From positions 2,356,001-2,420,000 of the forward strand of contig NZ_MASR01000001.1 of NCBI RefSeq assembly GCF_001758195.1: DNA of 64,000 nt, in the 5' to 3' direction. The first letter of the stretch is position 1, and the number at the start of each line of letters is the position of its first letter. Of this stretch, positions 1-64,000 are shown piece by piece. The notes beneath the pieces are model-generated. The model searched no databases. It had not been told where the DNA came from and worked only from the letters and a program-made list of their open reading frames with translations. The position numbers and the translations under genes were made by a program. This DNA is from Pseudohongiella acticola (GTDB lineage Bacteria > Pseudomonadota > Gammaproteobacteria > Pseudomonadales > Pseudohongiellaceae).

Positions 1-2
1 AC

Positions 3-638
3 GTTGTAAATGATGCTTTTAATCATTTTAAGACTATAGACGTTGTTGTGAATAACGCTGGGTATGGGCTGTTTGGTGCTGCTGAAGAGATCACTAATGA
101 TCAAATTGAACGAATAATAGATACGAATTTGATGGGTTCTATTCGAGTCATTCGAGCCTTCTTGACTCATTTCAGGAAACAGAACGGCGGAAGGATTTTG
201 CAAGTATCCTCTGAAGGTGGCCAAGTAGCTTACCCAAACTTTAGCGCTTACCATGCGAGCAAATGGGGTATCGAAGGTTTTGTAGAATCGACGGCGCAAG
301 AAGTCAGCTCATTTAACATAGAATTTACAATTGTTGAACCAGGTCCGACACGTACCAGTTTCGGCAAGAGCCTCGATACAGCAGAGCCTATTGAAGCATA
401 TAGAAATACGGTTTCTGGCAAAATGCGAGAGTCTTTTAGTAATGGCATTTTTACTCCTAAAGGAGATTTAGAAAAAATGGCAAATGCCATTGTAAATTCC
501 GTGGACGTCACGCCAGCTCCTTTTCGGTTAGCTTTGGGGGCAACTGCATTTGAGAATATCAATAACGCACTGAACGAAAGATTAGCTGTGCTCCATGCAA
601 TGAAATCCGTTACTTTGAATGTCGATGTAGACGCATAA
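3..638 (+). CDS. Short-chain dehydrogenase/reductase, 5' end outside window (cassette 1)
   Basis: The frame is open from the left edge, so the N-terminal NAD(P)-binding Rossmann part is missing from view. Visible SDR signatures are the NNAG motif near base 50 and the catalytic tyrosine and lysine in YHASK (about base 250), with the matching serine in QVSSEGG. The family catalyses NAD(P)-dependent oxidoreduction of small carbonyl or hydroxyl compounds; the substrate cannot be inferred. After the catalytic site the GPTRTSF stretch resembles classical SDRs of the C-alpha type. The stop codon lies inside the R'' box of the next attC, typical for cassette genes. Expression would normally come from an upstream integron promoter. 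Confidence 0.85.
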   Translation, partial: VVNDAFNHFKTIDVVVNNAGYGLFGAAEEITNDQIERIIDTNLMGSIRVIRAFLTHFRKQNGGRILQVSSEGGQVAYPNFSAYHASKWGIEGFVESTAQEVSSFNIEFTIVEPGPTRTSFGKSLDTAEPIEAYRNTVSGKMRESFSNGIFTPKGDLEKMANAIVNSVDVTPAPFRLALGATAFENINNALNERLAVLHAMKSVTLNVDVDA

Positions 639-698
639 CAATCAGTTCTATAAAGGACAAACTGCTACGCAGTTTGCCTATAAACAAGGGCGTTATGT
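633..698 (+). other. attC site closing cassette 1
   Basis: R'' GCATAAC at 633-639, R' GTTATGT at 692-698, with the arms GGACAAACTGC and GCAGTTTGCC forming the internal inverted repeat. Recombination would occur between G692 and T693. Confidence 0.9.
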
Positions 699-747
699 GT
701 ATACCAGATAGCTAAGCCAGTAAATTTAGTGGAGACCTAGATCGAAA

Positions 748-1173
748 ATGCCTTTGCCGCAGGAATACCAGAGAGCTTCTGACCAGTTTTATAGTTTCCT
801 AACAGAGCTTCGTGATTTATCCAATTTCGGAAGCTCCCATCAGACCTACACAATGGTTCAGGGAGTGTTTCAAGTTTTCCGAAAAAGACTACAGGTCAGA
901 GATGCCATCAAGTTTGCAGATGCTTTACCAGCCATATTACGCGCGATTTTTGTATCAGATTGGGACACAGAACAACCCATAGAACCATTCTGCGATCTCT
1001 TTGAGATGAATGCAGAGGTAAAACAACTGCGGGCAGAGCACAATTTCTCCACCGATACCGCAATTCAAGACGTTGGGAATGTTCTAAAAAAATACGTCGA
1101 TGAGGAAAAATTCACTTCTGTAGTACGTGATCTGCCAATAGAGGCGCAGCAATTCTGGCAATGGGATAAGTAG
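748..1173 (+). CDS. DUF2267-family protein (cassette 2)
   Basis: A 141-residue soluble protein. The central part, FRKRLQVRDAIKFADALP followed by LRAIFVSDWD, matches the pattern of DUF2267 proteins, small helical proteins of unknown function that are common in proteobacteria. No signal peptide or membrane segment is visible. The ATG is preceded by a GGAGA-like sequence about 14 bases upstream, which is long spacing, so initiation may be weak. The gene fills its cassette alone; its attC begins 10 bases past the stop. Function unknown; the family call rests on recall of the conserved RKRL and LP.LLR motifs. Confidence 0.75.
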   Translation: MPLPQEYQRASDQFYSFLTELRDLSNFGSSHQTYTMVQGVFQVFRKRLQVRDAIKFADALPAILRAIFVSDWDTEQPIEPFCDLFEMNAEVKQLRAEHNFSTDTAIQDVGNVLKKYVDEEKFTSVVRDLPIEAQQFWQWDK

Positions 1174-1182
1174 GTATCAAAC

Positions 1183-1263
1183 ACATAACAATCAGTTCAA
1201 TCGCCTCTGCGAGGCTATAGGACAAGTGGCGCTGCCACTTGCCTATTAACATGGGCGTTAGCA
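1183..1263 (+). other. attC site closing cassette 2
   Basis: R'' ACATAAC (1183-1189) is the exact reverse complement of the GTTATGT that opens the cassette at 692. R' is GTTAGCA (1257-1263). The arms contain GGACAAGTGGC and GCCACTTGCC. Confidence 0.95.
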
Positions 1264-1327
1264 AGCAGGTCGCACCACTAAAGTAATAACACCTAGTTTT
1301 AAGGGCGAAATCGTTAAGGAGCCCGAT

Positions 1328-1978
1328 GTGTTGGCAAGAGTTGCATTAGTAATTCAACTGTTATTTCAAGTATCTTGTGTTGGATCTTCAAGAGGTCAGG
1401 ATACACCCGAGTATTGGGCTGAAATTTTTAGACAATACCCGTCTGGAGAAGTACACCAGAAGCTAAATAATTTTCTTGGCGAAAAACCAATAGCTGAGCA
1501 GATGGAGTTCCGCGACAGAGTTACTGAGGCACGCTTGAGTACCATTAGAGCTTCATCGCTTGAGGAAGCTGGCTATCAGAGCTACGAAACGGCGTATTTA
1601 GATCTTATAGATGTCATAAATAGAGCGGAGGACGCAGGTGATCCAATTCATGGGTTGGAAAATTACTGGCGAGAGATGAAATTGATGCTTGATAGCCCGT
1701 TCCGATTTTATGGCGGCGAGGTTGTAAGCCTTATCCCCGTTAGCAGAATGACTGCGGAGCAGCAGAGACAGTTGGCATTGGTGACAGCTGCCATGAATTT
1801 TTCTTACGCGAAGAATCTAGCGGTTGAAGGCGTGCCTCTCAGACTAACTGAATCAACCGAAGAAATGGCTGTCTGGATAGGTGGGTTACCTATAATTGGG
1901 TACGGGAGCGTTCTATATAGCGCAAAGATTGAATTGGCCCTCCAGTCAGGGGAACCGATTCAGATAGTTCACCGATAG
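1328..1978 (+). CDS. Secreted protein of unknown function (cassette 3)
   Basis: A 216-residue protein starting with GTG at 1328, supported by an AAGGAG ribosome-binding site at 1316-1321. Residues 1-17 form a short hydrophobic signal sequence ending at a cysteine (residue 17, QVSC). The -3 position is not the usual leucine, so lipoprotein processing is possible but uncertain. The mature part is acidic and helical with no motif I recognise; a hydrophobic stretch near residues 180-192 may be structural. About 90 non-coding bases separate its stop from the attC. Family unknown. Confidence 0.7.
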   Translation: MLARVALVIQLLFQVSCVGSSRGQDTPEYWAEIFRQYPSGEVHQKLNNFLGEKPIAEQMEFRDRVTEARLSTIRASSLEEAGYQSYETAYLDLIDVINRAEDAGDPIHGLENYWREMKLMLDSPFRFYGGEVVSLIPVSRMTAEQQRQLALVTAAMNFSYAKNLAVEGVPLRLTESTEEMAVWIGGLPIIGYGSVLYSAKIELALQSGEPIQIVHR

Positions 1979-2068
1979 CATTCGGGCGAAGATGAACATT
2001 TTAGATACCTGAATATGCTCGGGAAGTAGTACTTGTTGAAGGACCAGACCAAATTCCGTTCATAGAGA

Positions 2069-2183
2069 TGCTAACAATTTGTTATACCGGACCCAGCTAC
2101 GTTCCGCCAGCTTGTGGTTCGCTTCGCTCACTTTTACCACAAGCTGCCTCCACTACGCTGGGCCGGTAAGCAAGGCGTTACGT
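2069..2183 (+). other. attC site closing cassette 3
   Basis: R'' TGCTAAC (2069-2075) is the exact complement of the opening GTTAGCA at 1257. R' is GTTACGT (2177-2183). This is a long attC with a strong internal repeat (CCAGCTTGTGG, later CCACAAGCTG). Confidence 0.93.
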
Positions 2184-2240
2184 GTACACCGCTTTAGTAA
2201 AGATCATCACCATCTAGCGAGAATCGCATTGAAGAAATAC

Positions 2241-2465
2241 ATGGTTGTAGAGAAATTTAAGCCCGGGTGTCTTGAGCAAAATTACGCTAAATATAATGAG
2301 GGTGGCCGCTTGCTCCCTGAGGGTCTTTACTATTTAAACTCTTGGGTAAATCGCGACGACAACATTTGCTTCCAGCTAATGGAATCCAATAATCCTGAGC
2401 TATTTCAAGAGTGGTTCGCAAAATGGTCTGAGTTCGTGGACTTCGAGCTGTATCCGTTAGACTAA
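2241..2465 (+). CDS. Small soluble protein of unknown function (cassette 4)
   Basis: A 74-residue protein. The open frame reaches back into the attC, but the first ATG outside the recombination site is at 2241, preceded by GAAGAA, so I start there; a TTG at 2230 is an alternative. The sequence is rich in aromatic and acidic residues (for example CFQLMES, WFAKWSEFVDF), with no membrane segment. I do not recognise a family. It is the only gene in its cassette, between attC cores at 2177 and 2553. Confidence 0.6.
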   Translation: MVVEKFKPGCLEQNYAKYNEGGRLLPEGLYYLNSWVNRDDNICFQLMESNNPELFQEWFAKWSEFVDFELYPLD

Positions 2466-2475
2466 AAATGAAAAC

Positions 2476-2559
2476 ACGTAACAATCAGTTCAATCGCCCG
2501 CCAAGGCGGGCTTTAGGACAAGCGGCTACACCGCTTGCCTATTAACAAGGGCGTTAGGC
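2476..2559 (+). other. attC site closing cassette 4
   Basis: R'' ACGTAAC (2476-2482) exactly complements the opening GTTACGT at 2177. R' is GTTAGGC (2553-2559). It belongs to the same sequence family as the sites at 1183 and 10784. Confidence 0.95.
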
Positions 2560-2563
2560 GATC

Positions 2564-3376
2564 ATGAGCTCAAATTCGTCGCAGTACTATAGCCAAGAAA
2601 GCTACAACGAGGCCCTGATGACTCTCCAAGGAGCCATCGTTGCGGTAATCTATGAGTTCGCTATGCGGCCATGCGATACGAAGCACCTGATCCTCAGAAA
2701 TACACTTTCCAGAAGCAGTATGAGTTTGAAAGCAATATTTGCACTTTGGGATATATCCGATTTTCAGGGCGGCTGGACCATACATAGAACCTTGCTTGAG
2801 CGCCTATTTCACATTATTGATTTGGATGCTAATGACTCGTACAAGGATTTCGAGGAATGGTCCTTTTATGAGCAATACAAGGCTCAGAATAGGGTAAAGA
2901 GTGATCCTAATTTTAAGCATGAGGCTACCGAACCTTTCTACAAACTGAGCCCAGAAAAGTCTGATCGTGCAAAAAAGCTATCCAAATCACCTCCAAAGTG
3001 GAGGCGAGCTAAGGCAGAAGATGTGGCGAAATCCGTAGAGCTAAGCTTTCTCTATAGATTTGGATATGACTTTGCATCTATGCATGTACATCCCATGGCT
3101 AACGATGGCGAGCAGGACTTCTTTACTGTGACGAGAATAGAGGCTCCGGCACTCTTCCCCGATCAAATGTCGCTACTTTCCAACACGCTTCTAGCAGCAA
3201 CTTTGATACTGCAGGAAGTTCTAAACCAAAGTGCCTATAAATGGCGTCGAATCTTGTGGGACTATATTGACGGTGTTCGCCATTTTCTTGGCACTGGAGA
3301 CGATTCATATAAGGACCTATTTACAAGGTTGCTTTTGGTGGGCAAGGATCAAGGTTTATGTGACTCGCCTGCCTAA
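2564..3376 (+). CDS. DUF5677-like protein (cassette 5)
   Basis: A 270-residue helical protein. Features resembling DUF5677, a family often seen in integron cassettes and accessory DNA, are the early RSSMSLKAIFALW segment, the RTLLERLFHI helix and the central YRFGYDFASMHVHP motif with paired histidines. No catalytic role is established for the family that I can cite. The ATG is 5 bases past the attC core and the AGG of GTTAGG may serve as a weak ribosome-binding site. The TAA stop lies inside the R'' box GCCTAAC, so gene and recombination site overlap. Family call moderate; function unknown. Confidence 0.7.
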   Translation: MSSNSSQYYSQESYNEALMTLQGAIVAVIYEFAMRPCDTKHLILRNTLSRSSMSLKAIFALWDISDFQGGWTIHRTLLERLFHIIDLDANDSYKDFEEWSFYEQYKAQNRVKSDPNFKHEATEPFYKLSPEKSDRAKKLSKSPPKWRRAKAEDVAKSVELSFLYRFGYDFASMHVHPMANDGEQDFFTVTRIEAPALFPDQMSLLSNTLLAATLILQEVLNQSAYKWRRILWDYIDGVRHFLGTGDDSYKDLFTRLLLVGKDQGLCDSPA

Positions 3377-3472
3377 CAATAACTTTCAGTAGGACAAAGT
3401 CTGGCTGGCAGGCCTTTCGCTTGCGCGAAAGCCCTGCCAGCCAGATTTCGCCGCTGAAGCAAGGCGTTATGA
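3371..3472 (+). other. attC site closing cassette 5
   Basis: R'' GCCTAAC (3371-3377) exactly complements GTTAGGC at 2553. R' is GTTATGA (3466-3472). The long arms include CTGGCTGGCAGG and CCTGCCAGCCAG. Confidence 0.95.
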
Positions 3473-3903
3473 ATCACCGAGACCATGGATTTATGACTGA
3501 ATTTAGCGGTTGTAAATTAGCCTTGATCCTTAACGGCAAATTGCTTGTCTATAAGCGGGATTTTAGTGACTCTATCCCGTTTTCAGGCATGTACGATTTG
3601 CCGGGTGGTGGCAGGGAAGGCGAAGAAAGCCCTGTCGAATGTGTGCTAAGAGAGCTTGAAGAGGAGTTTGGCCTACAAGTTTCAGAAGAGCGCCTCTCCT
3701 ATTGCGAAAAGTATGCTTTATCTTCGGGCAGTTATGGCTATTTCTATGCCGCTAAAATTTGTGAAGAGGAATTGAACATGATCTCGTTCGGTAATGAAGG
3801 AGTTTCTTGGCAAATGATGTCCATTCATGACTACTTGTCGAAAACAGACAGCATTCCTCATTTGAAAGAGCGTATTCATAAATATTTGGAGAGAGCGTTA
3901 TGA
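3469..3903 (+). CDS. Nudix hydrolase (cassette 6, first gene)
   Basis: A 144-residue protein starting at the ATG that overlaps the attC core (GTTATGA). An in-frame ATG at 3493 is an alternative start. Residues about 47-69 contain a complete Nudix box GX5EX7REXXEEXG (G47, E53, R61, E62, E65, E66, G68), so Mg2+-dependent hydrolysis of a nucleoside diphosphate linked to another group is expected. The substrate is not determinable; MutT-like sanitisation or an ADP-ribose-type substrate are both possible. The stop TGA lies in a second GTTATGA (3897-3903), and a membrane protein gene follows 12 bases later in the same cassette. Confidence 0.9.
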   Translation: MNHRDHGFMTEFSGCKLALILNGKLLVYKRDFSDSIPFSGMYDLPGGGREGEESPVECVLRELEEEFGLQVSEERLSYCEKYALSSGSYGYFYAAKICEEELNMISFGNEGVSWQMMSIHDYLSKTDSIPHLKERIHKYLERAL

Positions 3904-3915
3904 GTCACCTTAGAT

Positions 3916-4305
3916 ATGAGTAATCGTCCAGAAATTCTATTCGTTTTCCCAGCAGTGTTTTTCATTGCTGGTATCTTCCTACCAGTCTATCTAATTGGGC
4001 TTAAAACTGACGAGATAGAGTGGGGGGAGCGGACAGCGATTGTAATGTATATCTCATTGCTCATTCTTATCGCATGGCCAATATCGAAATTCCAGAAAAG
4101 AAATGCAAGCTTCAAGTACTGGACCACCGATACTGTTTTAGGCGTCTCAGCTGTATCATTTGCTTATAGTTTCATAATTTCGCTCATAGTTTGCCTATAT
4201 CTTCTTTTACCCATATCAGGACTAATACTATTTGCGCTCTCTATTGGGTTTAGTTTTGGGGCATTTTTTGCTTTTATGGAAATGGGCAGAGTTAATGACT
4301 CATAA
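3916..4305 (+). CDS. Four-helix membrane protein of unknown function (cassette 6, second gene)
   Basis: A 129-residue protein with about four hydrophobic segments (residues 8-26, 38-56, 70-97 and 100-122) and short loops. I do not recognise a family. It follows the Nudix gene by 12 bases and both share one attC, whose R'' matches the core before the Nudix gene, so this is a two-gene cassette. The shared GTTATGA at the Nudix stop hints that two cassettes may have fused here with loss of the intervening attC. The stop TAA overlaps the R'' box TCATAAC. Confidence 0.7.
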   Translation: MSNRPEILFVFPAVFFIAGIFLPVYLIGLKTDEIEWGERTAIVMYISLLILIAWPISKFQKRNASFKYWTTDTVLGVSAVSFAYSFIISLIVCLYLLLPISGLILFALSIGFSFGAFFAFMEMGRVNDS

Positions 4306-4356
4306 CAATCAATTGCACACGACCAGCAAGCTGGCGCGTGAATACGGGCGTTATGC
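4300..4356 (+). other. attC site closing cassette 6
   Basis: R'' TCATAAC (4300-4306) exactly complements GTTATGA at 3466. R' is GTTATGC (4350-4356). At 57 bp it is one of the shortest sites here, with the arm CCAGCAAGCTGG. Confidence 0.9.
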
Positions 4357-4372
4357 ATCTTTGGAGAGTTAG

Positions 4373-4957
4373 GTGAATATTCTAGAGTGGTCGGCTAGCG
4401 TGATTGATTCTATTGTATGGCCATGCACGGTTCTCGTAGTTGTGTGGTGGCTACGTACACCTTTATCAAAGCTGCTACCCACTCTTAGTAGATTTAAATG
4501 GAGAGACCTAGAAATTGATCTCTCAAAAGAGATAGAGAAGATATCTGAAGAAACAAACGCGCTATCGACTGAAAAAGACAGCGTGCTATCGGATGATGAA
4601 GTGTCAGAGATTGAACAACTTCAGAGCGAAGTAGAGGAGGTCGCAAGGGTATCTCCCCCAGCAGCTATAACATTAGCTTGGACCGAACTTGAAAGAGAGA
4701 TTTTGACGACCGCCCATAGGCTTGGAATGCAATCAAAATCAAGAGCTTTTGTAACGTCACATAAGGCACTTAATACTTTAGTTGGTAGTGAAAAACTGAG
4801 CCGTGAGGAACTTAGATTATTGAAAAAGATGCAGATGCTAAGGAACCAGGCAGCCCATCACTCACGAGAGCTGCAGTATCTTACCCAAGATGATGCTGTT
4901 CAATATTTAGCTAATGTGTTACTCCTCATAAACAGGTTAAGAGCAATCGATGCATAA
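4373..4957 (+). CDS. Membrane-anchored coiled-coil protein with HEPN-like motif (cassette 7)
   Basis: A 194-residue protein beginning with GTG at 4373 after a GGAG ribosome-binding site. Residues about 9-28 form one membrane segment. An acidic coiled-coil region follows (about 48-90), then a helical domain ending in LRNQAAHHS (residues about 162-170). The R-N-x-x-x-H pattern with flanking helices resembles the catalytic RX4-6H motif of HEPN ribonucleases and also the C-terminus of DUF4145-like proteins. Membrane tethering plus a HEPN-like effector is a layout found in some antiphage proteins, but that role is inference. The stop TAA lies in the R'' box. Confidence 0.7.
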   Translation: MNILEWSASVIDSIVWPCTVLVVVWWLRTPLSKLLPTLSRFKWRDLEIDLSKEIEKISEETNALSTEKDSVLSDDEVSEIEQLQSEVEEVARVSPPAAITLAWTELEREILTTAHRLGMQSKSRAFVTSHKALNTLVGSEKLSREELRLLKKMQMLRNQAAHHSRELQYLTQDDAVQYLANVLLLINRLRAIDA

Positions 4958-5053
4958 CAAACCGATCCTGAGCGACCAAAGCGCGCCGTCATGCCTTTTG
5001 CTTGCGCAAAAGCCTCGCCAACACACTTTGGCGCCAGATCAGGGGCGTTAGGA
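4952..5053 (+). other. attC site closing cassette 7
   Basis: R'' GCATAAC (4952-4958) exactly complements GTTATGC at 4350. R' is GTTAGGA (5047-5053). The R' box runs into AGG to make the Shine-Dalgarno of the next gene. Confidence 0.95.
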
Positions 5054-5055
5054 GG
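5050..5055 (+). promoter_or_regulatory. Ribosome-binding site built from the attC core
   Basis: AGGAGG overlaps the R' box GTTAGGA and lies 6 bases before the TTG start at 5062, deciding the start of the HD-domain gene. Confidence 0.75.
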
Positions 5056-5061
5056 AAGTGC

Positions 5062-5646
5062 TTGACCGATAGAATTTCGAAAATATCAGATTTCATGTTT
5101 CAACTAGATGCATTGAAATCTATTAATCGACGAACATACATCAATGGTGGGGAGAGGGTCGAAAACTCGGCTGAGCATTCTTGGCATCTAGCAATGGCAT
5201 GCTGGGCTTTCGCTGATATGCTAAACGACGATTACGATACACAAAAACTCCTTAAGCTTGCACTAATCCATGATCTTGGTGAAATTGGGGCTGGAGACAC
5301 ATATCTCTACAGTAGTAATAGAGGTAATGCCCACGTTAAAGAGCGTGAGTGCGTTAAACAAATTGCCTCGCACCCTGGCAATCCGATTAGCGATATTGTC
5401 GAGCTTTGGGAAGAGCAAGAAGCCGGTGATAGCAAAGAAGCAAAACTACTAAAGGTCATTGATCGCTTGTTGCCTTTCCTTCACAACATTACCAGCGAAG
5501 GTCGTGCATGGAAAGACAACGGTATACATAAAAACCAAGTGCTTAAAATGCACCGATTTATTGAAACTGAAAGTCCGGAGATACACAGCTGGTTTCTAGA
5601 AAAACTCGAATATGCGGTAGAGCGAGGTTGGCTGAATGACTCCTAA
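5062..5646 (+). CDS. HD-domain phosphohydrolase (cassette 8)
   Basis: A 194-residue protein. The best start is TTG at 5062, 6 bases after a perfect AGGAGG (5050-5055) formed jointly by the attC core GTTAGG and the following AGG; longer frames would begin inside the attC. The metal-binding HD motifs are visible as HSWHLA, then LIHDLGEIGAGD, and a later aspartate in VIDRLLP. This resembles YfbR/HDDC2-like 5'-nucleotidases that remove phosphate from deoxynucleoside monophosphates. Such enzymes can deplete nucleotides, and some HD proteins act in phage defence, but the cassette gives no direct evidence of that. The stop TAA is in the R'' box. Confidence 0.85.
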   Translation: MTDRISKISDFMFQLDALKSINRRTYINGGERVENSAEHSWHLAMACWAFADMLNDDYDTQKLLKLALIHDLGEIGAGDTYLYSSNRGNAHVKERECVKQIASHPGNPISDIVELWEEQEAGDSKEAKLLKVIDRLLPFLHNITSEGRAWKDNGIHKNQVLKMHRFIETESPEIHSWFLEKLEYAVERGWLNDS

Positions 5647-5759
5647 CAAAAAGCTGCACGCGGATATATATTGCTACACTCTTTTTGTGTATGTCGCAGT
5701 GCTCCATTCTTACACAAAAACGCTCTCCGCAATATCTACCGGTGAGCTTGGCGTTAGCC
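5641..5759 (+). other. attC site closing cassette 8
   Basis: R'' TCCTAAC (5641-5647) exactly complements GTTAGGA at 5047. R' is GTTAGCC (5753-5759). Long 119 bp site with the arms GCGGATATAT and ATATCTACCG. Confidence 0.93.
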
Positions 5760-5786
5760 GCTAAGAGGAATATCGGAGATACGAGC

Positions 5787-6191
5787 ATGGTTGATCTGGT
5801 CACATCTGTCTCTCTTTGGGAACTAATCAAGCACGCTGGTAGCTGGGTTGTGAACCTTAAGCGAGCAAGCGCAGCGCGTAAGGAAGAATCAGTAAACGCA
5901 CTCCGCCAGGTTATTCTTGCTGCACAGAAGACGTCTGTATATATTCGTCAGATTAATGAGACCGGACTTAAGGATCATAATACAGAGGCTGAGTTGAGCA
6001 TTGCCTGGACAGAACTAAGTTTTAAGTTGGAGGATCTGGGCATAGACGCATTGGCTAAGCGTTGCAGGATGAAGGGAAAGCATTGGGCGAACCCTACCCA
6101 GTTTGCAATTGAGGAACTCGAAAAAGCAGATATAGGTCTTGAAAAAATGGAGTCGCTGGCAAATGAAATACTTTCTGAAGTTCGCAGCTAA
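5787..6191 (+). CDS. Helical protein of unknown function (cassette 9)
   Basis: A 134-residue protein. The frame is open from inside the attC, but the ATG at 5787 is the first start after the core and has a GGAGA sequence upstream, so I start there. The protein is charged and mostly helical, with no signal peptide; a weak amphipathic N-terminus contains SLWELIKHAGSWVV. No family recognised. The stop TAA overlaps the R'' box. Confidence 0.6.
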   Translation: MVDLVTSVSLWELIKHAGSWVVNLKRASAARKEESVNALRQVILAAQKTSVYIRQINETGLKDHNTEAELSIAWTELSFKLEDLGIDALAKRCRMKGKHWANPTQFAIEELEKADIGLEKMESLANEILSEVRS

Positions 6192-6263
6192 CCAAGTCAT
6201 CAACTTCGCGCCTACGGCGCCGGACGTCCACTGCGTGGACGCCGGTTATGAACGGCGTTAGGC
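6186..6263 (+). other. attC site closing cassette 9
   Basis: R'' AGCTAAC (6186-6192) differs at one base from the GGCTAAC expected from the opening GTTAGCC. R' is GTTAGGC (6257-6263). Nearly identical in layout to the site at 9292 (GTCATCAACT, GCGCCGGAC, CCGGTTATGAACG). Confidence 0.93.
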
Positions 6264-6281
6264 AATCAATGGAGCACGATT

Positions 6282-6791
6282 ATGTACCGTAGAGGATTTT
6301 TACTAGCATTGATGTTTGCTGTTGCTGGCTGTGGGACAACTCAGATGTCCGTCACTGGAACCGGCCCCGTCCAGACTGTATCTAGACTTGCTATAGCACC
6401 TGGCTCTGGTGTTTTCGGGGATGCCTTGGCAGTTGAATTATTTAACTCTGGACTTACCATCATCGATGCAAATCAGGCAACAACCCTTGTCGGGAGAGCT
6501 GGGCTGAGTGACTTCGAAATCACGAGTACTGCTGGGTACTCAGCACTTCAACAGAGCGGGATAGATGCCGTGCTAACAGTTCGCTCAGTTGATGCCGAGG
6601 ACGGCACCCCTGAAAGCGCGAGTATTCGGGTAAATTCGACCGCTGATGGCTCAGTGCTCGCTGGAGTAACCTGGCAAAATGGTTGGGGTGGGCAAAGAGG
6701 CTCGATTGCAGACAGAACCATGAGAAAGAACCTGTCTGACGCCACGAGGGATATTGCGGCGGAAATAATGACGCGAATTAAGGCCCCTTAA
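6282..6791 (+). CDS. Lipoprotein of unknown function (cassette 10, first gene)
   Basis: A 169-residue protein with a lipoprotein signal: basic MYRRG, hydrophobic LLALMFAV, then lipobox VAGC with Cys17 as the lipidation site. The mature region reads like a CsgG/DUF4136-type outer-membrane-associated fold (VSRLAIAPGSGVFGDALAVE and later IDAVLTVRS), but I cannot assign it firmly. Its neighbour in the same cassette ends in a membrane anchor, so the pair may act at the envelope. The downstream gene begins 12 bases after its stop, suggesting co-translation. Confidence 0.7.
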   Translation: MYRRGFLLALMFAVAGCGTTQMSVTGTGPVQTVSRLAIAPGSGVFGDALAVELFNSGLTIIDANQATTLVGRAGLSDFEITSTAGYSALQQSGIDAVLTVRSVDAEDGTPESASIRVNSTADGSVLAGVTWQNGWGGQRGSIADRTMRKNLSDATRDIAAEIMTRIKAP

Positions 6792-6803
6792 AGAGTTGTC
6801 GGT

Positions 6804-7388
6804 ATGTCGAATGCACCAGATTTGACTTGGTACTCCAACCGGAGCAAGGAAAGCGGGGAATCTATTAGGTGCCCATTCGCTACGGTTTGGGCATGCCCGC
6901 GGTACTACCAAAGCCTGTCGCTTTCATCCGAACTAGGATCAACACAAATTTCAGAAAATGAAGATAAGCTGCTTCTGAAGGTGTGGGAAGCAAGTGATCT
7001 TTGGCCAAGGACAAAAGAGCTTGCTTCATCCGTTTCGACTTTCGGAAGTAACTTTTCGAGCATTTCTCGATTTTGCCCAGAAGTAACATACGAGCGACTT
7101 GGACCATTCTGTAGTTCACTGCACAGTTATTCAGGCGAAATCGACCAAGATAATGCTCACAAAGTACTGGGCGAGCAAGGGGCTGCAGCTAGCGACTTCC
7201 GTTGGAACTGGCAGCACACAGAAGCGCAGCACTACTTGGACTGCCCGATCTATGCCGTTCTTAAGGCAAGGCCAATCGCTCAGCACGAGTCTCCAGTTTC
7301 ACCTTGGTGGCGAGAACAGCTGGCACAGATCGTGTTGGGGGTTGTTGTGGCTGTTGCAGCTGCTTTCATTGGACTTTGGGTAAGATGA
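6804..7388 (+). CDS. C-terminally anchored protein of unknown function (cassette 10, second gene)
   Basis: A 194-residue protein with one hydrophobic segment at the extreme C-terminus (residues about 172-192) ending WVR, so it is probably tail-anchored with the bulk in the cytoplasm. It has several cysteines (near residues 23, 31, 91, 103 and 148) and a tryptophan-rich RWNWQH segment. No family recognised. It shares cassette 10 with the upstream lipoprotein; the R'' of their common attC matches the core before the lipoprotein gene exactly, so the pair travels as a unit. Confidence 0.65.
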   Translation: MSNAPDLTWYSNRSKESGESIRCPFATVWACPRYYQSLSLSSELGSTQISENEDKLLLKVWEASDLWPRTKELASSVSTFGSNFSSISRFCPEVTYERLGPFCSSLHSYSGEIDQDNAHKVLGEQGAAASDFRWNWQHTEAQHYLDCPIYAVLKARPIAQHESPVSPWWREQLAQIVLGVVVAVAAAFIGLWVR

Positions 7389-7392
7389 AATT

Positions 7393-7498
7393 GCCTAACA
7401 AATTCTTACAGACGGACAAAATCATGCTGGCATGCCTTTTGCAATAAAACGCAAAAGTCACGCCGCCATGCTTTCGCCGCTGAAGAAAAGCGTTATGC
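7393..7498 (+). other. attC site closing cassette 10
   Basis: R'' GCCTAAC (7393-7399) exactly complements GTTAGGC at 6257, proving a two-gene cassette. R' is GTTATGC (7492-7498). Confidence 0.95.
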
Positions 7499-7567
7499 GC
7501 ACCTGATTCGTAACATTGGCGACTTTCGACATTATTAGTAAATAAAAGCAGAATGAGGCTAGAGTAA

Positions 7568-8419
7568 ATGGCTATGCTGGAGGTCAAGGAGTCACCGTCA
7601 AGTCTCTATCATTACACTGATCTGCATGCTTTGATTAGTATTCTGACGAATAGTGAACTCTGGTTAACCGATGTCAATTTTCTGAACGATCATGCTGAGT
7701 ATTCCGTAGGTCGAAAGTATCTCAAAGAGAAGCTCAATGACTTTGTAGAGAAGGTGACTCACGCAGTTTCAGGAGTAAAGCTTGGCTATGATTTTGAATT
7801 TATCGATGCGATATTTGATAGATCTGTGTATCTGACATCCTTTTGCATGCAAAAGGATCTCTTGAGCCAGTGGCGTGGCTATTGCCCGCAAAGCGGAGGC
7901 TATGCCATTGAGTTCTATGGTCAAGGAATCGCAGACAGCGTATCTGGCAACAAAGACTCTGCATTCCTGATATGCAATTACGACAGCAAATTAAGTAAAT
8001 CCCATCTAGATGAAGTTTTATTAGAAGTTCTAAAAATTATTACCGAAGCTTATTTGAAGAAAGAAAAGCCTGAGTACGACAGAATGCTAGAGCAAGTTGA
8101 AAAAATGAATACGATATTGTTTTCAACTCTTGTCCAGAAACACGAGAAATTCTATGAAGAAAAGGAAGTGAGGTTGGCGTGTCAAAGTACGTTAAGAGAA
8201 AAGAAGTTTAGAGTGAAAAATTCGGTATTGGTACCATATGTGCCCTTTAAATTTGATGTAAACACTGTAAGCAAGATTATTATCGGTCCAATGGCGGACC
8301 AAGCAATTGCTGAAAGAGGGTTGTCCCAGTTCTTAGAGTCTCTAGTGGCTAATAAAGATCACCCACTTAGTAAACTCCCTGTTATCGAGCACTCCGATAT
8401 TCCTTTTAGGTTCATTTAG
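7568..8419 (+). CDS. DUF2971-family protein (cassette 11)
   Basis: A 283-residue soluble protein. The N-terminal LYHYTDLHALISIL, then LWLTDVNFLNDHAEY, and the central SFCMQKDLLSQWRGY followed by GGYAIEF are the hallmark motifs of DUF2971. Members occur often in phage-defence islands and integrons, and the fold is suspected to resemble ADP-ribosyltransferase-like domains; both points are general knowledge, not shown here. Two ATG codons (7568 and 7574) are possible starts. The cassette has about 70 bases of leader and 45 bases of trailer around the gene. Confidence 0.85.
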   Translation: MAMLEVKESPSSLYHYTDLHALISILTNSELWLTDVNFLNDHAEYSVGRKYLKEKLNDFVEKVTHAVSGVKLGYDFEFIDAIFDRSVYLTSFCMQKDLLSQWRGYCPQSGGYAIEFYGQGIADSVSGNKDSAFLICNYDSKLSKSHLDEVLLEVLKIITEAYLKKEKPEYDRMLEQVEKMNTILFSTLVQKHEKFYEEKEVRLACQSTLREKKFRVKNSVLVPYVPFKFDVNTVSKIIIGPMADQAIAERGLSQFLESLVANKDHPLSKLPVIEHSDIPFRFI

Positions 8420-8464
8420 ATTGCGTTACACCCATTGTGAACAGCTTGGCGAGCAGTGGCGTGA

Positions 8465-8543
8465 GCATAACAATCGGCTGCACAGCGACAATTTTTCCGC
8501 TGCGTTGCAGCTACAAATTTGCGCGTGAGCGCGGGCGTTAGGC
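8465..8543 (+). other. attC site closing cassette 11
   Basis: R'' GCATAAC (8465-8471) exactly complements GTTATGC at 7492. R' is GTTAGGC (8537-8543). The arms contain GCACAGCGACAA and TTGCAGCTAC. Confidence 0.93.
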
Positions 8544-8550
8544 AACTTCC

Positions 8551-9297
8551 ATGAGCGTGAACTACGACACAATAGCACCAGAGTATGTCAACTATAGAAT
8601 ACCAGATACTCGCATTGATGCGGCGATCCGCAGGCATATTGTGTCAGGTGAAAAGGTCCTAAACGTTGGCGCGGGTCAAGGCTCATATGAGCCTGTTGAC
8701 TGTGATGTAATTGCCGTTGAACCGTCACGTGAAATGATAGCGAGACGGGCGGCGACAAAGGCAAAAGCGCTGCAGGGTTTAGCTGAGCATCTGCCTTTTG
8801 ACGATAATAGCTTTGACACGTCTCTAGCGATTTTAACCATCCATCACTGGTATGACATTCAGAAAGGCCTGCGGGAATTGAAACGCGTTACGCGCGGCAA
8901 AGTCATCGTCCTAACTTGGAATGGAGATTTCGGTGATTTTTGGCTGCCCGACTACCTCCCGGAGATTGCTAGTATCGACGCCGAGCTATTTCCATCAGTA
9001 AATCAGCTTACTGAATGGCTGGGGGCGAATACTACCGATGAGGTTTTGGAAATTCCGTATGATTGCACTGATGGATTTATGTGCGCATATTGGCGGCGTC
9101 CTGAAATGTACTTGATACCAGCCGCTAGGCAGGCAATTTCGACATTTTCAAGAGTTGGAGACATCAGAAGCGGACTGAGTCGTCTCAATACAGATATTGA
9201 GTCCGGTAAGTGGCACAAGAAGTATCAATCGCTGCTGGGGAAAACCAGCTTAGACTGCGGCTACAGGTTGGTGGTACATGGAAATAGTGTTGCCTAA
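8551..9297 (+). CDS. Class I SAM-dependent methyltransferase (cassette 12)
   Basis: A 248-residue protein with a UbiE-like methyltransferase fold. Motif I is VLNVGAGQGSYEP (residues about 36-48), the acidic end of strand 2 is VIAVEPS, and motif IV is the segment around FDTSLAILTIHHW. The substrate is unknown; the family includes small-molecule and quinone methyltransferases. The ATG at 8551 lies 8 bases past the attC core, leaving little room for its own promoter, so expression probably depends on upstream transcription. The stop TAA overlaps the R'' box GCCTAAC. Confidence 0.85.
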   Translation: MSVNYDTIAPEYVNYRIPDTRIDAAIRRHIVSGEKVLNVGAGQGSYEPVDCDVIAVEPSREMIARRAATKAKALQGLAEHLPFDDNSFDTSLAILTIHHWYDIQKGLRELKRVTRGKVIVLTWNGDFGDFWLPDYLPEIASIDAELFPSVNQLTEWLGANTTDEVLEIPYDCTDGFMCAYWRRPEMYLIPAARQAISTFSRVGDIRSGLSRLNTDIESGKWHKKYQSLLGKTSLDCGYRLVVHGNSVA

Positions 9298-9369
9298 CAA
9301 AGTCATCAACTGCGCGCCTTCAGCGCCGGACACGGCCTGCGGCCGCGCCGGTTATGAACGGCGTTAGCT
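9292..9369 (+). other. attC site closing cassette 12
   Basis: R'' GCCTAAC (9292-9298) exactly complements GTTAGGC at 8537. R' is GTTAGCT (9363-9369). Same attC family as the site at 6186. Confidence 0.95.
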
Positions 9370-9424
9370 TCTTAAGTCGTTTCAACTGGCCTCGGCTACC
9401 CCTTTTGATGAGTGTCTAGATCCA

Positions 9425-9955
9425 ATGAGTCAAGCTGAAAACCCAGATTATATACGTGAGAAACTGACTGACGAAATCGATAGTCTGAAGCGAGTGAACA
9501 AACAATTTGTCGCGCTGAGAAATTGGACTGTAACTATTTGTCTCGCCAGCTTGGCATTTGCGATCACTACGTTTGTTCAAATTCGATTAGGTGGGGTTAT
9601 GCTGTATGCATGGCTAGCCGCCATTGCTTTGGCCAGCCTGGCCATTTCAACAGCGGGCGCGTTCTACCTACGGTTATGTCACGAGTTCGGCAATTTGGCG
9701 TCTGATACAATCCAGCTGGATTCTCTTGCTCCAAAGCTTATTGAGCTCGCGCAGAGCTCGGATGCTCCTCCGGAGGAATTCGAAAAGCTCAAGAGGCTAC
9801 TGGAGCTTATGACTGATAAGCAAAAGAAACTGGAGATAACCGAAGAAATCGATCCCTATGGAGAGTTAAGGCGGTTCCTTTTTACTGCAGCATTCTTTGC
9901 AGTCGGGCTTGTGTCGTTTCTTCTATATCTTTTTATATATCTGTTCACCGGATGA
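9425..9955 (+). CDS. Three-helix membrane protein with cytoplasmic coiled-coil loop (cassette 13)
   Basis: A 176-residue protein. Two membrane helices lie at about residues 34-52 and 58-80, a charged helical loop of about 65 residues follows, and a last helix lies at about 143-173. The N-terminal 30 residues are also charged and helical. The 2+1 layout recalls SLATT-type membrane effectors and other small predicted-effector membrane proteins, but I cannot assign a family. It is alone in its cassette, starting about 55 bases past the attC core. Confidence 0.7.
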   Translation: MSQAENPDYIREKLTDEIDSLKRVNKQFVALRNWTVTICLASLAFAITTFVQIRLGGVMLYAWLAAIALASLAISTAGAFYLRLCHEFGNLASDTIQLDSLAPKLIELAQSSDAPPEEFEKLKRLLELMTDKQKKLEITEEIDPYGELRRFLFTAAFFAVGLVSFLLYLFIYLFTG

Positions 9956-9956
9956 A

Positions 9957-10061
9957 AGCTAACAAAGTCCTCCAGCCGGACAAAACCATAGTGTCATGCC
10001 TTTTGCAAAATGCGCAAAAGGCACGCCACCATGATTTTGCCGCTGAGGAACGGCGTTAATG
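9957..10061 (+). other. attC site closing cassette 13
   Basis: R'' AGCTAAC (9957-9963) exactly complements GTTAGCT at 9363. R' is GTTAATG (10055-10061). Related to the sites at 7393 and 3371 (GGACAAAA, GCCTTTTGC, GCCGCTGA). Confidence 0.95.
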
Positions 10062-10127
10062 AGCAGGTTTGGAAATCGTGCCCACATTAGAAAAATGAAT
10101 TGATAATCGAGATTAAGGGGGGTGTGA

Positions 10128-10766
10128 GTGCGAGAGTTTGTAGTAACTACTTATGACTGGGTTCCCGAAGTACCACGCGGCTACGTAAGGGATTTACGCA
10201 TACGTTGGGCCTTGGAAGAGGCCGAACTGCCTTATCGGGTAGAAGCGACATCGTTTCGTGACCGCGGCGCCGAGCACTTCTTGCACCAACCTTTTGGGCA
10301 GGCTCCCTGGCTTACCCACGGTGAAATTTCCATTTCCGAAAGTGGAGCAATATTGCTCTATATAGGTGAATTCAGCCAGCATTTGATGCCCACTACCCCA
10401 AAAGAACGCGCGAAAGTAATCGAATGGGTTTTCGCGGCATTAAATTCTGTAGAAATGGCAAGCTTGCCTTGGTCGCTATTCAAATTTACAAACGATGAAG
10501 AGATGACCGCAGGTCGAAACCTTATAGAAGGATTTCTGAGCACTAGACTAAAACATATGGAGCAGGTCTTCGAAGATCGTGAATGGCTCACAGAGGCATT
10601 CTCAATTGCAGACATACTGATGTCAGATGTGCTCCGACTTGTTGATCGCTTTGATGGACTAGCTGAATACCCTTTATGCCACTCCTTTGTTGAAAGAGCC
10701 ACTGCTCGACCCGCGTTTGCAAAAGCTCTTGAAGATCAGTTAGCACATTTTGCTGCTTCAGATTAA
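10128..10766 (+). CDS. Glutathione S-transferase family protein (cassette 14)
   Basis: A 212-residue protein starting with GTG after a strong AAGGGGGG ribosome-binding site at 10115-10122. The thioredoxin-like N-domain ends with the glutathione-contacting motif SESGAILLYI (residues about 67-76) and a proline-bearing GQAPWL segment before it. The helical C-domain carries the typical late FSIADILMSDVLR capping motif. It may conjugate or reduce electrophiles; no substrate can be named. The leader of about 65 bases is longer than in most cassettes here. Confidence 0.85.
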   Translation: MREFVVTTYDWVPEVPRGYVRDLRIRWALEEAELPYRVEATSFRDRGAEHFLHQPFGQAPWLTHGEISISESGAILLYIGEFSQHLMPTTPKERAKVIEWVFAALNSVEMASLPWSLFKFTNDEEMTAGRNLIEGFLSTRLKHMEQVFEDREWLTEAFSIADILMSDVLRLVDRFDGLAEYPLCHSFVERATARPAFAKALEDQLAHFAASD

Positions 10767-10783
10767 TGGATGGTGCATAAGCT

Positions 10784-10867
10784 CATTAACTAACAGTTCA
10801 ATCGCCTGCTAAAGCGGACTTCAGGACAAGCGGCTGCGCCGCTTGCCTATTAACCAGGGCGTTATAT
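10784..10867 (+). other. attC site closing cassette 14
   Basis: R'' CATTAAC (10784-10790) exactly complements the unusual GTTAATG at 10055. R' is GTTATAT (10861-10867). Same family as the sites at 1183 and 2476. Confidence 0.95.
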
Positions 10868-11179
10868 GCCAGAGAGCACGAAATCGACAGCAGCGATAAT
10901 TTCAGATCGGTAATGAGTAAGATCGCAAAATTCACGGCCAAGCTGGTTACGATCTATACCAGCCATATCTTGCACCATTGCTGTATAGCGGTTGCCACTT
11001 ATATCTAGCACAGGATTCAGCTTTGAAATGGTGATATTAGCGACTGACTCCGAAGGACTTAGTGGCACCACAATGGTAGTACGCAGATCGTCAAGCAGGT
11101 TGCTTTGGATATCCAACAAGTAAGGGAACTGCTTGCGGCTAGTGGGATTCGGGTTCTGATAGGCAACGAATTGAGCCAT
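10862..11179 (-). CDS. ccdB: CcdB-type gyrase toxin (cassette 15, reverse orientation)
   Basis: A 105-residue protein matching CcdB over its full length: N-terminal QFVAYQNPN, then FPYLLDIQSNLLDDLRTTIVVPL, and C-terminal EIIAAVDFVLSGI. CcdB poisons DNA gyrase unless bound by CcdA. The C-terminus lacks the tryptophan that is critical in F-plasmid CcdB; as I recall, the Vibrio-type CcdB also lacks it and is still toxic, so activity remains plausible. The gene starts at the last base of ccdA's stop region (coupled translation). Its TAA stop is read from the attC core TTATAT on the opposite strand, so gene end and recombination point coincide. Confidence 0.9.
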   Translation of the reverse strand: MAQFVAYQNPNPTSRKQFPYLLDIQSNLLDDLRTTIVVPLSPSESVANITISKLNPVLDISGNRYTAMVQDMAGIDRNQLGREFCDLTHYRSEIIAAVDFVLSGI

Positions 11180-11424
11180 CAGAACTTCCTTACAGAGTCG
11201 CTAAATGTGCCATGCTTTTCGACATGGTCGTTATAGGCCTGGATGGCCGACGCGTTTTCCTGGCGCCATTGAGCCCGCCGCTGTGCACGCAATTGCTCGG
11301 TAAGTGCTCGTTCAAGTGTCGCTGACAAATTGATTTTCAGGCTTCTTGCTTGGCTAAGTAAATCGCTGTTTATGCTGACATTAGTCGGTTTTTTCGGTGC
11401 TTCAACATTGTAGAAATCTGTCAT
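11179..11424 (-). CDS. ccdA: CcdA-type antitoxin (cassette 15, reverse orientation)
   Basis: An 81-residue protein. The start at 11424 is chosen because GGAGG lies 8 bases upstream on the minus strand; the longer open frame lacks such a site. The N-terminal PKKPTNVSINSDLLSQAR segment is the ribbon-helix-helix DNA-binding part. The C-terminal region, with WRQENASAIQAYNDHVEKHG, is the disordered CcdB-binding tail typical of CcdA. It neutralises CcdB and represses the operon. Its stop overlaps the ccdB start. Toxin-antitoxin cassettes are known to be placed with their own promoter in integrons, where they stabilise arrays; this one points against the other genes. Confidence 0.9.
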   Translation of the reverse strand: MTDFYNVEAPKKPTNVSINSDLLSQARSLKINLSATLERALTEQLRAQRRAQWRQENASAIQAYNDHVEKHGTFSDSVRKF

Positions 11425-11454
11425 AGTACGAGCCTCCGCATACCACATGCACAT

Positions 11455-11483
11455 AGTTTATGCGCATAATAATTGCTGTGCAA
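11455..11483 (-). promoter_or_regulatory. Possible promoter of ccdAB
   Basis: On the minus strand a TTGCAC (11478-11483) and TAAACT (11455-11460) are separated by 17 bases, about 30 bases upstream of the ccdA start. The match to sigma-70 boxes is partial. Short palindromes such as TGCGCA here could be CcdA operators. Confidence 0.4.
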
Positions 11484-11486
11484 GGC

Positions 11487-11528
11487 ATATAGCAATTCGA
11501 TTAACTACGCGCCCTTCGGGCGTTATGT
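11487..11528 (+). other. Short, damaged attC closing cassette 15
   Basis: R'' ATATAGC (11487-11493) is one base from the ATATAAC expected from GTTATAT at 10861. R' is GTTATGT (11522-11528). Only 42 bp, with the arm CGCGCCCTTCGGGCG. The changed AAC triplet may impair recombination. Confidence 0.7.
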
Positions 11529-11552
11529 GTTCATGCGTGACTGGAGGGACCA

Positions 11553-11600
11553 ATGAATACTATTTTCCCACAGCTGATCGTTATTGGCGCTAAGGATTAA
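11553..11600 (+). pseudogene. Fifteen-codon stub resembling the start of a VOC/PhnB-like gene (cassette 16)
   Basis: ATG at 11553 with a GGAGGG ribosome-binding site 8 bases upstream opens a reading frame of 15 codons ending TAA. The peptide MNTIFPQLIVIGAKD resembles the first strand of PhnB-like VOC (glyoxalase-fold) proteins, which begin in this style. The rest of the gene is absent; about 25 bases later a degenerate attC begins. I read this as the remnant of a deleted cassette gene, though a short translated leader cannot be excluded. Confidence 0.45.
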
Positions 11601-11625
11601 AGGCAGTGACAATTTTTAAGGCCAC

Positions 11626-11703
11626 ACATATTCAAGCCATTAAGTTTGCGCACTTTGTGTGCCGGACCTCGTTTCACTCGGCCACTTATGGCGGGCGTTG
11701 GGC
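11626..11703 (+). other. attC site closing cassette 16
   Basis: R'' ACATATT (11626-11632) has two changes from the expected ACATAAC. R' is GTTGGGC (11697-11703). The body (AAGCCATTAAGTTTGCGC, TCACTCGGCC, TATGGCGGGCG) is almost the same as the site at 16295, which confirms identity. Confidence 0.85.
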
Positions 11704-11754
11704 GGCAAGGCCGCGATCGCTCTACTTGTCTAGGAATCTTGGGAGAGAACCGGG

Positions 11755-12179
11755 TTGAAGCAGGGACGAATCAGCCAGGCGGCGCTCAAGGTGGCTCTCA
11801 GCCTTGTCACGCTGAGCGTTAAGGATGACTGGGCGCTGCGTCTTCCACCCGGCATGGTAGATATGATCGAGCGACTGCTCATGGCGTCGACACCCTCTGC
11901 CTCAGACTCGCGCCACAATATCCCCATGTGCGGTTCTTCGAGGTCGACCATCCCGCCCGCACCTCATCCCGAAGCCGGTTAGTGTTCACGCACGCTATTC
12001 CCGGTCAACGCAAGATGCTCTCGATCATGACGGGCCTGATTGGGGAGACGTGGAAGTCCGCCGTCCGCAGCGAGGACCTGCCCGAGTACGTCGAAGGAAC
12101 CGGTTGGACGATAATCTCCGATGTCGACACCGACTCAGCGCACGGAGTCGAGCGCTTTGCGGTCGCGGAGCGGCGCTGA
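11755..12179 (+). pseudogene. Decayed leucine-carboxyl-type methyltransferase (cassette 17)
   Basis: Two overlapping frames together resemble a SAM-dependent methyltransferase of the LCM/TIGR00027 type. The first frame (from 11755) gives KQGRISQAALKVALSLVTL and MVDMIERLLMA, like the N-terminal region. A second frame (entered near 11890) gives GVDTLCLRLAPQYPHVRFF then EVDHPA, the characteristic GxDTxxxRL and EVDHP motifs. It ends with a C-terminal segment containing EDLPEYVEGTGWTIISDVD. The glycine-rich SAM loop before GVDT and a large central part are missing, and the frame shifts between the pieces. The intact family is about 280 residues, so this gene cannot be functional. The DNA is visibly GC-richer than neighbouring cassettes. 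Confidence 0.6.
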
Positions 12180-12225
12180 ATGTCCAGTCGAGAGCCTGAC
12201 CTAGCAGTGCCGGGAACAGAACGAC

Positions 12226-12327
12226 GCCCAACAATGGGCTGCAGCGAACCGGCCCACTCGTCACACCTTTTGCCTTATTGCTACAAATCTGCCTTTAAAG
12301 CGGAGTGATATTGTAAATGCGACTAAC
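12226..12327 (+). other. Truncated attC and cassette remnant
   Basis: R'' GCCCAAC (12226-12232) exactly complements the GTTGGGC at 11697 and is followed by the arm AATGGGCTGCAGCG, but no matching R' follows. About 70 bases of AT-richer DNA without a gene lead into a second attC, so a deletion has joined two cassettes. Confidence 0.7.
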
Positions 12328-12398
12328 ACGCAACAAAGCAAGCAACCGGAACATTTGCTACGCTGCGTTTCAAAATTGCCCGTCTTGCAGCGTTATGC
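12328..12398 (+). other. attC site of a lost cassette
   Basis: R'' ACGCAAC (12328-12334) would match an opening GTTGCGT that is nowhere upstream, so the cassette it belonged to has been deleted. R' is GTTATGC (12392-12398). Confidence 0.75.
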
Positions 12399-12426
12399 CT
12401 AAAAGTTCGTAGTGCCTGGCAATAAT

Positions 12427-12585
12427 ATGTTAAGAGGCTATGACTCCGTTTACAAAATTAAACTTCGCTCTGCTGGTTACCGGTTAGCCTATGAGGTTGT
12501 TGACGATGAGTTGTTTGTATATGTAATTTCCGTAGGTAAACAGGAAAAGGGCAAGGCCTACTCATCTCTTAAAAAGCGAACGTGA
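12427..12585 (+). pseudogene. Truncated RelE-family toxin (cassette 18)
   Basis: A 52-residue frame, LRGYDSVYKIKLRSAGYRL followed by AYEVVDDELFVYVISVG and a basic KKRT end, reads exactly like the C-terminal half of RelE/ParE-superfamily mRNA interferases. Full-length RelE is about 85-95 residues; the first helices are gone and no antitoxin gene is adjacent. ATG at 12427 has no good ribosome-binding site. Since the catalytic C-terminal residues may remain but the core helices do not, I call it a non-functional remnant. It lies in a cassette bounded by cores at 12392 and 12713. Confidence 0.75.
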
Positions 12586-12600
12586 CATGATACACAGCAG

Positions 12601-12719
12601 GCATAACAATCAGTTCCAGACCGACAGCGTGCATTGCGAACATTTGTGTCGCTCGCTGTTGCCCATACAACCACACAGACGCCGCTCGGTGCTAGCAGCA
12701 GCTGAACTGGGCGTTAGAT
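12601..12719 (+). other. attC site closing cassette 18
   Basis: R'' GCATAAC (12601-12607) exactly complements GTTATGC at 12392. R' is GTTAGAT (12713-12719). The arms contain GACAGCGTGC and GCTGAACTGG. Confidence 0.9.
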
Positions 12720-12738
12720 GCGCCCCCGGGATCGAGGT

Positions 12739-12951
12739 ATGAGCAAAGAGAACCACAATAAGAAAATCGTAGGTAGAGAAAAGACCATTGGAGTAGGTGT
12801 AAGCATCGGTGTTGTAGTTGGCGCAGTTATCGGGCAATTGTCCGGAGATGTCGGGCTTTGGATTTCTATCTGTATTGCAATTGGCGCTGGTATTGGCGCG
12901 ACAACTAGCGACCGGAGATCCGCTAAGTCAGATGATACTGGCTCTGAATAG
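12739..12951 (+). CDS. Glycine-zipper membrane protein (cassette 19)
   Basis: A 70-residue protein starting at ATG 12739, preceded by GAGG. After a basic N-terminus (SKENHNKKIVGREK) come two hydrophobic glycine-rich segments (residues about 18-34 and 41-56) with GxxxG spacing, then a polar tail. Glycine zippers pack membrane helices tightly. It is similar in layout to the gene at 21235 outside the array. Function unknown; small pore- or scaffold-forming roles are possible but unsupported. Confidence 0.65.
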   Translation: MSKENHNKKIVGREKTIGVGVSIGVVVGAVIGQLSGDVGLWISICIAIGAGIGATTSDRRSAKSDDTGSE

Positions 12952-12961
12952 TGCAGCCTCT

Positions 12962-13031
12962 ATCAAGTTTCTGCACACGAAAAAATGCTCACTGCGCCTC
13001 CAATTTTTTTCCAGTGAGCAACGCGTTAGGT
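12962..13031 (+). other. Degenerate attC closing cassette 19
   Basis: The R'' region reads ATCAAGT near 12962 where ATCTAAC is expected. R' GTTAGGT is intact (13025-13031). The arms TGCTCACTG and CAGTGAGCA are a perfect inverted repeat. Confidence 0.7.
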
Positions 13032-13116
13032 GTTTCATTGAGCATAGTGATATTTATATGTCTAAGTGGTAGTTTAAGTTTTTATAAATCTTATTTTTAA
13101 ATTAAAAGGAATCGTT

Positions 13117-13200
13117 ATGACTTGGGCAGCAGTAGGTGGAGTAGTAGTTGTATTTATCATTATATTCATAGCAGTCTCATCTTCAAAAAAGAAAAAATAA
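13117..13200 (+). CDS. 27-residue single-helix membrane peptide (cassette 20)
   Basis: ATG at 13117 follows AAAAGGAA by 6 bases. The peptide begins MTWAAVGGVVVV, continues as one hydrophobic helix to about residue 21 and ends in a basic SSSKKKK tail, so it should insert with the tail in the cytoplasm. Size and composition resemble small stress or type I toxin-like peptides. It is the only frame that fills this cassette and its start, Shine-Dalgarno and location between two attC cores support it being real. Confidence 0.6.
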   Translation: MTWAAVGGVVVVFIIIFIAVSSSKKKK

Positions 13201-13225
13201 GGCAGCTTTAACAATATAAAGAAAC

Positions 13226-13300
13226 ATTTAACAAGCCAAGTCAGCGGGAATTTGACTCGCTGAAAAACACTTATAAAATCCCCTGCTTGGGGCGTTAGAT
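13226..13300 (+). other. attC site closing cassette 20
   Basis: R'' ATTTAAC (13226-13232), two changes from the expected ACCTAAC. R' is GTTAGAT (13294-13300). The arms GCCAAG and CTTGGGGC, and CAGCGGG/GACTCGCTG, form the body. Confidence 0.8.
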
Positions 13301-13308
13301 AGCTAAAC

Positions 13309-13905
13309 ATGGATTCGATTTCAGCTGCACAATGTAATATGCGTGAAGCCTACTACGGTGGAGCCCCCGGCATTGTCTCCTCTGGAAGTGCGTGGCTGTT
13401 AGCTGCGATAGTTGCAGCCTTGGTATCGGAGCGGGCAGGTGTTATTGCGCTAGTAATGGCGGGGATGCTTATTTTCCCTGTGTCGGTTGTATTTTGTCGA
13501 CTGCTTGGGTGCACCGGAAAGCACAACAGGGGCAACCCTCTCGCTCCGCATGCCATGGAGGGAACGATCTGGATGCTTCTCTCTATTCCCATAGCAATAG
13601 CTGCTGCTATGTATAGGATCGAGTGGTTTTTCCCGGCAATGCTTTTAGTAATTGCCGGCCGTTATCTCACTTTTTCCACTTTGTACGGGATGCGCATTTT
13701 CTGGGTATTCGGAGCAACATTGGTGACCTCTGCGCTGGGTCTGATTTATTTGCAAGCCTCTGTGTTTCTAGGTGCATTGACAGGCGCATTAGTTGAGTAC
13801 ATATTCGGCGCAGTAATTTTCGTGACTTTCCAGACATCGCAACCTAACCAGGCGCTCAACTCGCAGGCTGCGCCTGCTGGGACGCCGCGAGATGACGCCC
13901 GTTAG
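13309..13905 (+). CDS. DUF7010-like membrane protein (cassette 21)
   Basis: A 198-residue protein with about five to six hydrophobic segments (about 22-42, 45-65, 85-102, 106-122, 126-145 and 148-166). The N-terminal MREAYYGGAPGIVSSGSAWL matches the start pattern of DUF7010, small multi-pass proteins of unknown function. The last roughly 21 residues are encoded by the attC site itself (13842 onward), so recombination here would change the C-terminus. The ATG lies 9 bases past the attC core. Start and frame are clear; function is unknown. Confidence 0.75.
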   Translation: MDSISAAQCNMREAYYGGAPGIVSSGSAWLLAAIVAALVSERAGVIALVMAGMLIFPVSVVFCRLLGCTGKHNRGNPLAPHAMEGTIWMLLSIPIAIAAAMYRIEWFFPAMLLVIAGRYLTFSTLYGMRIFWVFGATLVTSALGLIYLQASVFLGALTGALVEYIFGAVIFVTFQTSQPNQALNSQAAPAGTPRDDAR

Positions 13906-13918
13906 CGCGGCGTTATGA
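13842..13918 (+). other. attC site closing cassette 21, overlapping its gene
   Basis: R'' ACCTAAC (13842-13848), one change from the expected ATCTAAC. R' is GTTATGA (13912-13918). The arms CAGGCGCTCAACTCGC and GACGCCCGTTAGCGC are read as protein in the upstream gene. Confidence 0.85.
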
Positions 13919-13927
13919 GTGCTACAG

Positions 13928-14479
13928 ATGAGCATTACTTTCCGACCTCTTACGAAACATGATGCGAACTATTGTAAGGCTATTGATCTCTATATGAGAG
14001 CGTTTCCTGGAGCTCAGCGTATACCAGCATGGATGCTGCGGTATAAGCTTAGAAACGGAAAGGCAGGCTTCAATGTAGTTTACTGGTGTGATAATTGGAT
14101 CGGCCTTATCTATATCACTGAGTATCAAGACATTGCGTTCATGCACTTTCTGGCCATTTCGGAATCCTGCCGCTCTGTCGGTTATGGCATCAAGGTAATG
14201 AATGCAATTAAGGACACTCATGCCGGAAAAAGGATCGTAGCGAATATTGAGAAACCAGATGAGCAGGCAAAAAATTACCAGCAGAGAATTAAACGTAAAT
14301 CGTTCTATGAAAGGTGCGGCTTCAGTTCCTCGGGGTACTTGGTGAAAGAGCCCGGAGAGCAACTTGAGATGATGATATTTGGCGGACTTATCAGTAAAGA
14401 GGATATAGAAGAATTTTACGACAACCTCTTTGGCGGAGTCCTTGGTTTTTTTGTCAAACCTAAAGTCACAAGAATATGA
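13928..14479 (+). CDS. GNAT-family N-acetyltransferase (cassette 22)
   Basis: A 183-residue protein. The start is taken at ATG 13928 (SITFRPLTKHD follows); an in-frame GTG at 13919 is possible. The acetyl-CoA-binding region is visible as MHFLAISESCRSVGYGIKV, where the loop RSVGYG corresponds to the Q/RxxGxG/A motif A, and the later FYERCGF is the usual motif B segment. The acceptor is unknown. One of four GNAT genes in the window; GNATs are frequent integron cargo. Confidence 0.85.
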   Translation: MSITFRPLTKHDANYCKAIDLYMRAFPGAQRIPAWMLRYKLRNGKAGFNVVYWCDNWIGLIYITEYQDIAFMHFLAISESCRSVGYGIKVMNAIKDTHAGKRIVANIEKPDEQAKNYQQRIKRKSFYERCGFSSSGYLVKEPGEQLEMMIFGGLISKEDIEEFYDNLFGGVLGFFVKPKVTRI

Positions 14480-14501
14480 AGCAAGACCTTTGCCACGCAC
14501 T

Positions 14502-14581
14502 TCGTAACAAATCGCTGGAGCGGGACGTTTCTTCCGCTACGCGCTTCGCTCCATGAACGCCCCTCGGCTCAGGCGTTATGA
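14502..14581 (+). other. attC site closing cassette 22
   Basis: R'' TCGTAAC (14502-14508), one change from the expected TCATAAC. R' is GTTATGA (14575-14581). The arms CGCTGGAGCGGGAC and CGCTCCATGAACG. Confidence 0.87.
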
Positions 14582-14596
14582 ATACAGGGCAAGATC

Positions 14597-15031
14597 GTGC
14601 CACTAAGCATAGAAAAAGCGAGAGAAGAAGATGAGGCATGGCTGTTCGAGCTTTATCGCACAACCATGAAGGAGTACGTGGAAAAAACATGGGGTTGGGA
14701 TGAAGCGGTACAGCATGATGGGTTTACTAACCATCTCGGCGTAGCCAACTTTGTCATATGCTTGCATGATAATGATACGGCTGGCTGCTTCTGCCTTAAA
14801 GACGAAGGCGACCATCTTTGGCTGTATCTGGTCCTCATTGACCCTCAGCTGCAAAATCGCGGTATTGGTCGTGCCATAATGGAGCATATCGAATCTATCT
14901 CAAGTGCCGCAGATAAGCCTATGCGGCTTTGCACTATGAAGGTGAGCCCAGCAACAGAGTTTTACCGTCATCTTGGCTACATACAGTACAAAGAAGACGA
15001 GGCGTGTGTTTATTTCAGCAAAAACCCATAA
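14597..15031 (+). CDS. GNAT-family N-acetyltransferase (cassette 23, first gene)
   Basis: A 144-residue protein starting with GTG at 14597. Motif A is clear: LVLIDPQLQNRGIGRAIM (residues about 78-94) containing the pyrophosphate-binding QNRGIGRA loop. The C-terminal FYRHLGY is motif B. The N-terminal MKEYVEKTWGWDE resembles the subgroup with an EYxxxTWGWDE motif. The acceptor is unknown. The stop TAA falls inside a truncated attC, and an SDR gene follows 26 bases later without an intact recombination site between them. Confidence 0.85.
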   Translation: MPLSIEKAREEDEAWLFELYRTTMKEYVEKTWGWDEAVQHDGFTNHLGVANFVICLHDNDTAGCFCLKDEGDHLWLYLVLIDPQLQNRGIGRAIMEHIESISSAADKPMRLCTMKVSPATEFYRHLGYIQYKEDEACVYFSKNP

Positions 15032-15045
15032 CAAACGGCTGCACC
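15026..15045 (+). other. Half attC site (R'' and L'' only)
   Basis: CCATAAC (15026-15032, expected TCATAAC) is followed by AAACGGCTGCACC, the usual left arm, but then the ribosome-binding site of the SDR gene follows directly. The right half is missing, so two cassettes have fused. Confidence 0.75.
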
Positions 15046-15057
15046 AAGGAGAGTTCA

Positions 15058-15810
15058 GTGTCTACTGATAAAGTTGTCATAATCACCGGTGGCGGCAGAG
15101 GGATAGGCGCGGCTACGGCAGAATTGTTTGCCATGAAAGGGTTTGCAGTTTGCATTAACTACAAATCAAATTCAGATGCGGCCACTGAAGTAGTAAGGTC
15201 TATCACTAATAAGGGTGGGCTGTGCGTTCCGATTCAAGCAGATTGTTCTGTCGAAGAAGATGTGGTGCGGTTATTCACCACAGTTGACCGTGAGCTAGGC
15301 GCGTTATCTGTGCTCGTGAATAATGCTGGAATTATAAGACCTCAGTGTCGACTGGAAGACATGGACGCTGATCGCATAAATTCGCTTCTGATAAATAATG
15401 TGACCAGTTATTTCTTATGCTCACGCGAAGCGGTGAAGCGAATGTCTATTAGACGCGGTGGACAAGGTGGAACTATTGTAAATGTTTCTTCTGGGGCGTC
15501 CAAAAGTGGTTCACCCAATGAATATATTGATTACGCATCCTCTAAAGGAGCGATAGATACTCTAACGAAAGGCCTTTCTATTGAAGTCGCTGATGAGGGT
15601 ATTCGTGTAAATTGCGTTCGACCAGGGCTTATCTACACCGGGATGCACGCCGATGGAGGTGAGCCTGACAGGGTAAATCGGCTTAAAGATGTGATACCGA
15701 TGAAAAGAGGCGGTGCTCCCAAAGAGGTTGCTGAGGCGATTTATTGGCTGGCCTCAGAAAAGTCATCTTTTGCTACCGGAAGTTTTATCGATCTAACGGG
15801 AGGGCTATAA
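15058..15810 (+). CDS. Short-chain dehydrogenase/reductase (cassette 23, fused second gene)
   Basis: A 250-residue protein starting with GTG at 15058 after AAGGAG (15046-15051). Classical SDR signatures are complete: TGGGRGIG cofactor loop (residues about 11-18), NNAG, catalytic serine in VSSGAS, tyrosine and lysine in YASSKGA, and a C-terminal TGSFIDLTGG. It resembles NADPH-dependent 3-oxoacyl-ACP reductases and sugar dehydrogenases; substrate unknown. The next attC has R'' GCATAAC, which does not match the core opening this block (GTTATGA), so the SDR came from another cassette. Confidence 0.88.
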   Translation: MSTDKVVIITGGGRGIGAATAELFAMKGFAVCINYKSNSDAATEVVRSITNKGGLCVPIQADCSVEEDVVRLFTTVDRELGALSVLVNNAGIIRPQCRLEDMDADRINSLLINNVTSYFLCSREAVKRMSIRRGGQGGTIVNVSSGASKSGSPNEYIDYASSKGAIDTLTKGLSIEVADEGIRVNCVRPGLIYTGMHADGGEPDRVNRLKDVIPMKRGGAPKEVAEAIYWLASEKSSFATGSFIDLTGGL

Positions 15811-15812
15811 GT

Positions 15813-15857
15813 GCATAACAATGCCAAACACAGGGACGTTGAACTTCGGCGTTACGT
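15813..15857 (+). other. Short attC after the fused SDR gene
   Basis: R'' GCATAAC (15813-15819) and R' GTTACGT (15851-15857) with only 45 bp in total. Inner arms are weak (TGCC, then CGGC). Confidence 0.65.
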
Positions 15858-15877
15858 GTATTGGAATAGGAGATTAT

Positions 15878-16282
15878 GTGGAGCCTGAAATACAAGAAAA
15901 ATTGGCGACATATCCCACTGAAGCGCAAAGGCTGCTTAAAGCTGTACGTCGGCTCATTATATCTGTTGCGGAAGAAAACAATTTAGGTGCAGTTGAAGAA
16001 ACACTCAAGTGGGGTGAGCCCAGTTACCTTGTAAAAGGTGGCACTACGATCCGGATGGACTGGAAGCCAAAAGATCCAGAATCCATAAAGGTATATTTCC
16101 ATTGTCGAACCAGACTGATCGAAACCTTCAGGGAAATATATCGCGACGAGTTCGAATATGAAGGAAAAAGAGCGATTGTTGTCCCCTTGGGCGCTGATAT
16201 CAAAGAGGGGCCACTAGGTCATTGTCTTCAAATGGCACTGACCTACCATAGCTTGAAACACCGCCCATTACTTGGAGCGTAA
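15878..16282 (+). CDS. DUF1801-family protein (cassette 24)
   Basis: A 134-residue protein with the start at GTG 15878, supported by AGGAGA about 5 bases upstream; the longer frame begins inside the attC. The pattern of ETLKWGEPSYLVKGGTTIRM, followed by VYFHCRTRLI and a conserved glycine-rich end, is that of DUF1801 (YdhG-like) proteins, small alpha-beta proteins of unknown function, some with an iron-chaperone-like fold. No signal peptide. Alone in its cassette. Confidence 0.82.
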   Translation: MEPEIQEKLATYPTEAQRLLKAVRRLIISVAEENNLGAVEETLKWGEPSYLVKGGTTIRMDWKPKDPESIKVYFHCRTRLIETFREIYRDEFEYEGKRAIVVPLGADIKEGPLGHCLQMALTYHSLKHRPLLGA

Positions 16283-16294
16283 AGTGATAAACAC

Positions 16295-16372
16295 ATGTAA
16301 CAAAGCCATTAAATTCGCTTCCTTCGGTCGCCGGACTTCATTTCACTCGGCCGTTTATGGCGGGCGTTAGTA
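16295..16372 (+). other. attC site closing cassette 24; last site of the array
   Basis: R'' ATGTAAC (16295-16301), one change from the expected ACGTAAC. R' is GTTAGTA (16366-16372). Body nearly identical to the site at 11626. No attC follows the next gene. Confidence 0.9.
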
Positions 16373-16401
16373 AAAATCACAGCCATAATTGCGAGTAAAA
16401 A

Positions 16402-16881
16402 ATGAAAATTGTACCGTACGACGAATCATTTCGGGACCAGGTCATCGCTCTAACCCTGGACGCATGGCGCCCTGTATTCCCAAAAACCAGGGCTGATGTA
16501 CCCCTGTTTGTATATGAGAACTTCTGGCCACAAGGCTGGGAGATCCGGCAGGAAACTGATATCGGTGCACACATAGACAGCAATCCCGGTGAGGTATGGC
16601 TGGCGATGGAGGATGATGTGCTGCTGGGGTTTGTTGGTGCTGCCATCCATCCGGAAGACAGGATGGGAGAGGTGACGATTATTGCGGTGTCGCCGGACCA
16701 CCAGCAGCGCGGTATAGGCAAGGCGCTGCTGGCGTTCGCCGAGTCTTATATCAAAGACAAGGGTATGAAAATGGTCATGGTTGAAACGGTTGGCGATTCA
16801 GGCCACGAACCCGCTAGAAAAGCGTATGAGTCACAAGGCTATGTGCAATGGCCTGTGGCTCGATATTTTAAGGAGTTATAG
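16402..16881 (+). CDS. GNAT-family N-acetyltransferase at the array boundary
   Basis: A 159-residue protein. Motif A is VTIIAVSPDHQQRGIGKAL (residues about 92-110), with the QQRGIG loop, and the C-terminal part has KAYESQGY as motif B. The acceptor is unknown. It sits 30 bases past the last attC core, yet no attC follows (the expected R'' TACTAAC is absent). It is either the final cassette whose attC was lost or the first resident chromosomal gene. Confidence 0.85.
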   Translation: MKIVPYDESFRDQVIALTLDAWRPVFPKTRADVPLFVYENFWPQGWEIRQETDIGAHIDSNPGEVWLAMEDDVLLGFVGAAIHPEDRMGEVTIIAVSPDHQQRGIGKALLAFAESYIKDKGMKMVMVETVGDSGHEPARKAYESQGYVQWPVARYFKEL

Positions 16882-16960
16882 CCAGCTAAGGTATAAAAGC
16901 GGGCCTGTGATCTCTTGAGGCTCAAACCCAATTGACTGAGTATTCAACTGAGAATCTACC

Positions 16961-19423
16961 ATGATCTTCAACTATCTCGTCACTGCGCTCCTGTCCATCC
17001 GCAAGCAACCGGTGTTCGCTGCCATCAAGATTCTCAGCCTGACGCTGGGCCTGGGTTGCAGCACTCTTGTCCTGTTGCATGTGCAGTTCGTACAGAACAC
17101 CAACAAGCACATCGAAAATTGGGATAGTACTTACCGGCTTGTCACCCACATGATGGTTCGTGATACCAACACCCCTTACCGAACCTTTACCACGGCTGAT
17201 ACTTACCTGGGTTTCCTGCGTCAGGACTATGGCGACCTGATTGAGTACAGTGCCCATATTCGTGGGGGGAACGCATTGTTCGGCCGAGGCACCGAGGCCA
17301 CAGAGAACAGCCTCCACTGGGCCGATCCGGACGTTGTGCCGATTTTCGATCTGGAGTTTGTTCAGGGGGATGCAGCGGGCGCATTGCTTGAGCCGAACAC
17401 AATGTTGCTGACAGAGTCGACGGCGGCGAAGTACTTCGGCAACGAGAATCCCATCGGACAGGTGTTGACCTACAATAATCAGGTAGACATACAGGTTATC
17501 GGCGTCGTCAGAGACGTGCCTGCCAGCGCCACCGTGCAATTTGAGATGTTGATCTCGATACCCACGGGCAGGCAATTGTTCGGCGAAAACTTTATGAATG
17601 GCGAAGGCTGGATCTCGTTCAGTGGTACGCAAACGTATCTGCGTTTCCGCGATGCAGCGTCCGCCTACCAACTTGAAAATGATCTGCGTAACTTCATCGA
17701 CAGGAATATGCCCGAGAATTCGGTGACATTTGCGAGGCAAAACAATTTTGGCCTGTCACTGCAACCCCTGGATGATATTTATCTCAATCCTCTGGATAAT
17801 TTCGGGGCCCCGGAAAACTCCAGCACGCAGCCGGTACTGTACGGGCTGGTGGCTTTTGCCGTGCTCATACTGGTGACTTCGTGCATCAATTATATCAATT
17901 TGTCCCTTGTGCAGATCACTCAGCGCGGCAAGGAAATTGGCGTACGAAAAACGCTAGGTGCAGGGCGCGCTCAGATCATCTCCCAGTTTCTGCTCGAGTC
18001 TCTGCTGCTCACCTTCATCGCCCTGCTACTGGCAGTTCCCATCGTGCTTCTGGCATTGCCGGTGTATGCGAATTTCACAGACATCTCACTGATGCGTGCC
18101 GACCTGTTCGCCTCCGATTTTTTGCCCATGATGCTCGCGCTTGTTTTGCTGACGGGTGTGTTGTCGGGCGTACTGCCTGCGTTATCCCTGTCGCGGATGC
18201 CGGCTATCAACGCGTTGAAAAGTGCAGCGAAATCGTCTCGTGCCGGCAAGTTGACCAAGGCTGCTGTGACATCCGTGCAGTTCACGCTGTCCGCGGCGCT
18301 GATTCTACTGGCGATTGCAATCTATCTGCAGACCCGCCATCTGCAGGAACTTGACGTGGGGTATAACAAAGACAATCTGATCATCGTGGATAGTCGCTTC
18401 AATAATATGGAGAGAGATGCCTTTAACTATTCTGCATTGCTCAACGACCTCCGGCAGCATCCGGGCGTGGTGTCGGTAGCCAGCTCGGAGAACCGGCCGC
18501 CAAGTACGGGTGGCATCAATCCCTGGCGACTGCCCCGGTTTGAACCCGATGAATCCATCACTGTCGCTCACGTCGGCGTGAGCCCGGGCTTCATTGAAAC
18601 CTATCAGATGGAGCTGCTGGCGGGGAGAACGTTCTCGGAAGAGTATGCCTCCGATTTCACGCCCGATGGACCCATAGCTACCGATGTGGTTTATAACATG
18701 GTCATCACGGATTCACTGGCACGTCGCTTCGGGTTTGCCACGCCAGAAGATGCGCTCGACCAGCCCTTTAGTTTGTTCGACTACAATTTCCGGGTTATTG
18801 GCGTCATCAAACGCTTTCAGTTCAGCAGCGGTATGGAAACAGAAGCACGTTCAATTGGCATTTTGCGTTCCACCCTGCGTCCCATGCGCTACCTGCATAT
18901 CAGAGTCGTGCCACAGCAAGCTGACGCTGCGCTTGCTCACATAGATGAAGTATGGGCGAGGCATCGCCCGAACGTGCCCATCGACCGTACATTCTTCTCC
19001 CAGACCTTCGCTGACATTATCGAGAACCGTACCAGTGGATTGAGAATTGCCGCCCTGATGGCAAGCATCATAACGGTATTAATAGCGGGCTTCGGCTTGT
19101 ACGCGCTGGCCTCCTATTCGAGTCTGCGGCGCACCAAGGAAGTTGGTGTGCGCAAGACCCTGGGCGCCAGTACGGGCGCCATTGTAAGATTGCTGGCGTG
19201 GGACTTTGTCAAACCGGTGCTGCTGGCTTGTGTACTGGCCTGGCCATTGGCATGGTTTGCCATAGACCGTTTCTATCAGACTTTTTCGTCTCAGGCAGAG
19301 TTTCCCTTCATGATTTATGCTGTGGTTACCCTGGCAGTAATAGCATTGGCATTGATGACCGTGGCCATGCAATGTTTCAGAACGGCCAATACTGATCCGG
19401 TGAGATCGCTGCGTTATGAATAG
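16961..19423 (+). CDS. FtsX/MacB-type ABC transporter permease without an adjacent ATPase
   Basis: An 820-residue membrane protein with duplicated architecture: an N-terminal helix (about residues 20-42), a large periplasmic domain of the MacB type (to about 280), three helices (about 285-420), a fourth, a second periplasmic domain (about 460-680) and three C-terminal helices (about 690-805). Both FtsX core segments show the conserved KEIGVRKTLGA and KEVGVRKTLGA loops after the helix, the mark of this family. Relatives move lipoproteins, peptides or antibiotics, or act as mechanotransmitters with a partner ATPase. No ATPase or membrane-fusion gene lies within the window nearby, so its partner must be elsewhere. 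Confidence 0.88.
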   Translation: MIFNYLVTALLSIRKQPVFAAIKILSLTLGLGCSTLVLLHVQFVQNTNKHIENWDSTYRLVTHMMVRDTNTPYRTFTTADTYLGFLRQDYGDLIEYSAHIRGGNALFGRGTEATENSLHWADPDVVPIFDLEFVQGDAAGALLEPNTMLLTESTAAKYFGNENPIGQVLTYNNQVDIQVIGVVRDVPASATVQFEMLISIPTGRQLFGENFMNGEGWISFSGTQTYLRFRDAASAYQLENDLRNFIDRNMPENSVTFARQNNFGLSLQPLDDIYLNPLDNFGAPENSSTQPVLYGLVAFAVLILVTSCINYINLSLVQITQRGKEIGVRKTLGAGRAQIISQFLLESLLLTFIALLLAVPIVLLALPVYANFTDISLMRADLFASDFLPMMLALVLLTGVLSGVLPALSLSRMPAINALKSAAKSSRAGKLTKAAVTSVQFTLSAALILLAIAIYLQTRHLQELDVGYNKDNLIIVDSRFNNMERDAFNYSALLNDLRQHPGVVSVASSENRPPSTGGINPWRLPRFEPDESITVAHVGVSPGFIETYQMELLAGRTFSEEYASDFTPDGPIATDVVYNMVITDSLARRFGFATPEDALDQPFSLFDYNFRVIGVIKRFQFSSGMETEARSIGILRSTLRPMRYLHIRVVPQQADAALAHIDEVWARHRPNVPIDRTFFSQTFADIIENRTSGLRIAALMASIITVLIAGFGLYALASYSSLRRTKEVGVRKTLGASTGAIVRLLAWDFVKPVLLACVLAWPLAWFAIDRFYQTFSSQAEFPFMIYAVVTLAVIALALMTVAMQCFRTANTDPVRSLRYE

Positions 19424-19513
19424 AGCAGATGACATGTAGCAGCACTCATGCCTTTGTTTCGGACATCGCCTCTATCTGTTACCGTACCGGCTAGGAAGGT
19501 AAAGGAGGTTGAT

Positions 19514-19882
19514 ATGAGCGATCAGAGACAACCTTTGACGGTCTATTACGATGGCGCCTGTCCGGATTGCGTAAAAGACCGCGAAACGTACGAACGTATG
19601 GCCGCCGACGATGCCAACGTGCACTGGTACGACATTACCGGTAAAGATGACGAGTTACGCAAGCGGGGGATTGATCCTGAGCGAGCACTGCGTGAGCTTC
19701 ACGTCGAGGACGCCAGCGGGAAGATTTATCGCGAACTGGATGCTTACCAGCTGTTGATGCGACGCGCGCCGCGTCTGCGTCCACTCGGCTGGCTGATTGG
19801 CCTGCCGCTGATAAAACCGATGTTGTCGTGGCTATACCGAAAAATGGTGGATCGCCGATTGCGGCGCACCGGGCGGGGGTAG
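19514..19882 (+). CDS. DCC-family thiol-disulfide protein (DUF393)
   Basis: A 122-residue protein starting at ATG 19514 after a perfect AGGAGG (19503-19508); the upstream in-frame ATG lacks such a site. The family signature YYDGACPDC is at residues about 10-18, with the two cysteines in a CxxC arrangement. The C-terminal part has the usual LGWLIGLPLI and LSWLYR amphipathic segments. DCC proteins are predicted thioredoxin-fold oxidoreductases; partners are unknown. Confidence 0.88.
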   Translation: MSDQRQPLTVYYDGACPDCVKDRETYERMAADDANVHWYDITGKDDELRKRGIDPERALRELHVEDASGKIYRELDAYQLLMRRAPRLRPLGWLIGLPLIKPMLSWLYRKMVDRRLRRTGRG

Positions 19883-19887
19883 CGGAC

Positions 19888-20067
19888 ATGAACATGAAAA
19901 TATGTGATGCAATGTTGTCCGATGTACCTGGCATCTACGCCGTTGATCGCATGGCGGCTGAAGACGGCAGTCGAGGGCAGCAGATACGGGACTGGGTTGC
20001 CACTGCCCTGATCACCCGTCTCGAACAGATCTGCAAGACCGAGAAGCTATTCACTACAATCGGCTGA
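19888..20067 (+). CDS. Possible small protein, unknown
   Basis: A 59-residue frame starting at ATG 19888, 6 bases after the DCC stop. The peptide begins MNMKICDAMLSDVPGI, faintly like the start of a CBS domain, but is too short for one. No clear ribosome-binding site. It may be a remnant or chance frame; reported with low confidence because it is close-coupled to the gene before it. Confidence 0.25.
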   Translation: MNMKICDAMLSDVPGIYAVDRMAAEDGSRGQQIRDWVATALITRLEQICKTEKLFTTIG

Positions 20068-20183
20068 GAAGACACTCAACGTTGGGCCATGTGAGTCCGG
20101 CAGAGTGCAAAAGGAATGCAGCCCTGGCTGCTTAATTAGGGTGTCTACTTTTTGTGGGTAGGGCCAATTTTACGAGGAGTCAG

Positions 20184-20669
20184 ATGAGTAAATATTTCCT
20201 TTACATACTTGCCTTATGTTGGCTGCCAGGTTTGCTGGCGAGTGAGAGTCTTGATTTCGATAACTTTTTAGTTGACACCATTTTAGATCAGAAGGTGCCT
20301 GTAATTGACATTTCTTCCCATCCAAAAGGCGAGGTGTTTAAGGAACAACTTCAAAGCGCTACTGGCAATACTATGAACTATGGTGGCCAGTACTATATGC
20401 TTCAGACAGGATGCGGCACTATGTGCCAGGTATTTCTTGCGGTTGACATTACTTCCGGAAAATTGGTGGGCATGGAAGACTCTAATCTAGGCGGTTGCTT
20501 TCAGGAAAATAGTAAACTACTTATTCTTAACCCATTTCTATCCACATATTTTGAAGGCCACATCCCTGAATGGGCTTACACGTACTATTACGAGATCACT
20601 GAAAACGGTTTTTCCTTATTGAGTAAAACAAAAAAGAGTTTTACTGGTTTATGCAAGTTTGGGCAATAA
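20184..20669 (+). CDS. Exported protein of unknown function
   Basis: A 161-residue protein starting at ATG 20184 after GAGGAG. The N-terminus KYFLYILALCWLPGLLAS is a typical signal peptide with cleavage after LLAS. The mature part has four cysteines, including the CGTMC pair (mid-protein) and two later ones, suggesting disulfide bonds in the periplasm. No family recognised. The DNA is lower in GC than flanking genes, and an attC-like remnant follows immediately, so the gene may be a former cassette. Confidence 0.65.
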   Translation: MSKYFLYILALCWLPGLLASESLDFDNFLVDTILDQKVPVIDISSHPKGEVFKEQLQSATGNTMNYGGQYYMLQTGCGTMCQVFLAVDITSGKLVGMEDSNLGGCFQENSKLLILNPFLSTYFEGHIPEWAYTYYYEITENGFSLLSKTKKSFTGLCKFGQ

Positions 20670-20767
20670 CCTAGAAAACCAAGCCAGGTCGCAACTGCGT
20701 TGGGGGACAAATTTCACGCGCCTCCAGCGCTAAAAAGTAAACTTGCCCCTGCTTAGGGGCGATATGC
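20670..20767 (+). other. attC-like remnant outside the array
   Basis: Downstream of the exported-protein gene, AACCAAGCCAGG and later TTGCCCCTGCTTAGGGGC GATATGC resemble the arms and core of the site at 13226. The core reads GATATGC instead of GTTATGC and no intact R'' is present, so it should not be recombinogenic. Confidence 0.45.
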
Positions 20768-20797
20768 GTCCATAAAAATTAAAGTTAGGAGAGGAAT

Positions 20798-21163
20798 ATG
20801 CCAGATTGCATCACGAACTTTTTCGACGCGTGGCAAATTGAGGAGGCTGAGACTCGACGTGCCAAATTAAATAGTTCCGTAGTAGAAACTATACAGTACG
20901 ATGATCCTCGTACACCAGAAACCATAAATGGCATCGCATCATTAGATAGCTATGTGGGTTTGTTTAGTGCAAATGCTCCGGGTTGGTCAGCAAAGGTTAT
21001 TAGAACTGATACGGTCGCGGGTGTCATCCGTGTCGGCGTCGCTTTCTGTGGAATGGGGCCTGATGGCTCTGAACAAGTCCAACTCGGTCAGTATTTTGTG
21101 GAAAAAGACGGAGATCTAATATCCCGGATGGTAGGGTTTGTTGGCATGGGTGATCGGGATTAA
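20798..21163 (+). CDS. NTF2/SnoaL-like protein
   Basis: A 121-residue protein starting at ATG 20798 after AGGAGAGG. The sequence (ITNFFDAWQIEEAETRR, then GIASLDSYVGLFSANAPGW, and ending SRMVGFVGMG) has the layout of the SnoaL-like NTF2 fold: helix, then a conserved small-residue strand, then curved sheet. Such proteins bind or isomerise small molecules; substrate unknown. Located in the low-GC patch next to an attC-like remnant. Confidence 0.7.
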   Translation: MPDCITNFFDAWQIEEAETRRAKLNSSVVETIQYDDPRTPETINGIASLDSYVGLFSANAPGWSAKVIRTDTVAGVIRVGVAFCGMGPDGSEQVQLGQYFVEKDGDLISRMVGFVGMGDRD

Positions 21164-21234
21164 ATTTGTGTGGCGAGGCGTAGCAAAGAGTGATTTAAAG
21201 TTCTCAGTGGGCTTAAACTGGTTAAGGAGCTGAA

Positions 21235-21429
21235 ATGAACAATTCGAACAAAAATGATGCATCTGGAAAGTATGCAATTGCATCTGGCCTCGGCGTAGGT
21301 ATAGCTATCGGGGTAGGTATTGGTGCAGCTATGGGAAATGTGGCACTGGGCATTGGAGTTGGAGTTGCCATCGGTGCCGCTATTGCATCGGAGAGTAAGA
21401 AAAAGCAGAAAAGAGATGCAATTAAGTGA
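21235..21429 (+). CDS. Glycine-zipper membrane protein
   Basis: A 64-residue protein starting at ATG 21235 after AAGGAGC. Residues about 11-54 alternate glycine and hydrophobic residues (ASGLGVGIAIGVGIGAAMG and onward), enough for two tightly packed helices, followed by a lysine-rich tail. It resembles the protein of cassette 19 at 12739 in size, order and composition. Function unknown. Confidence 0.6.
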   Translation: MNNSNKNDASGKYAIASGLGVGIAIGVGIGAAMGNVALGIGVGVAIGAAIASESKKKQKRDAIK

Positions 21430-21486
21430 GCCTGAATTTTCGCCAGGAGGAAAGGATGGTCACTGCACATATAAGGAGGTATCGCC

Positions 21487-21831
21487 ATGTTGATCAAATT
21501 CTACAGTGAGCAGTCGGCGGAATTCGTCATGCTTGATAGTACCGCAAAGCAATTGCTGACCATGATGGGACATGGTGACAGCACCGAAGGCTCCGTCAGT
21601 GGAGAGGCGCTTAACTCCGCATTGGACCGGTTGTCCTCAGCCATTGCGCGCGAGCCGGATTCGTCGGGCAGCGCCAACCCGGATGAGCAGAAGGGTGCCG
21701 ACGGCTGGGATGAAGATGACGATGCTGATGACCCGGAGGAAGTGGCGATCCCTGCGCGTGCTGCACCGCTGATCGACATGCTTGGTCGCGCAAAGGATGA
21801 AGATGGCTATGTGATGTGGCGTCCGGAATGA
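21487..21831 (+). CDS. DUF1840-family protein
   Basis: A 114-residue protein starting at ATG 21487 after AGGAGG (21475-21480). N-terminal MLIKFYSEQSAEFVMLD, a central acidic linker (DEDDDADDPEE) and C-terminal IPARAAPLIDMLGRA match the DUF1840 pattern. Small soluble protein of unknown function found across beta- and gammaproteobacteria. It marks the return to ordinary chromosomal gene content. Confidence 0.85.
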   Translation: MLIKFYSEQSAEFVMLDSTAKQLLTMMGHGDSTEGSVSGEALNSALDRLSSAIAREPDSSGSANPDEQKGADGWDEDDDADDPEEVAIPARAAPLIDMLGRAKDEDGYVMWRPE

Positions 21832-21943
21832 AGGCTTTGGCGCCTGCCCTGTCAGAATGAGCAAGCTTCAAATAAATCCGCTATTATTGGGCCTTGAGTC
21901 CAAATCCAGCCACATTAATCCGTCTATATCAGGGGTAGCCGTA

Positions 21944-23797
21944 GTGAAGAATATCCTGTCTGTTCTAAGCCTTAGCGTCATTGTTATGATGAGTGCCCAA
22001 ACCTGGGCCCAGGAAGATACCGTCCGTTATGAATGGGATCTGACCGATATCTATAGCGATGTATCAGCCTGGGAGGATGCCATGGACACCGTCGCCGCGC
22101 GTATTGACGGTTTGTCTGAGTATCAGGGCACGCTGGGCGACAGCGCCGAGTCCATGCTCGCGGCGTTCCGCGAAATCTCCGCGACCAACAAGGAAGCCGT
22201 ACGGGCCTACGTATATACCTCTCTGGAGCGCGATGCTGATCAGCGCGAGGCTGAAACCCAGACCCGGTTTGGCCAGGCCCGTCAGTTGTTTACCAACCTG
22301 GGTGAAGCCACATCCTGGCTCAGCCCCGAGGTACTGGAAGTGGGGGCTGATCGGGTAGAACAGTTTATTGCCGAAGAACCGGGCCTGGCAGATTTTGAGG
22401 TCATGTTGCAGGACATGCTGCGCCGGGCGCCGCACACCCTGGATCAGCAAACCGAGGCAATTCTGGCCCAGGCCGGCATGGTGCTGTCTGCACCGGAGCA
22501 GATATATGAGAATTACGCCAATGCCGATATTCCATGGCCAACGGTGACGCTGAGTGACGGTCAGGAAGTGACGCTGAGCCAGGCCGGTTACTCATTCTGG
22601 CGCGCTGCGCCTAACCGCGCTGACCGCAAGCTCGTGTTTGATACATTCTGGGAAACCTGGAATCAGTTCGCCGATGGCATGGGTGCGACACTGGCCAGCG
22701 AAGTCCAGTCAAACGTCTTCACGGCGCGTGTCAGAAATCACGACAGCGTATTGGCCCACAACCTGTTTGATGACGGTCTGCCGCCAGAGGTCTACACCCA
22801 ACTGGTGACGCAGGTGAATGATGCTTTGCCCGTCTTTCATCGCTACCTGAAACTGCGTGGCCGTATGCTGGGTGTGGACGACTTGCGCTACTATGACATT
22901 TACCCGCCTCTGGCGGACGTCGATACGGGCGAGTTTGGACTGAAGCGTTCGGAAGAGATCACCTTTGCAGCGCTTGAGCCGTTTGGTGACAGATATCTGG
23001 AACTGCTGGCATACGGCCTGTCCCAGGACTGGATGCATAGCCATCCGCAGCCAGGCAAACGCTCTGGTGCCTATATGAACGGCTCGGTCTATGATGTGCA
23101 TCCCTATGTGCTGCTGAATCATAACGATGACTATAATTCACTGTCCACCTTCGCCCATGAGTGGGGTCATGCGGTGCATTCGTTGCTGGCAAACGAAAAC
23201 AATCCCTACGAGAACGCTAACTACTCAACGTTTATTGCCGAGATGGCATCGACCATCAACGAAATTCTGCTGGAAGAGTACATGATCGCCAATGCCAGCA
23301 CCGATGAGGAGAAATTGTTCTATCTCGGTGGTGCTTTGGAAAGCATACGTGGCACGTTTTTTCGACAGACCATGTTTGCCGAGTTTGAACTGGAAATCCA
23401 TCAGGCGGCAGAAAGCGGTGAGCCACTGACAGGTCCTCGCTTGTCAGAAATTTACGGTGAATTGTTGAAGCGTTATCACGGTCATGACGAAGGCGTACTG
23501 ACGATTGATGAGCCCTATGCCGTGGAGTGGGCCTACATTCCCCATTTCTACTATGACTTCTATGTGTTCCAGTATGCCACCTCCATTTCCGGTGCGGCCT
23601 GGTTTGCTGAACAGTTTCTGGCCGGTGACACCGAGGTTCGGGATGACTTTATACGTGTACTGAGCGCCGGGGGTTCGGACCACCCCCACAATATCCTGCT
23701 TAAAGAAGCCGGTCTGGATATGACTCAGCCAGAGGCATTTGAGCCAGTGCTGCGTCGCATCACTGACCTGATGGATCGTATTGAGGCTTTGTTGTAA
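21944..23797 (+). CDS. pepF: Exported oligoendopeptidase F-type M3 metallopeptidase
   Basis: A 617-residue protein when started at GTG 21944, preceded by AGGGG. This start gives a proper signal peptide (KNILSVLSLSVIVMMSAQ, cleavage after TWAQ). The M3 zinc site HEWGH is at residue about 405 with a downstream glutamate in the FIAEMASTINE helix. PepF enzymes cleave short peptides and are usually cytoplasmic, so a periplasmic form is a notable variant found in some gammaproteobacteria. The C-terminal ISGAAWFAEQFL and SGGSDHP segments are typical of the family. Confidence 0.9.
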   Translation: MKNILSVLSLSVIVMMSAQTWAQEDTVRYEWDLTDIYSDVSAWEDAMDTVAARIDGLSEYQGTLGDSAESMLAAFREISATNKEAVRAYVYTSLERDADQREAETQTRFGQARQLFTNLGEATSWLSPEVLEVGADRVEQFIAEEPGLADFEVMLQDMLRRAPHTLDQQTEAILAQAGMVLSAPEQIYENYANADIPWPTVTLSDGQEVTLSQAGYSFWRAAPNRADRKLVFDTFWETWNQFADGMGATLASEVQSNVFTARVRNHDSVLAHNLFDDGLPPEVYTQLVTQVNDALPVFHRYLKLRGRMLGVDDLRYYDIYPPLADVDTGEFGLKRSEEITFAALEPFGDRYLELLAYGLSQDWMHSHPQPGKRSGAYMNGSVYDVHPYVLLNHNDDYNSLSTFAHEWGHAVHSLLANENNPYENANYSTFIAEMASTINEILLEEYMIANASTDEEKLFYLGGALESIRGTFFRQTMFAEFELEIHQAAESGEPLTGPRLSEIYGELLKRYHGHDEGVLTIDEPYAVEWAYIPHFYYDFYVFQYATSISGAAWFAEQFLAGDTEVRDDFIRVLSAGGSDHPHNILLKEAGLDMTQPEAFEPVLRRITDLMDRIEALL

Positions 23798-23837
23798 TCA
23801 GCGATGAGAAGTAAATCACAGGGAGAATTCTAAAAAT

Positions 23838-24104
23838 ATGAAATCGATTACATACATTGCTCCACACAAAACTGCATTGACGGTCGCAGTGTTACTTGCA
23901 ATAGCGTCTCTGATTTTTATCATTCCGATGGCAATCCTGCTGAGTCTGGTCACCCCTGAGGGCGCAGGGCTTCCGATTGGGATGATGCTTGCGATGCCAA
24001 TTATCTACTTCGTGATGGGATATTTGTCGACCGCGTTAATGGCCTGGATTTATAACAAAGTCGCTAACTATACCGGTGGTATCACTTTCAAAATTTCAGA
24101 ATGA
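23838..24104 (+). CDS. Small two-helix membrane protein
   Basis: An 88-residue protein with hydrophobic segments at about residues 13-38 and 46-72, starting at ATG 23838 with a GGAGAA site upstream. It reads like a DUF3566-type or other small transmembrane protein (SLIFIIPMAILLSL, then GYLSTALMAWIYN). Function unknown. Confidence 0.65.
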   Translation: MKSITYIAPHKTALTVAVLLAIASLIFIIPMAILLSLVTPEGAGLPIGMMLAMPIIYFVMGYLSTALMAWIYNKVANYTGGITFKISE

Positions 24105-24105
24105 A

Positions 24106-24348
24106 CTCGGGTTTGGCTGGGGCTCAAAGGTTATAACACAATCCATCTGTGGCACACATTTGTTCTATCACCTGCTGCCGGCGAATGAGTACATTCTGCC
24201 AGCAGGGCTGTTCGAAGATGGCTCCGACTTCAAGATGACCAGCCAGATTTTTATCGACGAGAAGCCAGGCTACTACGAATTTTCCAACGCCACTCCGGAA
24301 ATGACGGGCGAGCAGGTATTTGCCCGGTTTGCTGAATCGAGTAATTGA
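24106..24348 (+). pseudogene. C-terminal fragment of a GFA/CENP-V family protein
   Basis: The segment SICGTHLFYHLLPANEY and then GLFEDGSDFKMTSQIFIDEK is the C-terminal half of glutathione-dependent formaldehyde-activating (GFA, CENP-V-like) proteins. The N-terminal zinc-binding cysteine clusters are missing, and the frame runs back into the preceding membrane-protein gene with no start of its own. A full-length member is about 130 residues. This looks like a 5' deletion that joined the two genes. Confidence 0.65.
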
Positions 24349-24382
24349 GCGCGTCCCGGGACAGAGTTTTCAAGAGGTTTAT

Positions 24383-24892
24383 ATGAGACCGGAAAAGTTT
24401 CGAATGGGACGACTCGATCACGTGCATATCCGCGTGCCCGATCGTGATGAGGCAGCTCGATGGTATGCCGAACACCTGGGCTTTGAGGCCGTCGCGGCTT
24501 ACGATTTCTGGGCCAAAGGCTTTGATGGCGGGCCCCTGCAGATATCTGCAGATGGCGGGCAAACCATGCTGGCGCTGTTTGAGGCCAGTGAAGGGCATCC
24601 AATGGTACCGCAGAAAACCGGTGTTGCATTCAGTCTCGACGCGGAAAGCTTCCTGGCATTCGCCCGCTCGCTTCCGAACGGTATCAATGATACAGCCGGA
24701 AAGCCCCTGCAGATCGCTGACATCGTCGACTTCGACATGTGCTGGGCATACAATCTGGCCGACCCCTGGGGTAACCAGTATGAACTCAACTGCTACGAGT
24801 ACGAACGAATCAGGGAGGCGCTTGTAGGGGATGATGGCGTCGAACCGGTGCGATACTGGCCGCGTGCTCTGTATGAGGAGTACAGAAGATGA
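24383..24892 (+). CDS. VOC-family (glyoxalase-fold) protein
   Basis: A 169-residue protein starting at ATG 24383 after AGAGG. Pattern: RLDHVHIRVPDRDEAARWY (first beta-alpha unit), then LADPWGNQYELNCYEY with the usual glutamate near the C-terminal strand. VOC proteins bind a metal and include lyases, dioxygenases and resistance proteins; the substrate is unknown. The next VOC gene overlaps its stop by 4 bases (ATGA), so the two are co-translated. Confidence 0.82.
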   Translation: MRPEKFRMGRLDHVHIRVPDRDEAARWYAEHLGFEAVAAYDFWAKGFDGGPLQISADGGQTMLALFEASEGHPMVPQKTGVAFSLDAESFLAFARSLPNGINDTAGKPLQIADIVDFDMCWAYNLADPWGNQYELNCYEYERIREALVGDDGVEPVRYWPRALYEEYRR

Positions 24893-25236
24893 CAATCGAG
24901 AAAATAAACTACATTGAACTCCCGGCCACCGACATTGACGGTACCAAGCAATTCTTCGCCAACGTATTCGGCTGGCAATTTGTTGACTATGGGCCAGAGT
25001 ACACTGCGATTACAGGGGCGGGGATCGACGGCGGTTTTTATAAGTCGAGTTTGCGGGCCACAACGGATACCGGCAGCGCATTGGTGGTACTTTACAGCCA
25101 GGATATCGAGTCTTCACTCTCGAGAGTTGAAAGTGCCGGCGGCAAGATCGTCAAGCCCATATTCTCATTTCCTGGTGGTCGTCGTTTCCATTTTAGTGAC
25201 CCAAGCGGCAACGAGTATGCAGTCTGGTCGGAGTGA
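24889..25236 (+). CDS. VOC-family protein
   Basis: A 115-residue protein overlapping the preceding gene by 4 bases. IEKINYIELPATDIDGTKQ begins the first VOC module and HFSDPSGNEYAVWSE is the standard C-terminal motif with its metal-ligand glutamate. The FFANVFGWQF segment is common in the bleomycin-resistance-like branch. Substrate unknown; probably works alongside its upstream partner. Confidence 0.85.
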   Translation: MTIEKINYIELPATDIDGTKQFFANVFGWQFVDYGPEYTAITGAGIDGGFYKSSLRATTDTGSALVVLYSQDIESSLSRVESAGGKIVKPIFSFPGGRRFHFSDPSGNEYAVWSE

Positions 25237-25327
25237 TGGGCGTGCCACTAATGCTTGATAAAAATGGCTGGGCACGCTTGCTGTTGATAACAAATAACAA
25301 ATGAAAGGTCCAATAAAGAGGCAATCT

Positions 25328-25954
25328 ATGCGTGCTCGCTGGCTGATCATCGCGGTTATTGTTAGCTACTTCATTATGCTGATTGGCGGCGGGGCGCTGA
25401 AGCCCGGCTACTCGCATGTAGGCCAGTTTATCAGCGAGCTTAACGCCACCGGTACCCCGAACGCACAACTCATCGGCTGGCTCGGTTTTATGCCTTTTGG
25501 CGTGCTCTCGGCATTGCTCATTATATCGCTGTCAGGTATTGCGCCAGTTGCAGGCGCCAGTCGCGTCGGGTACTGGTTGTTGCTGATGGAGCCAGTTGCC
25601 TATATTGGCTCTGCGTTCGCACCGTGTGATATCGGTTGTCCGGTTGAAGGCAGCGCCAGCCAGATGATTCACAATTCACTTGCGGCTGTTACTTACATAT
25701 TTACCGCTGTTGGACTTGTGTTGCTTGCTTCGTCGGCAAAGTTGCCGGGGCGTGTGCGCGTACTTCTGGCTGGATTGGCCGTCGTCTGGCTGACGTTATT
25801 TACAATCATGCTGGACAGTTCGCTTGAGCCGTGGCGAGGACTTCTTCAGCGACTTGCCGAGTGGATCGTTTACGGTGCATTGCTTATTCTTGCGTGGAAA
25901 CTTTCTGCTGACGATTCTAAACTAAATGATGAAGCAGCAATGAAGGCGCTGTAG
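25328..25954 (+). CDS. DUF998-family membrane protein
   Basis: A 208-residue protein started at ATG 25328, which has AAAGAGG 7 bases upstream; an in-frame ATG at 25301 is the alternative. Six hydrophobic segments are visible. The conserved HVGQFISELNATGTPNAQL region after helix 1 and the DIGCPVEG loop mark DUF998, a family of unknown function. Single gene between unrelated neighbours. Confidence 0.85.
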   Translation: MRARWLIIAVIVSYFIMLIGGGALKPGYSHVGQFISELNATGTPNAQLIGWLGFMPFGVLSALLIISLSGIAPVAGASRVGYWLLLMEPVAYIGSAFAPCDIGCPVEGSASQMIHNSLAAVTYIFTAVGLVLLASSAKLPGRVRVLLAGLAVVWLTLFTIMLDSSLEPWRGLLQRLAEWIVYGALLILAWKLSADDSKLNDEAAMKAL

Positions 25955-26006
25955 CGTCGTTCACATAGCGAAATGAATTAGGCCGAAAGCAGGGAGGAAT
26001 GACAGA

Positions 26007-26633
26007 ATGTATGTGCCGAGCCACTTCAGGGAGGATGATATTGGTAAGCTACATCAATACATCCGTGACATTGGACTCGGTCTACTGATAGTCGCGGATG
26101 AGGATGGCATTGAAGCGAACCACATCCCTTTCCATCTCAGTATCGAACAGGACGGCACATTTACCCGGCTTCAGTGCCATGTGGCAAGAAGCAATCCTGT
26201 CTGGAGCCGCCTGAAACCGAATGCGCGAGTGCTCGTTGTTTTTCAGGGGCCCGATGCTTACATTTCACCTTCGTGGTATAAAACCAAAACAGAAACAGGC
26301 CGTGTAGTTCCAACCTGGAACTATCTGGCGGTGCACGCAGAGGGCACCGCTCGCACTGTCGAGAATCCGGTGTGGCTTAAAGATCACTTGCATAAATTGA
26401 CTAGTCAGCAAGAGTCGGACATGGACCAACCGTGGTCTGTTGACGATGCTCCCGCGGACTACGTCGACCGTCTAGCACAGGCGATCGTTGGTATAGAAAT
26501 CGACATCGAAACGCTAACCGGCAAGTTGAAAGCAAGCCAGAATCAGCCTGAAGCAAACCGTGTAGGTGTTAAAAAAGGCTTCGAAAATCGAGGAGAAAAA
26601 GGCGATTGTATTATCGCTTCTTTTATTCGTTAG
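26007..26633 (+). CDS. paiB: PaiB-family FMN-binding protein
   Basis: A 208-residue protein. MYVPSHFREDD at the N-terminus, ANHIPFHL, the central FQGPDAYISPSWYKTK and PTWNYLAVHAEG motifs are diagnostic of PaiB. Bacillus PaiB is described as a regulator of degradative enzymes; family members bind flavin. The C-terminal GIEIDIETLTGKLKASQN also fits. Regulatory function in this organism is unknown. Confidence 0.9.
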   Translation: MYVPSHFREDDIGKLHQYIRDIGLGLLIVADEDGIEANHIPFHLSIEQDGTFTRLQCHVARSNPVWSRLKPNARVLVVFQGPDAYISPSWYKTKTETGRVVPTWNYLAVHAEGTARTVENPVWLKDHLHKLTSQQESDMDQPWSVDDAPADYVDRLAQAIVGIEIDIETLTGKLKASQNQPEANRVGVKKGFENRGEKGDCIIASFIR

Positions 26634-26729
26634 CATAGAGTCGTAGCAGATCAGTAGATAAGACATCGATGTTTAAAAAGTCCCGGGAATTTCAGTTGAT
26701 CGGATTCCGTTGTTAGTCAGAGGTAGAGA

Positions 26730-27209
26730 ATGAAAGCTGGATCACTGACGTTTTTCAGTGGCAAGATGGGAGCCGGTAAAACGACCCGGTCCCGCCAAAT
26801 TGCGCAAGAACGGAATGCGGTACTACTGTCAGAAGACGAATGGCTTGAAGCGGTCTATCCCGGCTGTATTACATCGCTGGACGACTATATTCACTATTCC
26901 GCGCAACTTCGGCCGCAAATAAAAAAACTGGTGCAATCGATTCTGGTTGCGGGAACAGACGTAGTGATGGATTTCCCGGCAAATACGATCACGCAAAGAA
27001 ACTGGTTTCGCAGCATATTCTCCGAAGTCAAGGCGCAGCATGAGCTGATCTATATCGATTTACCGGACAGTGTGTGTCTGGAGCAGATCGGGCAGCGGCG
27101 AATCGAGCAGCCAGCGAGGGCGAGAACTGATACCGACGCGATGTTCGTGCAGGTGACAAAATACTTTGTAGCGCCCACGTCTGATGAGGGCTTTAATGTC
27201 GTCAGCTAG
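26730..27209 (+). CDS. P-loop kinase-like protein (AAA_33/zeta-toxin type)
   Basis: A 159-residue protein. The Walker A motif GKMGAGKTT is at residues about 11-19, and the LLSEDEWLEAVYPG segment carries the catalytic aspartate region typical of small nucleoside/sugar kinases of the AAA_33 group. The late RRIEQPARARTDTD stretch is a lid-like arginine-rich region. Substrate unknown; it could be a small-molecule or aminoglycoside-type kinase. Confidence 0.82.
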   Translation: MKAGSLTFFSGKMGAGKTTRSRQIAQERNAVLLSEDEWLEAVYPGCITSLDDYIHYSAQLRPQIKKLVQSILVAGTDVVMDFPANTITQRNWFRSIFSEVKAQHELIYIDLPDSVCLEQIGQRRIEQPARARTDTDAMFVQVTKYFVAPTSDEGFNVVS

Positions 27210-27390
27210 TCGTGAGATATAGTACACTGGAACGTATGGTAATAGTGAGTAAAGTTAAAGTCAGGATGAAAAGAGCTCTGGCGAAAATTTCAACTATGTA
27301 TTGGAAGAAGTACTGACGAAGCCCGAAGAATTAGAATCAACCTGGTGTAAAACAACGCAGTGCACCCAGGTGCCAAAAAGGAGATCAAGG

Positions 27391-27750
27391 ATGTTCAAAG
27401 TAATTTCTACCGCGCTCATCACCGCATTCATGTTGCTGCCTTTGGCGAGTGCCCAATCCGAGTCGCCTGTCGGCGACTGGCATGGAACGCTTAGTAGCCC
27501 TGCCGGCTCATTACGACTGATTTTCCAGGTAGAGCAGGTGTCAGACGAATACAGTGCCAGCATCGTTAGCGTGGATCAGGGCGGGGCCGTTATACCCATG
27601 ATGATAAACGTTGATGGCAGTGCGGTTCATTTCACCAACACCCAGTACGATATCAACTACCAGGCGGAACTAAATGGGAACGAGATGACCGGTACGTTTA
27701 GGCAGTTTGGTAATGAATTTCCCGACTTTACACTGGTGCGTGAGGAATGA
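27391..27750 (+). CDS. Exported protein of unknown function
   Basis: A 119-residue protein starting at ATG 27391 after AAGGAG. Signal peptide FKVISTALITAFMLLPLAS with cleavage near ASAQ. The mature beta-rich domain (GDWHGTLSSPAGSLRLIFQ and AVIPMMINVDGSAVHF) resembles the N-terminal domain that precedes some serine hydrolases, here standing alone. Its stop overlaps the following MOSC gene by 4 bases, indicating an operon. Confidence 0.75.
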   Translation: MFKVISTALITAFMLLPLASAQSESPVGDWHGTLSSPAGSLRLIFQVEQVSDEYSASIVSVDQGGAVIPMMINVDGSAVHFTNTQYDINYQAELNGNEMTGTFRQFGNEFPDFTLVREE

Positions 27751-28307
27751 ACCTCGAAACGTATCTCAGTGAACAGGAGTTAAAAAAAGGATTCCAACAT
27801 ATTCAGGGGTCTCCGCCCGACAACGGCGTGGTCGAAATGATCGTCTGCAGGCCTGGCACGGGTGAGCGAAGTGAAATGCAGTCTTGTGAGCTGGATCGGG
27901 AGCAAGGACTGATAGGCGACAACTGGCTGGCCAGAGGCTACAAAAAAACTGCAGACGGCTCTGCGCATCCCGACATGCAGATTAACATCATGAACGCCAG
28001 AGCTGCTGCGTTAGTCGCCGGTTCCAGAGACCGTTGGAAGCTCGCGGGAGACCAGCTTTATATTGATATGGATCTGAGTGCGGACAATCTTCCCCCAGGT
28101 ACACAGCTGCAGGTAGGTGATGCAATCGTCCAGGTTACGGGGGAGCCGCACCTTGGCTGCAAAAAATTCATGGAGCGATTTGGTCGGGACGCCACGTTAT
28201 TTGTTAACTCCGAACAGGGTAGATTAGTCAATATGCGGGGTATAAATGCCCGTGTTATAAAGTCAGGTCGTGTCAACGTGGGGGATAGGGTAGTGAAGAA
28301 AGCATAA
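27747..28307 (+). CDS. MOSC-domain protein
   Basis: A 186-residue protein overlapping the gene before it by 4 bases. The domain signature includes LDREQGLIGDNWLARG near the N-terminus and the EPHLGCKKFMERFG segment with the single conserved cysteine. MOSC domains bind molybdenum cofactor or transfer sulfur, with YiiM-like proteins reducing N-hydroxylated bases. Whether this protein is an enzyme is inference. Confidence 0.87.
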   Translation: MNLETYLSEQELKKGFQHIQGSPPDNGVVEMIVCRPGTGERSEMQSCELDREQGLIGDNWLARGYKKTADGSAHPDMQINIMNARAAALVAGSRDRWKLAGDQLYIDMDLSADNLPPGTQLQVGDAIVQVTGEPHLGCKKFMERFGRDATLFVNSEQGRLVNMRGINARVIKSGRVNVGDRVVKKA

Positions 28308-28431
28308 ATGCATTTCTCATCAAGCCCTTTTTGAAAAGTACGGCCTGATGGAGCGTGATAATGAGGTTTTATGAAAGCATTTGATGTAATTGGCAAGGCT
28401 ATGGAGTCCGCAGCAATGCTTCCGGGCAGCC

Positions 28432-28893
28432 ATGAAAATTGAATATCTGGCAGACAGGCCTGATGCGATTGATCTGGTTTCACGCTGGTATGTCGAAGAA
28501 TGGGGCGGGTCGAACTCAGGGCTTACGCTTGAAAGTGTCTCCAGAAATCTCACTTCGAGCATGAATCGCGATAGCCTGCCGCTGATATTGTTGGCGGTGG
28601 AGCAAAAAAGAGTGGTTGGCGCGGTTGAGTTAAAAATTCGCGAAATGAGTGTCTATCCTGACAAAGAACATTGGCTGGGCGGGCTGTATGTCGATCCGGC
28701 GCGTCGTGGCTCCGGCATCGGTCGGCAGCTGATTGAACACGCTATTGCACTGGCCTCAACACTCGGAATATCAACGCTTTATTTGCAAACAGAGCGACTC
28801 GATGGTGGTGTTTATGCCAGCCTTGGCTGGAAACCATATGAGCAGGTTAACAATAAAGGAATCGACGTCCTGATCATGGGAAGAGATGTTTAA
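28432..28893 (+). CDS. GNAT-family N-acetyltransferase
   Basis: A 153-residue protein started at ATG 28432. Motif A is GLYVDPARRGSGIGRQLI (residues about 82-99) with the RRGSGIG loop; the C-terminal GGVYASLGWKPYE is motif B. Acceptor unknown. No operon partner is obvious. Confidence 0.85.
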   Translation: MKIEYLADRPDAIDLVSRWYVEEWGGSNSGLTLESVSRNLTSSMNRDSLPLILLAVEQKRVVGAVELKIREMSVYPDKEHWLGGLYVDPARRGSGIGRQLIEHAIALASTLGISTLYLQTERLDGGVYASLGWKPYEQVNNKGIDVLIMGRDV

Positions 28894-28924
28894 TTGTCGC
28901 ATTACTTGAAGAAACCGGGGAAAC

Positions 28925-29332
28925 ATGGAATTTATAATAAAAAATTTTAAATGGGTCATGCTGGTAACAGGTGCTCTGACTGCCATGATGTTTTATGGTT
29001 TTTTTGCACCCCAGATGGCTCTTGAGTCAATGTTTGCGACATCGTTCGGCGGCGAGCTGGAAACGTTGGTCGCGCGGAGCTGGTCAGCGCTTATCGGACT
29101 GATTGGTGCGGTTTCTATTTATGGCGCATTTGTCGAACGGCATCGTGTCTTTGCTGCGGTGATCGCAGCAGCAAGTAAGGCAGTCTTTGTGCTTTTGATG
29201 CTGATTTATGGCCAGGACTATCTGGCTGCGGCTGCTCCGGCGCTGACAATGGATGTTGCCGTTATTGTGCTGACCCTGGTTTTTCTGGTGGCCATCAGGG
29301 CTCGCGGCGTTCCGACAGGCAGTGCCCGCTAA
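28925..29332 (+). CDS. Four-helix membrane protein
   Basis: A 135-residue protein with hydrophobic segments at about residues 10-28, 55-72, 78-96 and 100-122, starting at ATG 28925 after GGGGAAAC. No family recognised; the layout resembles DUF4345-like small membrane proteins. The next gene starts 27 bases downstream. Confidence 0.7.
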   Translation: MEFIIKNFKWVMLVTGALTAMMFYGFFAPQMALESMFATSFGGELETLVARSWSALIGLIGAVSIYGAFVERHRVFAAVIAAASKAVFVLLMLIYGQDYLAAAAPALTMDVAVIVLTLVFLVAIRARGVPTGSAR

Positions 29333-29359
29333 AGCGTTTTGTGCTCAGGGAGATTGGTT

Positions 29360-29641
29360 TTGCCCAGGATTACACTAAAAGGCCACATCGTGGTGCCGGA
29401 CCATGACCTGCAGGCGGTTATGGCGGAACTACCCGCTCATATAACGCTGACGCGCCAGGAAGAAGGCTGTTTGCTTTTTGAAGTGCATCAGGACCCCGAT
29501 ACGCCCAATTTTTTTTCGGTGCATGAAGAGTTCACTGATCGCGCTGCCTTCGATACGCACCAACAACGTATCCAGACGTCAGACTGGGGGCGGGTCGCGT
29601 CATCGGCCGAGCGGCATTATGAAATAACAGAAACAGAGTAG
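29360..29641 (+). CDS. Antibiotic-biosynthesis-monooxygenase-like protein (ABM domain)
   Basis: A 93-residue protein. TTG at 29360 is preferred because AGGGAG lies 8 bases upstream. TRQEEGCLLFEVHQDPDTP and FFSVHEEFTDRAAFDTHQQ are the typical strands and helix of the dimeric alpha-beta barrel ABM fold, which includes heme- and cofactor-free monooxygenases and signal proteins. Substrate unknown. Confidence 0.82.
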   Translation: MPRITLKGHIVVPDHDLQAVMAELPAHITLTRQEEGCLLFEVHQDPDTPNFFSVHEEFTDRAAFDTHQQRIQTSDWGRVASSAERHYEITETE

Positions 29642-29944
29642 AGTCACCGGACAATGGCGCCTTTATGGTGCGCTAATAGTGGCTTCTGCACGATCCGCGA
29701 ACACAATACGCCCTGTTGAGTGTGTAGTTGTAATATAACGTGGCGTTTTGATCGCACTTCCCCCTTTTACCGCTTATTTGCTTTACCATGGTTTGGTCTT
29801 CTCGGCGCTACGTGGCGGTGTTCTTTAGTTTTGTGACTGCCAAGAAAGCCCCATTCAGGCTGGAGAGACAATCTAAACCTATGATTTTCCGACTGTCAGT
29901 GTTTTTTGCTGACGCAATCGCCGGACCAACAGGAGGGAAAGATT
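29642..29944. other. Intergenic region upstream of the dynamin-like gene
   Basis: Three hundred bases without a gene I can support; an AT-rich stretch near 29727-29790 could hold a promoter for the GTPase gene, and the AGGAGGGA at 29931-29938 is its ribosome-binding site. No other structure recognised. Confidence 0.5.
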
Positions 29945-32026
29945 GTGAAGACCGACATGCAGACTTTTTGCCAGGAGTTCTCCCAAAAGCTCGAACCTTT
30001 CGCGGACGAACTGAGGCAGGCGCTAAACGAGCTGCCGCCGCGCGAAAAACTGAATCAGATTGATACGACAGTGCTGCAGCTTCAGGAAGTGCAGCAACGC
30101 CTGTCTACGCTGAGAGAGAAAGTCAGCGACCAAAGCACCTTCCTGCTTATCTTCGGTCCGCTGAAAAGTGGAAAATCTACGCTGATGAATGCCCTGAGTG
30201 GCGCCTATGTCAGCGAAGTTTCCAGCCTTCCTGCCTATCCGGCATTGGTCTATGTCAAAAATGGCGATCAACACCGTTTTCAGGCCACTGACTATCTGGG
30301 GGAGCGACGCGAATTTGCTGACAATGTTGCCTTGGCTGAGGCAATACAGACAGACCACTCACTGTTAGCCGATGCCATAGTTGCTGCGGAGAATACCAGC
30401 GCAAGCTTCGACCCCCAGCAGCATTATCCGCAAGCTATCAGGCGAATGGACATAGAAATACCCGCCGCCCACCTCGCCGACTCCGGCTCTGTTCTGGTCG
30501 ACACGCCAGGCCTTTACAGTCGAATGAAGTTCGGTTACGACCAAATGACGCGGGACTTTCGTGATACCGCTGCCTGCGCCATCTTTGTGGTTAAAACCGA
30601 TAATCTGTTCTTTGAAAAAGTGTTCGAAGAATTTGAAGAGTTGTTGAGCTGTTTCAGTCGCATATTTCTTGTCGCCAATATTGATTCGTCAAAGCAGGAT
30701 CTGCGCCCGGACGGCACGCTTGAGCCCAGTCTGGAGAGCAGTGATCCGAATAAAATCATCGAGTCATTCCGATCCCTGTCCATGAGTGCGACCTTGAGTG
30801 GCGCCATTGATGAAGGCCGCCTGAAAATCTACCCGGTCGACCTGCAAAAAGCGGCGACCAGAACGCTACGTGAGGCTGCCGGCGAGGCTTCACTGGTGGC
30901 AGTGAATGACAGCGAAGCAAATGAGGATCGGGATGATGGTTTTGACGAGTTTGTTGATGACCTTACCGGTTACCTGAACAGCAGTGACTATCTGCACGAC
31001 TTCAAGTACGACAGCTTGCGACTGGCACAGGACCTGACCGCCGAAACCTGCGATCTGGTTTCGGACGACGCGTCGGCTGCATTGAGCCGGGAAAGCGAAC
31101 GGATTCGCGAAGAACTTGAACGCGACCGTACTCGGCTCAATGCCTTGCAGACACTGGAACGACAGAGCTGGGATCTTGCCTTCAACACCCTGTCGGCGTC
31201 CAGAAACAGAATGCCTGAAGATCTAACCGAACAGAGTGACGGGCAACTCGAGCAATCCTGCCAGCAACAAATCACTGCCTGGATGGAAAGCGATGAAAGC
31301 TGGAACCAGTTGCTGGCGCGCCTTAACCCCGAGCTTGAGCAAGAGGGCAGGCGACGTTCCGGGCTGGTACTCGATCATATCCGCGCACAGCTACAGGGTG
31401 GGTACGCGGGTGCAGAGTTCTCCGACACACAGCTGTCCGCTTTCCGTGACGCCGGCCTGCAGGTAGAACAATCGTTGGCAGGATGTCTGCAGTCACTGGG
31501 CGACTCAACTCAGGTTGTGACCCCAACGTTGGAGTTAGCCACCGAAGACATACCTGTGAAGCGCACATTGGGCGACTACCTGTTATTGCGCAGTCGTAAA
31601 CGGGTACGGCAGGGTATTTTCGGCGAAGACGGCAATCGTAGTGTTGAGGCTGCCGTCAAGCAGAAGCGTCTGGGCGATGCCAGCCTGGAGAAGTTGCATA
31701 TCATTGTGCGCGATACGGTTGGCCGGGAGATGCCCGAGCTGCAAGCGCAGTATGCTGATGCGCTGGTGGAGGCTCATATCGTCAGATGCAGCGAGGCAGT
31801 TCACCAAAGCATCACACAAATCAGCGAAGGCGTGCAGGATTCAATCGCGCCACGGGAATCAATGTTGCGGCTTTGTCAGCAAGCGCAGGATGTATTTAAG
31901 CGCATTGAGCAAAGCAGCGAACGTTTCAGTGCCGACCTTAACGAACTTCAGCGTCAGTTTGATCTGAAGAAACCTGAATCGGCTGACGATCACGAGGATG
32001 TGCTTGCAGAGGCGTATCCTCAGTAG
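29945..32026 (+). CDS. Dynamin-like GTPase
   Basis: A 693-residue protein started at GTG 29945, 7-8 bases after AGGAGGGA. G1 is GPLKSGKST (residues about 71-79), G3 is DTPG (in VLVDTPGLYSRM), and NIDSSKQD is the likely G4. Around these, a long helical middle and C-terminal stalk-like region with heptad-rich segments fits bacterial dynamin-like proteins, which remodel or stabilise membranes; some relatives contribute to phage resistance. No second dynamin gene is adjacent, unlike paired bacterial systems. Confidence 0.85.
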   Translation: MKTDMQTFCQEFSQKLEPFADELRQALNELPPREKLNQIDTTVLQLQEVQQRLSTLREKVSDQSTFLLIFGPLKSGKSTLMNALSGAYVSEVSSLPAYPALVYVKNGDQHRFQATDYLGERREFADNVALAEAIQTDHSLLADAIVAAENTSASFDPQQHYPQAIRRMDIEIPAAHLADSGSVLVDTPGLYSRMKFGYDQMTRDFRDTAACAIFVVKTDNLFFEKVFEEFEELLSCFSRIFLVANIDSSKQDLRPDGTLEPSLESSDPNKIIESFRSLSMSATLSGAIDEGRLKIYPVDLQKAATRTLREAAGEASLVAVNDSEANEDRDDGFDEFVDDLTGYLNSSDYLHDFKYDSLRLAQDLTAETCDLVSDDASAALSRESERIREELERDRTRLNALQTLERQSWDLAFNTLSASRNRMPEDLTEQSDGQLEQSCQQQITAWMESDESWNQLLARLNPELEQEGRRRSGLVLDHIRAQLQGGYAGAEFSDTQLSAFRDAGLQVEQSLAGCLQSLGDSTQVVTPTLELATEDIPVKRTLGDYLLLRSRKRVRQGIFGEDGNRSVEAAVKQKRLGDASLEKLHIIVRDTVGREMPELQAQYADALVEAHIVRCSEAVHQSITQISEGVQDSIAPRESMLRLCQQAQDVFKRIEQSSERFSADLNELQRQFDLKKPESADDHEDVLAEAYPQ

Positions 32027-32223
32027 AGTCAATCGTCAAACGCTGGTGAGCCGGAAGGCCGCCAGCGAAGTTCAATCCCTGTGCCCGCCAGAGCGTCAGA
32101 TCTGCAGTGCTTAGTATGACGCTTGCGTCATTCTCAACAGTTCTGTTCTGTGCCATTGCAAGCTCCTGAGTGCCCGTGGGCAATAACTGTTTTTGCCGTG
32201 ACAGGTGTCGGTGGGATAGAATA

Positions 32224-32640
32224 ATGAGTATGCAAAAACACAACGAGATAAGGCAAACAATAAATGCAATTGGCAGCGCGTTCTCCGAGCTGGATTTCGA
32301 CGCCTGGCTGTCACATTTTTGTACGCCACGCACAGTAATATCGCAAGGTACTGTGTTCTCGTCTTCCTCAATTGAAGACACCCGAGAGTTCATGGGGCCG
32401 GTCTTCGACAGTCTTCGGCAACGCGGTTTCAGCCATACCCGGCTGGATACCTGTCATGTCAAGTTGCTAGGCGATACCACGGCCATGGTAAGTACCGTCT
32501 GGACCCGATTTGGCCACGACGATACGGTTATTGAAACGCTGGGCGCTACTTATTTGCTGGTGTCCATAAACGCAAGCTGGAAAGTCGCCGTGGTGACGTC
32601 GCACAGGGCTGATGTGCTCGCGATTGAGGCGGAAGGTTGA
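32224..32640 (+). CDS. NTF2/SnoaL-like protein
   Basis: A 138-residue protein started at ATG 32224. The pattern INAIGSAFSELDFDAWLSHF, then VISQGTVFSS, and a C-terminal LLVSINASWKVAVV strand pair followed by SHR corresponds to the NTF2-like fold used by DUF4440 and SnoaL proteins. Substrate unknown. About 200 bases without a gene separate it from the dynamin-like gene. Confidence 0.75.
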   Translation: MSMQKHNEIRQTINAIGSAFSELDFDAWLSHFCTPRTVISQGTVFSSSSIEDTREFMGPVFDSLRQRGFSHTRLDTCHVKLLGDTTAMVSTVWTRFGHDDTVIETLGATYLLVSINASWKVAVVTSHRADVLAIEAEG

Positions 32641-32670
32641 TTGTCTGCAAGTGCACCGGGAGTTTGAGTC

Positions 32671-33225
32671 ATGTCGATTTTTGAATGGGTTGTCGCCGCA
32701 ATTCAGCTGGGTTTGCCGATGGCGGTCATGAGCTGGCTTATGTTCAACTGGCTTTACGGTGCCGGGCAGTTGCCGCGCGATGCGGGGCACAAGGCCATTC
32801 GTGAGCATCTCGCCAAGCTTAAAAAGCAGCACAAGAAAAGCAAAAGCAGAAGCGGTAACTACTTGTATAAACAGTGGTTATTCTTTGGTGGTGGCTTCTA
32901 CGGCCTTGCTGTTCTGTGGACCTTGCTGGTGATCGAAGTCAGTGAGCTGATTGGTTTTATTATCAGTTTTGATCTGACTGCGCTGCTGGAAAACGGAATC
33001 ATTGCACTGATGGTAAGTGTGGTGGTGGCGCAATTTGGCAACATTCTGGCGGCAATGCTCTGGTTTAGTTATTGGCCCAGTGAGCAAGGGTCAACCGTCG
33101 TGATCTGGTTCTTGATGGCCTATGGCGGGTACCTGCTCGGCATTCATTTCGCTCGCGAAAGACAGACCCTGCATCAGGCCTCTGACCTGATCAGCAAAAA
33201 CAAATGGCGGCGCAGGGGTGAATAA
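32671..33225 (+). CDS. Four-helix membrane protein
   Basis: A 184-residue protein with membrane segments at about residues 5-30, 72-98, 104-130 and 136-158. A strongly basic loop (KLKKQHKKSKSRSGN) after helix 1 should face the cytoplasm. No family recognised. It precedes the cytochrome b561 gene by 21 bases and may be co-transcribed. Confidence 0.7.
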   Translation: MSIFEWVVAAIQLGLPMAVMSWLMFNWLYGAGQLPRDAGHKAIREHLAKLKKQHKKSKSRSGNYLYKQWLFFGGGFYGLAVLWTLLVIEVSELIGFIISFDLTALLENGIIALMVSVVVAQFGNILAAMLWFSYWPSEQGSTVVIWFLMAYGGYLLGIHFARERQTLHQASDLISKNKWRRRGE

Positions 33226-33246
33226 GCCTGTGTCAGACGCGTCACG

Positions 33247-33798
33247 GTGAGCGGGTCGTCATCGCAGATTCAAAAATACCCGATGGGCTGGCGCGTGTTG
33301 CATTGGCTTATGGCGGTAATGGTCCTGACTCTGATTCCAGTTGGACTGTGGATGTCGTCGCGAGCGGAGGCAGATAACTGGGGGCCGTTGACGGATGTTC
33401 TGTATAGCTCGCACAAAGCCGTCGGCTTTAGTGTACTGCTGCTGATGGTCGTACGAATCCTGGTAAAACTCCGCGTAAAATCCCCACCCTACCCGTCGAC
33501 ATTGCCGCGTCGGTTGCAGCTTGCGGCAAAAGGCCTGCACCATCTGATCTACCTGTTACTGGTGCTGACGCCCCTGTTTGGCTGGGCGGGCGTGACGGCA
33601 TACCCGGCGCTGGTCACTGTGGCCGGGTATCACCTGCCGGCCATGCCGTTGGTACCACAGGACAGCGCCCTGGCGGAAAAGCTGTTCGCTGTCCATGGTG
33701 TACTCGCCATCACCCTGAGTATCCTGATCGCTGGCCATATTGCAGCAGCATTCCGTCATATGCTGCGCAAAGACGGCATCTTTCGTAGAATGCTGTAA
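33247..33798 (+). CDS. Cytochrome b561-family protein
   Basis: A 183-residue protein starting with GTG at 33247. The fold has four helices: the first carries RVLHWLMA with a heme-ligand histidine, helix 2 contains YSSHKAVGFSVL, helix 3 KGLHHLIYLLLV and helix 4 FAVHGVLAITL and GHIAAA. These give the four histidines for two b-hemes. Family members oxidise quinol or react with superoxide in the inner membrane. Its end is 10 bases from the convergent PEBP gene. Confidence 0.88.
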   Translation: MSGSSSQIQKYPMGWRVLHWLMAVMVLTLIPVGLWMSSRAEADNWGPLTDVLYSSHKAVGFSVLLLMVVRILVKLRVKSPPYPSTLPRRLQLAAKGLHHLIYLLLVLTPLFGWAGVTAYPALVTVAGYHLPAMPLVPQDSALAEKLFAVHGVLAITLSILIAGHIAAAFRHMLRKDGIFRRML

Positions 33799-33808
33799 GC
33801 AAGCGTTA

Positions 33809-34285
33809 TCAGCGTTCGAAATGTGCCATCAGGCGGTTCATGCCCAATACATGCGGCTCCACTTTCTGCAGAAATTCTGCCAGCTCCAGGCCGTTGTCCA
33901 ATGAAAGCTCAATATCCAACGCCAGTACCCAGAAAAAATAGTGGTGCCGGCCGTGCCCCTCGGGTGGTTTCGGGCCGCCGTAACCAACTTCGCCAAAATT
34001 ATTTTTGCCTTTGGCATAATCCTGGCAGCCTTGCTGCAGTTCAGTCGTAGTCGGCGGAATATTGTAAACCAGCCAGTGCGTGAAACCGTAGGTGCCCGGG
34101 CTGGAAATCAATGGTGCATCCGGGTCATGGCAAAAGACAGCGATCGACTTGGTGCCGTCCGGGGTTTTTTCCCAGTACAGCTGGGGTGAAATGTTGTCAC
34201 CGTCGTAGCTGTGCATTTCGGCAATTTTATCACCCTGTTTCAGGTCGTGACTGCTGACTTTCATGTCGGATAGGGCAAATGTCAT
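33809..34285 (-). CDS. YbhB/YbcL-type PEBP (Raf-kinase-inhibitor-like) protein
   Basis: A 158-residue protein with AAGGAG upstream. GDNISPQLYWEKTPDGTKS and the HDPDAP ligand-binding motif, followed by FTHWLVYNIPP, are diagnostic of bacterial PEBP-like proteins. The GYGGPKPPEGHGRHHYFF segment completes the anion-binding pocket. Physiological ligand unknown. No signal peptide, so cytoplasmic. Confidence 0.9.
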   Translation of the reverse strand: MTFALSDMKVSSHDLKQGDKIAEMHSYDGDNISPQLYWEKTPDGTKSIAVFCHDPDAPLISSPGTYGFTHWLVYNIPPTTTELQQGCQDYAKGKNNFGEVGYGGPKPPEGHGRHHYFFWVLALDIELSLDNGLELAEFLQKVEPHVLGMNRLMAHFER

Positions 34286-34313
34286 AAGCGCTCCTTGAGT
34301 GTTGTTTGTGGTT

Positions 34314-35546
34314 TCAGTAAAACACGGCCAGCGCTGCGCCTCCGGCTAGCCAGAGTGCAGCGATAACGGACAGAATCCGAAGCACCCTGTCGGTTAGCGA
34401 AGGGCCGCCGTGATCGTGATGGTGGTGACCGTGATCGTTGTGCCGGGCCTGTCGATAAAGCCAGACCAGCACCGCGGTGGCCATCAGGAAAACAATGTTC
34501 AGACCCAGTTGGTAATTTACCTGAAAGAACTCACGTTCTCCCGGAGCACGGGCGCTCTCAAGGTCGGGCAACATGCCCAGTGCTGCCAGGCCATAATGCA
34601 TGACCAGTGCTACAGTAATGATGCCTATCAGCATGATGCCCAGAATGTAGAGCGCCATCTTCCAGCCATAGTAGGCCGCATTGATGCGTAGTACCGGCAG
34701 CACCACCAGGTCCGAGAATATGAACGCCATAACACCGGCAAAGGTGACACCCTGGCCGAACAGGACGGCGGCCAGCGGTATATTGCCCATGGAGCCAATA
34801 AAGGTAAAGAATGCGGCCAGCGGTGCCACAACAGCTTGCTGCAAGGTCAGCCAGAAGCCCGGGTTGGCAGCGTTATCGCCGCCAGAGCCAAGAAACAGGG
34901 CCTGAAAGAAGCTTTCTGGTACCGCTGCAGAGATGATGCCGGTGACCGTAAAGCCGATCAATACATCCTTCCAGACCATTTGCCACTCCATGACATAGGT
35001 CATGCCGATTTTCTGCCAGTATTGGCGGCTCTTGAGCTTCTCCTGCCAACTGACGCTCTCTGCGTTGCCCTCATGGTCGTGGCTGTCATCTACATTTTTG
35101 CGGGCCAGTGCCTCCAGACGACGCGGTCGGGTGATGCGTATCAGAAGCCATGTCACCAGAATCAACAGGATGCCACCAACGTACTCGCCGACAACAAATT
35201 GCCAGCCAAGAAAAATCGCTATCACCATACCCAGTTCGATGACCAAATTGGTCGAGGCCAGCATGAACGCCAGAGAAGGCGCCAGGCCAGCCCCTTTGCT
35301 GAACAGGGCGCGTGTGGTAGACAGCGCAGAGAAACTGCAGGAGCTGGACAGGAAACCGAAAAAGGTGCCAAGCGCGACACTTCTGGGCCCATCTTTGCCC
35401 ATGGTCTTTTGCATACGCTCTTTGGTAACCAGCACCTGGATCAGGCTGCTGATCAGGTAGCCGAGCATGAACGCCCAGAGGGCCATCCAGAAAAAGCCCG
35501 CGCTGGTGGTGGCTGACTCTTGCCAGATTGCCAGAATATCCTGCAT
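34314..35546 (-). CDS. YraQ/ArsP-type permease (PF03773)
   Basis: A 410-residue protein with an AAGGAGAT ribosome-binding site and about nine to ten membrane helices. The SSSCSFSALSTTRALFSKG segment after helix 2 corresponds to the cysteine-bearing signature of the permease family that includes ArsP organoarsenical efflux. A cytoplasmic loop holds DDSHDHEGN, and the C-terminus has a histidine-rich run (about HDHGHHHHDHGG), suggesting metal interaction. Substrate unknown; metal or metalloid efflux is a reasonable inference. Confidence 0.82.
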   Translation of the reverse strand: MQDILAIWQESATTSAGFFWMALWAFMLGYLISSLIQVLVTKERMQKTMGKDGPRSVALGTFFGFLSSSCSFSALSTTRALFSKGAGLAPSLAFMLASTNLVIELGMVIAIFLGWQFVVGEYVGGILLILVTWLLIRITRPRRLEALARKNVDDSHDHEGNAESVSWQEKLKSRQYWQKIGMTYVMEWQMVWKDVLIGFTVTGIISAAVPESFFQALFLGSGGDNAANPGFWLTLQQAVVAPLAAFFTFIGSMGNIPLAAVLFGQGVTFAGVMAFIFSDLVVLPVLRINAAYYGWKMALYILGIMLIGIITVALVMHYGLAALGMLPDLESARAPGEREFFQVNYQLGLNIVFLMATAVLVWLYRQARHNDHGHHHHDHGGPSLTDRVLRILSVIAALWLAGGAALAVFY

Positions 35547-35829
35547 ACATCATCTCCTTTGCAATTGCCCCGTGGTCTGGGGCATCCCATTTGACAGGTT
35601 ATCACTCAGTCGATTTCATATTCGCTACCATCGATATTGACAGAATCCTGCGTTAATTCAACGTTGCCTGTTTCTGCAAACGACCGCGTGTTGTTGTTTT
35701 TTGGGGCTAAAATCCGTCGAAATGAACGAAAGTGGCGGCCATCCTCGGTAACTTGAATTAAAGTCCGGAATCGTTGATGATGTCTTGATAAGTCTGAATC
35801 TCTGTCATGCAGGGCCGCGCTGGAGAAGC

Positions 35830-36231
35830 ATGAATTACGATGATTTTAATCAGTTTTGTGATTCGTTGCCGGCAACAACGCACGTCGTGCAATGGGGGAG
35901 TTCACATGTCTGGAAAGTGGGGGGCAAAGTGTTCGCGATTGGTGGCTGGGCACCAGACAGGCAGCCAGCTTTTACTTTCAAGGCCTCAGATCGGAACTTT
36001 GCCTATCTTCGTGAGCACGAGGGCTACAGACCGGCACCCTATTTTGCCAATCGAGGCATGCAATGGATCCAGCAAACAGAAACGTCAGGCGTGCTGGATG
36101 AAGAGTTACGGTACTACCTGACTGAGTCCTATCGAATTGTGTTGCGGGGACTCAGCAAGCGTAAACAAAAAGAACTGGGAGCAGACCAGTTCCTGGCTAC
36201 TGTTACTGAAACTTCTGGAGATCTACCATGA
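35830..36231 (+). CDS. MmcQ/YjbR-family protein
   Basis: A 133-residue protein started at ATG 35830. FNQFCDSLPATTHVVQWGS, VWKVGGKVFAI, the FKASDRNFAYL strand and YFANRGMQWIQ are the defining parts of the YjbR fold, a double-stranded-DNA-binding-like domain of unknown role. Its stop overlaps the next gene by 4 bases (ATGA). Confidence 0.88.
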   Translation: MNYDDFNQFCDSLPATTHVVQWGSSHVWKVGGKVFAIGGWAPDRQPAFTFKASDRNFAYLREHEGYRPAPYFANRGMQWIQQTETSGVLDEELRYYLTESYRIVLRGLSKRKQKELGADQFLATVTETSGDLP

Positions 36232-36536
36232 AGCAGATTTATACGCATGAAAACATCGTTATTCTGCACTCAGTCAGAAATATTCTTGCCATGAATGATA
36301 TTGAATCGTTTGTAAAAAACGAACATACCATTCCGGCCGGCGCCAGACATGGCATCAATAATATATTCCATGAACTCTGGATCCTGAACGATCAAGACTA
36401 CGACAAAGCGGCAGCGCTCATCGACACTGAGATTGAGAACCCGATCGTCAGGGATCCGTGGGTGTGCGGTGATTGCAACGAAGAGAACGAAGGCAGCTTT
36501 GACGTCTGCTGGAAGTGTCAGTCAGTCCCGGCATAG
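36228..36536 (+). CDS. DUF2007-family protein with C-terminal zinc ribbon
   Basis: A 102-residue protein overlapping the YjbR gene by 4 bases. MKQIYTHENIVILHSVRNI and LWILNDQDYDKAAALI match DUF2007 (putative signal-transducing). The C-terminus adds WVCGDCNEENEGSFDVCWK, giving CxxC...CxxC cysteines for a small zinc ribbon. The combination suggests a protein- or nucleic-acid-binding adaptor. Confidence 0.85.
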   Translation: MKQIYTHENIVILHSVRNILAMNDIESFVKNEHTIPAGARHGINNIFHELWILNDQDYDKAAALIDTEIENPIVRDPWVCGDCNEENEGSFDVCWKCQSVPA

Positions 36537-36562
36537 CCTGTTTCTGACGTGTCAGTCCCGAG

Positions 36563-37876
36563 TTAGTCATTTCCGTCGTCAGAGGACGTTTTTGACGAGA
36601 ACGTTGCTGAGAAAGCCGCTGCTTTGCGCACAGCTGCAATGTCTTCCGGATGCGACATGGCGCGTTCCGAGCGAGCCAGCGCTGCGCGCGAGTGCGCACA
36701 GGCAGCCGCCGTCATCGACTCGTCACCGGTTTCAGCCAGCGCATGCAATGCTTTCTGCAGTCGGATTGATACCTCGAAAAAACCGGCGCCGTCTCTGGCG
36801 ATAGCGGTAAAGGCATCGTCGAACATGTCCGACAGCATAAGCTCGGGCACATGAACCCGCTTAAACGTAATCTCATCGAGCTCATCATTGGTCAGTGGCG
36901 CCTGCCACTGTGTGAAAAGCCGGACCAGGGTGCCCACGACATTGATAGCTGTGCCCGGATCATTGATGCCGGGGGATAATGCCTTGTCGGCAATCTCTGA
37001 CAGAGCCAGCAAGCCAAAGCGTGGGTCATCTTCAAAAGTGCGGTTGTCGCCAATCTTGAATGCACTGACAAAATCCTCGGTGCTACCCTCGCTTTTGCCT
37101 TCGATACGTAGCAATGCTCGTTGAGGCGTCACAAATGTGCCGGGCAGTGCGGTTACCCGGACACGACAATCAAACTCTTCCGCGCAGATCTGCAGCGCCT
37201 CCATGTCTATGTTCTGGATGTATCCCACGGTAGAAGAATAGACGGCTGTACCGGTTGTATCACTCTGATTTGCTGTCACCGGCTGGGCACACAGTGTTGG
37301 TGACCGGCGTCGGCGCTTCAGGGCATTGCTGGCGGCGTGTTCCACCTGCCCGATTGTGTTCACGACACGGCCCAGGCGCGCGATGCGGTCAACCCAGCGC
37401 ACAAAGGTGACAATAACGATAATAAACACCAACAGGGTCAACGTGAAAATCGCGAAGCGACCGGCTTCGCCAAACAGTCCGTTCTGCGCCGCGATCAGGG
37501 AAACCAGGCTGAAAATGAACGCGCCAATGAATGCCGACAGAGCGTTCTGGGTGACGTCATCGGCAATGACCAGGGGAATGGATCGGGGCGTTGCGGCAGT
37601 GCTTGCAGAGGCATAGGCGGCAACCATGGAGCCAACGGCAAAGGTCGCAATAACCAGCATGCTGGACGCCATGATGGACAGCAGTGATTCAACCGAATCC
37701 GGGTTGATATCTGGCACCACGTCCGCAAGTCCGGTGTCGTCAGCCAATCTGGCAACGAAGGTAGCCGCTATCGACAGCACGCAAAGCACGAGTGGCCTGA
37801 TCCATAACCGCTCCTGAATTCGGCTGACAAAATAGCGCAGGCGATCCGGGCTAAACAGGGTAGATGATCGGGCCAT
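36563..37876 (-). CDS. DUF2254-family membrane protein
   Basis: A 437-residue protein started at ATG 37876 (an AAGGAC site lies upstream on the minus strand); the longer frame lacks such a site. Four hydrophobic segments occur in the first 170 residues, followed by a large soluble part. The FISSLVSLIAAQ-like helix and the RWVDRIARLGRVV stretch after it, and the late LSEIADKALSPGINDPGTA motif, are hallmarks of DUF2254. Function unknown. Confidence 0.88.
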   Translation of the reverse strand: MARSSTLFSPDRLRYFVSRIQERLWIRPLVLCVLSIAATFVARLADDTGLADVVPDINPDSVESLLSIMASSMLVIATFAVGSMVAAYASASTAATPRSIPLVIADDVTQNALSAFIGAFIFSLVSLIAAQNGLFGEAGRFAIFTLTLLVFIIVIVTFVRWVDRIARLGRVVNTIGQVEHAASNALKRRRRSPTLCAQPVTANQSDTTGTAVYSSTVGYIQNIDMEALQICAEEFDCRVRVTALPGTFVTPQRALLRIEGKSEGSTEDFVSAFKIGDNRTFEDDPRFGLLALSEIADKALSPGINDPGTAINVVGTLVRLFTQWQAPLTNDELDEITFKRVHVPELMLSDMFDDAFTAIARDGAGFFEVSIRLQKALHALAETGDESMTAAACAHSRAALARSERAMSHPEDIAAVRKAAAFSATFSSKTSSDDGND

Positions 37877-37998
37877 ACCAGTGTCCTTCGCAGTTCCATT
37901 GACAATTGCGTGTTCGGGCCGGGTAGCCAGCAACAGGCCAACGTTATACCATAAATTCACGCGCAGTGACCGTGCGTCGACCAACAAGGAAAAAGCCA

Positions 37999-38679
37999 AT
38001 GGAGAATACGCTGAAAGGTAAACGCGTGCTGATCACACAGGCGTCCGCATTCATGGGACCTGCCTTCTGTGAGGTTTTTGCCGAACAGGGTGCTGAGCTC
38101 GTCAAGAGTGAACTTGAACTGTCAACGCCTGGCAATGTCGAGTTGATGATGCGCGAGGCGGGCGATCTTGATGTCATCGTTGCCAATTTATCCATGCTGG
38201 CACCCAGCACGCCGGCGCCCGATGTTGAAGAGACTGAGTGGCGCAATGTGTTTGCTGCTCTGGTAGACCCGTTGCCGGGGCTGGTCAGGGCAGCGGTGCC
38301 AATGATGCGAGCGCGAGGCAGTGGCAAGATTCTTGTCGTGGGCAGTGCGTCAGCCCTGAGGGGCATGAAGCGAGCGTCCACTTACAGCGCCGCTCGCGGT
38401 GCGCAGGTTGCCTACGTGCAGGCCGTGGGTGTGGAGCTGGCGCCGCTGAATATTCAGGTTAATGCGATAGCCCAGAATTTTGTTGATAACCCGACTTACT
38501 TTCCGGAAGAGTTGCAGGCCAATCCGAAGTTTCAGGACAGACTGGCGCGCGAAGTGCCGTTGCAACGACTGGTCAGCGCGCGTGAAGATGCCATGTTTGC
38601 CGCTTACCTGTGTAGTAGTGCAGCGGACTGTTTTGTCGGCCAGGTGTTTCCGGTGTGCGGGGGCTGGGTTGCCCGCTGA
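37999..38679 (+). CDS. Candidate halohydrin dehalogenase (SDR-like)
   Basis: A 226-residue protein started at ATG 37999 after AAGGA. It has the SDR fold but lacks the glycine-rich NAD(P) loop; instead it shows T13-x4-F18-x-G20 (TQASAFMG), the halide-site motif of halohydrin dehalogenases. The catalytic motif is S116-x12-Y129-x3-R133, with arginine replacing the SDR lysine. Both are the two motifs used to recognise this family, and the region around FVDNPTYFPEEL and LQRLV resembles HheC. The enzymes interconvert vicinal haloalcohols and epoxides without a cofactor. Function is predicted from motifs only. Confidence 0.83.
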   Translation: MENTLKGKRVLITQASAFMGPAFCEVFAEQGAELVKSELELSTPGNVELMMREAGDLDVIVANLSMLAPSTPAPDVEETEWRNVFAALVDPLPGLVRAAVPMMRARGSGKILVVGSASALRGMKRASTYSAARGAQVAYVQAVGVELAPLNIQVNAIAQNFVDNPTYFPEELQANPKFQDRLAREVPLQRLVSAREDAMFAAYLCSSAADCFVGQVFPVCGGWVAR

Positions 38680-38685
38680 CATTTT

Positions 38686-39201
38686 CTACGCGGCCCGTAT
38701 CCAGTCCACAACCAGTTTGAACGGACCCTCGCGTTTGTCGACCAGCATGAATCCCATCTCTTCCACATCAGCAGGACTGAACGCTGGTCCCGATAACGTG
38801 CGGCCACGAAAGACGGGTTGCAACTGGCTGAAATGCAATCGCAGCTCTAGCCATTCGTTGTCGATGGTCTGGAAGGATGTTGCGTAGGCAATGCGGGAGC
38901 CCTGAAAATGGGCCTTGGTATAGAGCCTGAACTGATAGCTGCGCCCGTCTCCCTTGATGCGTATCAGCACGCTGTCGGCAGCACTGAGATCATGATGTTG
39001 TCCGCGCGCCCGGACAGACGCGAAACCGCCATTGTTTGCCAGCGAGATATCACCCTGAAAGTGCAGCTGCCGGTCAATGACCTGTGGTTCGCCCTGTGAT
39101 TCCCCGCCCATAACGTCGTCATTGATGGCCTGCCACATTGAGCTGCTTTCCGGCTCGGCAAAATCCATCAGCGTTAGCGGTTGGTATGATTCTGTGTTCA
39201 T
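38686..39201 (-). CDS. CIA30-family protein
   Basis: A 171-residue protein started at ATG 39201. The MDFAEPESSSMWQAINDDV start, the VMGGESQG motif and FQGDISLANNGGFASVR are characteristic of CIA30 (NDUFAF1-like) domains, which in mitochondria assist complex I assembly. In bacteria such proteins are widespread and of unclear role. It ends 6 bases from the convergent haloalcohol-type gene. Confidence 0.87.
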   Translation of the reverse strand: MNTESYQPLTLMDFAEPESSSMWQAINDDVMGGESQGEPQVIDRQLHFQGDISLANNGGFASVRARGQHHDLSAADSVLIRIKGDGRSYQFRLYTKAHFQGSRIAYATSFQTIDNEWLELRLHFSQLQPVFRGRTLSGPAFSPADVEEMGFMLVDKREGPFKLVVDWIRAA

Positions 39202-39349
39202 GTCGGCGTTTTGTTCCCGGGTTCGCCACGATCTGGCGCTCTCTGGCATCTCGAGATGACAGATTCGTTGGGTGTGCGTTACTCTGGCTTCCGGTTACGA
39301 TAAACAAACAGGCTGTCGCTGTCGACAGCTGACAACGAGGAGAGAAGGA

Positions 39350-39730
39350 ATGTTCAGCCACATCATGCTGGGAGCCAATGATATCGAGACTTCAAAGACG
39401 TTCTATGATGCGACTCTGGGAGCGCTGGGGGTCCAGCCCGGGTCAGTTGATCCCAAGGGACGTCTGTTCTACCGAACCAAAACCGGTGTGTTTGCCCTCA
39501 GCAAACCGATAGACGGTGAGCCGGCCTGCAATGGCAATGGCAGCACTATCGGTTTCGCGGCTGAGAGTCCTGAAGCTGCTGATGCCTGGCATAAAGCTGG
39601 CCTGGCCAATGGTGGCACAGACTGTGAAGATCCGCCCGGTATTCGTGAAGGGGCGGGTGTCAAGCTGTACCTGGCTTACCTGCGTGATCCGTCTGGCAAC
39701 AAGATCTGTGCCTTGCATCGCGTCGCGTAA
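39350..39730 (+). CDS. VOC-family protein
   Basis: A 126-residue protein started at ATG 39350 after GAGGAGAGAAGG. MFSHIMLGANDIETSKTFY starts the VOC unit and YLRDPSGNKICALHR is the C-terminal strand; the lysine replaces the more common glutamate at the last metal position. The conserved GTDCEDPPGIREG loop fits the PhnB/lactoylglutathione-lyase-like group. Substrate unknown. Confidence 0.85.
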   Translation: MFSHIMLGANDIETSKTFYDATLGALGVQPGSVDPKGRLFYRTKTGVFALSKPIDGEPACNGNGSTIGFAAESPEAADAWHKAGLANGGTDCEDPPGIREGAGVKLYLAYLRDPSGNKICALHRVA

Positions 39731-39753
39731 GCCGACTCCGATTCGGGTGCAAC

Positions 39754-39779
39754 GTGCCGCCTGCGACAGCAGGCGGCAC
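39754..39779. terminator. Perfect 11-bp hairpin between convergent genes
   Basis: GTGCCGCCTGC and GCAGGCGGCAC flank a GACA loop. There is no T-run on either strand, so it may act as a bidirectional attenuator or mRNA 3' stabiliser rather than a classic Rho-independent terminator. Confidence 0.6.
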
Positions 39780-39784
39780 ACAGA

Positions 39785-41467
39785 TCACTCCTGTTCTACA
39801 GCCTCTTCCAGGTCATCGTCCAGGTCCACTGCTTCTTCTTCATCGTCTTTCCGTTCCAGTGCCTCGGTATGACGCAGGTAGTCTGCCTGATCACCATAAT
39901 AATCATCGACCGCATGCTCCGACGCTACCGGACTCAGGTAGAAAGACTCCGTCAGGCCTTCTTCGCGCATGGCCAGGCCGGTCAGGCAGGCCTTGATGAC
40001 ATGGGCGCTGTTCAGCGTTGTCATGTAGGTGGGGTCCAGATAAGGGTGCAATTCCACCAACTCAAACCCCACCACGTTTGCTTCGGCGCACAGTCGACGC
40101 ACAATGGTGATGGATTCGCGCATATCAAGGCCACCTGACACCGGTGTGCCGGTGGCGACCGCAAATGCCGGATCAATGACATCGATATCAAACGAAATAT
40201 ACAGCTTACGTCCTTCCTCGCTGGCTTCTTTCACAACACGTTCCAGCGTTGCGTCCCAGCCGCGCCGTTCGACTTCTGCCATGGTGTGATAACGCATGCC
40301 ATTCTCACGCATCCATTTGAAGGCGGCTTCATCGGGTCCGCTGGAACGCAGACCGACCTGAATGTAGTCTTCCATGCGCACGTGTCCCTCATTAAGCAGA
40401 CGGTAGACGGGGGCGCCATGGCTGATCAGGTGCGCGCTGCCCCACCAGGCATCGTAATGAGAATCGAAGTGGATAACCGATACCCGTTCCTTGCCGTGAA
40501 CGTCGGCCATCGCCGCCACGTTGGAATAGGACAGCGAATGGTCGCCGCCAACGATGACGGGCACAGCGCCGGTGTTGCCAATTTCGCGCACAACTTCACG
40601 GATGTGCTGCATGGAACGCTCAGTGCTGGCATTGTCGATGGCAATGTCACCGTAGTCTACGATGTTGAGCACGCTGCCGGGATTGACCTGAACGTATTGA
40701 TCAGAGCCGCCCAGGGCACGGCCCATGACGCGCATATCGGTGGTGGCCTGTGCGCCTGAATCGCGCCAGCCCGAACCCATGTTGAGGGGGGTGCCGACGA
40801 TGGCCACGTCAACTTCGGCGGCCTCCAGGTCTTCCGGTGTCAGTGCCAGCGGGAAACCCCCGAATGTGGGAGGCCCGCCACCACCATTGTATCGGCCCAG
40901 CGAAATTGTGCCGGGTTCACGCTCCGGATCCATGGATGCCGGCCGGCGCAGTCGCCAGGCGTTAAACATGGGTGAGTCGGTATTCAGTGCTATATTGGGT
41001 GCGTCCCTGTCTTCATCGTAGCGTTGGGCGCTGATCACACCCTGCATGGCTTCAACCCAGGTCAGGATGTGTTCGGGTGTATTCTCTTCCAGGTATTCAA
41101 TGGTTTTTTCCAGGTCGCCGCGGAAACGACCGGCGTCGCCACTTTCCAGAAATTCGATCTGTTCGTCACTGAGTAGCGCCAGTTTGTCTGACACACTGTC
41201 TGGCAGTTCGATGCCCGGGCGGTCGTTTTCACGCGGGTCTTCGGTGGGGTACGGATAGGCGTTGGTGCCGGTTACATGTTCCGGTTCATCACCTGCCGGT
41301 TGCGCTGACAGTTGTGCGCTGGCGCTCAGGCCTGCCCACAGGATGGCCGCGGTGAGTGGTAGCAATCGGGTGTTGGCGAATGTTTTGGTGTTTGTTGTTT
41401 TCATCATACGTTTTCCAGTCATCAGTGCAGGTTTGAGGACGCCATCTAAAACGTGGCTGTTCGTCAT
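39785..41467 (-). CDS. Exported arginase/agmatinase-family ureohydrolase (metal site intact)
   Basis: A protein of about 560 residues; the start at 41467 has CAGGAC upstream, while ATGs at 41407/41404 would give a shorter signal peptide. N-terminal residues include the hydrophobic LLPLTAAILWAGL export signal. All six manganese ligands of the family are present: GGDHS, the DxHxD of HFDSHYDA, and DxDxxDP in SFDIDVIDP. A long N-terminal extension precedes the catalytic domain. The enzymes hydrolyse guanidino compounds to urea; the substrate here is unknown and the exported location is unusual. It lies just after the degenerate paralogue on the same strand. Confidence 0.85.
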   Translation of the reverse strand: MTNSHVLDGVLKPALMTGKRMMKTTNTKTFANTRLLPLTAAILWAGLSASAQLSAQPAGDEPEHVTGTNAYPYPTEDPRENDRPGIELPDSVSDKLALLSDEQIEFLESGDAGRFRGDLEKTIEYLEENTPEHILTWVEAMQGVISAQRYDEDRDAPNIALNTDSPMFNAWRLRRPASMDPEREPGTISLGRYNGGGGPPTFGGFPLALTPEDLEAAEVDVAIVGTPLNMGSGWRDSGAQATTDMRVMGRALGGSDQYVQVNPGSVLNIVDYGDIAIDNASTERSMQHIREVVREIGNTGAVPVIVGGDHSLSYSNVAAMADVHGKERVSVIHFDSHYDAWWGSAHLISHGAPVYRLLNEGHVRMEDYIQVGLRSSGPDEAAFKWMRENGMRYHTMAEVERRGWDATLERVVKEASEEGRKLYISFDIDVIDPAFAVATGTPVSGGLDMRESITIVRRLCAEANVVGFELVELHPYLDPTYMTTLNSAHVIKACLTGLAMREEGLTESFYLSPVASEHAVDDYYGDQADYLRHTEALERKDDEEEAVDLDDDLEEAVEQE

Positions 41468-41471
41468 GGGT

Positions 41472-42899
41472 TCAGTCCTGACCATGGTCAAGTGCCAGTG
41501 GATGAATCTCATCCGGCGCAAAACCCGCCTTGCGAGCTGCCATGCCGACGAGGCAGGCATTGAGCACGGCATTGGAGTTCAGTGCAGACAATCTGGAAAA
41601 ATCCAGTGCCGGCGCCATGTCGGTGATTTCAAACCCGACTATTTCACGTGCTGCGCAGAGATGTCGTACCGTTGCGGTAACGTCGTTGATGCTCAGGCCA
41701 TTGGCAGAAACCCGACCGGCCGCAACAAGATCGCCCGGATCAATAACACTGACGTCGATAGAAACAAAAAGTTGTTCCGGCAATGATATTAATTCATTGA
41801 CCACACGATCCATTACAGCGCCGTAACCGTTGCGATTAACTTCGGCCATGGTGTGGTAGCGTACGCCACTGTCTTTAAGCCATTGCAGGGTGGTCTCAGT
41901 GGCGGCATTGCCGCGCAGTCCCACCGTGATCATGTCAGAGCCATTGACGATGCCTTCATCCAGTAGCATGAACAGTGCCTGATCGTCAGAAATGGTATGC
42001 ACGGCATCGCGTCGGGCATCCGGGTGGGCGCTGAAATGCACCAGCCCGAAACTGCCATTGCCGTGGTTACGCGCGACGCCCTTGACTGCGGGATATAGAA
42101 TGGAAGTGTCACCGCCCACCATCATCGGCGTGGCATTGGTAGCGGAGGTTTCCGCGACCATGTCGGTGACATGGTCAACTGATCGTTCGATGCTCATGTT
42201 GTCAACACGAAAGTCGCCGTAGTCAACAACAGTCAACGCCTTCATCGGATCAATCAGCGTCTGTATGTCGAGTTCGGCGATGGTGTTCAGGGAGCGCATA
42301 ACATTGGGGCCTGCTTCCGCGTTGCGTCGGCCACTGCTCATGTCGCTGGGGATACCAACGATGGCAACATCCACTGAGCCGGCTGTGAGATCCTCTGGCC
42401 AAACGGCAACCGGGGCGCCAGCGAAGGTGGGAATGCCAGACTCAGGAAAGAGATAACGGTGCACACTGAACGGGCCGGGACTGCGTTTGTCATCACGAAG
42501 GATGGCTGGCAGCAGAATGCCACTGTTAAAACCGGTTGATGTCAAATTGAGAGGCATGGCGCCCATGTCACGGTTGGCGTCGTAACCCATCTCGCCAGCG
42601 ACGGCCATCAGGTCTGTGATCAGCGTTTGCATACTGGCGGCATCGCGGCTGGCCAGTTCCAGCTCCATCTGCCGCGCTGGCATGAAAGGCAGGAAGCTGC
42701 CATTAACAACAAAATTGCGCTCACCTGACGGCAGGTCCTGCAGTTTGCTGCTCAGCTCGTCCGGCAGTTGCCAGTTTTCAGCTGCGCCTGCCAGGCCACT
42801 GCACAACAGGGCGCAGGCGGCCAGTGTTCTGAGTCTGTGAACCCGTCGGGGTTTAAAGGCGGACCTAGTGATGTCGGGTGTAGCTATCGTACTGGGCAT
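41472..42899 (-). CDS. Exported arginase-family paralogue with degenerate metal site
   Basis: A 475-residue protein with a signal peptide (HRLRTLAACALLCSGLAGA). It aligns by eye with the arginase-family gene downstream, but the ligand motifs are changed: GGDH becomes GGDTS, DxHxD becomes SxHxD (HFSAHPDA) and DxDxxD becomes DxSxxD (SIDVSVIDP). Three of the six metal ligands are therefore lost, so hydrolysis is unlikely unless the site is rebuilt. The gene is upstream in a likely two-gene operon with only 4 bases between stop and next start. A regulatory or binding role is possible. Confidence 0.83.
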   Translation of the reverse strand: MPSTIATPDITRSAFKPRRVHRLRTLAACALLCSGLAGAAENWQLPDELSSKLQDLPSGERNFVVNGSFLPFMPARQMELELASRDAASMQTLITDLMAVAGEMGYDANRDMGAMPLNLTSTGFNSGILLPAILRDDKRSPGPFSVHRYLFPESGIPTFAGAPVAVWPEDLTAGSVDVAIVGIPSDMSSGRRNAEAGPNVMRSLNTIAELDIQTLIDPMKALTVVDYGDFRVDNMSIERSVDHVTDMVAETSATNATPMMVGGDTSILYPAVKGVARNHGNGSFGLVHFSAHPDARRDAVHTISDDQALFMLLDEGIVNGSDMITVGLRGNAATETTLQWLKDSGVRYHTMAEVNRNGYGAVMDRVVNELISLPEQLFVSIDVSVIDPGDLVAAGRVSANGLSINDVTATVRHLCAAREIVGFEITDMAPALDFSRLSALNSNAVLNACLVGMAARKAGFAPDEIHPLALDHGQD

Positions 42900-43197
42900 G
42901 CGGCGTTGCTCCTGACCTGATCAATTTTCAGATAGTTGGATTAAGCAAATTGGGTGCCATAGGCTGCCGATCGTCGATCTGGGGACGAAACGGATTGCGA
43001 TGCCTCTTTATATATCAGGGGTTGCCGGCTTTCGATGCGTTAAACAACGGTGGTGGGGGTGCCTGTAGTACTCAGGCTGGCAATAGCGTGTGATGGGGCG
43101 CGGGTACGGTCAATGCACTGTTGCAGTGCGTCATAGCGGCTTTATTTGTGACACCGGGCGCAGCCACTGGCAGCCTGCGCCCGGGTTTGCAGAGTCC
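42900..43197. other. Intergenic region between katG and the arginase pair
   Basis: About 300 bases with no supported gene. It holds the katG hairpin at 43154-43184 and should include the promoter of the two arginase-family genes (minus strand, upstream of 42899). Confidence 0.6.
43154..43184 (-). terminator. Hairpin after katG
   Basis: CCGGGCGCAG and CTGCGCCCGG form a GC-rich stem with an 11-base loop about 14 bases past the katG stop. On the minus strand it is followed by an A/T-rich run (TGTCACAAATAAA), so it is a plausible terminator. Confidence 0.55.
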
Positions 43198-45480
<2,283 letters not shown>

Positions 45481-45604
45481 TCATGTCCAATTGGGCACTG
45501 AAAGACGTTTTATCGACCACAATGATAGAGATTCTCTATCGAAGACCCTGTTTGGTCACCGACGCGCCACAACTGACAACCAATCATCGAGCACTGCACT
45601 GACC

Positions 45605-46315
45605 ATGAAACTAGCGATACTGGACGCCGATATTCTTTATGACTCGCTGAAACCTCGTTATGACAGTTACGGTGTCATGTTCGAGCAACTGCTTGCGCGA
45701 CCCGACGATCAACTGCAGATGTCGGTATTTTGTGTGATAGAAGGTGAGTATCCGCCAGATCCCTCGCTGTTTGATGCATTCCTTGTCACGGGTAGCAAAT
45801 TCGACAGTTTTGCCGACGATGCCTGGATTGAGGCGCTGAGAGTGTATGTACGCAGGCTGTATGCTGAGGGCAGACCGATGGTGGGCGTTTGTTTCGGTCA
45901 TCAACTCCTGGCACATGCGCTGGGTGGGCGTGCCGGACGTTCAGATGCTGGCTGGGGTCTTGGCGTCATGCAGTATCAACTGGATCAGCAGCCCGGTTTT
46001 GTGGGGAGTCGAACCTCGGTCAACCTGATTGTCAGTCATCGCGACCAGGTGCTGACGCTGCCGCCCGATGCTCAGCGCCTGTGGAGTAATGATTTTTGTC
46101 CGAACGCCGCGTTTGTTATTCCGGGTAAAGTGCTGGCGATACAGGGCCACCCCGAATTCAGTGTTGATTACGCCCGTGATCTGCTCGCGTTGCGTGCTGA
46201 TCAACTGCCCCCGGCGATGTTGGAAAAAGTGGATGCCAGCTTTGCCACGCCGCATGATGGTGATCTGGTGGCAGGCTGGATAAGACAGTTTCTGGAACAG
46301 AATATCAACAAATGA
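45605..46315 (+). CDS. Class I glutamine amidotransferase-like protein
   Basis: A 236-residue protein started at ATG 45605. The nucleophile elbow is GVCFGHQ with Cys96, and the histidine-glutamate pair appears in IQGHPEFSVDY. Together they form the GATase1 triad of GMP-synthase-like proteins. It could release ammonia from glutamine or hydrolyse gamma-glutamyl compounds; no synthetase partner is adjacent, so it probably acts alone. The next gene starts 13 bases downstream. Confidence 0.88.
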   Translation: MKLAILDADILYDSLKPRYDSYGVMFEQLLARPDDQLQMSVFCVIEGEYPPDPSLFDAFLVTGSKFDSFADDAWIEALRVYVRRLYAEGRPMVGVCFGHQLLAHALGGRAGRSDAGWGLGVMQYQLDQQPGFVGSRTSVNLIVSHRDQVLTLPPDAQRLWSNDFCPNAAFVIPGKVLAIQGHPEFSVDYARDLLALRADQLPPAMLEKVDASFATPHDGDLVAGWIRQFLEQNINK

Positions 46316-46328
46316 CAAGGTGAGGCTG

Positions 46329-47282
46329 ATGCATAGAATAAGGGAAGTTGCTGCGATGGGAGCGCTGGTGCTGGGCGGACTGGCAATGGGCAGTGTGACG
46401 ACGTTTGCCAATGCGCAGGACTGGGTGCCATCGCGTTATGGCGCTGATGACCGTATGGGTGCTGCCAACAACCTGAGCGCAGACGGCGTACTGGCAGCAT
46501 CACAGTTGATTACTACCGGCAAGGTCTACTCGCTGGGCATTGATACTGAGGAAGGCGCGCCCGCGTACGGCGGGCGTACCTATGACATTGATATCGTCGC
46601 ATCGGGTGCCAATGTGGAAGTTGGTACCGATGTAGTGACATCCAATGATGAGCGAGTTACCACCAGTTTCGGCATCGGTTCACAGGTAGACGGCCTGGGG
46701 CATCTGGGTATCGGTAATCAGTATTATAATGGTCTGACCGCCGCCGAGATTGTTCGCGATGATGGACTGGCAGAGCTGGGCATAGAATCGATTCCGCCCA
46801 TCGTCACCCGTGGTGTACTGCTTGATATGACCCGGCACCTGGGTGTGGCGATGGTCCCCGAGGGCACCGCATTCAATCGTGCTGAAATCGATGCCGCCGC
46901 GCGCCAACAGGGAGTCGAGATCCGGCATGGCGATGTGGTTCTGTTTCATACTGGCTGGATGCAATTACTGGGCGTTGACAATGAACGTTATATTTCTGCT
47001 CAGCCGGGAGTGGGCGTTGCCGGTGCCGAGTACCTGGCGGGTCTTGGGGTGGTGGCTATCGGTGCTGATACACCGGCGCTGGAAGTGATTCCCTTCGAGA
47101 ATCCACAACGGGCATTTGCTGTCCATCAGACGCTGCTGGCCAAGCAGGGTGTCTATATACTGGAGAGCATGAACACAGCAGAACTGGCGGGCGATGGTGT
47201 GCAGGAGTTCATGTTTGTGTTGGGGCAACCCAAATTCAAAGGTGCTGTGCAGGTGGTGGTGAACCCGATAGCCATCAAGTAG
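46329..47282 (+). CDS. Exported cyclase-family hydrolase (PF04199)
   Basis: A 317-residue protein started at ATG 46329 after GTGAGG. The signal peptide (HRIREVAAMGALVLGGLAM) ends near FANAQ. The GSQVDGLGHLG motif corresponds to the metal-binding HxGTHxDxPxH of kynurenine formamidase-like cyclases, though the first histidines are replaced, and FHTGWM contains another conserved histidine. The catalytic chemistry is therefore uncertain. Part of a run with the GATase and YghU genes. Confidence 0.8.
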   Translation: MHRIREVAAMGALVLGGLAMGSVTTFANAQDWVPSRYGADDRMGAANNLSADGVLAASQLITTGKVYSLGIDTEEGAPAYGGRTYDIDIVASGANVEVGTDVVTSNDERVTTSFGIGSQVDGLGHLGIGNQYYNGLTAAEIVRDDGLAELGIESIPPIVTRGVLLDMTRHLGVAMVPEGTAFNRAEIDAAARQQGVEIRHGDVVLFHTGWMQLLGVDNERYISAQPGVGVAGAEYLAGLGVVAIGADTPALEVIPFENPQRAFAVHQTLLAKQGVYILESMNTAELAGDGVQEFMFVLGQPKFKGAVQVVVNPIAIK

Positions 47283-47328
47283 ACTGACCGCCCTAACGTC
47301 CACATTCGCCTATATTTGAGGAGATTGC

Positions 47329-48207
47329 ATGAGTGATCAAGCCTATACGCCGCCCAAGGTCTGGACCCCTGATACAGATAGCAATGGCCGGTTTGCCAGT
47401 ATCAACCGCCCGATAGCCGGGGCTACCCACGACAAAGAATTGCCTGTAGGCAAACACCCGTTTCAATTGTATTCACTGGCCACGCCCAATGGGGTCAAGG
47501 TTACTATTTTACTGGAAGAGTTGCTGGCAGCAGGGCACTCGGGTGCGGAGTACGATGCTTTCCTGATTAATATCATGGAAGGTGATCAATTTGGCAGTGG
47601 GTTTGTGGCTGTGAATCCGAACTCAAAAATACCAGCCATGATGGACAATAGTGTGTCGCCGCCCGTGCGCCTGTTTGAGTCCGGCGCCATGATGTTGTAC
47701 CTGGCAGAAAAATTTGGTGCTTTCATTCCTGAAGACGTCGCTGGACGAGCGGAATGTTTGTCATGGCTTTTCTGGCAGATGGGCAGCGCGCCATTTCTGG
47801 GAGGTGGGTTTGGCCATTTCTATGCCTATGCTCCGGAAAAGTATGAATACCCCATCAATCGTTATGCCATGGAAGTAAAACGGCAGCTGGATGTGCTGGA
47901 TCGTCAATTGGCGACGACCCGGTTCATTGCCGGCGACGATTACACGATTGCGGACATGGCCATCTGGCCCTGGTATGGCGCGCTGGTGAACAACAAGGTA
48001 TACAACGCGGCTGAGTTCCTGCAAACCCATACTTACAAGAATGTTGTTCGCTGGACACAGGAAATTGAGCAGCGCCCTGCCGTGCAGCGCGGCAGAATGG
48101 TCAACCGTTCATGGGGGGAGCTGCATGAGCAATTGCGCGAACGCCACAACGCCAGCGACTTTGACACAAGCACTCAGGACAAACTGGGTTCGAACAAGTC
48201 AGACTAG
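47329..48207 (+). CDS. yghU: YghU-type glutathione S-transferase
   Basis: A 292-residue protein after GAGGAG. The N-terminal extension and DKELPVGKHPFQLYSLATP, then NGVKVTILLEELLA, the ESGAMMLYLAEKFG motif and C-terminal DDYTIADMAIWPWYGAL match YghU, a glutathione-dependent disulfide-bond oxidoreductase that binds two glutathiones. It probably protects thiols during oxidative stress, in keeping with katG nearby. Its stop overlaps the stop of the convergent gene in a shared CTAG. Confidence 0.92.
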   Translation: MSDQAYTPPKVWTPDTDSNGRFASINRPIAGATHDKELPVGKHPFQLYSLATPNGVKVTILLEELLAAGHSGAEYDAFLINIMEGDQFGSGFVAVNPNSKIPAMMDNSVSPPVRLFESGAMMLYLAEKFGAFIPEDVAGRAECLSWLFWQMGSAPFLGGGFGHFYAYAPEKYEYPINRYAMEVKRQLDVLDRQLATTRFIAGDDYTIADMAIWPWYGALVNNKVYNAAEFLQTHTYKNVVRWTQEIEQRPAVQRGRMVNRSWGELHEQLRERHNASDFDTSTQDKLGSNKSD

Positions 48208-48830
48208 AGTGGCCGCAGGGCAATGGTGCGCAACGCAGCCGTAAACAGACACACGGTGCCGCTTAACTGAAGTGTCTCTTCCCATAACTGACTGTGAGCA
48301 GTGGGCAGAGGCACAACAGACTTGTCGAAGAACCACGATGACATGTAGAGCATGACACCCAGCCCTGTCAGCACGCTGGTCGGTGTCCACAAGACTTCGA
48401 CTTTGCGTAACCACACGCGATCTCTGACGCGATAGACACGAACCAGCAGCCAGACCCAGACCAGTCCACCAGCCACTCTGATCATATTCTCGGCGAGGGC
48501 CCAGCCAGGTTGTGGTCCGAATTTGTCGATGTCAATTTCCCGAACCATGATGGATAGACACAACATGCTCAGGACGGCGTGACAGAGTCGGCCGACGCGG
48601 GCGTGGCTGGGTTGCCGGCTGCATTGCAGTGCGTGCAGTACGGTCGCAATGGACAGGAAAAAAACCTGCGTATTCTCCAGAAGCCTGTTTTCGTGAGCGA
48701 TTGATACGTCCTGATGCCATAGCTGTCTGGCGACAATCGCGCACAGTGCGACCATGATAAGGGTCAGTAAAAAGACCGGGCTGGTTGTTCTGGATACCGC
48801 CCAGGGTTCTTGTTTTTGTGTGTTCGTCAA
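48204..48830 (-). CDS. Multi-pass membrane protein of unknown function
   Basis: A 208-residue protein with about five to six hydrophobic segments (about 18-38, 48-66, 82-98, 118-134, 146-164 and 188-202). No family recognised. The 3' end overlaps yghU by 4 bases on the opposite strand. It may be regulated from the promoter region between it and the antiporter gene. Confidence 0.68.
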   Translation of the reverse strand: MTNTQKQEPWAVSRTTSPVFLLTLIMVALCAIVARQLWHQDVSIAHENRLLENTQVFFLSIATVLHALQCSRQPSHARVGRLCHAVLSMLCLSIMVREIDIDKFGPQPGWALAENMIRVAGGLVWVWLLVRVYRVRDRVWLRKVEVLWTPTSVLTGLGVMLYMSSWFFDKSVVPLPTAHSQLWEETLQLSGTVCLFTAALRTIALRPL

Positions 48831-49003
48831 GGTGATTTTTACTTCTGTCGGTATTGAGTAGGACGCGATTCAGAATACCAATACTGACGCGCTTATGGTA
48901 CCCGTCGCTGGCTGATGTTCCCCAACTGCTCTACTATACCAGCTTTCCAGATACGGCTGTTCCGGGTCAAACGACGTAGCAGCCTCTTAGCGAGACAGCC
49001 ACC

Positions 49004-50929
49004 ATGACGGAATATTTCATTCAGGCGTTTGTATACCTTATAGCTGCGGTCATTGCTGTGCCGCTGGCGAAGAGGTTTGGTCTGGGGTCGGTTTTGGGGT
49101 ATCTGGTCGCTGGTGTAGTGATCGGACCATTGACCGGTCTGGTGGGTCAGGAGACCACGACCATTCAGCACTTTGCCGAGTTTGGTGTCGTGATGATGTT
49201 GTTCCTGGTCGGCATGGAGCTGGACCCCAAAGCGTTGTGGGCCATGAGGTTGCATTTGCTTGGCCTGGGCGGCCTGCAGGTTACCCTGACCACCGCAGCG
49301 GGCTGGTCGATTGCGTGGTGGCTGGGCCTGCCCTGGCAAACGTCCTTGGCCGTGGGGCTAATTTTTGCATTGTCATCAACGGCAATCGTGCTGCAGACCC
49401 TGAGTGAAAAAGGACTGGTCAAGACTGAAGGCGGTCGGGGCGCATTCTCGGTGCTGCTGTTTCAGGACATCGCAGTGATTCCGATGCTGGCCTTGTTGCC
49501 CTTGCTTGCGTTGCCGGTACTCGGCGCCAGCGATGCTGTTGATAGCGGCCACCATGGAGACTTGAGTCTGGTGTCAGGATTACCTGGCTGGGCGCACGCT
49601 CTGGTTGTCATTGCAGCGATTGCGGCGGTGATTGGGGGCGGCTCCTATCTAAGCCGACCCCTGTTCAAATATGTTGTCCAGTCGGGTCTGCGTGAAGTGT
49701 TCACTGCCGCTGCGTTGATGTTGGTAATTGGCATTGCTGCATTGATGAGTCTGGTCAACCTGTCGCCGGCACTGGGCGCATTTCTTGCGGGTGTGGTGTT
49801 GGCAAACAGCGAATTCCGCCATGAGCTGGAGGCCAATCTGGAGCCGTTTAAGGGATTGCTGTTGGGGCTGTTTTTTATCACCGTCGGCGCCGGCATCAAC
49901 TTTTCTGTGCTGGCAGAAGAATGGGTTCTGGTGTTTTCCCTGGGCGCCGCTGTTATCGCTATCAAGGCTGTGATTCTGCTGGCGCTTGCGTTGCTGTTCC
50001 GCATTCGCGGCAGCAACGGTTGGCTTTTTACTCTGGGACTGGCACAAGCGGGTGAGTTTGGGTTTGTGCTGCTTACCTACAGCGTTCAGAGTGATGTCAT
50101 CAGTCCTGAGCTATCCCAGATGCTGGCGCTGGTAGTGGCGCTTTCCATGTTCCTGACACCGGTTTTGTTCATTCTTTACGACCGCGTTGTCTTGCCACGG
50201 TATCGCGCTTCACAGAACGCCCGTGAAGACGATGACAGTATTGATGACCTGGCGCCTGTCATCATCGCCGGTGTGGGGCGATTCGGACAGATCATCTGTC
50301 GCTTGCTGCGCGCCAATAATGTGCCGATTGTGGTGCTGGATCATGAAATAGAACAGATAGAGAATGTCAGGCAGATAAATATCAAGAGCTATTTTGGTGA
50401 CGCCAGTCGTTCGGAAATGCTGGAGACTGCGGGCATCTCCAAAGCCATGGTACTGGTGGTGGCTATTGATGACCGTGAACGAGCCGTACGTATGGTCCAA
50501 CATGTGAAACAGTACTATCCGGAAGTGTGGGTGCTGGCGCGAGCCTTTGACCGTGGCCATGGTTATCAGCTACGTGATGCCGGGGCCAACGATATAATCA
50601 GCGAAACTTATCATTCGGCACTGGAGCTTGGTGGCCGCACGCTGACCGCGATGGGAGTGCATCCTGAGCGCGCCCGGCGTATGACCAAAGCCTTCAGTGA
50701 CAGTGAGGCAGCGCATGCAGATGAACTGTTTGAGGCGTGGAAGGACATCGAAGAAGGCATCAGTTTCAGTCCGCGATTTGGCGAATTGTTTCTGAAACTG
50801 GAGGAGTCACTGAGCTCAGCGATGCAAAAAAATGCGGAAGAATTCGAACAGGACGAAGCGCTGAAGTGGACACCGCCAGACGTAGCAGATGAACCAGACG
50901 CGCATCAATCTCCGGTAGGGACGGGTTAA
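49004..50929 (+). CDS. CPA2 monovalent cation/proton antiporter with TrkA-N domain (KefB/KefC-like)
   Basis: A 641-residue protein. Residues 1 to about 385 contain about twelve membrane helices with the FAEFGVVMMLFLVGMELD and ALSSTAIVLQTLSEKG signatures. A Rossmann RCK (TrkA-N) domain starts near residue 415 with IIAGVGRFGQIICRLL (GxGxxG). It exchanges K+ or Na+ for protons and is gated by nucleotide or glutathione-conjugate ligands in KefB/C. The YghU gene nearby is compatible with glutathione-linked regulation, but that is inference. The next gene overlaps its stop. Confidence 0.92.
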   Translation: MTEYFIQAFVYLIAAVIAVPLAKRFGLGSVLGYLVAGVVIGPLTGLVGQETTTIQHFAEFGVVMMLFLVGMELDPKALWAMRLHLLGLGGLQVTLTTAAGWSIAWWLGLPWQTSLAVGLIFALSSTAIVLQTLSEKGLVKTEGGRGAFSVLLFQDIAVIPMLALLPLLALPVLGASDAVDSGHHGDLSLVSGLPGWAHALVVIAAIAAVIGGGSYLSRPLFKYVVQSGLREVFTAAALMLVIGIAALMSLVNLSPALGAFLAGVVLANSEFRHELEANLEPFKGLLLGLFFITVGAGINFSVLAEEWVLVFSLGAAVIAIKAVILLALALLFRIRGSNGWLFTLGLAQAGEFGFVLLTYSVQSDVISPELSQMLALVVALSMFLTPVLFILYDRVVLPRYRASQNAREDDDSIDDLAPVIIAGVGRFGQIICRLLRANNVPIVVLDHEIEQIENVRQINIKSYFGDASRSEMLETAGISKAMVLVVAIDDRERAVRMVQHVKQYYPEVWVLARAFDRGHGYQLRDAGANDIISETYHSALELGGRTLTAMGVHPERARRMTKAFSDSEAAHADELFEAWKDIEEGISFSPRFGELFLKLEESLSSAMQKNAEEFEQDEALKWTPPDVADEPDAHQSPVGTG

Positions 50930-51831
50930 TGAATTCAGTATGGACAAAAAGTATTCCCTCCGTCCCCATATCTGTGGTGCCGTTTTCGGCGTTGGCATGC
51001 CCGCTGGATGGTGACGTACTGGTCAAGGCCGGGGGCAGTTGGCAGTGCGTGCAGGGGCACAGCTTTGATGTAGCGCGTCAGGGTTATATCAATCTGCTGC
51101 CAGTGCAAAAAAAACGCTCGCGAGATCCCGGTGACAGCAAGGACATGGTGGTTGCGCGGCAGCGCTTTCTGTCTGCAGGCTATTACGCACCCGTCGCTAA
51201 CGCGATCAATGCGGCGCTATTAAAAGGCGTCGCGGCTGATAAAGAGATCAGTGTACTGGATGCGGGTTGTGGCGAAGGTTACTATTTGCGCCAACTGGCA
51301 GGTGCGTTGGGCGCTTCACCTTCCCTGCAGGTGCTGGGACTGGACATATCCAAGTGGGCGATACAGTCTGCCGCCAGGCAGCATGAGGCGATCCGTTGGG
51401 TGGTGGGCAGCAATGCCAACCTGCCGGTTGTGTCAGGGTCACTGGACCGGGTCTTGTGCATGTTTGGTTTCCCGGTATACAGTGAGTTCGCAAGGGTTTT
51501 GCGTGAGGACGGGTTGCTGGTGCAACTGGATCCGGGGACGGCGCATTTGCGTGAACTGCGGGAAATCATTTATCCCAGCCTGAAACCGGTTCGCGACAAC
51601 AAAGACACAATACCGGCCGGATTTGAGAGTGTTTCCACAGAGACCATTCACTATCAGGCGGAAATACAGAGCGCGGCAATGGTTCAGGACCTGTTGACCA
51701 TGACGCCACATTTGTACCGGGCCAACGCGGAAGGTCGGGCCCGCGCAGCACAACTGACGTCATTGTCAGTTACCATCGAAGTCACTCTGAAGACATTACG
51801 CAAGACAACCAGGACGGATATTGAATCATGA
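50929..51831 (+). CDS. rlmA: 23S rRNA (guanine745-N1)-methyltransferase
   Basis: A 300-residue protein whose ATG overlaps the preceding stop (TAATG). The diagnostic segment GHSFDVARQGYINLLPVQK followed by KRSRDPGDS is unmistakable for RlmA. The SAM-binding motif I is VLDAGCGEGYY. The N-terminal zinc site is altered: CPLC of the usual form is CPLD here (the second cysteine is aspartate), while the later C and H remain, which may still hold zinc via Asp. It methylates G745 in helix 35 of 23S rRNA. Confidence 0.9.
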   Translation: MNSVWTKSIPSVPISVVPFSALACPLDGDVLVKAGGSWQCVQGHSFDVARQGYINLLPVQKKRSRDPGDSKDMVVARQRFLSAGYYAPVANAINAALLKGVAADKEISVLDAGCGEGYYLRQLAGALGASPSLQVLGLDISKWAIQSAARQHEAIRWVVGSNANLPVVSGSLDRVLCMFGFPVYSEFARVLREDGLLVQLDPGTAHLRELREIIYPSLKPVRDNKDTIPAGFESVSTETIHYQAEIQSAAMVQDLLTMTPHLYRANAEGRARAAQLTSLSVTIEVTLKTLRKTTRTDIES

Positions 51832-52106
51832 AAAACGAGTTGCGGAATCTTTGCCGGCCGGTACTGGCCTTCTTTGAAAAAGGAGAGCCTGCTGAGAGTT
51901 ACCGAGCCTCGCATCGCAAGATCCTGCTGGCGGTAGCCGTACTGTTTCTTGTCCTGTTTGGTCTGTCGTTGTATCTGGCGTTTGCTGCCGGCCAGTTTGC
52001 TGCGTTGATTCCCGTGGGTGTGTTTTTTGTCGTGAGTATGGTCGCCTTGATTGTAGCATCCCTGGGTACCGATGCCGCGGTATCCCGCATCTGGGGGCTG
52101 AAGTAA
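51828..52106 (+). CDS. Small two-helix membrane protein
   Basis: A 92-residue protein overlapping rlmA by 4 bases. After a charged N-terminus (EKGEPAESYRASHRK) come two membrane helices (about 33-52 and 57-78) and a short C-terminal tail. No family recognised. Translational coupling suggests it is made together with RlmA. Confidence 0.7.
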   Translation: MKNELRNLCRPVLAFFEKGEPAESYRASHRKILLAVAVLFLVLFGLSLYLAFAAGQFAALIPVGVFFVVSMVALIVASLGTDAAVSRIWGLK

Positions 52107-52108
52107 GC

Positions 52109-52948
52109 ATGCGATTTCCGGATTCGTGGCAAGGTCAGGCATTCAATCAGGTGCCTGACTCAGACAACCGAATTCATTCGGACGAACTGGCGCGTGAGTA
52201 TGGCTTTACCGGAGCATTGGTTCCGGGCGTCACTGTCAGCATGTATCTGATTCATCCTGCGGTAAACGCGTGGGGATTGCACTGGCTGGAACGCGGCGCG
52301 GTACATGCGAGCATCAAATCTCCGCTGTATGATGAGCACGAGTTTCGGGTCGATGTCGATCCTGACACGGTGGCCGATCGCTATCAGGCCCAACTGTTCA
52401 GTGACGAACGCCTGTGCGCGAGCGCTGAAGTCTGGCTACCAGCGGCGCTGGAAGTTGAACCCGAATGCCAGGGTCAAGCTCTGATCAGTGATGACTACGT
52501 AATGCCGGATGCCACTCCCGACGTGATGGCAACGCTGCGTAAGCAGGGTTGCCCGGCGAAAGCTTTTCTGTGGTCTGCTGACCACGAAATGGCCACCTAC
52601 CTTCGACAACAATCGAAAATGGCCGCGTTGCTGCGTACATTGGACGCGGAACCGAGGAAAGAAAACGACAGTGGTTTTGCCAACATGGCATTCCTGCTGG
52701 GTTGTGCCAATCGCCACTTTGCGGCTGTCGCCCGCATGAGCCCCTGGATTCATCTGGAGGTGCGGGCACAGAACTTTCAGGCGGTGCCTCTCAATACTTC
52801 ACTGATCAGCGAAATGACCATTACCGATCTGTTTCAGAAAAAAGGCCATGAATTTGCCGACTGTGTGTTCAATATTTTCCTGGCGGACAGTGGACGTTGT
52901 GTGTGTTCAATACAGCAACGCGCCATTTACCGAATGCGGGGAAGCTGA
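52109..52948 (+). CDS. MaoC/hotdog-like protein
   Basis: A 279-residue protein that starts 3 bases after the preceding stop. The SDELAREYGFTGALVPGVTV motif resembles the entry to the hydratase-type hotdog fold (MaoC-like), and length suits a double hotdog. The C-terminal half has no catalytic motif I can see. Possible acyl-CoA hydratase-like or binding protein. Confidence 0.6.
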   Translation: MRFPDSWQGQAFNQVPDSDNRIHSDELAREYGFTGALVPGVTVSMYLIHPAVNAWGLHWLERGAVHASIKSPLYDEHEFRVDVDPDTVADRYQAQLFSDERLCASAEVWLPAALEVEPECQGQALISDDYVMPDATPDVMATLRKQGCPAKAFLWSADHEMATYLRQQSKMAALLRTLDAEPRKENDSGFANMAFLLGCANRHFAAVARMSPWIHLEVRAQNFQAVPLNTSLISEMTITDLFQKKGHEFADCVFNIFLADSGRCVCSIQQRAIYRMRGS

Positions 52949-52988
52949 CAGTAGCACACGGAAGTCGGCAAGCCAGCGAGGGAACTGA

Positions 52989-53300
52989 ATGAAATACTTG
53001 TTTGAGGTTCACATCAAGCCCGGCCATACCGCTGAAGAGTATGCCGATGCCTGGGTCCGCGCCAGCGAAATCATTCAGCAAGCGCCCGGTGCCCGGGGTA
53101 CCGAGCTGCATCGCAAGCTGGACGACCCCAATGTCCTGATCGCCATTGCCAGCTGGGATAGCAAGGCCGATCGCGATGCCATGGAGAGCAGGCACAATGC
53201 TACCGTGGCCGATATTATTAAAGGTGCGGCACACCTTTGTGATATCCGGCCTCTGGGAGAGTTTGATGACCCTGACTGGGTGGTCAGGCCGGAAAAGTGA
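52989..53300 (+). CDS. ABM-type dimeric alpha-beta barrel protein
   Basis: A 103-residue protein. FEVHIKPGHTAEEYADAWVRA and the LIAIASWDSKADRDAMESRH segment resemble antibiotic-biosynthesis-monooxygenase/EthD-like folds. Substrate unknown; probably a small cofactor-independent enzyme or signalling protein. Confidence 0.72.
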   Translation: MKYLFEVHIKPGHTAEEYADAWVRASEIIQQAPGARGTELHRKLDDPNVLIAIASWDSKADRDAMESRHNATVADIIKGAAHLCDIRPLGEFDDPDWVVRPEK

Positions 53301-53362
53301 TATCTGACGCTAAACTAGTTGTACGACCCATATGAGGAGCCTAAGCAGGAGGGAAGCCCAAG

Positions 53363-54787
53363 ATGAAGAATCGCGCAGACACCGATGCCATGTTCCGGGC
53401 CGAAGTTCCTTCGCCGCCATCAGGGCTGGACAAACTCAAATGGTACGGTCCGGGCCTGTTGTGGATGCTGTCTGCAGTCGGCACCGGTTCAATTCTGTTC
53501 ACCCCTCGAGTCGCGTCTGCCTACCAATATGAATTACTTTGGGTACTGCTGTTAGTTGTCTTTTTTATGTGGGTCATGATTCGTGAAATGGCCCGTTTTT
53601 CCGTAGTGACCGGACGTTCCATGCTGGAAGGCATGCATACCCTGGGCGGCCCCCGGGATTGGGCCGTGTGGGTGGTTTTTGTTCCACAACTGTTTGCCGC
53701 CGCCGTCGGTATTGCCGGGTTGTCAGCGATTGTGGGTAGTGCTTTGCAGTCGTTTTTGCCGGGCAATAGCATCATATACAGCGTGCTGATAGTTGTTCTC
53801 TGCACGGTCATCACTGGCAGTGGACACTACATGACCATCGAGCGGTTGAGCCGTTTTATGGCGATGATCCTGATGTTGCTGGCGACCGTCGCCGCTGTCG
53901 TTGTGTTTTCGGACTTTCAGGGTGTTGCCACCGGTTTGACTTTTCAGCTGCCCGAAGATCCCGATCTGTACATTATCCTGCCATGGATAGGCACGATCCT
54001 GGCTGGCTCCATGGGGATTGTGTGGTTTGGTTACTGGACCGCAACCCGTGGTTATGGCGGTGGCCTGATTGAACAACATGATGCCGGAGGCTCTGCGCCG
54101 GAGCAGTCCTTTGACAACAGAGTAGAGAAGGCGCGAGCCTGGATGCGGGTGATGACCGGCGCCGCGACGCTGGGCGTGCTTGGCGGACTGGCTGTGATCT
54201 TTTCGTTTATGGTGTTGGGCGCGGAGTTGCTGGCACCCGAAGACATCATGCCCGAAGGCAGTGATGTCGCCAATGACCTTACACGCCTGTTCTCTGAAAC
54301 CTGGGGTGTGACAGGTGAAATAATGATGCTGGCGGCCATCATCATTGCCCTGGGGGGCAGCATCCTGGCAAACCAGGACGGCTGGGGCCGGAGCTTCGCC
54401 GATATGACACTGATTCTGTTGCGTGGGAAAGCGGATGCCGGTAAATCGCACTGGTCAGCCAGTTTTCTGGACTGGGTAGAAAAACGCACGCGCTCGCCAG
54501 TGCTTCATCGGCGCTCTCTCAAGCGTGCATTTATTGTGCTGGTCACCGGTCTGGTTCCCGTTATCATCATTCTTGTGTTCGAGGACCCGGTACAGATAAT
54601 GTCGGCTTCGGGCATTATCGCCGCCGTGCACACGCCGTTTATTGTCCTGACCGCACTGTTCGTCAACCGTAGTCGTTTGCCAGCCGCGCTGCGGCCCGGG
54701 TTGTTTTATTCGGGTGTCATGCTGCTGTCAGGGCTGTTTTATCTGGGTTTTGCAGTGCTGTATCTGGTTCAGCTGGGGTCAGGCTGA
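53363..54787 (+). CDS. Divergent Nramp-superfamily transporter
   Basis: A 474-residue protein with about eleven membrane helices after AGGAGGGA. It resembles Nramp transporters (WYGPGLLWMLSAVGTGSIL entry, YHMxE-like later helices), but the metal-binding DPGN of helix 1 reads VGTGS and the MPH of helix 6 is absent (WFGYWTATRGYGGG). This places it in the non-canonical Nramp-related groups, for which transport of Mg2+ or unknown substrates has been suggested. It stands alone. Confidence 0.83.
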   Translation: MKNRADTDAMFRAEVPSPPSGLDKLKWYGPGLLWMLSAVGTGSILFTPRVASAYQYELLWVLLLVVFFMWVMIREMARFSVVTGRSMLEGMHTLGGPRDWAVWVVFVPQLFAAAVGIAGLSAIVGSALQSFLPGNSIIYSVLIVVLCTVITGSGHYMTIERLSRFMAMILMLLATVAAVVVFSDFQGVATGLTFQLPEDPDLYIILPWIGTILAGSMGIVWFGYWTATRGYGGGLIEQHDAGGSAPEQSFDNRVEKARAWMRVMTGAATLGVLGGLAVIFSFMVLGAELLAPEDIMPEGSDVANDLTRLFSETWGVTGEIMMLAAIIIALGGSILANQDGWGRSFADMTLILLRGKADAGKSHWSASFLDWVEKRTRSPVLHRRSLKRAFIVLVTGLVPVIIILVFEDPVQIMSASGIIAAVHTPFIVLTALFVNRSRLPAALRPGLFYSGVMLLSGLFYLGFAVLYLVQLGSG

Positions 54788-54919
54788 GTCGCAATTCGGG
54801 TTTGGATACGATATTTCGAAATTATCTTTCTCTTTTTCGACGGATAATATTAAATCTGTCGTACAGGGGGTAGATATATACGTAGTTGATGCCCCATTAC
54901 CCTAATAAGAGCACTCACA

Positions 54920-56323
54920 ATGGCTGTGTATTCTCCCTTTATTGCAGCTAACAAGCTGGGCCTGGGCCTGCAACCAGGTGAACTGGGTGAAATTGGCAAG
55001 GACCCACGGGGCTGGCTGATTGGCCAGTTACCCAAGGCAAGTCGGCTGCCGCCCAGATACGAGGGCCTGGCTCACTCTTCACAGTTGATTGAGGAAGGGG
55101 GTAAAAACTATCTGGAGCGCCGGAATATTCTGGGCGTTAAAAAATTCACGAATGAAGTGAAGCAGAAACTGGCCGCCATTCAGGCCCGTGAGTCAGAACT
55201 GCTGCGTATGCAGGCTAATCACCGGCTGGCGGTTGCCATTGAGTCAGATACGCCGTTTACCGAGCGCCTGGTGCGATTCTGGTCAAATCATTTCAGCATT
55301 TCCGCCACCAGCAACAAGCCGACAATACACTACGCGGGTCTGGCATACGAGAATGAAGCCATTCGTGCCAACATGACAGGTAGTTTTGCCGACATGTTGA
55401 TCGGAGTCGCGTCGCACCCGGTCATGTTGTTCTACCTCGACAACACCAACTCAATAGGACCGAATTCCCCGGCCGGGCTGCAGAGAAATCTGGGGCTGAA
55501 CGAAAACTATGCGCGGGAAATGCTGGAGCTTCACACCCTTGGCGTTTCCGGTGGTTATACCCAGAGCGATGTCATCGCACTTGCCAAAATGTTGACAGGA
55601 TGGACGGTCAACCTGTCGGCTGAATACAAAGCGCTCCCCAACCCGAGCGAAGCGGCCGGTACTTTCCTGTATTTACAGTACGCGCATGAACCCGGCACGC
55701 AACAGTTATTGGGCAGGTCCTACTCTGCACCGGACTGGCAGCAGGCGGTTGCGGCCATGCGTGATCTTGCCTTGCATCCCTCGACAGCCACGTTCATAGC
55801 TGAAAAGCTTGTCCGGCACTTTATTTCCGATAATCCGCCGGCATCCGCTGTCGCCAGGTTGGCTAAACGTTTTACTGAGACCCGAGGCGATCTGCCCAGC
55901 GTTCACCAGGCCCTGGTTGAAATGGATGAAACCTGGGATCCTGGCTGGCAGAAATTAAAATCGCCGGAAGATTATGTAGTCTCTTCCATCCGCGCGCTGC
56001 CGGGTGTGCCGCTCAGTGACGGCGTGCTGAAAGTTCTGAATGATTCGTTGGCCAGTTTTAATCAGATGCCCTTTACGGCAGCATCGCCGGCGGGCTGGCC
56101 CGAGCAGGCTGAACACTGGGGCGGCCCCGACGCGCTTATCAAGCGCGTCGAATATATCAATATGGTAGCCGGCGCCGTGGGTCGGGATTTTGATGCCAGA
56201 GATCTGGTTGCACAAATTCTGCCCGAGAATGCAGACCTGGAGACAGCCGTTCGTCGATCCGAAAGTAAAACCCAGGCGCTGACCTTGTTGCTCGCCAGTC
56301 CGCAATTCCAGTGGAGGGCATGA
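54920..56323 (+). CDS. DUF1800-family protein
   Basis: A 467-residue protein. Family hallmarks are RLVRFWSNHFSIS, the RNLGLNENYAREMLELHTLG motif, and TQSDVIALAKMLTGWTV. No signal peptide is visible in this form, while the partner downstream carries a Tat signal; the two stop/start codons are one base apart, so they are co-translated. DUF1800/DUF1501 pairs are thought to form exported complexes of unknown function. Confidence 0.9.
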   Translation: MAVYSPFIAANKLGLGLQPGELGEIGKDPRGWLIGQLPKASRLPPRYEGLAHSSQLIEEGGKNYLERRNILGVKKFTNEVKQKLAAIQARESELLRMQANHRLAVAIESDTPFTERLVRFWSNHFSISATSNKPTIHYAGLAYENEAIRANMTGSFADMLIGVASHPVMLFYLDNTNSIGPNSPAGLQRNLGLNENYAREMLELHTLGVSGGYTQSDVIALAKMLTGWTVNLSAEYKALPNPSEAAGTFLYLQYAHEPGTQQLLGRSYSAPDWQQAVAAMRDLALHPSTATFIAEKLVRHFISDNPPASAVARLAKRFTETRGDLPSVHQALVEMDETWDPGWQKLKSPEDYVVSSIRALPGVPLSDGVLKVLNDSLASFNQMPFTAASPAGWPEQAEHWGGPDALIKRVEYINMVAGAVGRDFDARDLVAQILPENADLETAVRRSESKTQALTLLLASPQFQWRA

Positions 56324-56324
56324 T

Positions 56325-57503
56325 ATGTCCAGTAAACATTTCAGTCGCCGTCAGTTCATCAAATCCGCCGCCGTGCTCGCAGGCGCCGGCAGCATTCCCG
56401 GTCTCAGCTGGGCAAACAGTGCGCTGTCCGGCGACAACAAACTGGCGGTGATTATTCTTCGCGGTGCCATGGACGGTCTGTCAGCCGTCATCCCTTATGG
56501 TGATCCGCACTTGAGTGGCTACCGGGCGGCATTGATTCCGGAAGAAAATTCCTTGTTAAAACTGGACAACTTTTTTGCTCTGCATCCGGCGTTCAGTGGT
56601 TTGTATCAATTGCGGCAATCGGGTGAGCTGGGCATTGTTCATGCCATTGCCAGTGCCTACCGGGAGCGTTCGCATTTTGATGGGCAGAATGTTCTGGAAA
56701 GTGGATTCGACGTTGCCATGCCCCATTCTTCTGGCTGGCTAAACCGGGCCATTCAGGGTCAGAGCCAGCAACAGGCGATGGCGTTGGGTCAGGCTGTGCC
56801 GTTAATTCTGCGAGGCGAGGCCAGCGTTGGCTCGTGGGCGCCACCGGTGCTGCCCGCGATTAATGATGACACCATGGGACGACTCAGCAGGCTATATGAT
56901 AGTGACAGTTTTCTCGGTCCCAGATTGCAGGAGGCCCTGAATGCACGTCAGGTAGTTGCTCAGGACATGACTGAAACATCCGCGAATCAAGGCTTTCCTG
57001 CGCTGGTAGAGGCGGCGGCCAGTTTCCTGCGCGCGCCCGGCGGCGCCAACATTGTGGTGCTGGAGAATGATAACTGGGATACGCATGCCAACCAGGGTGG
57101 AGGGCAAGGCGCGTTGCAACGCAAATTTACCGAGCTCGACACCAGTATCATGCAGCTGAAACTGGGTCTGGGCGCAAGCTGGAAAAACACGGTTGTGGTG
57201 GTCATGACCGAATTCGGCAGAACGGTGCGCGTCAACGGCTCATCCGGCACTGATCACGGTACCGCCAGTGCGGCATTTGTGGCGGGCGGGGCGATGCCAA
57301 ACTTTGGTCGCCGGCCTGCTGTTATGGGTCCCTGGCCCGGCCTGGGTGAAAGCAGTCTGCGTGAAAATCGTGACCTGCAGCCCACCAACGACCTGCGGCA
57401 TTTACTCGCTGAGATATTGCAGTCGCACATGGGTTTTTCCAGCGAACTGGTGCGAAATACGGTATTCCCGGGCTTGTCAGTCGGCGGTTTCAGGCTTTCA
57501 TGA
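56325..57503 (+). CDS. DUF1501-family Tat-exported protein
   Basis: A 392-residue protein with a Tat signal peptide: FSRRQFIKSAAVLAGAGS. The fold is alkaline-phosphatase-like: LAVIILRGAMDGLSAVIPY at the metal-site region, NDNWDTHANQGGG, and EFGRTVRVNGSSGTDHG with the conserved histidine. It follows DUF1800 by one base. Function unknown, although metal-dependent hydrolysis is suggested by the fold. Confidence 0.9.
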   Translation: MSSKHFSRRQFIKSAAVLAGAGSIPGLSWANSALSGDNKLAVIILRGAMDGLSAVIPYGDPHLSGYRAALIPEENSLLKLDNFFALHPAFSGLYQLRQSGELGIVHAIASAYRERSHFDGQNVLESGFDVAMPHSSGWLNRAIQGQSQQQAMALGQAVPLILRGEASVGSWAPPVLPAINDDTMGRLSRLYDSDSFLGPRLQEALNARQVVAQDMTETSANQGFPALVEAAASFLRAPGGANIVVLENDNWDTHANQGGGQGALQRKFTELDTSIMQLKLGLGASWKNTVVVVMTEFGRTVRVNGSSGTDHGTASAAFVAGGAMPNFGRRPAVMGPWPGLGESSLRENRDLQPTNDLRHLLAEILQSHMGFSSELVRNTVFPGLSVGGFRLS

Positions 57504-57659
57504 CAGCCCACCTGCCACAAGTGGGTTTCAAATTCGGACAATGGCTGCATGTCCGTAATTGGCAGGTATTGCTACCTGGTTGACTCACTGTCGGGCGGAG
57601 GCTAATCTGACCGACTGAGTCAACACAGCCTGCAATCCGCAGGCCCGGAGCGCAGTCCC

Positions 57660-58484
57660 ATGTTCACCAATGCATTTTCTTCTTTCCTTAAGTCCCTGTC
57701 CCTGGTTGTCACACTGCTGGGTCTGACCCTGACGCTGTCGGTGCCGGTACAGGCAGAAACCACTCGCAATGTTGTTTACGGCCAGAAAGATGGCCTGGCA
57801 ATGGTCATGGATGTCTACCAGCCTGAGGCTAATGCCAATGGTGCGGCGGTTGCCTACATGATCAGCGGCGGCTGGATGTCCAGCCCGATGATGCAGAGGG
57901 CCTACGAAACCATGTTCATGCCGCTGGTTGATGCCGGTTACACGGTGTTTGCGGTGCGTCACGGCAGCAGCCCACGCTATAACGTGCTTGAAGCGTGGAG
58001 CGATGTGTCAACCGCGTTCCAGTACATCGGTAACAACGCCGGCGCCTATGGTGTCGACCCGGCGCGTATCGGTGTCTCGGGCATCAGTGCCGGTGGTCAT
58101 CTGTCGCTGATGTTGGGTCTGTCCACTGATGACCAGCCTCATCGCCCGGCAGCAGTGGTGGCCTACATGCCACCCACCAACCTGCGTGGTATGACCGGTC
58201 CGAATGATAATTTTCCGGCATTGAATTTCAGTGACGAACTGGCGCCTACTGTGTCTCCAGTCGATTTTGCCAGCGCCGGTGATCCACCTGTCCTGTTGGT
58301 GCATGGCGATGCTGACGATCTGGTCAATATCAGTCACAGTGAAAACATGTACAGTGCATTGCAGTCGGCTGACATTGTCAGTGACTTTGTTGTGATCGAA
58401 GGCGCCGGTCATGGTCTGTTCACCGACGCGGACGGCGTGACCGCTGCCAATGCGTTGAAGGGCTGGTTTGACCAACACCTGTGA
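57660..58484 (+). CDS. Exported alpha/beta hydrolase
   Basis: A 274-residue protein with a signal peptide (SFLKSLSLVVTLLGLTLTL, cleavage near VQAE). The nucleophile elbow is GVSGISAGGHLSLMLG with the active serine, followed by HGDADDLVNI for the acid and GAGHGLF for the histidine. It belongs to the BD-FAE/lipase-like group; substrates are esters. The SDR and M20 peptidase genes follow on the same strand. Confidence 0.88.
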   Translation: MFTNAFSSFLKSLSLVVTLLGLTLTLSVPVQAETTRNVVYGQKDGLAMVMDVYQPEANANGAAVAYMISGGWMSSPMMQRAYETMFMPLVDAGYTVFAVRHGSSPRYNVLEAWSDVSTAFQYIGNNAGAYGVDPARIGVSGISAGGHLSLMLGLSTDDQPHRPAAVVAYMPPTNLRGMTGPNDNFPALNFSDELAPTVSPVDFASAGDPPVLLVHGDADDLVNISHSENMYSALQSADIVSDFVVIEGAGHGLFTDADGVTAANALKGWFDQHL

Positions 58485-58542
58485 GGTTCGCTTGACGTGT
58501 TGTCACTAAGCTACCGCTTCAGTGCTACCAACAGGAGTGTTT

Positions 58543-59298
58543 ATGACTGATAGAAAAGTCGCACTGGTCACCGGTGCTGCATCCGGCATCGGGCGGGCCA
58601 GCGCCATCGCACTGGCTGCTGCCGGTTTCACCATCGCTGTCAATTATCGCAGTAAAAAGTCGGAGGCGCTGGCTCTGCTAGACGAGCTTGCCGGGGACGG
58701 CCACCAGGCATTTGCCGCTGATGTTGCCGATGCCGTTGATGTGGCCAGACTGGTTGCAGAGGTTCTTGGCGCCTATCAACGGCTGGACGTGCTGGTTAAC
58801 GCCGCTGGTCAGTTCACACCACAGGATATCAAGAGCGGTGACTATGATGAATGGCAGACGGCCTGGCAGCACAGTCTGCAGCTGAATCTGATGGCACCGC
58901 TGAATCTGGCTTTTCAGGCTGCCAGGCCCATGATGAAACAAGGTGCCGGAAAAATCATCAATATAACGTCACGTGGCGCTTTCCGCGGGGAGCCGAACGC
59001 ACCGGCGTATGGTGCAGCCAAGTCAGGTCTGAATTCGGCAACACAATCACTGGCACTGGCATTGGGTGAGCATGGCATCTGCGTTTACGCGGTGGCGCCG
59101 GGCTGGACGGAAACGCCGGCGGCATCGCCACGTATCCGCAGTCAGGGCTGGGACGATGTTGCCGCTCAAAGCCCGTTGGGGCGTATCGGCCGACCGTCAG
59201 AAATTGGCAACCTGGTTGCTTTCCTGGCTGGCAATGAAACTGATTACCTGACCGGCGCCATCATTGATGCCAATGGTGCATCGTATTTGCGAAATTGA
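58543..59298 (+). CDS. Short-chain dehydrogenase/reductase
   Basis: A 251-residue protein started at ATG 58543. Complete SDR motifs: TGAASGIG cofactor loop (residues 9-16), catalytic serine in NITSRGA, YGAAKSG with Tyr and Lys, and the C-terminal TGAIIDANGASYL. It resembles 3-oxoacyl-ACP reductase and glucose-dehydrogenase-like SDRs. Substrate unknown. The following gene begins 45 bases downstream. Confidence 0.9.
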   Translation: MTDRKVALVTGAASGIGRASAIALAAAGFTIAVNYRSKKSEALALLDELAGDGHQAFAADVADAVDVARLVAEVLGAYQRLDVLVNAAGQFTPQDIKSGDYDEWQTAWQHSLQLNLMAPLNLAFQAARPMMKQGAGKIINITSRGAFRGEPNAPAYGAAKSGLNSATQSLALALGEHGICVYAVAPGWTETPAASPRIRSQGWDDVAAQSPLGRIGRPSEIGNLVAFLAGNETDYLTGAIIDANGASYLRN

Positions 59299-59342
59299 CA
59301 GCGCCATTTCTATTGAGCGCAGTCACCCACCGGAGAGGTTCT

Positions 59343-60629
59343 ATGTTCAGGATTGTAAAACAGGCAGGTTTATTGCTGGCGGCTTTGTTGTTGAGTCCGG
59401 CCGTATTTGCGCAATTGGATACTGCCGTCTTCGAAGCGGCAACTGCCGAGAAAGCATCCATGATAGAGACCATGGAGCGCCTCGTCGGCATTGAATCCGG
59501 TAGTGGTGACCGGGAAGGTCTTGAGCAGATCGCGGCCATGATTGCGGACGAACTGACAGCGCTGGGTGGAGACACGGAGCTGCTGGAAGTCGGTGACGAC
59601 GTGTATCCCATGTTTGATACGCCAGACCAGCTGGGCCCGATGGTTCACGCCCGCTTCACCGGAACCGGCGATAAAAAAATCCTGTTGATTGCCCACATGG
59701 ACACGGTATATCTGCGCGGCATGCTGGCGCAGCAGCCGTTCCGTGTCGACGGTGATCGTGCTTACGGTCTGGGTATTTCGGATGACAAGCAGGGGGTGGC
59801 GTTGATCATCCACACCATCGCCATGTTGCGTGCGCTGGCATTTGATGACTACGGCACACTTACCGTGCTGATAAACGGTGATGAAGAAATCAGCTCGCCC
59901 GGCTCACGCGCGACACTCACTCGTCTGGGCGCGGAGCATGATGTGGTGTTGTCAGCAGAGCCGACCCGAATCGACAACGACTCGCTGTCCCTGGCAACGA
60001 GCGGAATTGGTGCGGTGACCATGTCTGTCAAGGGTCGTGCCTCACACGCCGGCGCCGCGCCCGAACTGGGACGCAATGCGTTGTACGAGATGGCACATCA
60101 ATTATTGCAGCTGGATGACCTGTCCGACCCCGACGTGGGATTAAAGGTGAACTGGACACTGGCTCAGGTGGGCACCAAGCGCAATGTGATTCCGGCTGAT
60201 GCGGTGGCGACTGCGGATGTGCGAATGCTCCGGCTGGAAGATTTTGAGCGACTTGAATCGCGCATTGAAGAGCGGATCAGTAATCGCCTTATTCCGGATA
60301 CCGAGATCAGCTTGCGCTTCGAAAATCGTCGGCCGCCGTTGCAGGCGAATGATGCATCCCGTGCTCTGGCAGCGCACGGCCAGAACATCTATAACGAACT
60401 GGGCATGAGCCTTGTTGTTAATGACCAGGCCGAGGGTGGTGGAACAGATGCAGCGTTTGCCGCGCTGGAAACCGACGCCCCGGTCATTGAACGCTTCGGG
60501 TTACAGGGCTTTGGTGCACATTCCAGCAATGATGAATATGTATTACTGAGTTCGATCGAGCCACGGCTTTACCTGCTCGCCCGCATGATCATGGATGTGT
60601 CCACGGGCGTTGCCCCTGAGGTAAAATAG
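59343..60629 (+). CDS. Exported M20-family metallopeptidase (carboxypeptidase G2-like)
   Basis: A 428-residue protein started at ATG 59343. The signal peptide FRIVKQAGLLLAALLLSPA ends near VFAQ. Zinc ligands: the histidine and aspartate in IAHMDTVY, then GISDDKQG, the GDEEISSPGS pair of glutamates, and the late FGAHSSNDEY. An internal dimerisation lid is typical. Family members remove glutamate or other terminal residues from folates and peptides; substrate unknown. Confidence 0.88.
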   Translation: MFRIVKQAGLLLAALLLSPAVFAQLDTAVFEAATAEKASMIETMERLVGIESGSGDREGLEQIAAMIADELTALGGDTELLEVGDDVYPMFDTPDQLGPMVHARFTGTGDKKILLIAHMDTVYLRGMLAQQPFRVDGDRAYGLGISDDKQGVALIIHTIAMLRALAFDDYGTLTVLINGDEEISSPGSRATLTRLGAEHDVVLSAEPTRIDNDSLSLATSGIGAVTMSVKGRASHAGAAPELGRNALYEMAHQLLQLDDLSDPDVGLKVNWTLAQVGTKRNVIPADAVATADVRMLRLEDFERLESRIEERISNRLIPDTEISLRFENRRPPLQANDASRALAAHGQNIYNELGMSLVVNDQAEGGGTDAAFAALETDAPVIERFGLQGFGAHSSNDEYVLLSSIEPRLYLLARMIMDVSTGVAPEVK

Positions 60630-60712
60630 GTGACGAGTCACTGACAGTAGGGCGGCGGCAACAGTCGTTAGCCAAAAAAATCGTCAATATTGGCGGAGAT
60701 AGAGGGAAATAG

Positions 60713-61912
60713 ATGATTATAAAGCCAAAATACCGCGGATTTATCTGCACCACTACGCACCCATCAGGCTGCCACAACAACGTCAAGGACCAGATCGCAG
60801 TGAGCCAGCAACAGGGCGTTCACAGCAACGGTCCCAAAAAAGTGTTGGTGATTGGCGCTTCCAGTGGGTATGGCCTGGCAGCAAGAATCACGGCGGCATT
60901 TGGTTTTCAGGCCGACACTGTGGGTGTGTTTTTTGAGAAGCCCGGCACCGAAACCAAACCCGGTACCGCTGGCTGGTACAACTCCTGGGCATTCGAGGAA
61001 GAGGCAAAACAGGCCGGTCGATACGCCAAATCAATTAACGGCGATGCTTTCTCCAATGAAGTACGAGAGCAGGCAGTGGCGCTGATCAAGGAAGACCTGG
61101 GCGAGGTCGATCTGGTGGTGTATTCGCTGGCATCACCGGTACGCAAGCTGCCGGATACCGGTGAAGTGAAGCGCTCGGTGCTGAAACCGATTGGTGAGGT
61201 CTATCAGTCAACGGCAATCGATACCAACAAGGATCAGATCATTCACGCCGAAGTTGAACCAGCAACCGAGCAGGAAATTGCTGACACCATCACCGTGATG
61301 GGTGGCGAAGACTGGGAATTGTGGATGCAGGCGCTGGACGATGCCGGCGTTCTGGCCAAGGGCGTGAAAACGGTTGCCTTCAGCTACATCGGCACCGAGA
61401 TGACCTGGCCAATCTACTGGCACGGCGCGCTGGGCAAAGCGAAAGAGGATCTCGATCGGGCGGCAGCGCAGCTTGACGCCAGTCTGGGTAAAAAATACGG
61501 CGGCAGTGCCAATGTCGCAGTGCTCAAGTCTGTGGTCACACAGGCATCGGCGGCAATTCCGGTGATGCCGCTTTATATCGCGCTGGTATATAAAGTGATG
61601 AAAGAGAAAGGGCTGCACGAAGGCACCATCGAACAACTCAATCGACTGTTCCGTGAGCAGCTCTATCGCGACGATGGCCAGGCCATTGATGTTGATGATA
61701 CCAACCGTATTCGCATGGATGACAAAGAACTGCGCGATGATGTACAGGCCGAATGCAAGCAACTCTGGCAGCAAGTGAATAATGACAACCTGTTCCAGTT
61801 AACTGACTATACTGGTTACAAGCACGAGTTTCTCAAACTTTTTGGTTTTGAGCGCAGCGATGTCGACTACGAAGCCGACGTCAGCACTGACGTTGACTTC
61901 AAGACTTACTGA
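60713..61912 (+). CDS. fabV: Trans-2-enoyl-CoA/ACP reductase
   Basis: A 399-residue protein starting at ATG 60713. [19 protein letters not shown] at the N-terminus, then [18 protein letters not shown] and [19 protein letters not shown] (the YX8K catalytic motif) identify FabV. FabV performs the last reduction of fatty-acid elongation and is insensitive to triclosan. The C-terminal [17 protein letters not shown] is also typical. Confidence 0.95.
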
Positions 61913-61983
61913 CGGCGGTTGAGGGGCGGATTGAAGGACGGGTTGAAAGGCTGGTTGAATGGCTGGCTAAAGTGCCTCGACTA

Positions 61984-62017
61984 AAGGGCCGGTAGCATTA
62001 GCGCCGGCCCTTTTTTG
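61984..62017. terminator. Bidirectional terminator between fabV and the P450 gene
   Basis: GGGCCGG and CCGGCCC form the stem over an 11-base loop, followed on the + strand by TTTTTT and on the minus strand by a T-run from AAAG. Sits between the convergent fabV and P450 genes. Confidence 0.85.
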
Positions 62018-62020
62018 TGT

Positions 62021-63301
62021 CTACGCTGTCGCCTTGACGTCAGATGAGCGAATGATCACGGGCAGCTCGGTGTAGCCTTTGACAAAGCTGGAATAGATAC
62101 GTGCCGGTTCGCCCACAACTTCGATTTCGTCAAAGCGCCGGCTTATTTCCTCCCACAAAATACGCAATTGCATTTCTGCCAGGCGGTTGCCCATGCATCG
62201 ATGAATGCCGAAGCCGAAGGACAGATGCTGGCGTGCGCGCGGCCGGTCAATGATGAATTGATCGGGATTGTCGATGGCATCGTCGTCCCGGTTGGCGGAC
62301 GCGTACCACATCAGTAACTTGTCTCCGGCGCGAATGTGTTTTCCACCCAGTTCGGTATCCACTTTGGCCGTGCGCCGCATATACGCCAATGGCGTCTGCC
62401 AGCGAATAATCTCTGACACCATGGACGGTATCAACGACGGGTTGTCGCGCAGTTTCTGATATTCCTCCGGATTTTCATTGAGTGCCAGTACGCCGCCGCT
62501 GATGGAGTTGCGGGTGGTGTCATTGCCGCCGACGATCAATAAGATCAGATTGCCCAGGAACTCTCTGGGCGGCATATTGCGCGTGGCTTCACCGTGCGCG
62601 AGCATGGATATCAGGTCATCACCTGGCGCCTTGCCGGCACGCTCCTGCCATAATTGTGAGAAGTAGGCCAGACACTCTTTCAGGATTTCGAAACCTTCTT
62701 CGTAACTGTCAATCAGGCCGGCACCCGGTATGGCCGTTGCCACATCCGACCAGTACGTCAGTTTGTGCCGGTCTTCGAACGGGAAGTCAAACAACGTGGC
62801 CAGCATCTGCGTGGTCAGGTCGCGTGAGACCAGGTCTACCCAGTTAAAGGTCTCATCGCGTGGCAGTGCTTCAAGAATGTTTATGACGCGCTCTCGAATC
62901 AATCCTTCCAGGTTTTTTAAGTTGGCGGGAGCAACAACGCCCTGCACTGTCTTGCGTTGCTCTTCGTGTTTGGGTGGATCCATTGCGATAAACATCGGCA
63001 ATGTGAACTCGGGAATGACATCCACGATGCCGATGGTGGGCTCGGATGAAAAAATATGCGGCGCCGCTTCCATAGTCATGATGTCTTTGTATTTCATCAC
63101 TGACCAGTAAGGACCCAATGGCGATGTGGCGCAATAGTGAACCGGGTCGTCGCGGCGCAGTCGCGCCAGAAAAGGCAGGAACTCGTTGGCCTGCCAGATG
63201 CCCGGGTGCGCCAGGTCGATTTCATCCAGCGGTGTTGTCCAGGGGTCGCGGCCTACGAGGCTGCGACTGGGTCGGGTGTCGGCAGCTTTTACGTCATTCA
63301 T
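62021..63301 (-). CDS. CYP153-like cytochrome P450
   Basis: A 426-residue protein started at ATG 63301, with GGAG upstream; GTG at 63310 is possible. The heme-thiolate motif FGFGIHRCMGNRLAEMQL has the cysteine ligand, GGNDTTRNS is the I-helix oxygen-activation motif and EIIRWQTP the ExxR. This set, with NRLAE after the cysteine, matches CYP153 terminal alkane and fatty-acid hydroxylases. Its electron donor would be the 2Fe-2S ferredoxin 27 bases upstream on the same strand; no reductase is in view. Confidence 0.88.
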   Translation of the reverse strand: MNDVKAADTRPSRSLVGRDPWTTPLDEIDLAHPGIWQANEFLPFLARLRRDDPVHYCATSPLGPYWSVMKYKDIMTMEAAPHIFSSEPTIGIVDVIPEFTLPMFIAMDPPKHEEQRKTVQGVVAPANLKNLEGLIRERVINILEALPRDETFNWVDLVSRDLTTQMLATLFDFPFEDRHKLTYWSDVATAIPGAGLIDSYEEGFEILKECLAYFSQLWQERAGKAPGDDLISMLAHGEATRNMPPREFLGNLILLIVGGNDTTRNSISGGVLALNENPEEYQKLRDNPSLIPSMVSEIIRWQTPLAYMRRTAKVDTELGGKHIRAGDKLLMWYASANRDDDAIDNPDQFIIDRPRARQHLSFGFGIHRCMGNRLAEMQLRILWEEISRRFDEIEVVGEPARIYSSFVKGYTELPVIIRSSDVKATA

Positions 63302-63328
63302 GTCGGGCACTCCGTGAGCGTATTTGCG

Positions 63329-63649
63329 CTAGAACTGGTATTCCGGTAGCCGTACCACCAGTCCGTCGAGTTCGTCACTGATATCAATCTGGCAGGACAG
63401 CCGGGAATTAGCGCCGCGTTCAGGGTTAATGTCCAGCATGGGCTCCTCAAACTCACCGGGTTCGCCCACCGCCTGTTGCCAGGCTTCATCAACAAAGACA
63501 TGACAGGTGCCGCAGGAACAGGCGCCGCCGCAATCAGCGTCGATGCCCGGAACCAGATTTTTGATGGCTGCCTCCATGACTGAGTCGCCATTGCTGGCAT
63601 CTACTACGTGCTCGGTTCCGTCGTGTTCTATATAGGTGATTCGTGTCAT
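63329..63649 (-). CDS. 2Fe-2S ferredoxin
   Basis: A 106-residue adrenodoxin/putidaredoxin-type protein. [14 protein letters not shown] carries three cluster cysteines in the C-x5-C-x2-C spacing ([10 protein letters not shown]), with the fourth in SRLSCQ near residue 92. It transfers single electrons to the P450 encoded immediately downstream on the same strand. No signal peptide, so cytoplasmic. Confidence 0.92.
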
Positions 63650-63717
63650 GACAAATTTAACTCTTCATTACTGTGATTTACGGTTCATAACGGCGGTTTC
63701 GAGAAAACCGCAGAAAG

Positions 63718-64000
63718 TCAGCGTACGACAATATTCTGCGCACCCTTGACGATATCGTCCGGTGTCCGGTTGCGCTCAGGCTGTTTGATGCCGCGTTGGC
63801 AGGCCGGACGTTGATAAAGTTCATCGAGCCAGCGCTGAAGGTGACTCAGGCCGTCAACACTGACGCCCGACCAGTTGTATGTGCGCACCCAGCACCAGTT
63901 GGCGATGTCGGCAATGGTGTAGACGTCACCTGCCAGGTAGGCGGATGTTGCCAGGCGGCTGTCCAGCACTTCAAACAGGCGGCGGCATTCATTCTGGTAG
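63718..64000 (-). CDS. Glutathione S-transferase family protein, 5' end outside window
   Basis: The C-terminal 94 residues are visible: the helical domain with [19 protein letters not shown], including the conserved D in the capping box, and a C-terminus typical of YfcG/YghU-like GSTs. The frame is open at the right edge, so the N-terminal thioredoxin-fold domain lies outside. It is on the same strand as the ferredoxin and P450 genes and could be in the same transcript. Confidence 0.8.

Follow-up and report, generated by a model that had tools for sequence, protein, structure and literature searches.

Integrons are major bacterial gene-capture platforms, but little is known about what brings them to a halt. 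The left end of the window (the whole 64,000-nucleotide stretch of Pseudohongiella acticola DNA analyzed here) is filled with an array of gene cassettes, and the locus raises the question of whether this array is a live, mobile store of genes or the remains of one. Our analysis favors the remains: with a probability of about 0.83, the locus is a decaying sedentary chromosomal integron whose attI site was split by an IS1111-type element from a clade with guide RNAs programmed for attI.

Since a plain string search for R''/R' was at first too strict and then too loose, we used covariance models instead. Model R1 was built from 17 in-register attC sites of the array in the window's own genome (G000), and model R2 from 26 sites of another species (G014), which were picked with R1 at E<=0.05. 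In the window and the stretch to its left (L001, where the window coordinate is the L001 coordinate minus 18000), R1 found 22 distinct attC sites at E<0.01, 15 of them in the window, and R2 found 27 (18 in the window). Together the models gave 28 sites, of which 19 lie in the window (633-16372) and the other 9 to its left, and every match at this threshold was on the + strand, the tandem, single orientation of a sedentary chromosomal integron. Six half, short or degenerate sites (~11499-11528, 11634-11696, 12226-12398, ~13035, ~15029 and 15813-15857) raise the window total to about 25, in good agreement with the preliminary description, which had counted about 24 sites in a consistent orientation. 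Its claim of exact R''/R' pairing for 14 sites was not reproduced: among the 31 sites whose cores were displayed, 3 paired throughout over 7 bp with G-T allowed (a few sites being out of register), and the strict search found one array site exact over 7 bp, at -806 to -750, left of the window. The inner TAAC/GTTA core was exact in most sites. The L''/L' arm covariation score, for 17 sites selected for fitting the register, was 0.427 compared with 0.05-0.08 when slid, and was as high in 0 of 500 shuffles.

The right end of the array at 16372 was correctly placed from the start. Between 16373 and 64000, R1 had no attC match at E<=10 and R2 (E<=5) had one, at 20669-20767 (E 0.017). The left end does not coincide with the window edge; the array starts at L001 12602, 5.4 kb further left. 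Because it begins there, behind a divergent intI, it is a chromosomal integron array with a length of about 22 kb, and the window holds its right three quarters (1-16372, + strand). The preliminary description had made its case depend on an integrase gene on the same replicon and on matches to attC covariance models, and both were found, the gene 7 kb to the left. Rfam gave no gathering-level match in the window. A plasmid search in near mode gave no match to the window part of the array and one attC-sized match to its left part, and the matches listed in distant mode were attC-sized or partial gene matches only. Among 15 genomes of the genus, attC sites occurred in 14 (E<=0.1) and intI in 10; DNA of the left flank lay near intI or attC in G014, G007, G002 and contig C57 of G011, and far from intI in other genomes.

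Both models recovered the sites at 3371-3472, 4300-4356, 4952-5053, 6186-6263, 7393-7498, 8465-8543, 9292-9369, 9957-10061, 13842-13918, 14502-14581 and 16295-16372, the last being the right end of the array. The sites at 633-698, 1183-1263 and 2476-2559 had R1 E values of 2e-7, 2e-6 and 3e-7, while those at 2069-2183 (82% identical to Aliarcobacter plasmid DNA), 5641-5759 and 12601-12719 had R2 E values of 0.0047, 7.4e-5 and 3.2e-7. The site at 10784-10867 matched R1 at E 0.0046 and R2 at E 0.012, and the one at 13226-13300 matched R2 at E 3.9e-5 and R1 only at E 0.26. The attC-like sequence at 15813-15857 is very short (R1 E 0.18, R2 E 0.73). An attC-cupin-attC remnant at 11499-11705 is 92-93% identical to both ends of positions 5305-5738 of contig C33 of G011, relative to which it is internally deleted; its part at 11634-11696 matched R2 at E 0.11. 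All of these features are on the + strand.

The cassette genes, likewise on the + strand unless stated, include numerous genes of unknown function, as the preliminary description had said. Families were assigned to ORFs for DUF2267 (748-1173, Pfam E 4.5e-21), DUF3303 (2241-2465), DUF5677 (2564-3376), NUDIX (3469-3903), HD_3 (5062-5646), DUF2971 (7568-8419), a methyltransferase (8551-9297; the same cassette occurs in G011 C33, 94.8%), a glutathione S-transferase (10128-10766), DUF7010 (13309-13905), two GNAT proteins (13928-14479 and 14597-15031), a short-chain dehydrogenase (15058-15810) and DUF1801 (15821-16282). The ORFs at 1328-1978, 5787-6191 and 6282-6791 had no family, nor had the second ORFs of the NUDIX cassette (3916-4305) and of the 6282-6791 cassette (6804-7388). 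The ORF at 4373-4957 had no family above the cut-off, and that at 9425-9955 had no Pfam family and a weak NCBIfam match (E 0.0095). A ccdB-ccdA toxin-antitoxin pair (10862-11454; Pfam CcdB E 1.1e-31, CcdA E 3.5e-30) lies in reverse orientation on the - strand, and a ParE-type toxin fragment is at 12412-12585 (Pfam E 2.5e-4, below the cut-off).

Could the array be mainly an anti-phage library? PADLOC (E<=0.01) matched 3 of the 37 ORFs of the array to candidate families: two DUF2971 ORFs to PDC-S31 (E 1.9e-29 left of the window, E 8e-6 in the window) and the NUDIX ORF to PDC-S07 (E 2.7e-9). Defense cassettes have also been reported in other integrons (Darracq 2025, Getz 2025 and Kieffer 2025, as cited in PMC12444791). 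We nevertheless consider such a library unlikely, as many of the ORFs encode ordinary enzymes (GST, SDR, GNAT, HD, methyltransferase) and, at the same threshold, none of the 37 matched a described anti-phage system apart from weak matches of the methyltransferase cassette to mad2 (E 0.0015) and BrxF (E 0.005), which look like a generic methyltransferase or chance. The anti-phage content of the array is thus only hinted at, neither shown nor excluded.

We then analyzed the integrase end of the array. The intI remnant (L001 10638-11156, - strand, TIGR02249 match) is divergent and adjoins attI at the array end, as in sedentary chromosomal integrons; the gene is broken. It is a truncated pseudogene with an in-frame stop and without the C-terminal catalytic part, and for lack of a functional integrase gene we class the integron as a decayed member of that group. 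A CALIN (an array without integrase) was ruled out, since the locus retains this intI remnant. The left half of attI and the leader are at L001 11157-11267. The attI site was identified by alignment with 5 relatives in which it is intact, and its crossover is split by a 1,334-bp IS1111-type element, a member of the RNA-guided IS110 family. Among the best 80 loci listed in an IntI search, all were from other genera, the top one being Shewanella mangrovi (62%), and records near the window's genome were possibly omitted.

The preliminary description had seen the array as a mobile store. The cassette array is real; its live, mobile character is not supported for this genome, given the intI pseudogene and the split attI. 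An integrase acting in trans might still keep the array live, and in favor of this the cassette content differs strongly between G000 and G011 C33, which share the intI remnant: the G011 C33 remnant is 97.6% identical with the same 3' junction, and the two arrays have one whole cassette and one remnant in common. On visual inspection the first bases of this draft contig resemble adapter sequence, and a different contig carries an 83% copy of the left flank, so that C33 may be chimeric or contaminating, which weakens the comparison. G000 itself has a single IntI match at E<=1e-15 and no second one, and the phage-integrase family had 5 matches in its genome. We therefore regard a still-working integron as very unlikely, though cassettes could still be mobilized in trans by an integrase arriving from elsewhere. 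Under the decay reading, the genome itself can presumably no longer capture or excise cassettes, having neither an integrase nor an unsplit attI.

The IS1111-type element (L001 11268-12601, + strand) consists of a transposase gene (11338-12354), guides and inverted repeats. The transposase is an IS110-type DEDD protein (PF01548 and PF02371; NF033542 E 7.6e-109), the non-coding region (NCR) downstream of it is 245 nt long, and subterminal inverted repeats TATGGACGCCCC are at both ends. Rfam gave no match in the element at E<=0.1. Four of four close copies in the genus are at the identical attI position, three beside an intI remnant; the fourth, in G010, had no intI remnant in its 4-kb locus. 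Loss of intI through the element was rejected as the default explanation, because the same intI remnant occurs in G011 C33 next to an attI without an insertion, and because intI looks intact next to the occupied attI sites of G210 and G162. The shared 3' junction beside the empty attI of G011 C33 suggests that in the G000 lineage truncation of the integrase probably preceded the arrival of the element; precise excision in the G011 C33 lineage would reverse this order.

To follow the element further, we surveyed 390 genomes of the order with R3, a model of the guide-RNA region, which matched 16 further genomes; the R3 matches in G261 and G310 were weak. All 12 scored copies were at attI-like sites, with intI or an intI fragment beside 6 of them. 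Of the 20 stretches fetched, 13 had attC sites to the right of the element or its guide-RNA region, and none of the 20 had one to the left at E<=0.05. The transposases of the attI elements form one clade (support 95/97), in which the G001 element falls among copies of other families rather than beside its congeners (100/98). The tree used 18 of 20 proteins (G155 and G487 had no usable open frame with the motif), left out G210b, G328b, L118, L123 and L124, and was midpoint-rooted, with the outside rows L120, L121 and L122 on long branches. None of the best 80 named IntI loci listed had an IS110-type transposase like that of G000 at E<=1e-8, so the survey shows no attI-targeting copies outside the order; the seekRNA region had no plasmid match at E<=0.001.

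Two guides in the NCR match the two sides of attI, and their arrangement is that published for seekRNAs, with the top-strand match 5' of the bottom-strand match (available text of PMC11187229). One guide of the predicted RNA (seekRNA or bridge RNA) would pair with AT-GTTAGG, the attI core plus the usual cassette start, and the other with the opposite strand of CAAAT-G in the attI left half. Guide scoring was confined to copies in which a fixed pattern matched both ends, namely 12 attI copies and 1 control. It left out G216 (ends read by eye), G487 (contig ends), a second copy of the guide RNA in the G450bc stretch, and G450a, G450d, G328a, G200a, G200b, G484, G258a, G258b, G303 and G174, which had no transposase match at E<=1e-20. 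Agreement between guides and target in the 12 copies was 12-14 nt, equalled by 2-46 of 4000 random genomic 40-mers; the G000 guides alone are weak (12 nt, equalled by 45 of 4000). The left guide varies with the attI left half (CAAATG with ATACAAAT, TAAAAATG with TATAAAAAT, TTAAAATG with GATTAAAAT, ATAAACTG with AATAAACT), and copies with the identical left target TATTAAAAT carry two guide versions. In G329 the target has changed together with a matching left guide, the right-side guide matching over 4 nt only, and in G216 the left target TATACAAAT fits its guide. The control, a relative in G089 (55% identical) at a non-integron site, has guides that fit its own site over 17 nt (0 of 4000 random) and score 0 on each of the 12 attI targets except that of G329, where they score 11. 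Each NCR's own target was best or tied in 4 of 12 attI copies, and 8 scored higher on another copy's attI because the target includes the start of the first cassette, which varies. In the predicted RNA fold, 4 pairs are changed on both sides among 4 sequences, one of which supplied the structure, and the fold of the G000 RNA taken by itself does not surpass that of shuffled sequences (z 0.65). As R3 contains the guides, its recovery of the same guides is partly built in. Judged from these sequences, an NCR-derived RNA appears to guide insertion to attI.

On the other hand, the attI copies may all go back to a single ancient insertion passed on together with the integron, in which case the guide match would reflect shared ancestry and not repeated targeting. 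The four genus copies at the same position agree with this, as does the divergence of both the element and the adjoining intI from those of G000 (63% and 58% aa in G001; 83% and 63%, the latter for an intI fragment, in G009). Such inheritance is quite improbable in view of the grouping of the G001 element with other families, the presence of one empty and one occupied attI in G010, the empty attI of G011 C33, and the change of the G329 left guide to match its changed target. A hotspot chosen by the transposase or DNA structure, with coincidental guide-like matches, is more improbable still: although single-copy matches are short (about 1% of random sites equal them for G000 and G329) and 8 of 12 NCRs prefer another attI, all 12 copies match at corresponding RNA places with a spacing of 17-18 nt, left guide and left target change together, the guides of the G089 relative fit a site of another kind, and seekRNA targeting has been experimentally shown for the IS1111 family (available text of PMC11187229).

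The preferred reading is thus a decaying integron. Its intI is a truncated pseudogene, a single IS1111-type element interrupts attI at the crossover, and the cassettes that follow span about 22 kb, most of their attC sites being structurally normal. The element presumably reached attI because its guide RNA pairs with both attI sides, and would belong to a clade whose programmed target is attI, with members in several families of the order; the array would persist as a frozen, slowly eroding stock. We see about an even chance that this clade is specialized on the attI of chromosomal integrons in several families of one order, and that by inserting exactly at the recombination crossover it keeps new cassettes out without disturbing those already stored. 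The intact-looking integrase beside the split attI in two carriers (G210 and G162) suggests that, if excision is precise, this capture lock may be reversible and RNA-programmed. An attI-aimed guide RNA would mean that a second, independent recombination system parasitizes and disarms the platform itself, beyond single cassettes, and the idea is directly testable since guide and target vary in nature. The locus is also a caution against taking a long array as evidence of a working integron.

Among known systems, the chromosomal integrons with dead integrases, such as those of Xanthomonas, resemble G000 in having intI, attI and an array. In the available text of the sources, nearly one third of intI genes are pseudogenes (PMC2426708), most Xanthomonas strains have intI pseudogenes, and Xanthomonas strains that share an intI deletion usually do not differ in their arrays (PMC12444791); by that account G000 and G011 C33 differ from Xanthomonas in sharing the intI remnant with different arrays, if the G011 contig is not chimeric. 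The first attC of the array (L001 12936-13052) is 90.6% identical over 117 bp to the attC of the qacK cassette in class 1 integrons (plasmids NZ_CP028567.2 and NZ_CP143525.1), whereas the gene before it is DUF1493, unlike the qacK cassette. With ISEc11, ISPa11 and IS621 the G000 element shares the IS1111 seekRNA guide order, an RNA expected from the downstream non-coding end, and guides on two sides of one internal loop (predicted in the G000 element); its target differs. ISKpn4, ISPst6, ISPa25 and ISPa21 likewise have a DEDD transposase, a downstream NCR, two guides and a specific integron site, as far as the available parts of PMC11187229 and PMC11616780 describe them. We found no attI-targeting IS1111 element in the available literature text, in which the published integron-targeting members target attC, and the G000 element did not fall into the IS1111-attC group, as the 12 scored copies have AAAT or AACT before GTTA. 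By these descriptions, ISKpn4, ISPst6, ISPa25 and ISPa21 insert at attC, whereas the G000 element sits at the attI crossover with guides that spell attI, between the platform and the first cassette.

The window lies at C1:2356001-2420000 in a genome of 3.61 Mb and 8 contigs. In the array, attC-like stretches were seen by eye between ORFs on the + strand. In 17 sites that fall in one register, the L'' and L' arms form a common helix of 7 bp with a single extrahelical base. The covariation score of this helix was 0.427, versus 0.05 to 0.08 when slid and with none of 500 shuffles as high, a figure that is optimistic because the 17 sites were picked for fitting register. A covariance model built from these sites (R1) found 22 distinct attC sites at E<0.01 in the window and the 18 kb to its left (stretch L001, whose coordinates exceed those of the window by 18000), and a second model (R2), trained only on 26 sites of another species (genome G014) that were themselves picked with R1, found 27. 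The preliminary description of window positions 1 to 16372 as an array of some 24 attC sites in consistent orientation was borne out, as the two models together gave 28 sites at E<0.01, all on the + strand and 19 of them in the window; the exact R''/R' pairing it gave for 14 sites was not reproduced.

The array spans about 21.8 kb, from L001 12602 to window 16372. In the remainder of the window (16373-64000), R1 had no match at E<=10 and R2 had a single match (20669-20767, E 0.017), which is probably due to chance. Genome-wide, with 150 of 1270 candidates scored, R1 gave at least 16 matches at E<=1: the array accounts for 15, and one was at C1:1986502 on the same contig. The latter is a solitary attC-like site distant from the array (8503-8574 of stretch L023, R1 30.6 bits). 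Over 117 bp, the first attC of the array (L001 12936-13052, between 5.1 and 4.9 kb to the left of the window) shares 90.6% identity with the attC of the qacK cassette found in plasmid-borne integrons of Aeromonas hydrophila and Pseudomonas putida, a sequence likeness that hints at a cassette pool in common.

The Pfam scan covered 37 array-region ORFs, fragments counted, and extended to intI, to the transposase and to one ORF beyond the right end of the array. Families in the array include DUF1493, ABM, SDR (two), DUF2267, DUF3303, DUF5677, NUDIX, HD_3, DUF2971 (two), methyltransferase, GST, DUF7010, GNAT (two) and DUF1801; a ParE fragment matched below the cut-off. A CcdA and CcdB pair (Pfam) lies on the reverse strand at window 10862-11454 and is a possible stabiliser of a frozen array. 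PADLOC returned candidate families only (PDC-S31 for both DUF2971 proteins, PDC-S07 for NUDIX), and the matches of the cassette methyltransferase to mad2 and BrxF were weak. Two of the cassette proteins without a family drew attention by eye: in the one at window 4373-4957 a membrane segment is accompanied by an R-x4-H motif, presumably like that of HEPN proteins, and the one at L001 14467-15117 has a D...ExK pattern that we take to be putatively like that of PD-(D/E)XK nucleases. Against 18 stretches of relatives and this genome, 5 of 35 proteins were matched at E<=1e-6, namely the methyltransferase (94%, contig C33 of genome G011), DUF2267 (83%, G014), HD_3 (75%, G007, with a part in G002), DUF2971 (38%, G007) and part of CcdB (57%, G005). 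Erosion of the array is visible in a cupin cassette that has lost its central part (window 11518-11699 versus G011 C33 5305-5738), in half attC sites and in the ParE fragment.

The integrase gene is a remnant (L001 10638-11156, - strand), matching positions 1-138 of the 315 in profile TIGR02249 (E 5.6e-41). It carries an in-frame stop; past the stop, the reading can be aligned as far as about position 175 of 320 before it diverges, and so lacks the later conserved columns H, R, H and Y, which occupy positions 268-303 when four full-length relatives are aligned. No second IntI was found elsewhere in the genome at E<=1e-15, and the closest named integrases among the matches listed were gammaproteobacterial (Shewanella mangrovi, 62%). 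Across the genus, intI was matched in 10 of 15 genomes, four looking full length (G014, G010, G004 and G006, with one TAA flagged within the G006 match) and six broken, and attC sites were found in 14 of the 15 at E<=0.1. Arrays in the genus outlast integrases, as earlier reported. The available text of PMC2426708 puts pseudogenes at nearly one third of intI genes, and that of PMC12444791 describes intI activity as apparently lost in most Xanthomonas strains.

The integron entry site, attI, is split by an IS. An intI-to-array alignment of nine genomes, including this one (G000), showed a conserved attI core, ACAAAT/GTTA or near variants, which is uninterrupted in G014, G011 C33, G010 C9, G005 and G008; G004 and G006 have a different intI and align poorly at attI. 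In G000 the order is CACGATACAAAT, then the IS (AATGATATGGACGCCCC ... GGGGCGTCCATAGAT), then GTTACATG. The transposase belongs to the IS110 family (NF033542, E 7.6e-109), and the element has a 245-nt non-coding region (NCR) 3' of the transposase and 12-bp subterminal inverted repeats. A downstream non-coding region and subterminal inverted repeats are IS1111 features in the available text of PMC11187229. G000 has a single copy. In all, 12 related copies were found in 10 of 137 genomes of the family at E<=1e-60. The four closest (G000, G009, G010 and G001; 63-100% identical) all occupy the identical attI position; an intI remnant adjoins three of them, and the 4-kb stretch with the G010 copy contained none.

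The NCR of G000 contains CCTAACAT, the reverse complement of AT-GTTAGG, then 18 nt, and then CAAATG, the left side of attI. Published IS1111 seekRNAs have the top-strand match 5' of the bottom-strand match (PMC11187229, available text). In the predicted fold the guides occupy opposite sides of a single internal loop, which surrounds a hairpin; the stability of the fold was no better than that of shuffles for G000 alone (z 0.65) and slightly better for G001 (z -1.32). Among four guide-RNA sequences, 4 pairs were altered on both sides, with the structure taken from G001.

Agreement between guide and target extended over 12-14 nt in the 12 copies for which both ends were matched, a score equalled by 2-46 of 4000 random genomic 40-mers, and the left guide covaried with the target (CAAATG, TAAAATG or AAAATG, TAAAAATG, TTAAAATG, ATAAACTG). 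In G329 the right guide was altered too, with a weaker match (TAAC only). The own target scored best or tied for 4 of the 12 NCRs and another copy's attI scored higher for 8, since part of the target comes from the first bases of the first cassette, for which GTTAGG suits best; the match is thus non-exclusive. As a control, we used a related element of G089 (55% identical) at a non-integron site. Its guides matched its own site over 17 nt (0 of 4000 random), its NCR scored 0 on 11 of the 12 attI targets and 11 on the G329 target, and the attI NCRs scored 0-10 on the G089 target. The best explanation as a whole, to which we give a probability of about 0.83, is a decaying chromosomal integron whose attI is split by an IS with predicted attI guides. 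The chances are evenly balanced that there is an attI-specialised IS clade, perhaps a reversible RNA-programmed lock on cassette capture; the scores of NCRs on the targets of other copies make both readings slightly less likely.

The intI of G011 C33 has the identical 3' truncation (97.6% identity; 96.8% over the surrounding 1751 bp), next to an empty attI and an array unlike that of G000. One whole cassette (8533-9365, 94.8%) and one remnant are common to the two arrays. This comparison suggests that the integrase was truncated before the IS insertion and that array content was altered afterwards, an order that we hold loosely because G011 C33 may be a chimeric contig. A second copy of the left flank (83%) lies on another contig of G011, and on its right side C33 is similar to another region of the chromosome. 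Stretch L012 1-8100 (G011 C33) joins an integron head near-identical to that of G000 to a right flank from another place, and the junction could be a relocation, a transfer or an assembly chimera. The DNA next to the attC matches of G004 C5 matches the right part of G011 C33 as well.

The attI-targeting transposases formed one group of 10 among the 18 rows of a midpoint-rooted tree (support 95/97, recovered in 96% of bootstraps), in which G001 clusters with other families and not with its own genus; the element therefore probably moved between hosts with its attI programming kept, judging from the tree. A guide-RNA model (R3) matched 18 of 390 genomes of the order at E<=0.01, 16 of them new, two of these weakly (G261 and G310). 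The other 14 new genomes were followed up in 20 stretches. At E<=0.05, 13 of the 20 have attC sites on the right side of the IS or of its guide-RNA region, and none has them on the left; intI adjoins in three (full length in G210a and G162, truncated in G450). Ten of the 20 (L148, L150, L153 and L158-L164) have a guide-RNA region and gave no transposase match at E<=1e-20, and six of the ten have attC to the right; they may be eroded copies, or the RNA may have been retained without the enzyme. In G450 (stretch L149), a second guide-RNA region with an IS right end lies left of an intI fragment, and this fragment precedes a further complete IS copy, an arrangement that looks like a duplicated integron head. 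Among the best 80 named integron loci of other genera, none had a related transposase in its flank at E<=1e-8, so that the survey shows no such element outside this order.

Tetu and Holmes in 2008, and Post and Hall, reportedly described IS1111 elements at attC. Elements of this kind that target attC are known from the available text of PMC11187229 and PMC11616780; the word attI is absent from PMC11187229. As far as its available text goes, a Shewanella survey (PMC9229058) lists five elements of IS110 type within the variable regions of integrons, none interrupting attC, and names none at attI. The literature matches listed, in which subscription papers are mostly uncovered, include no attI-targeting IS1111 or bridge RNA element.
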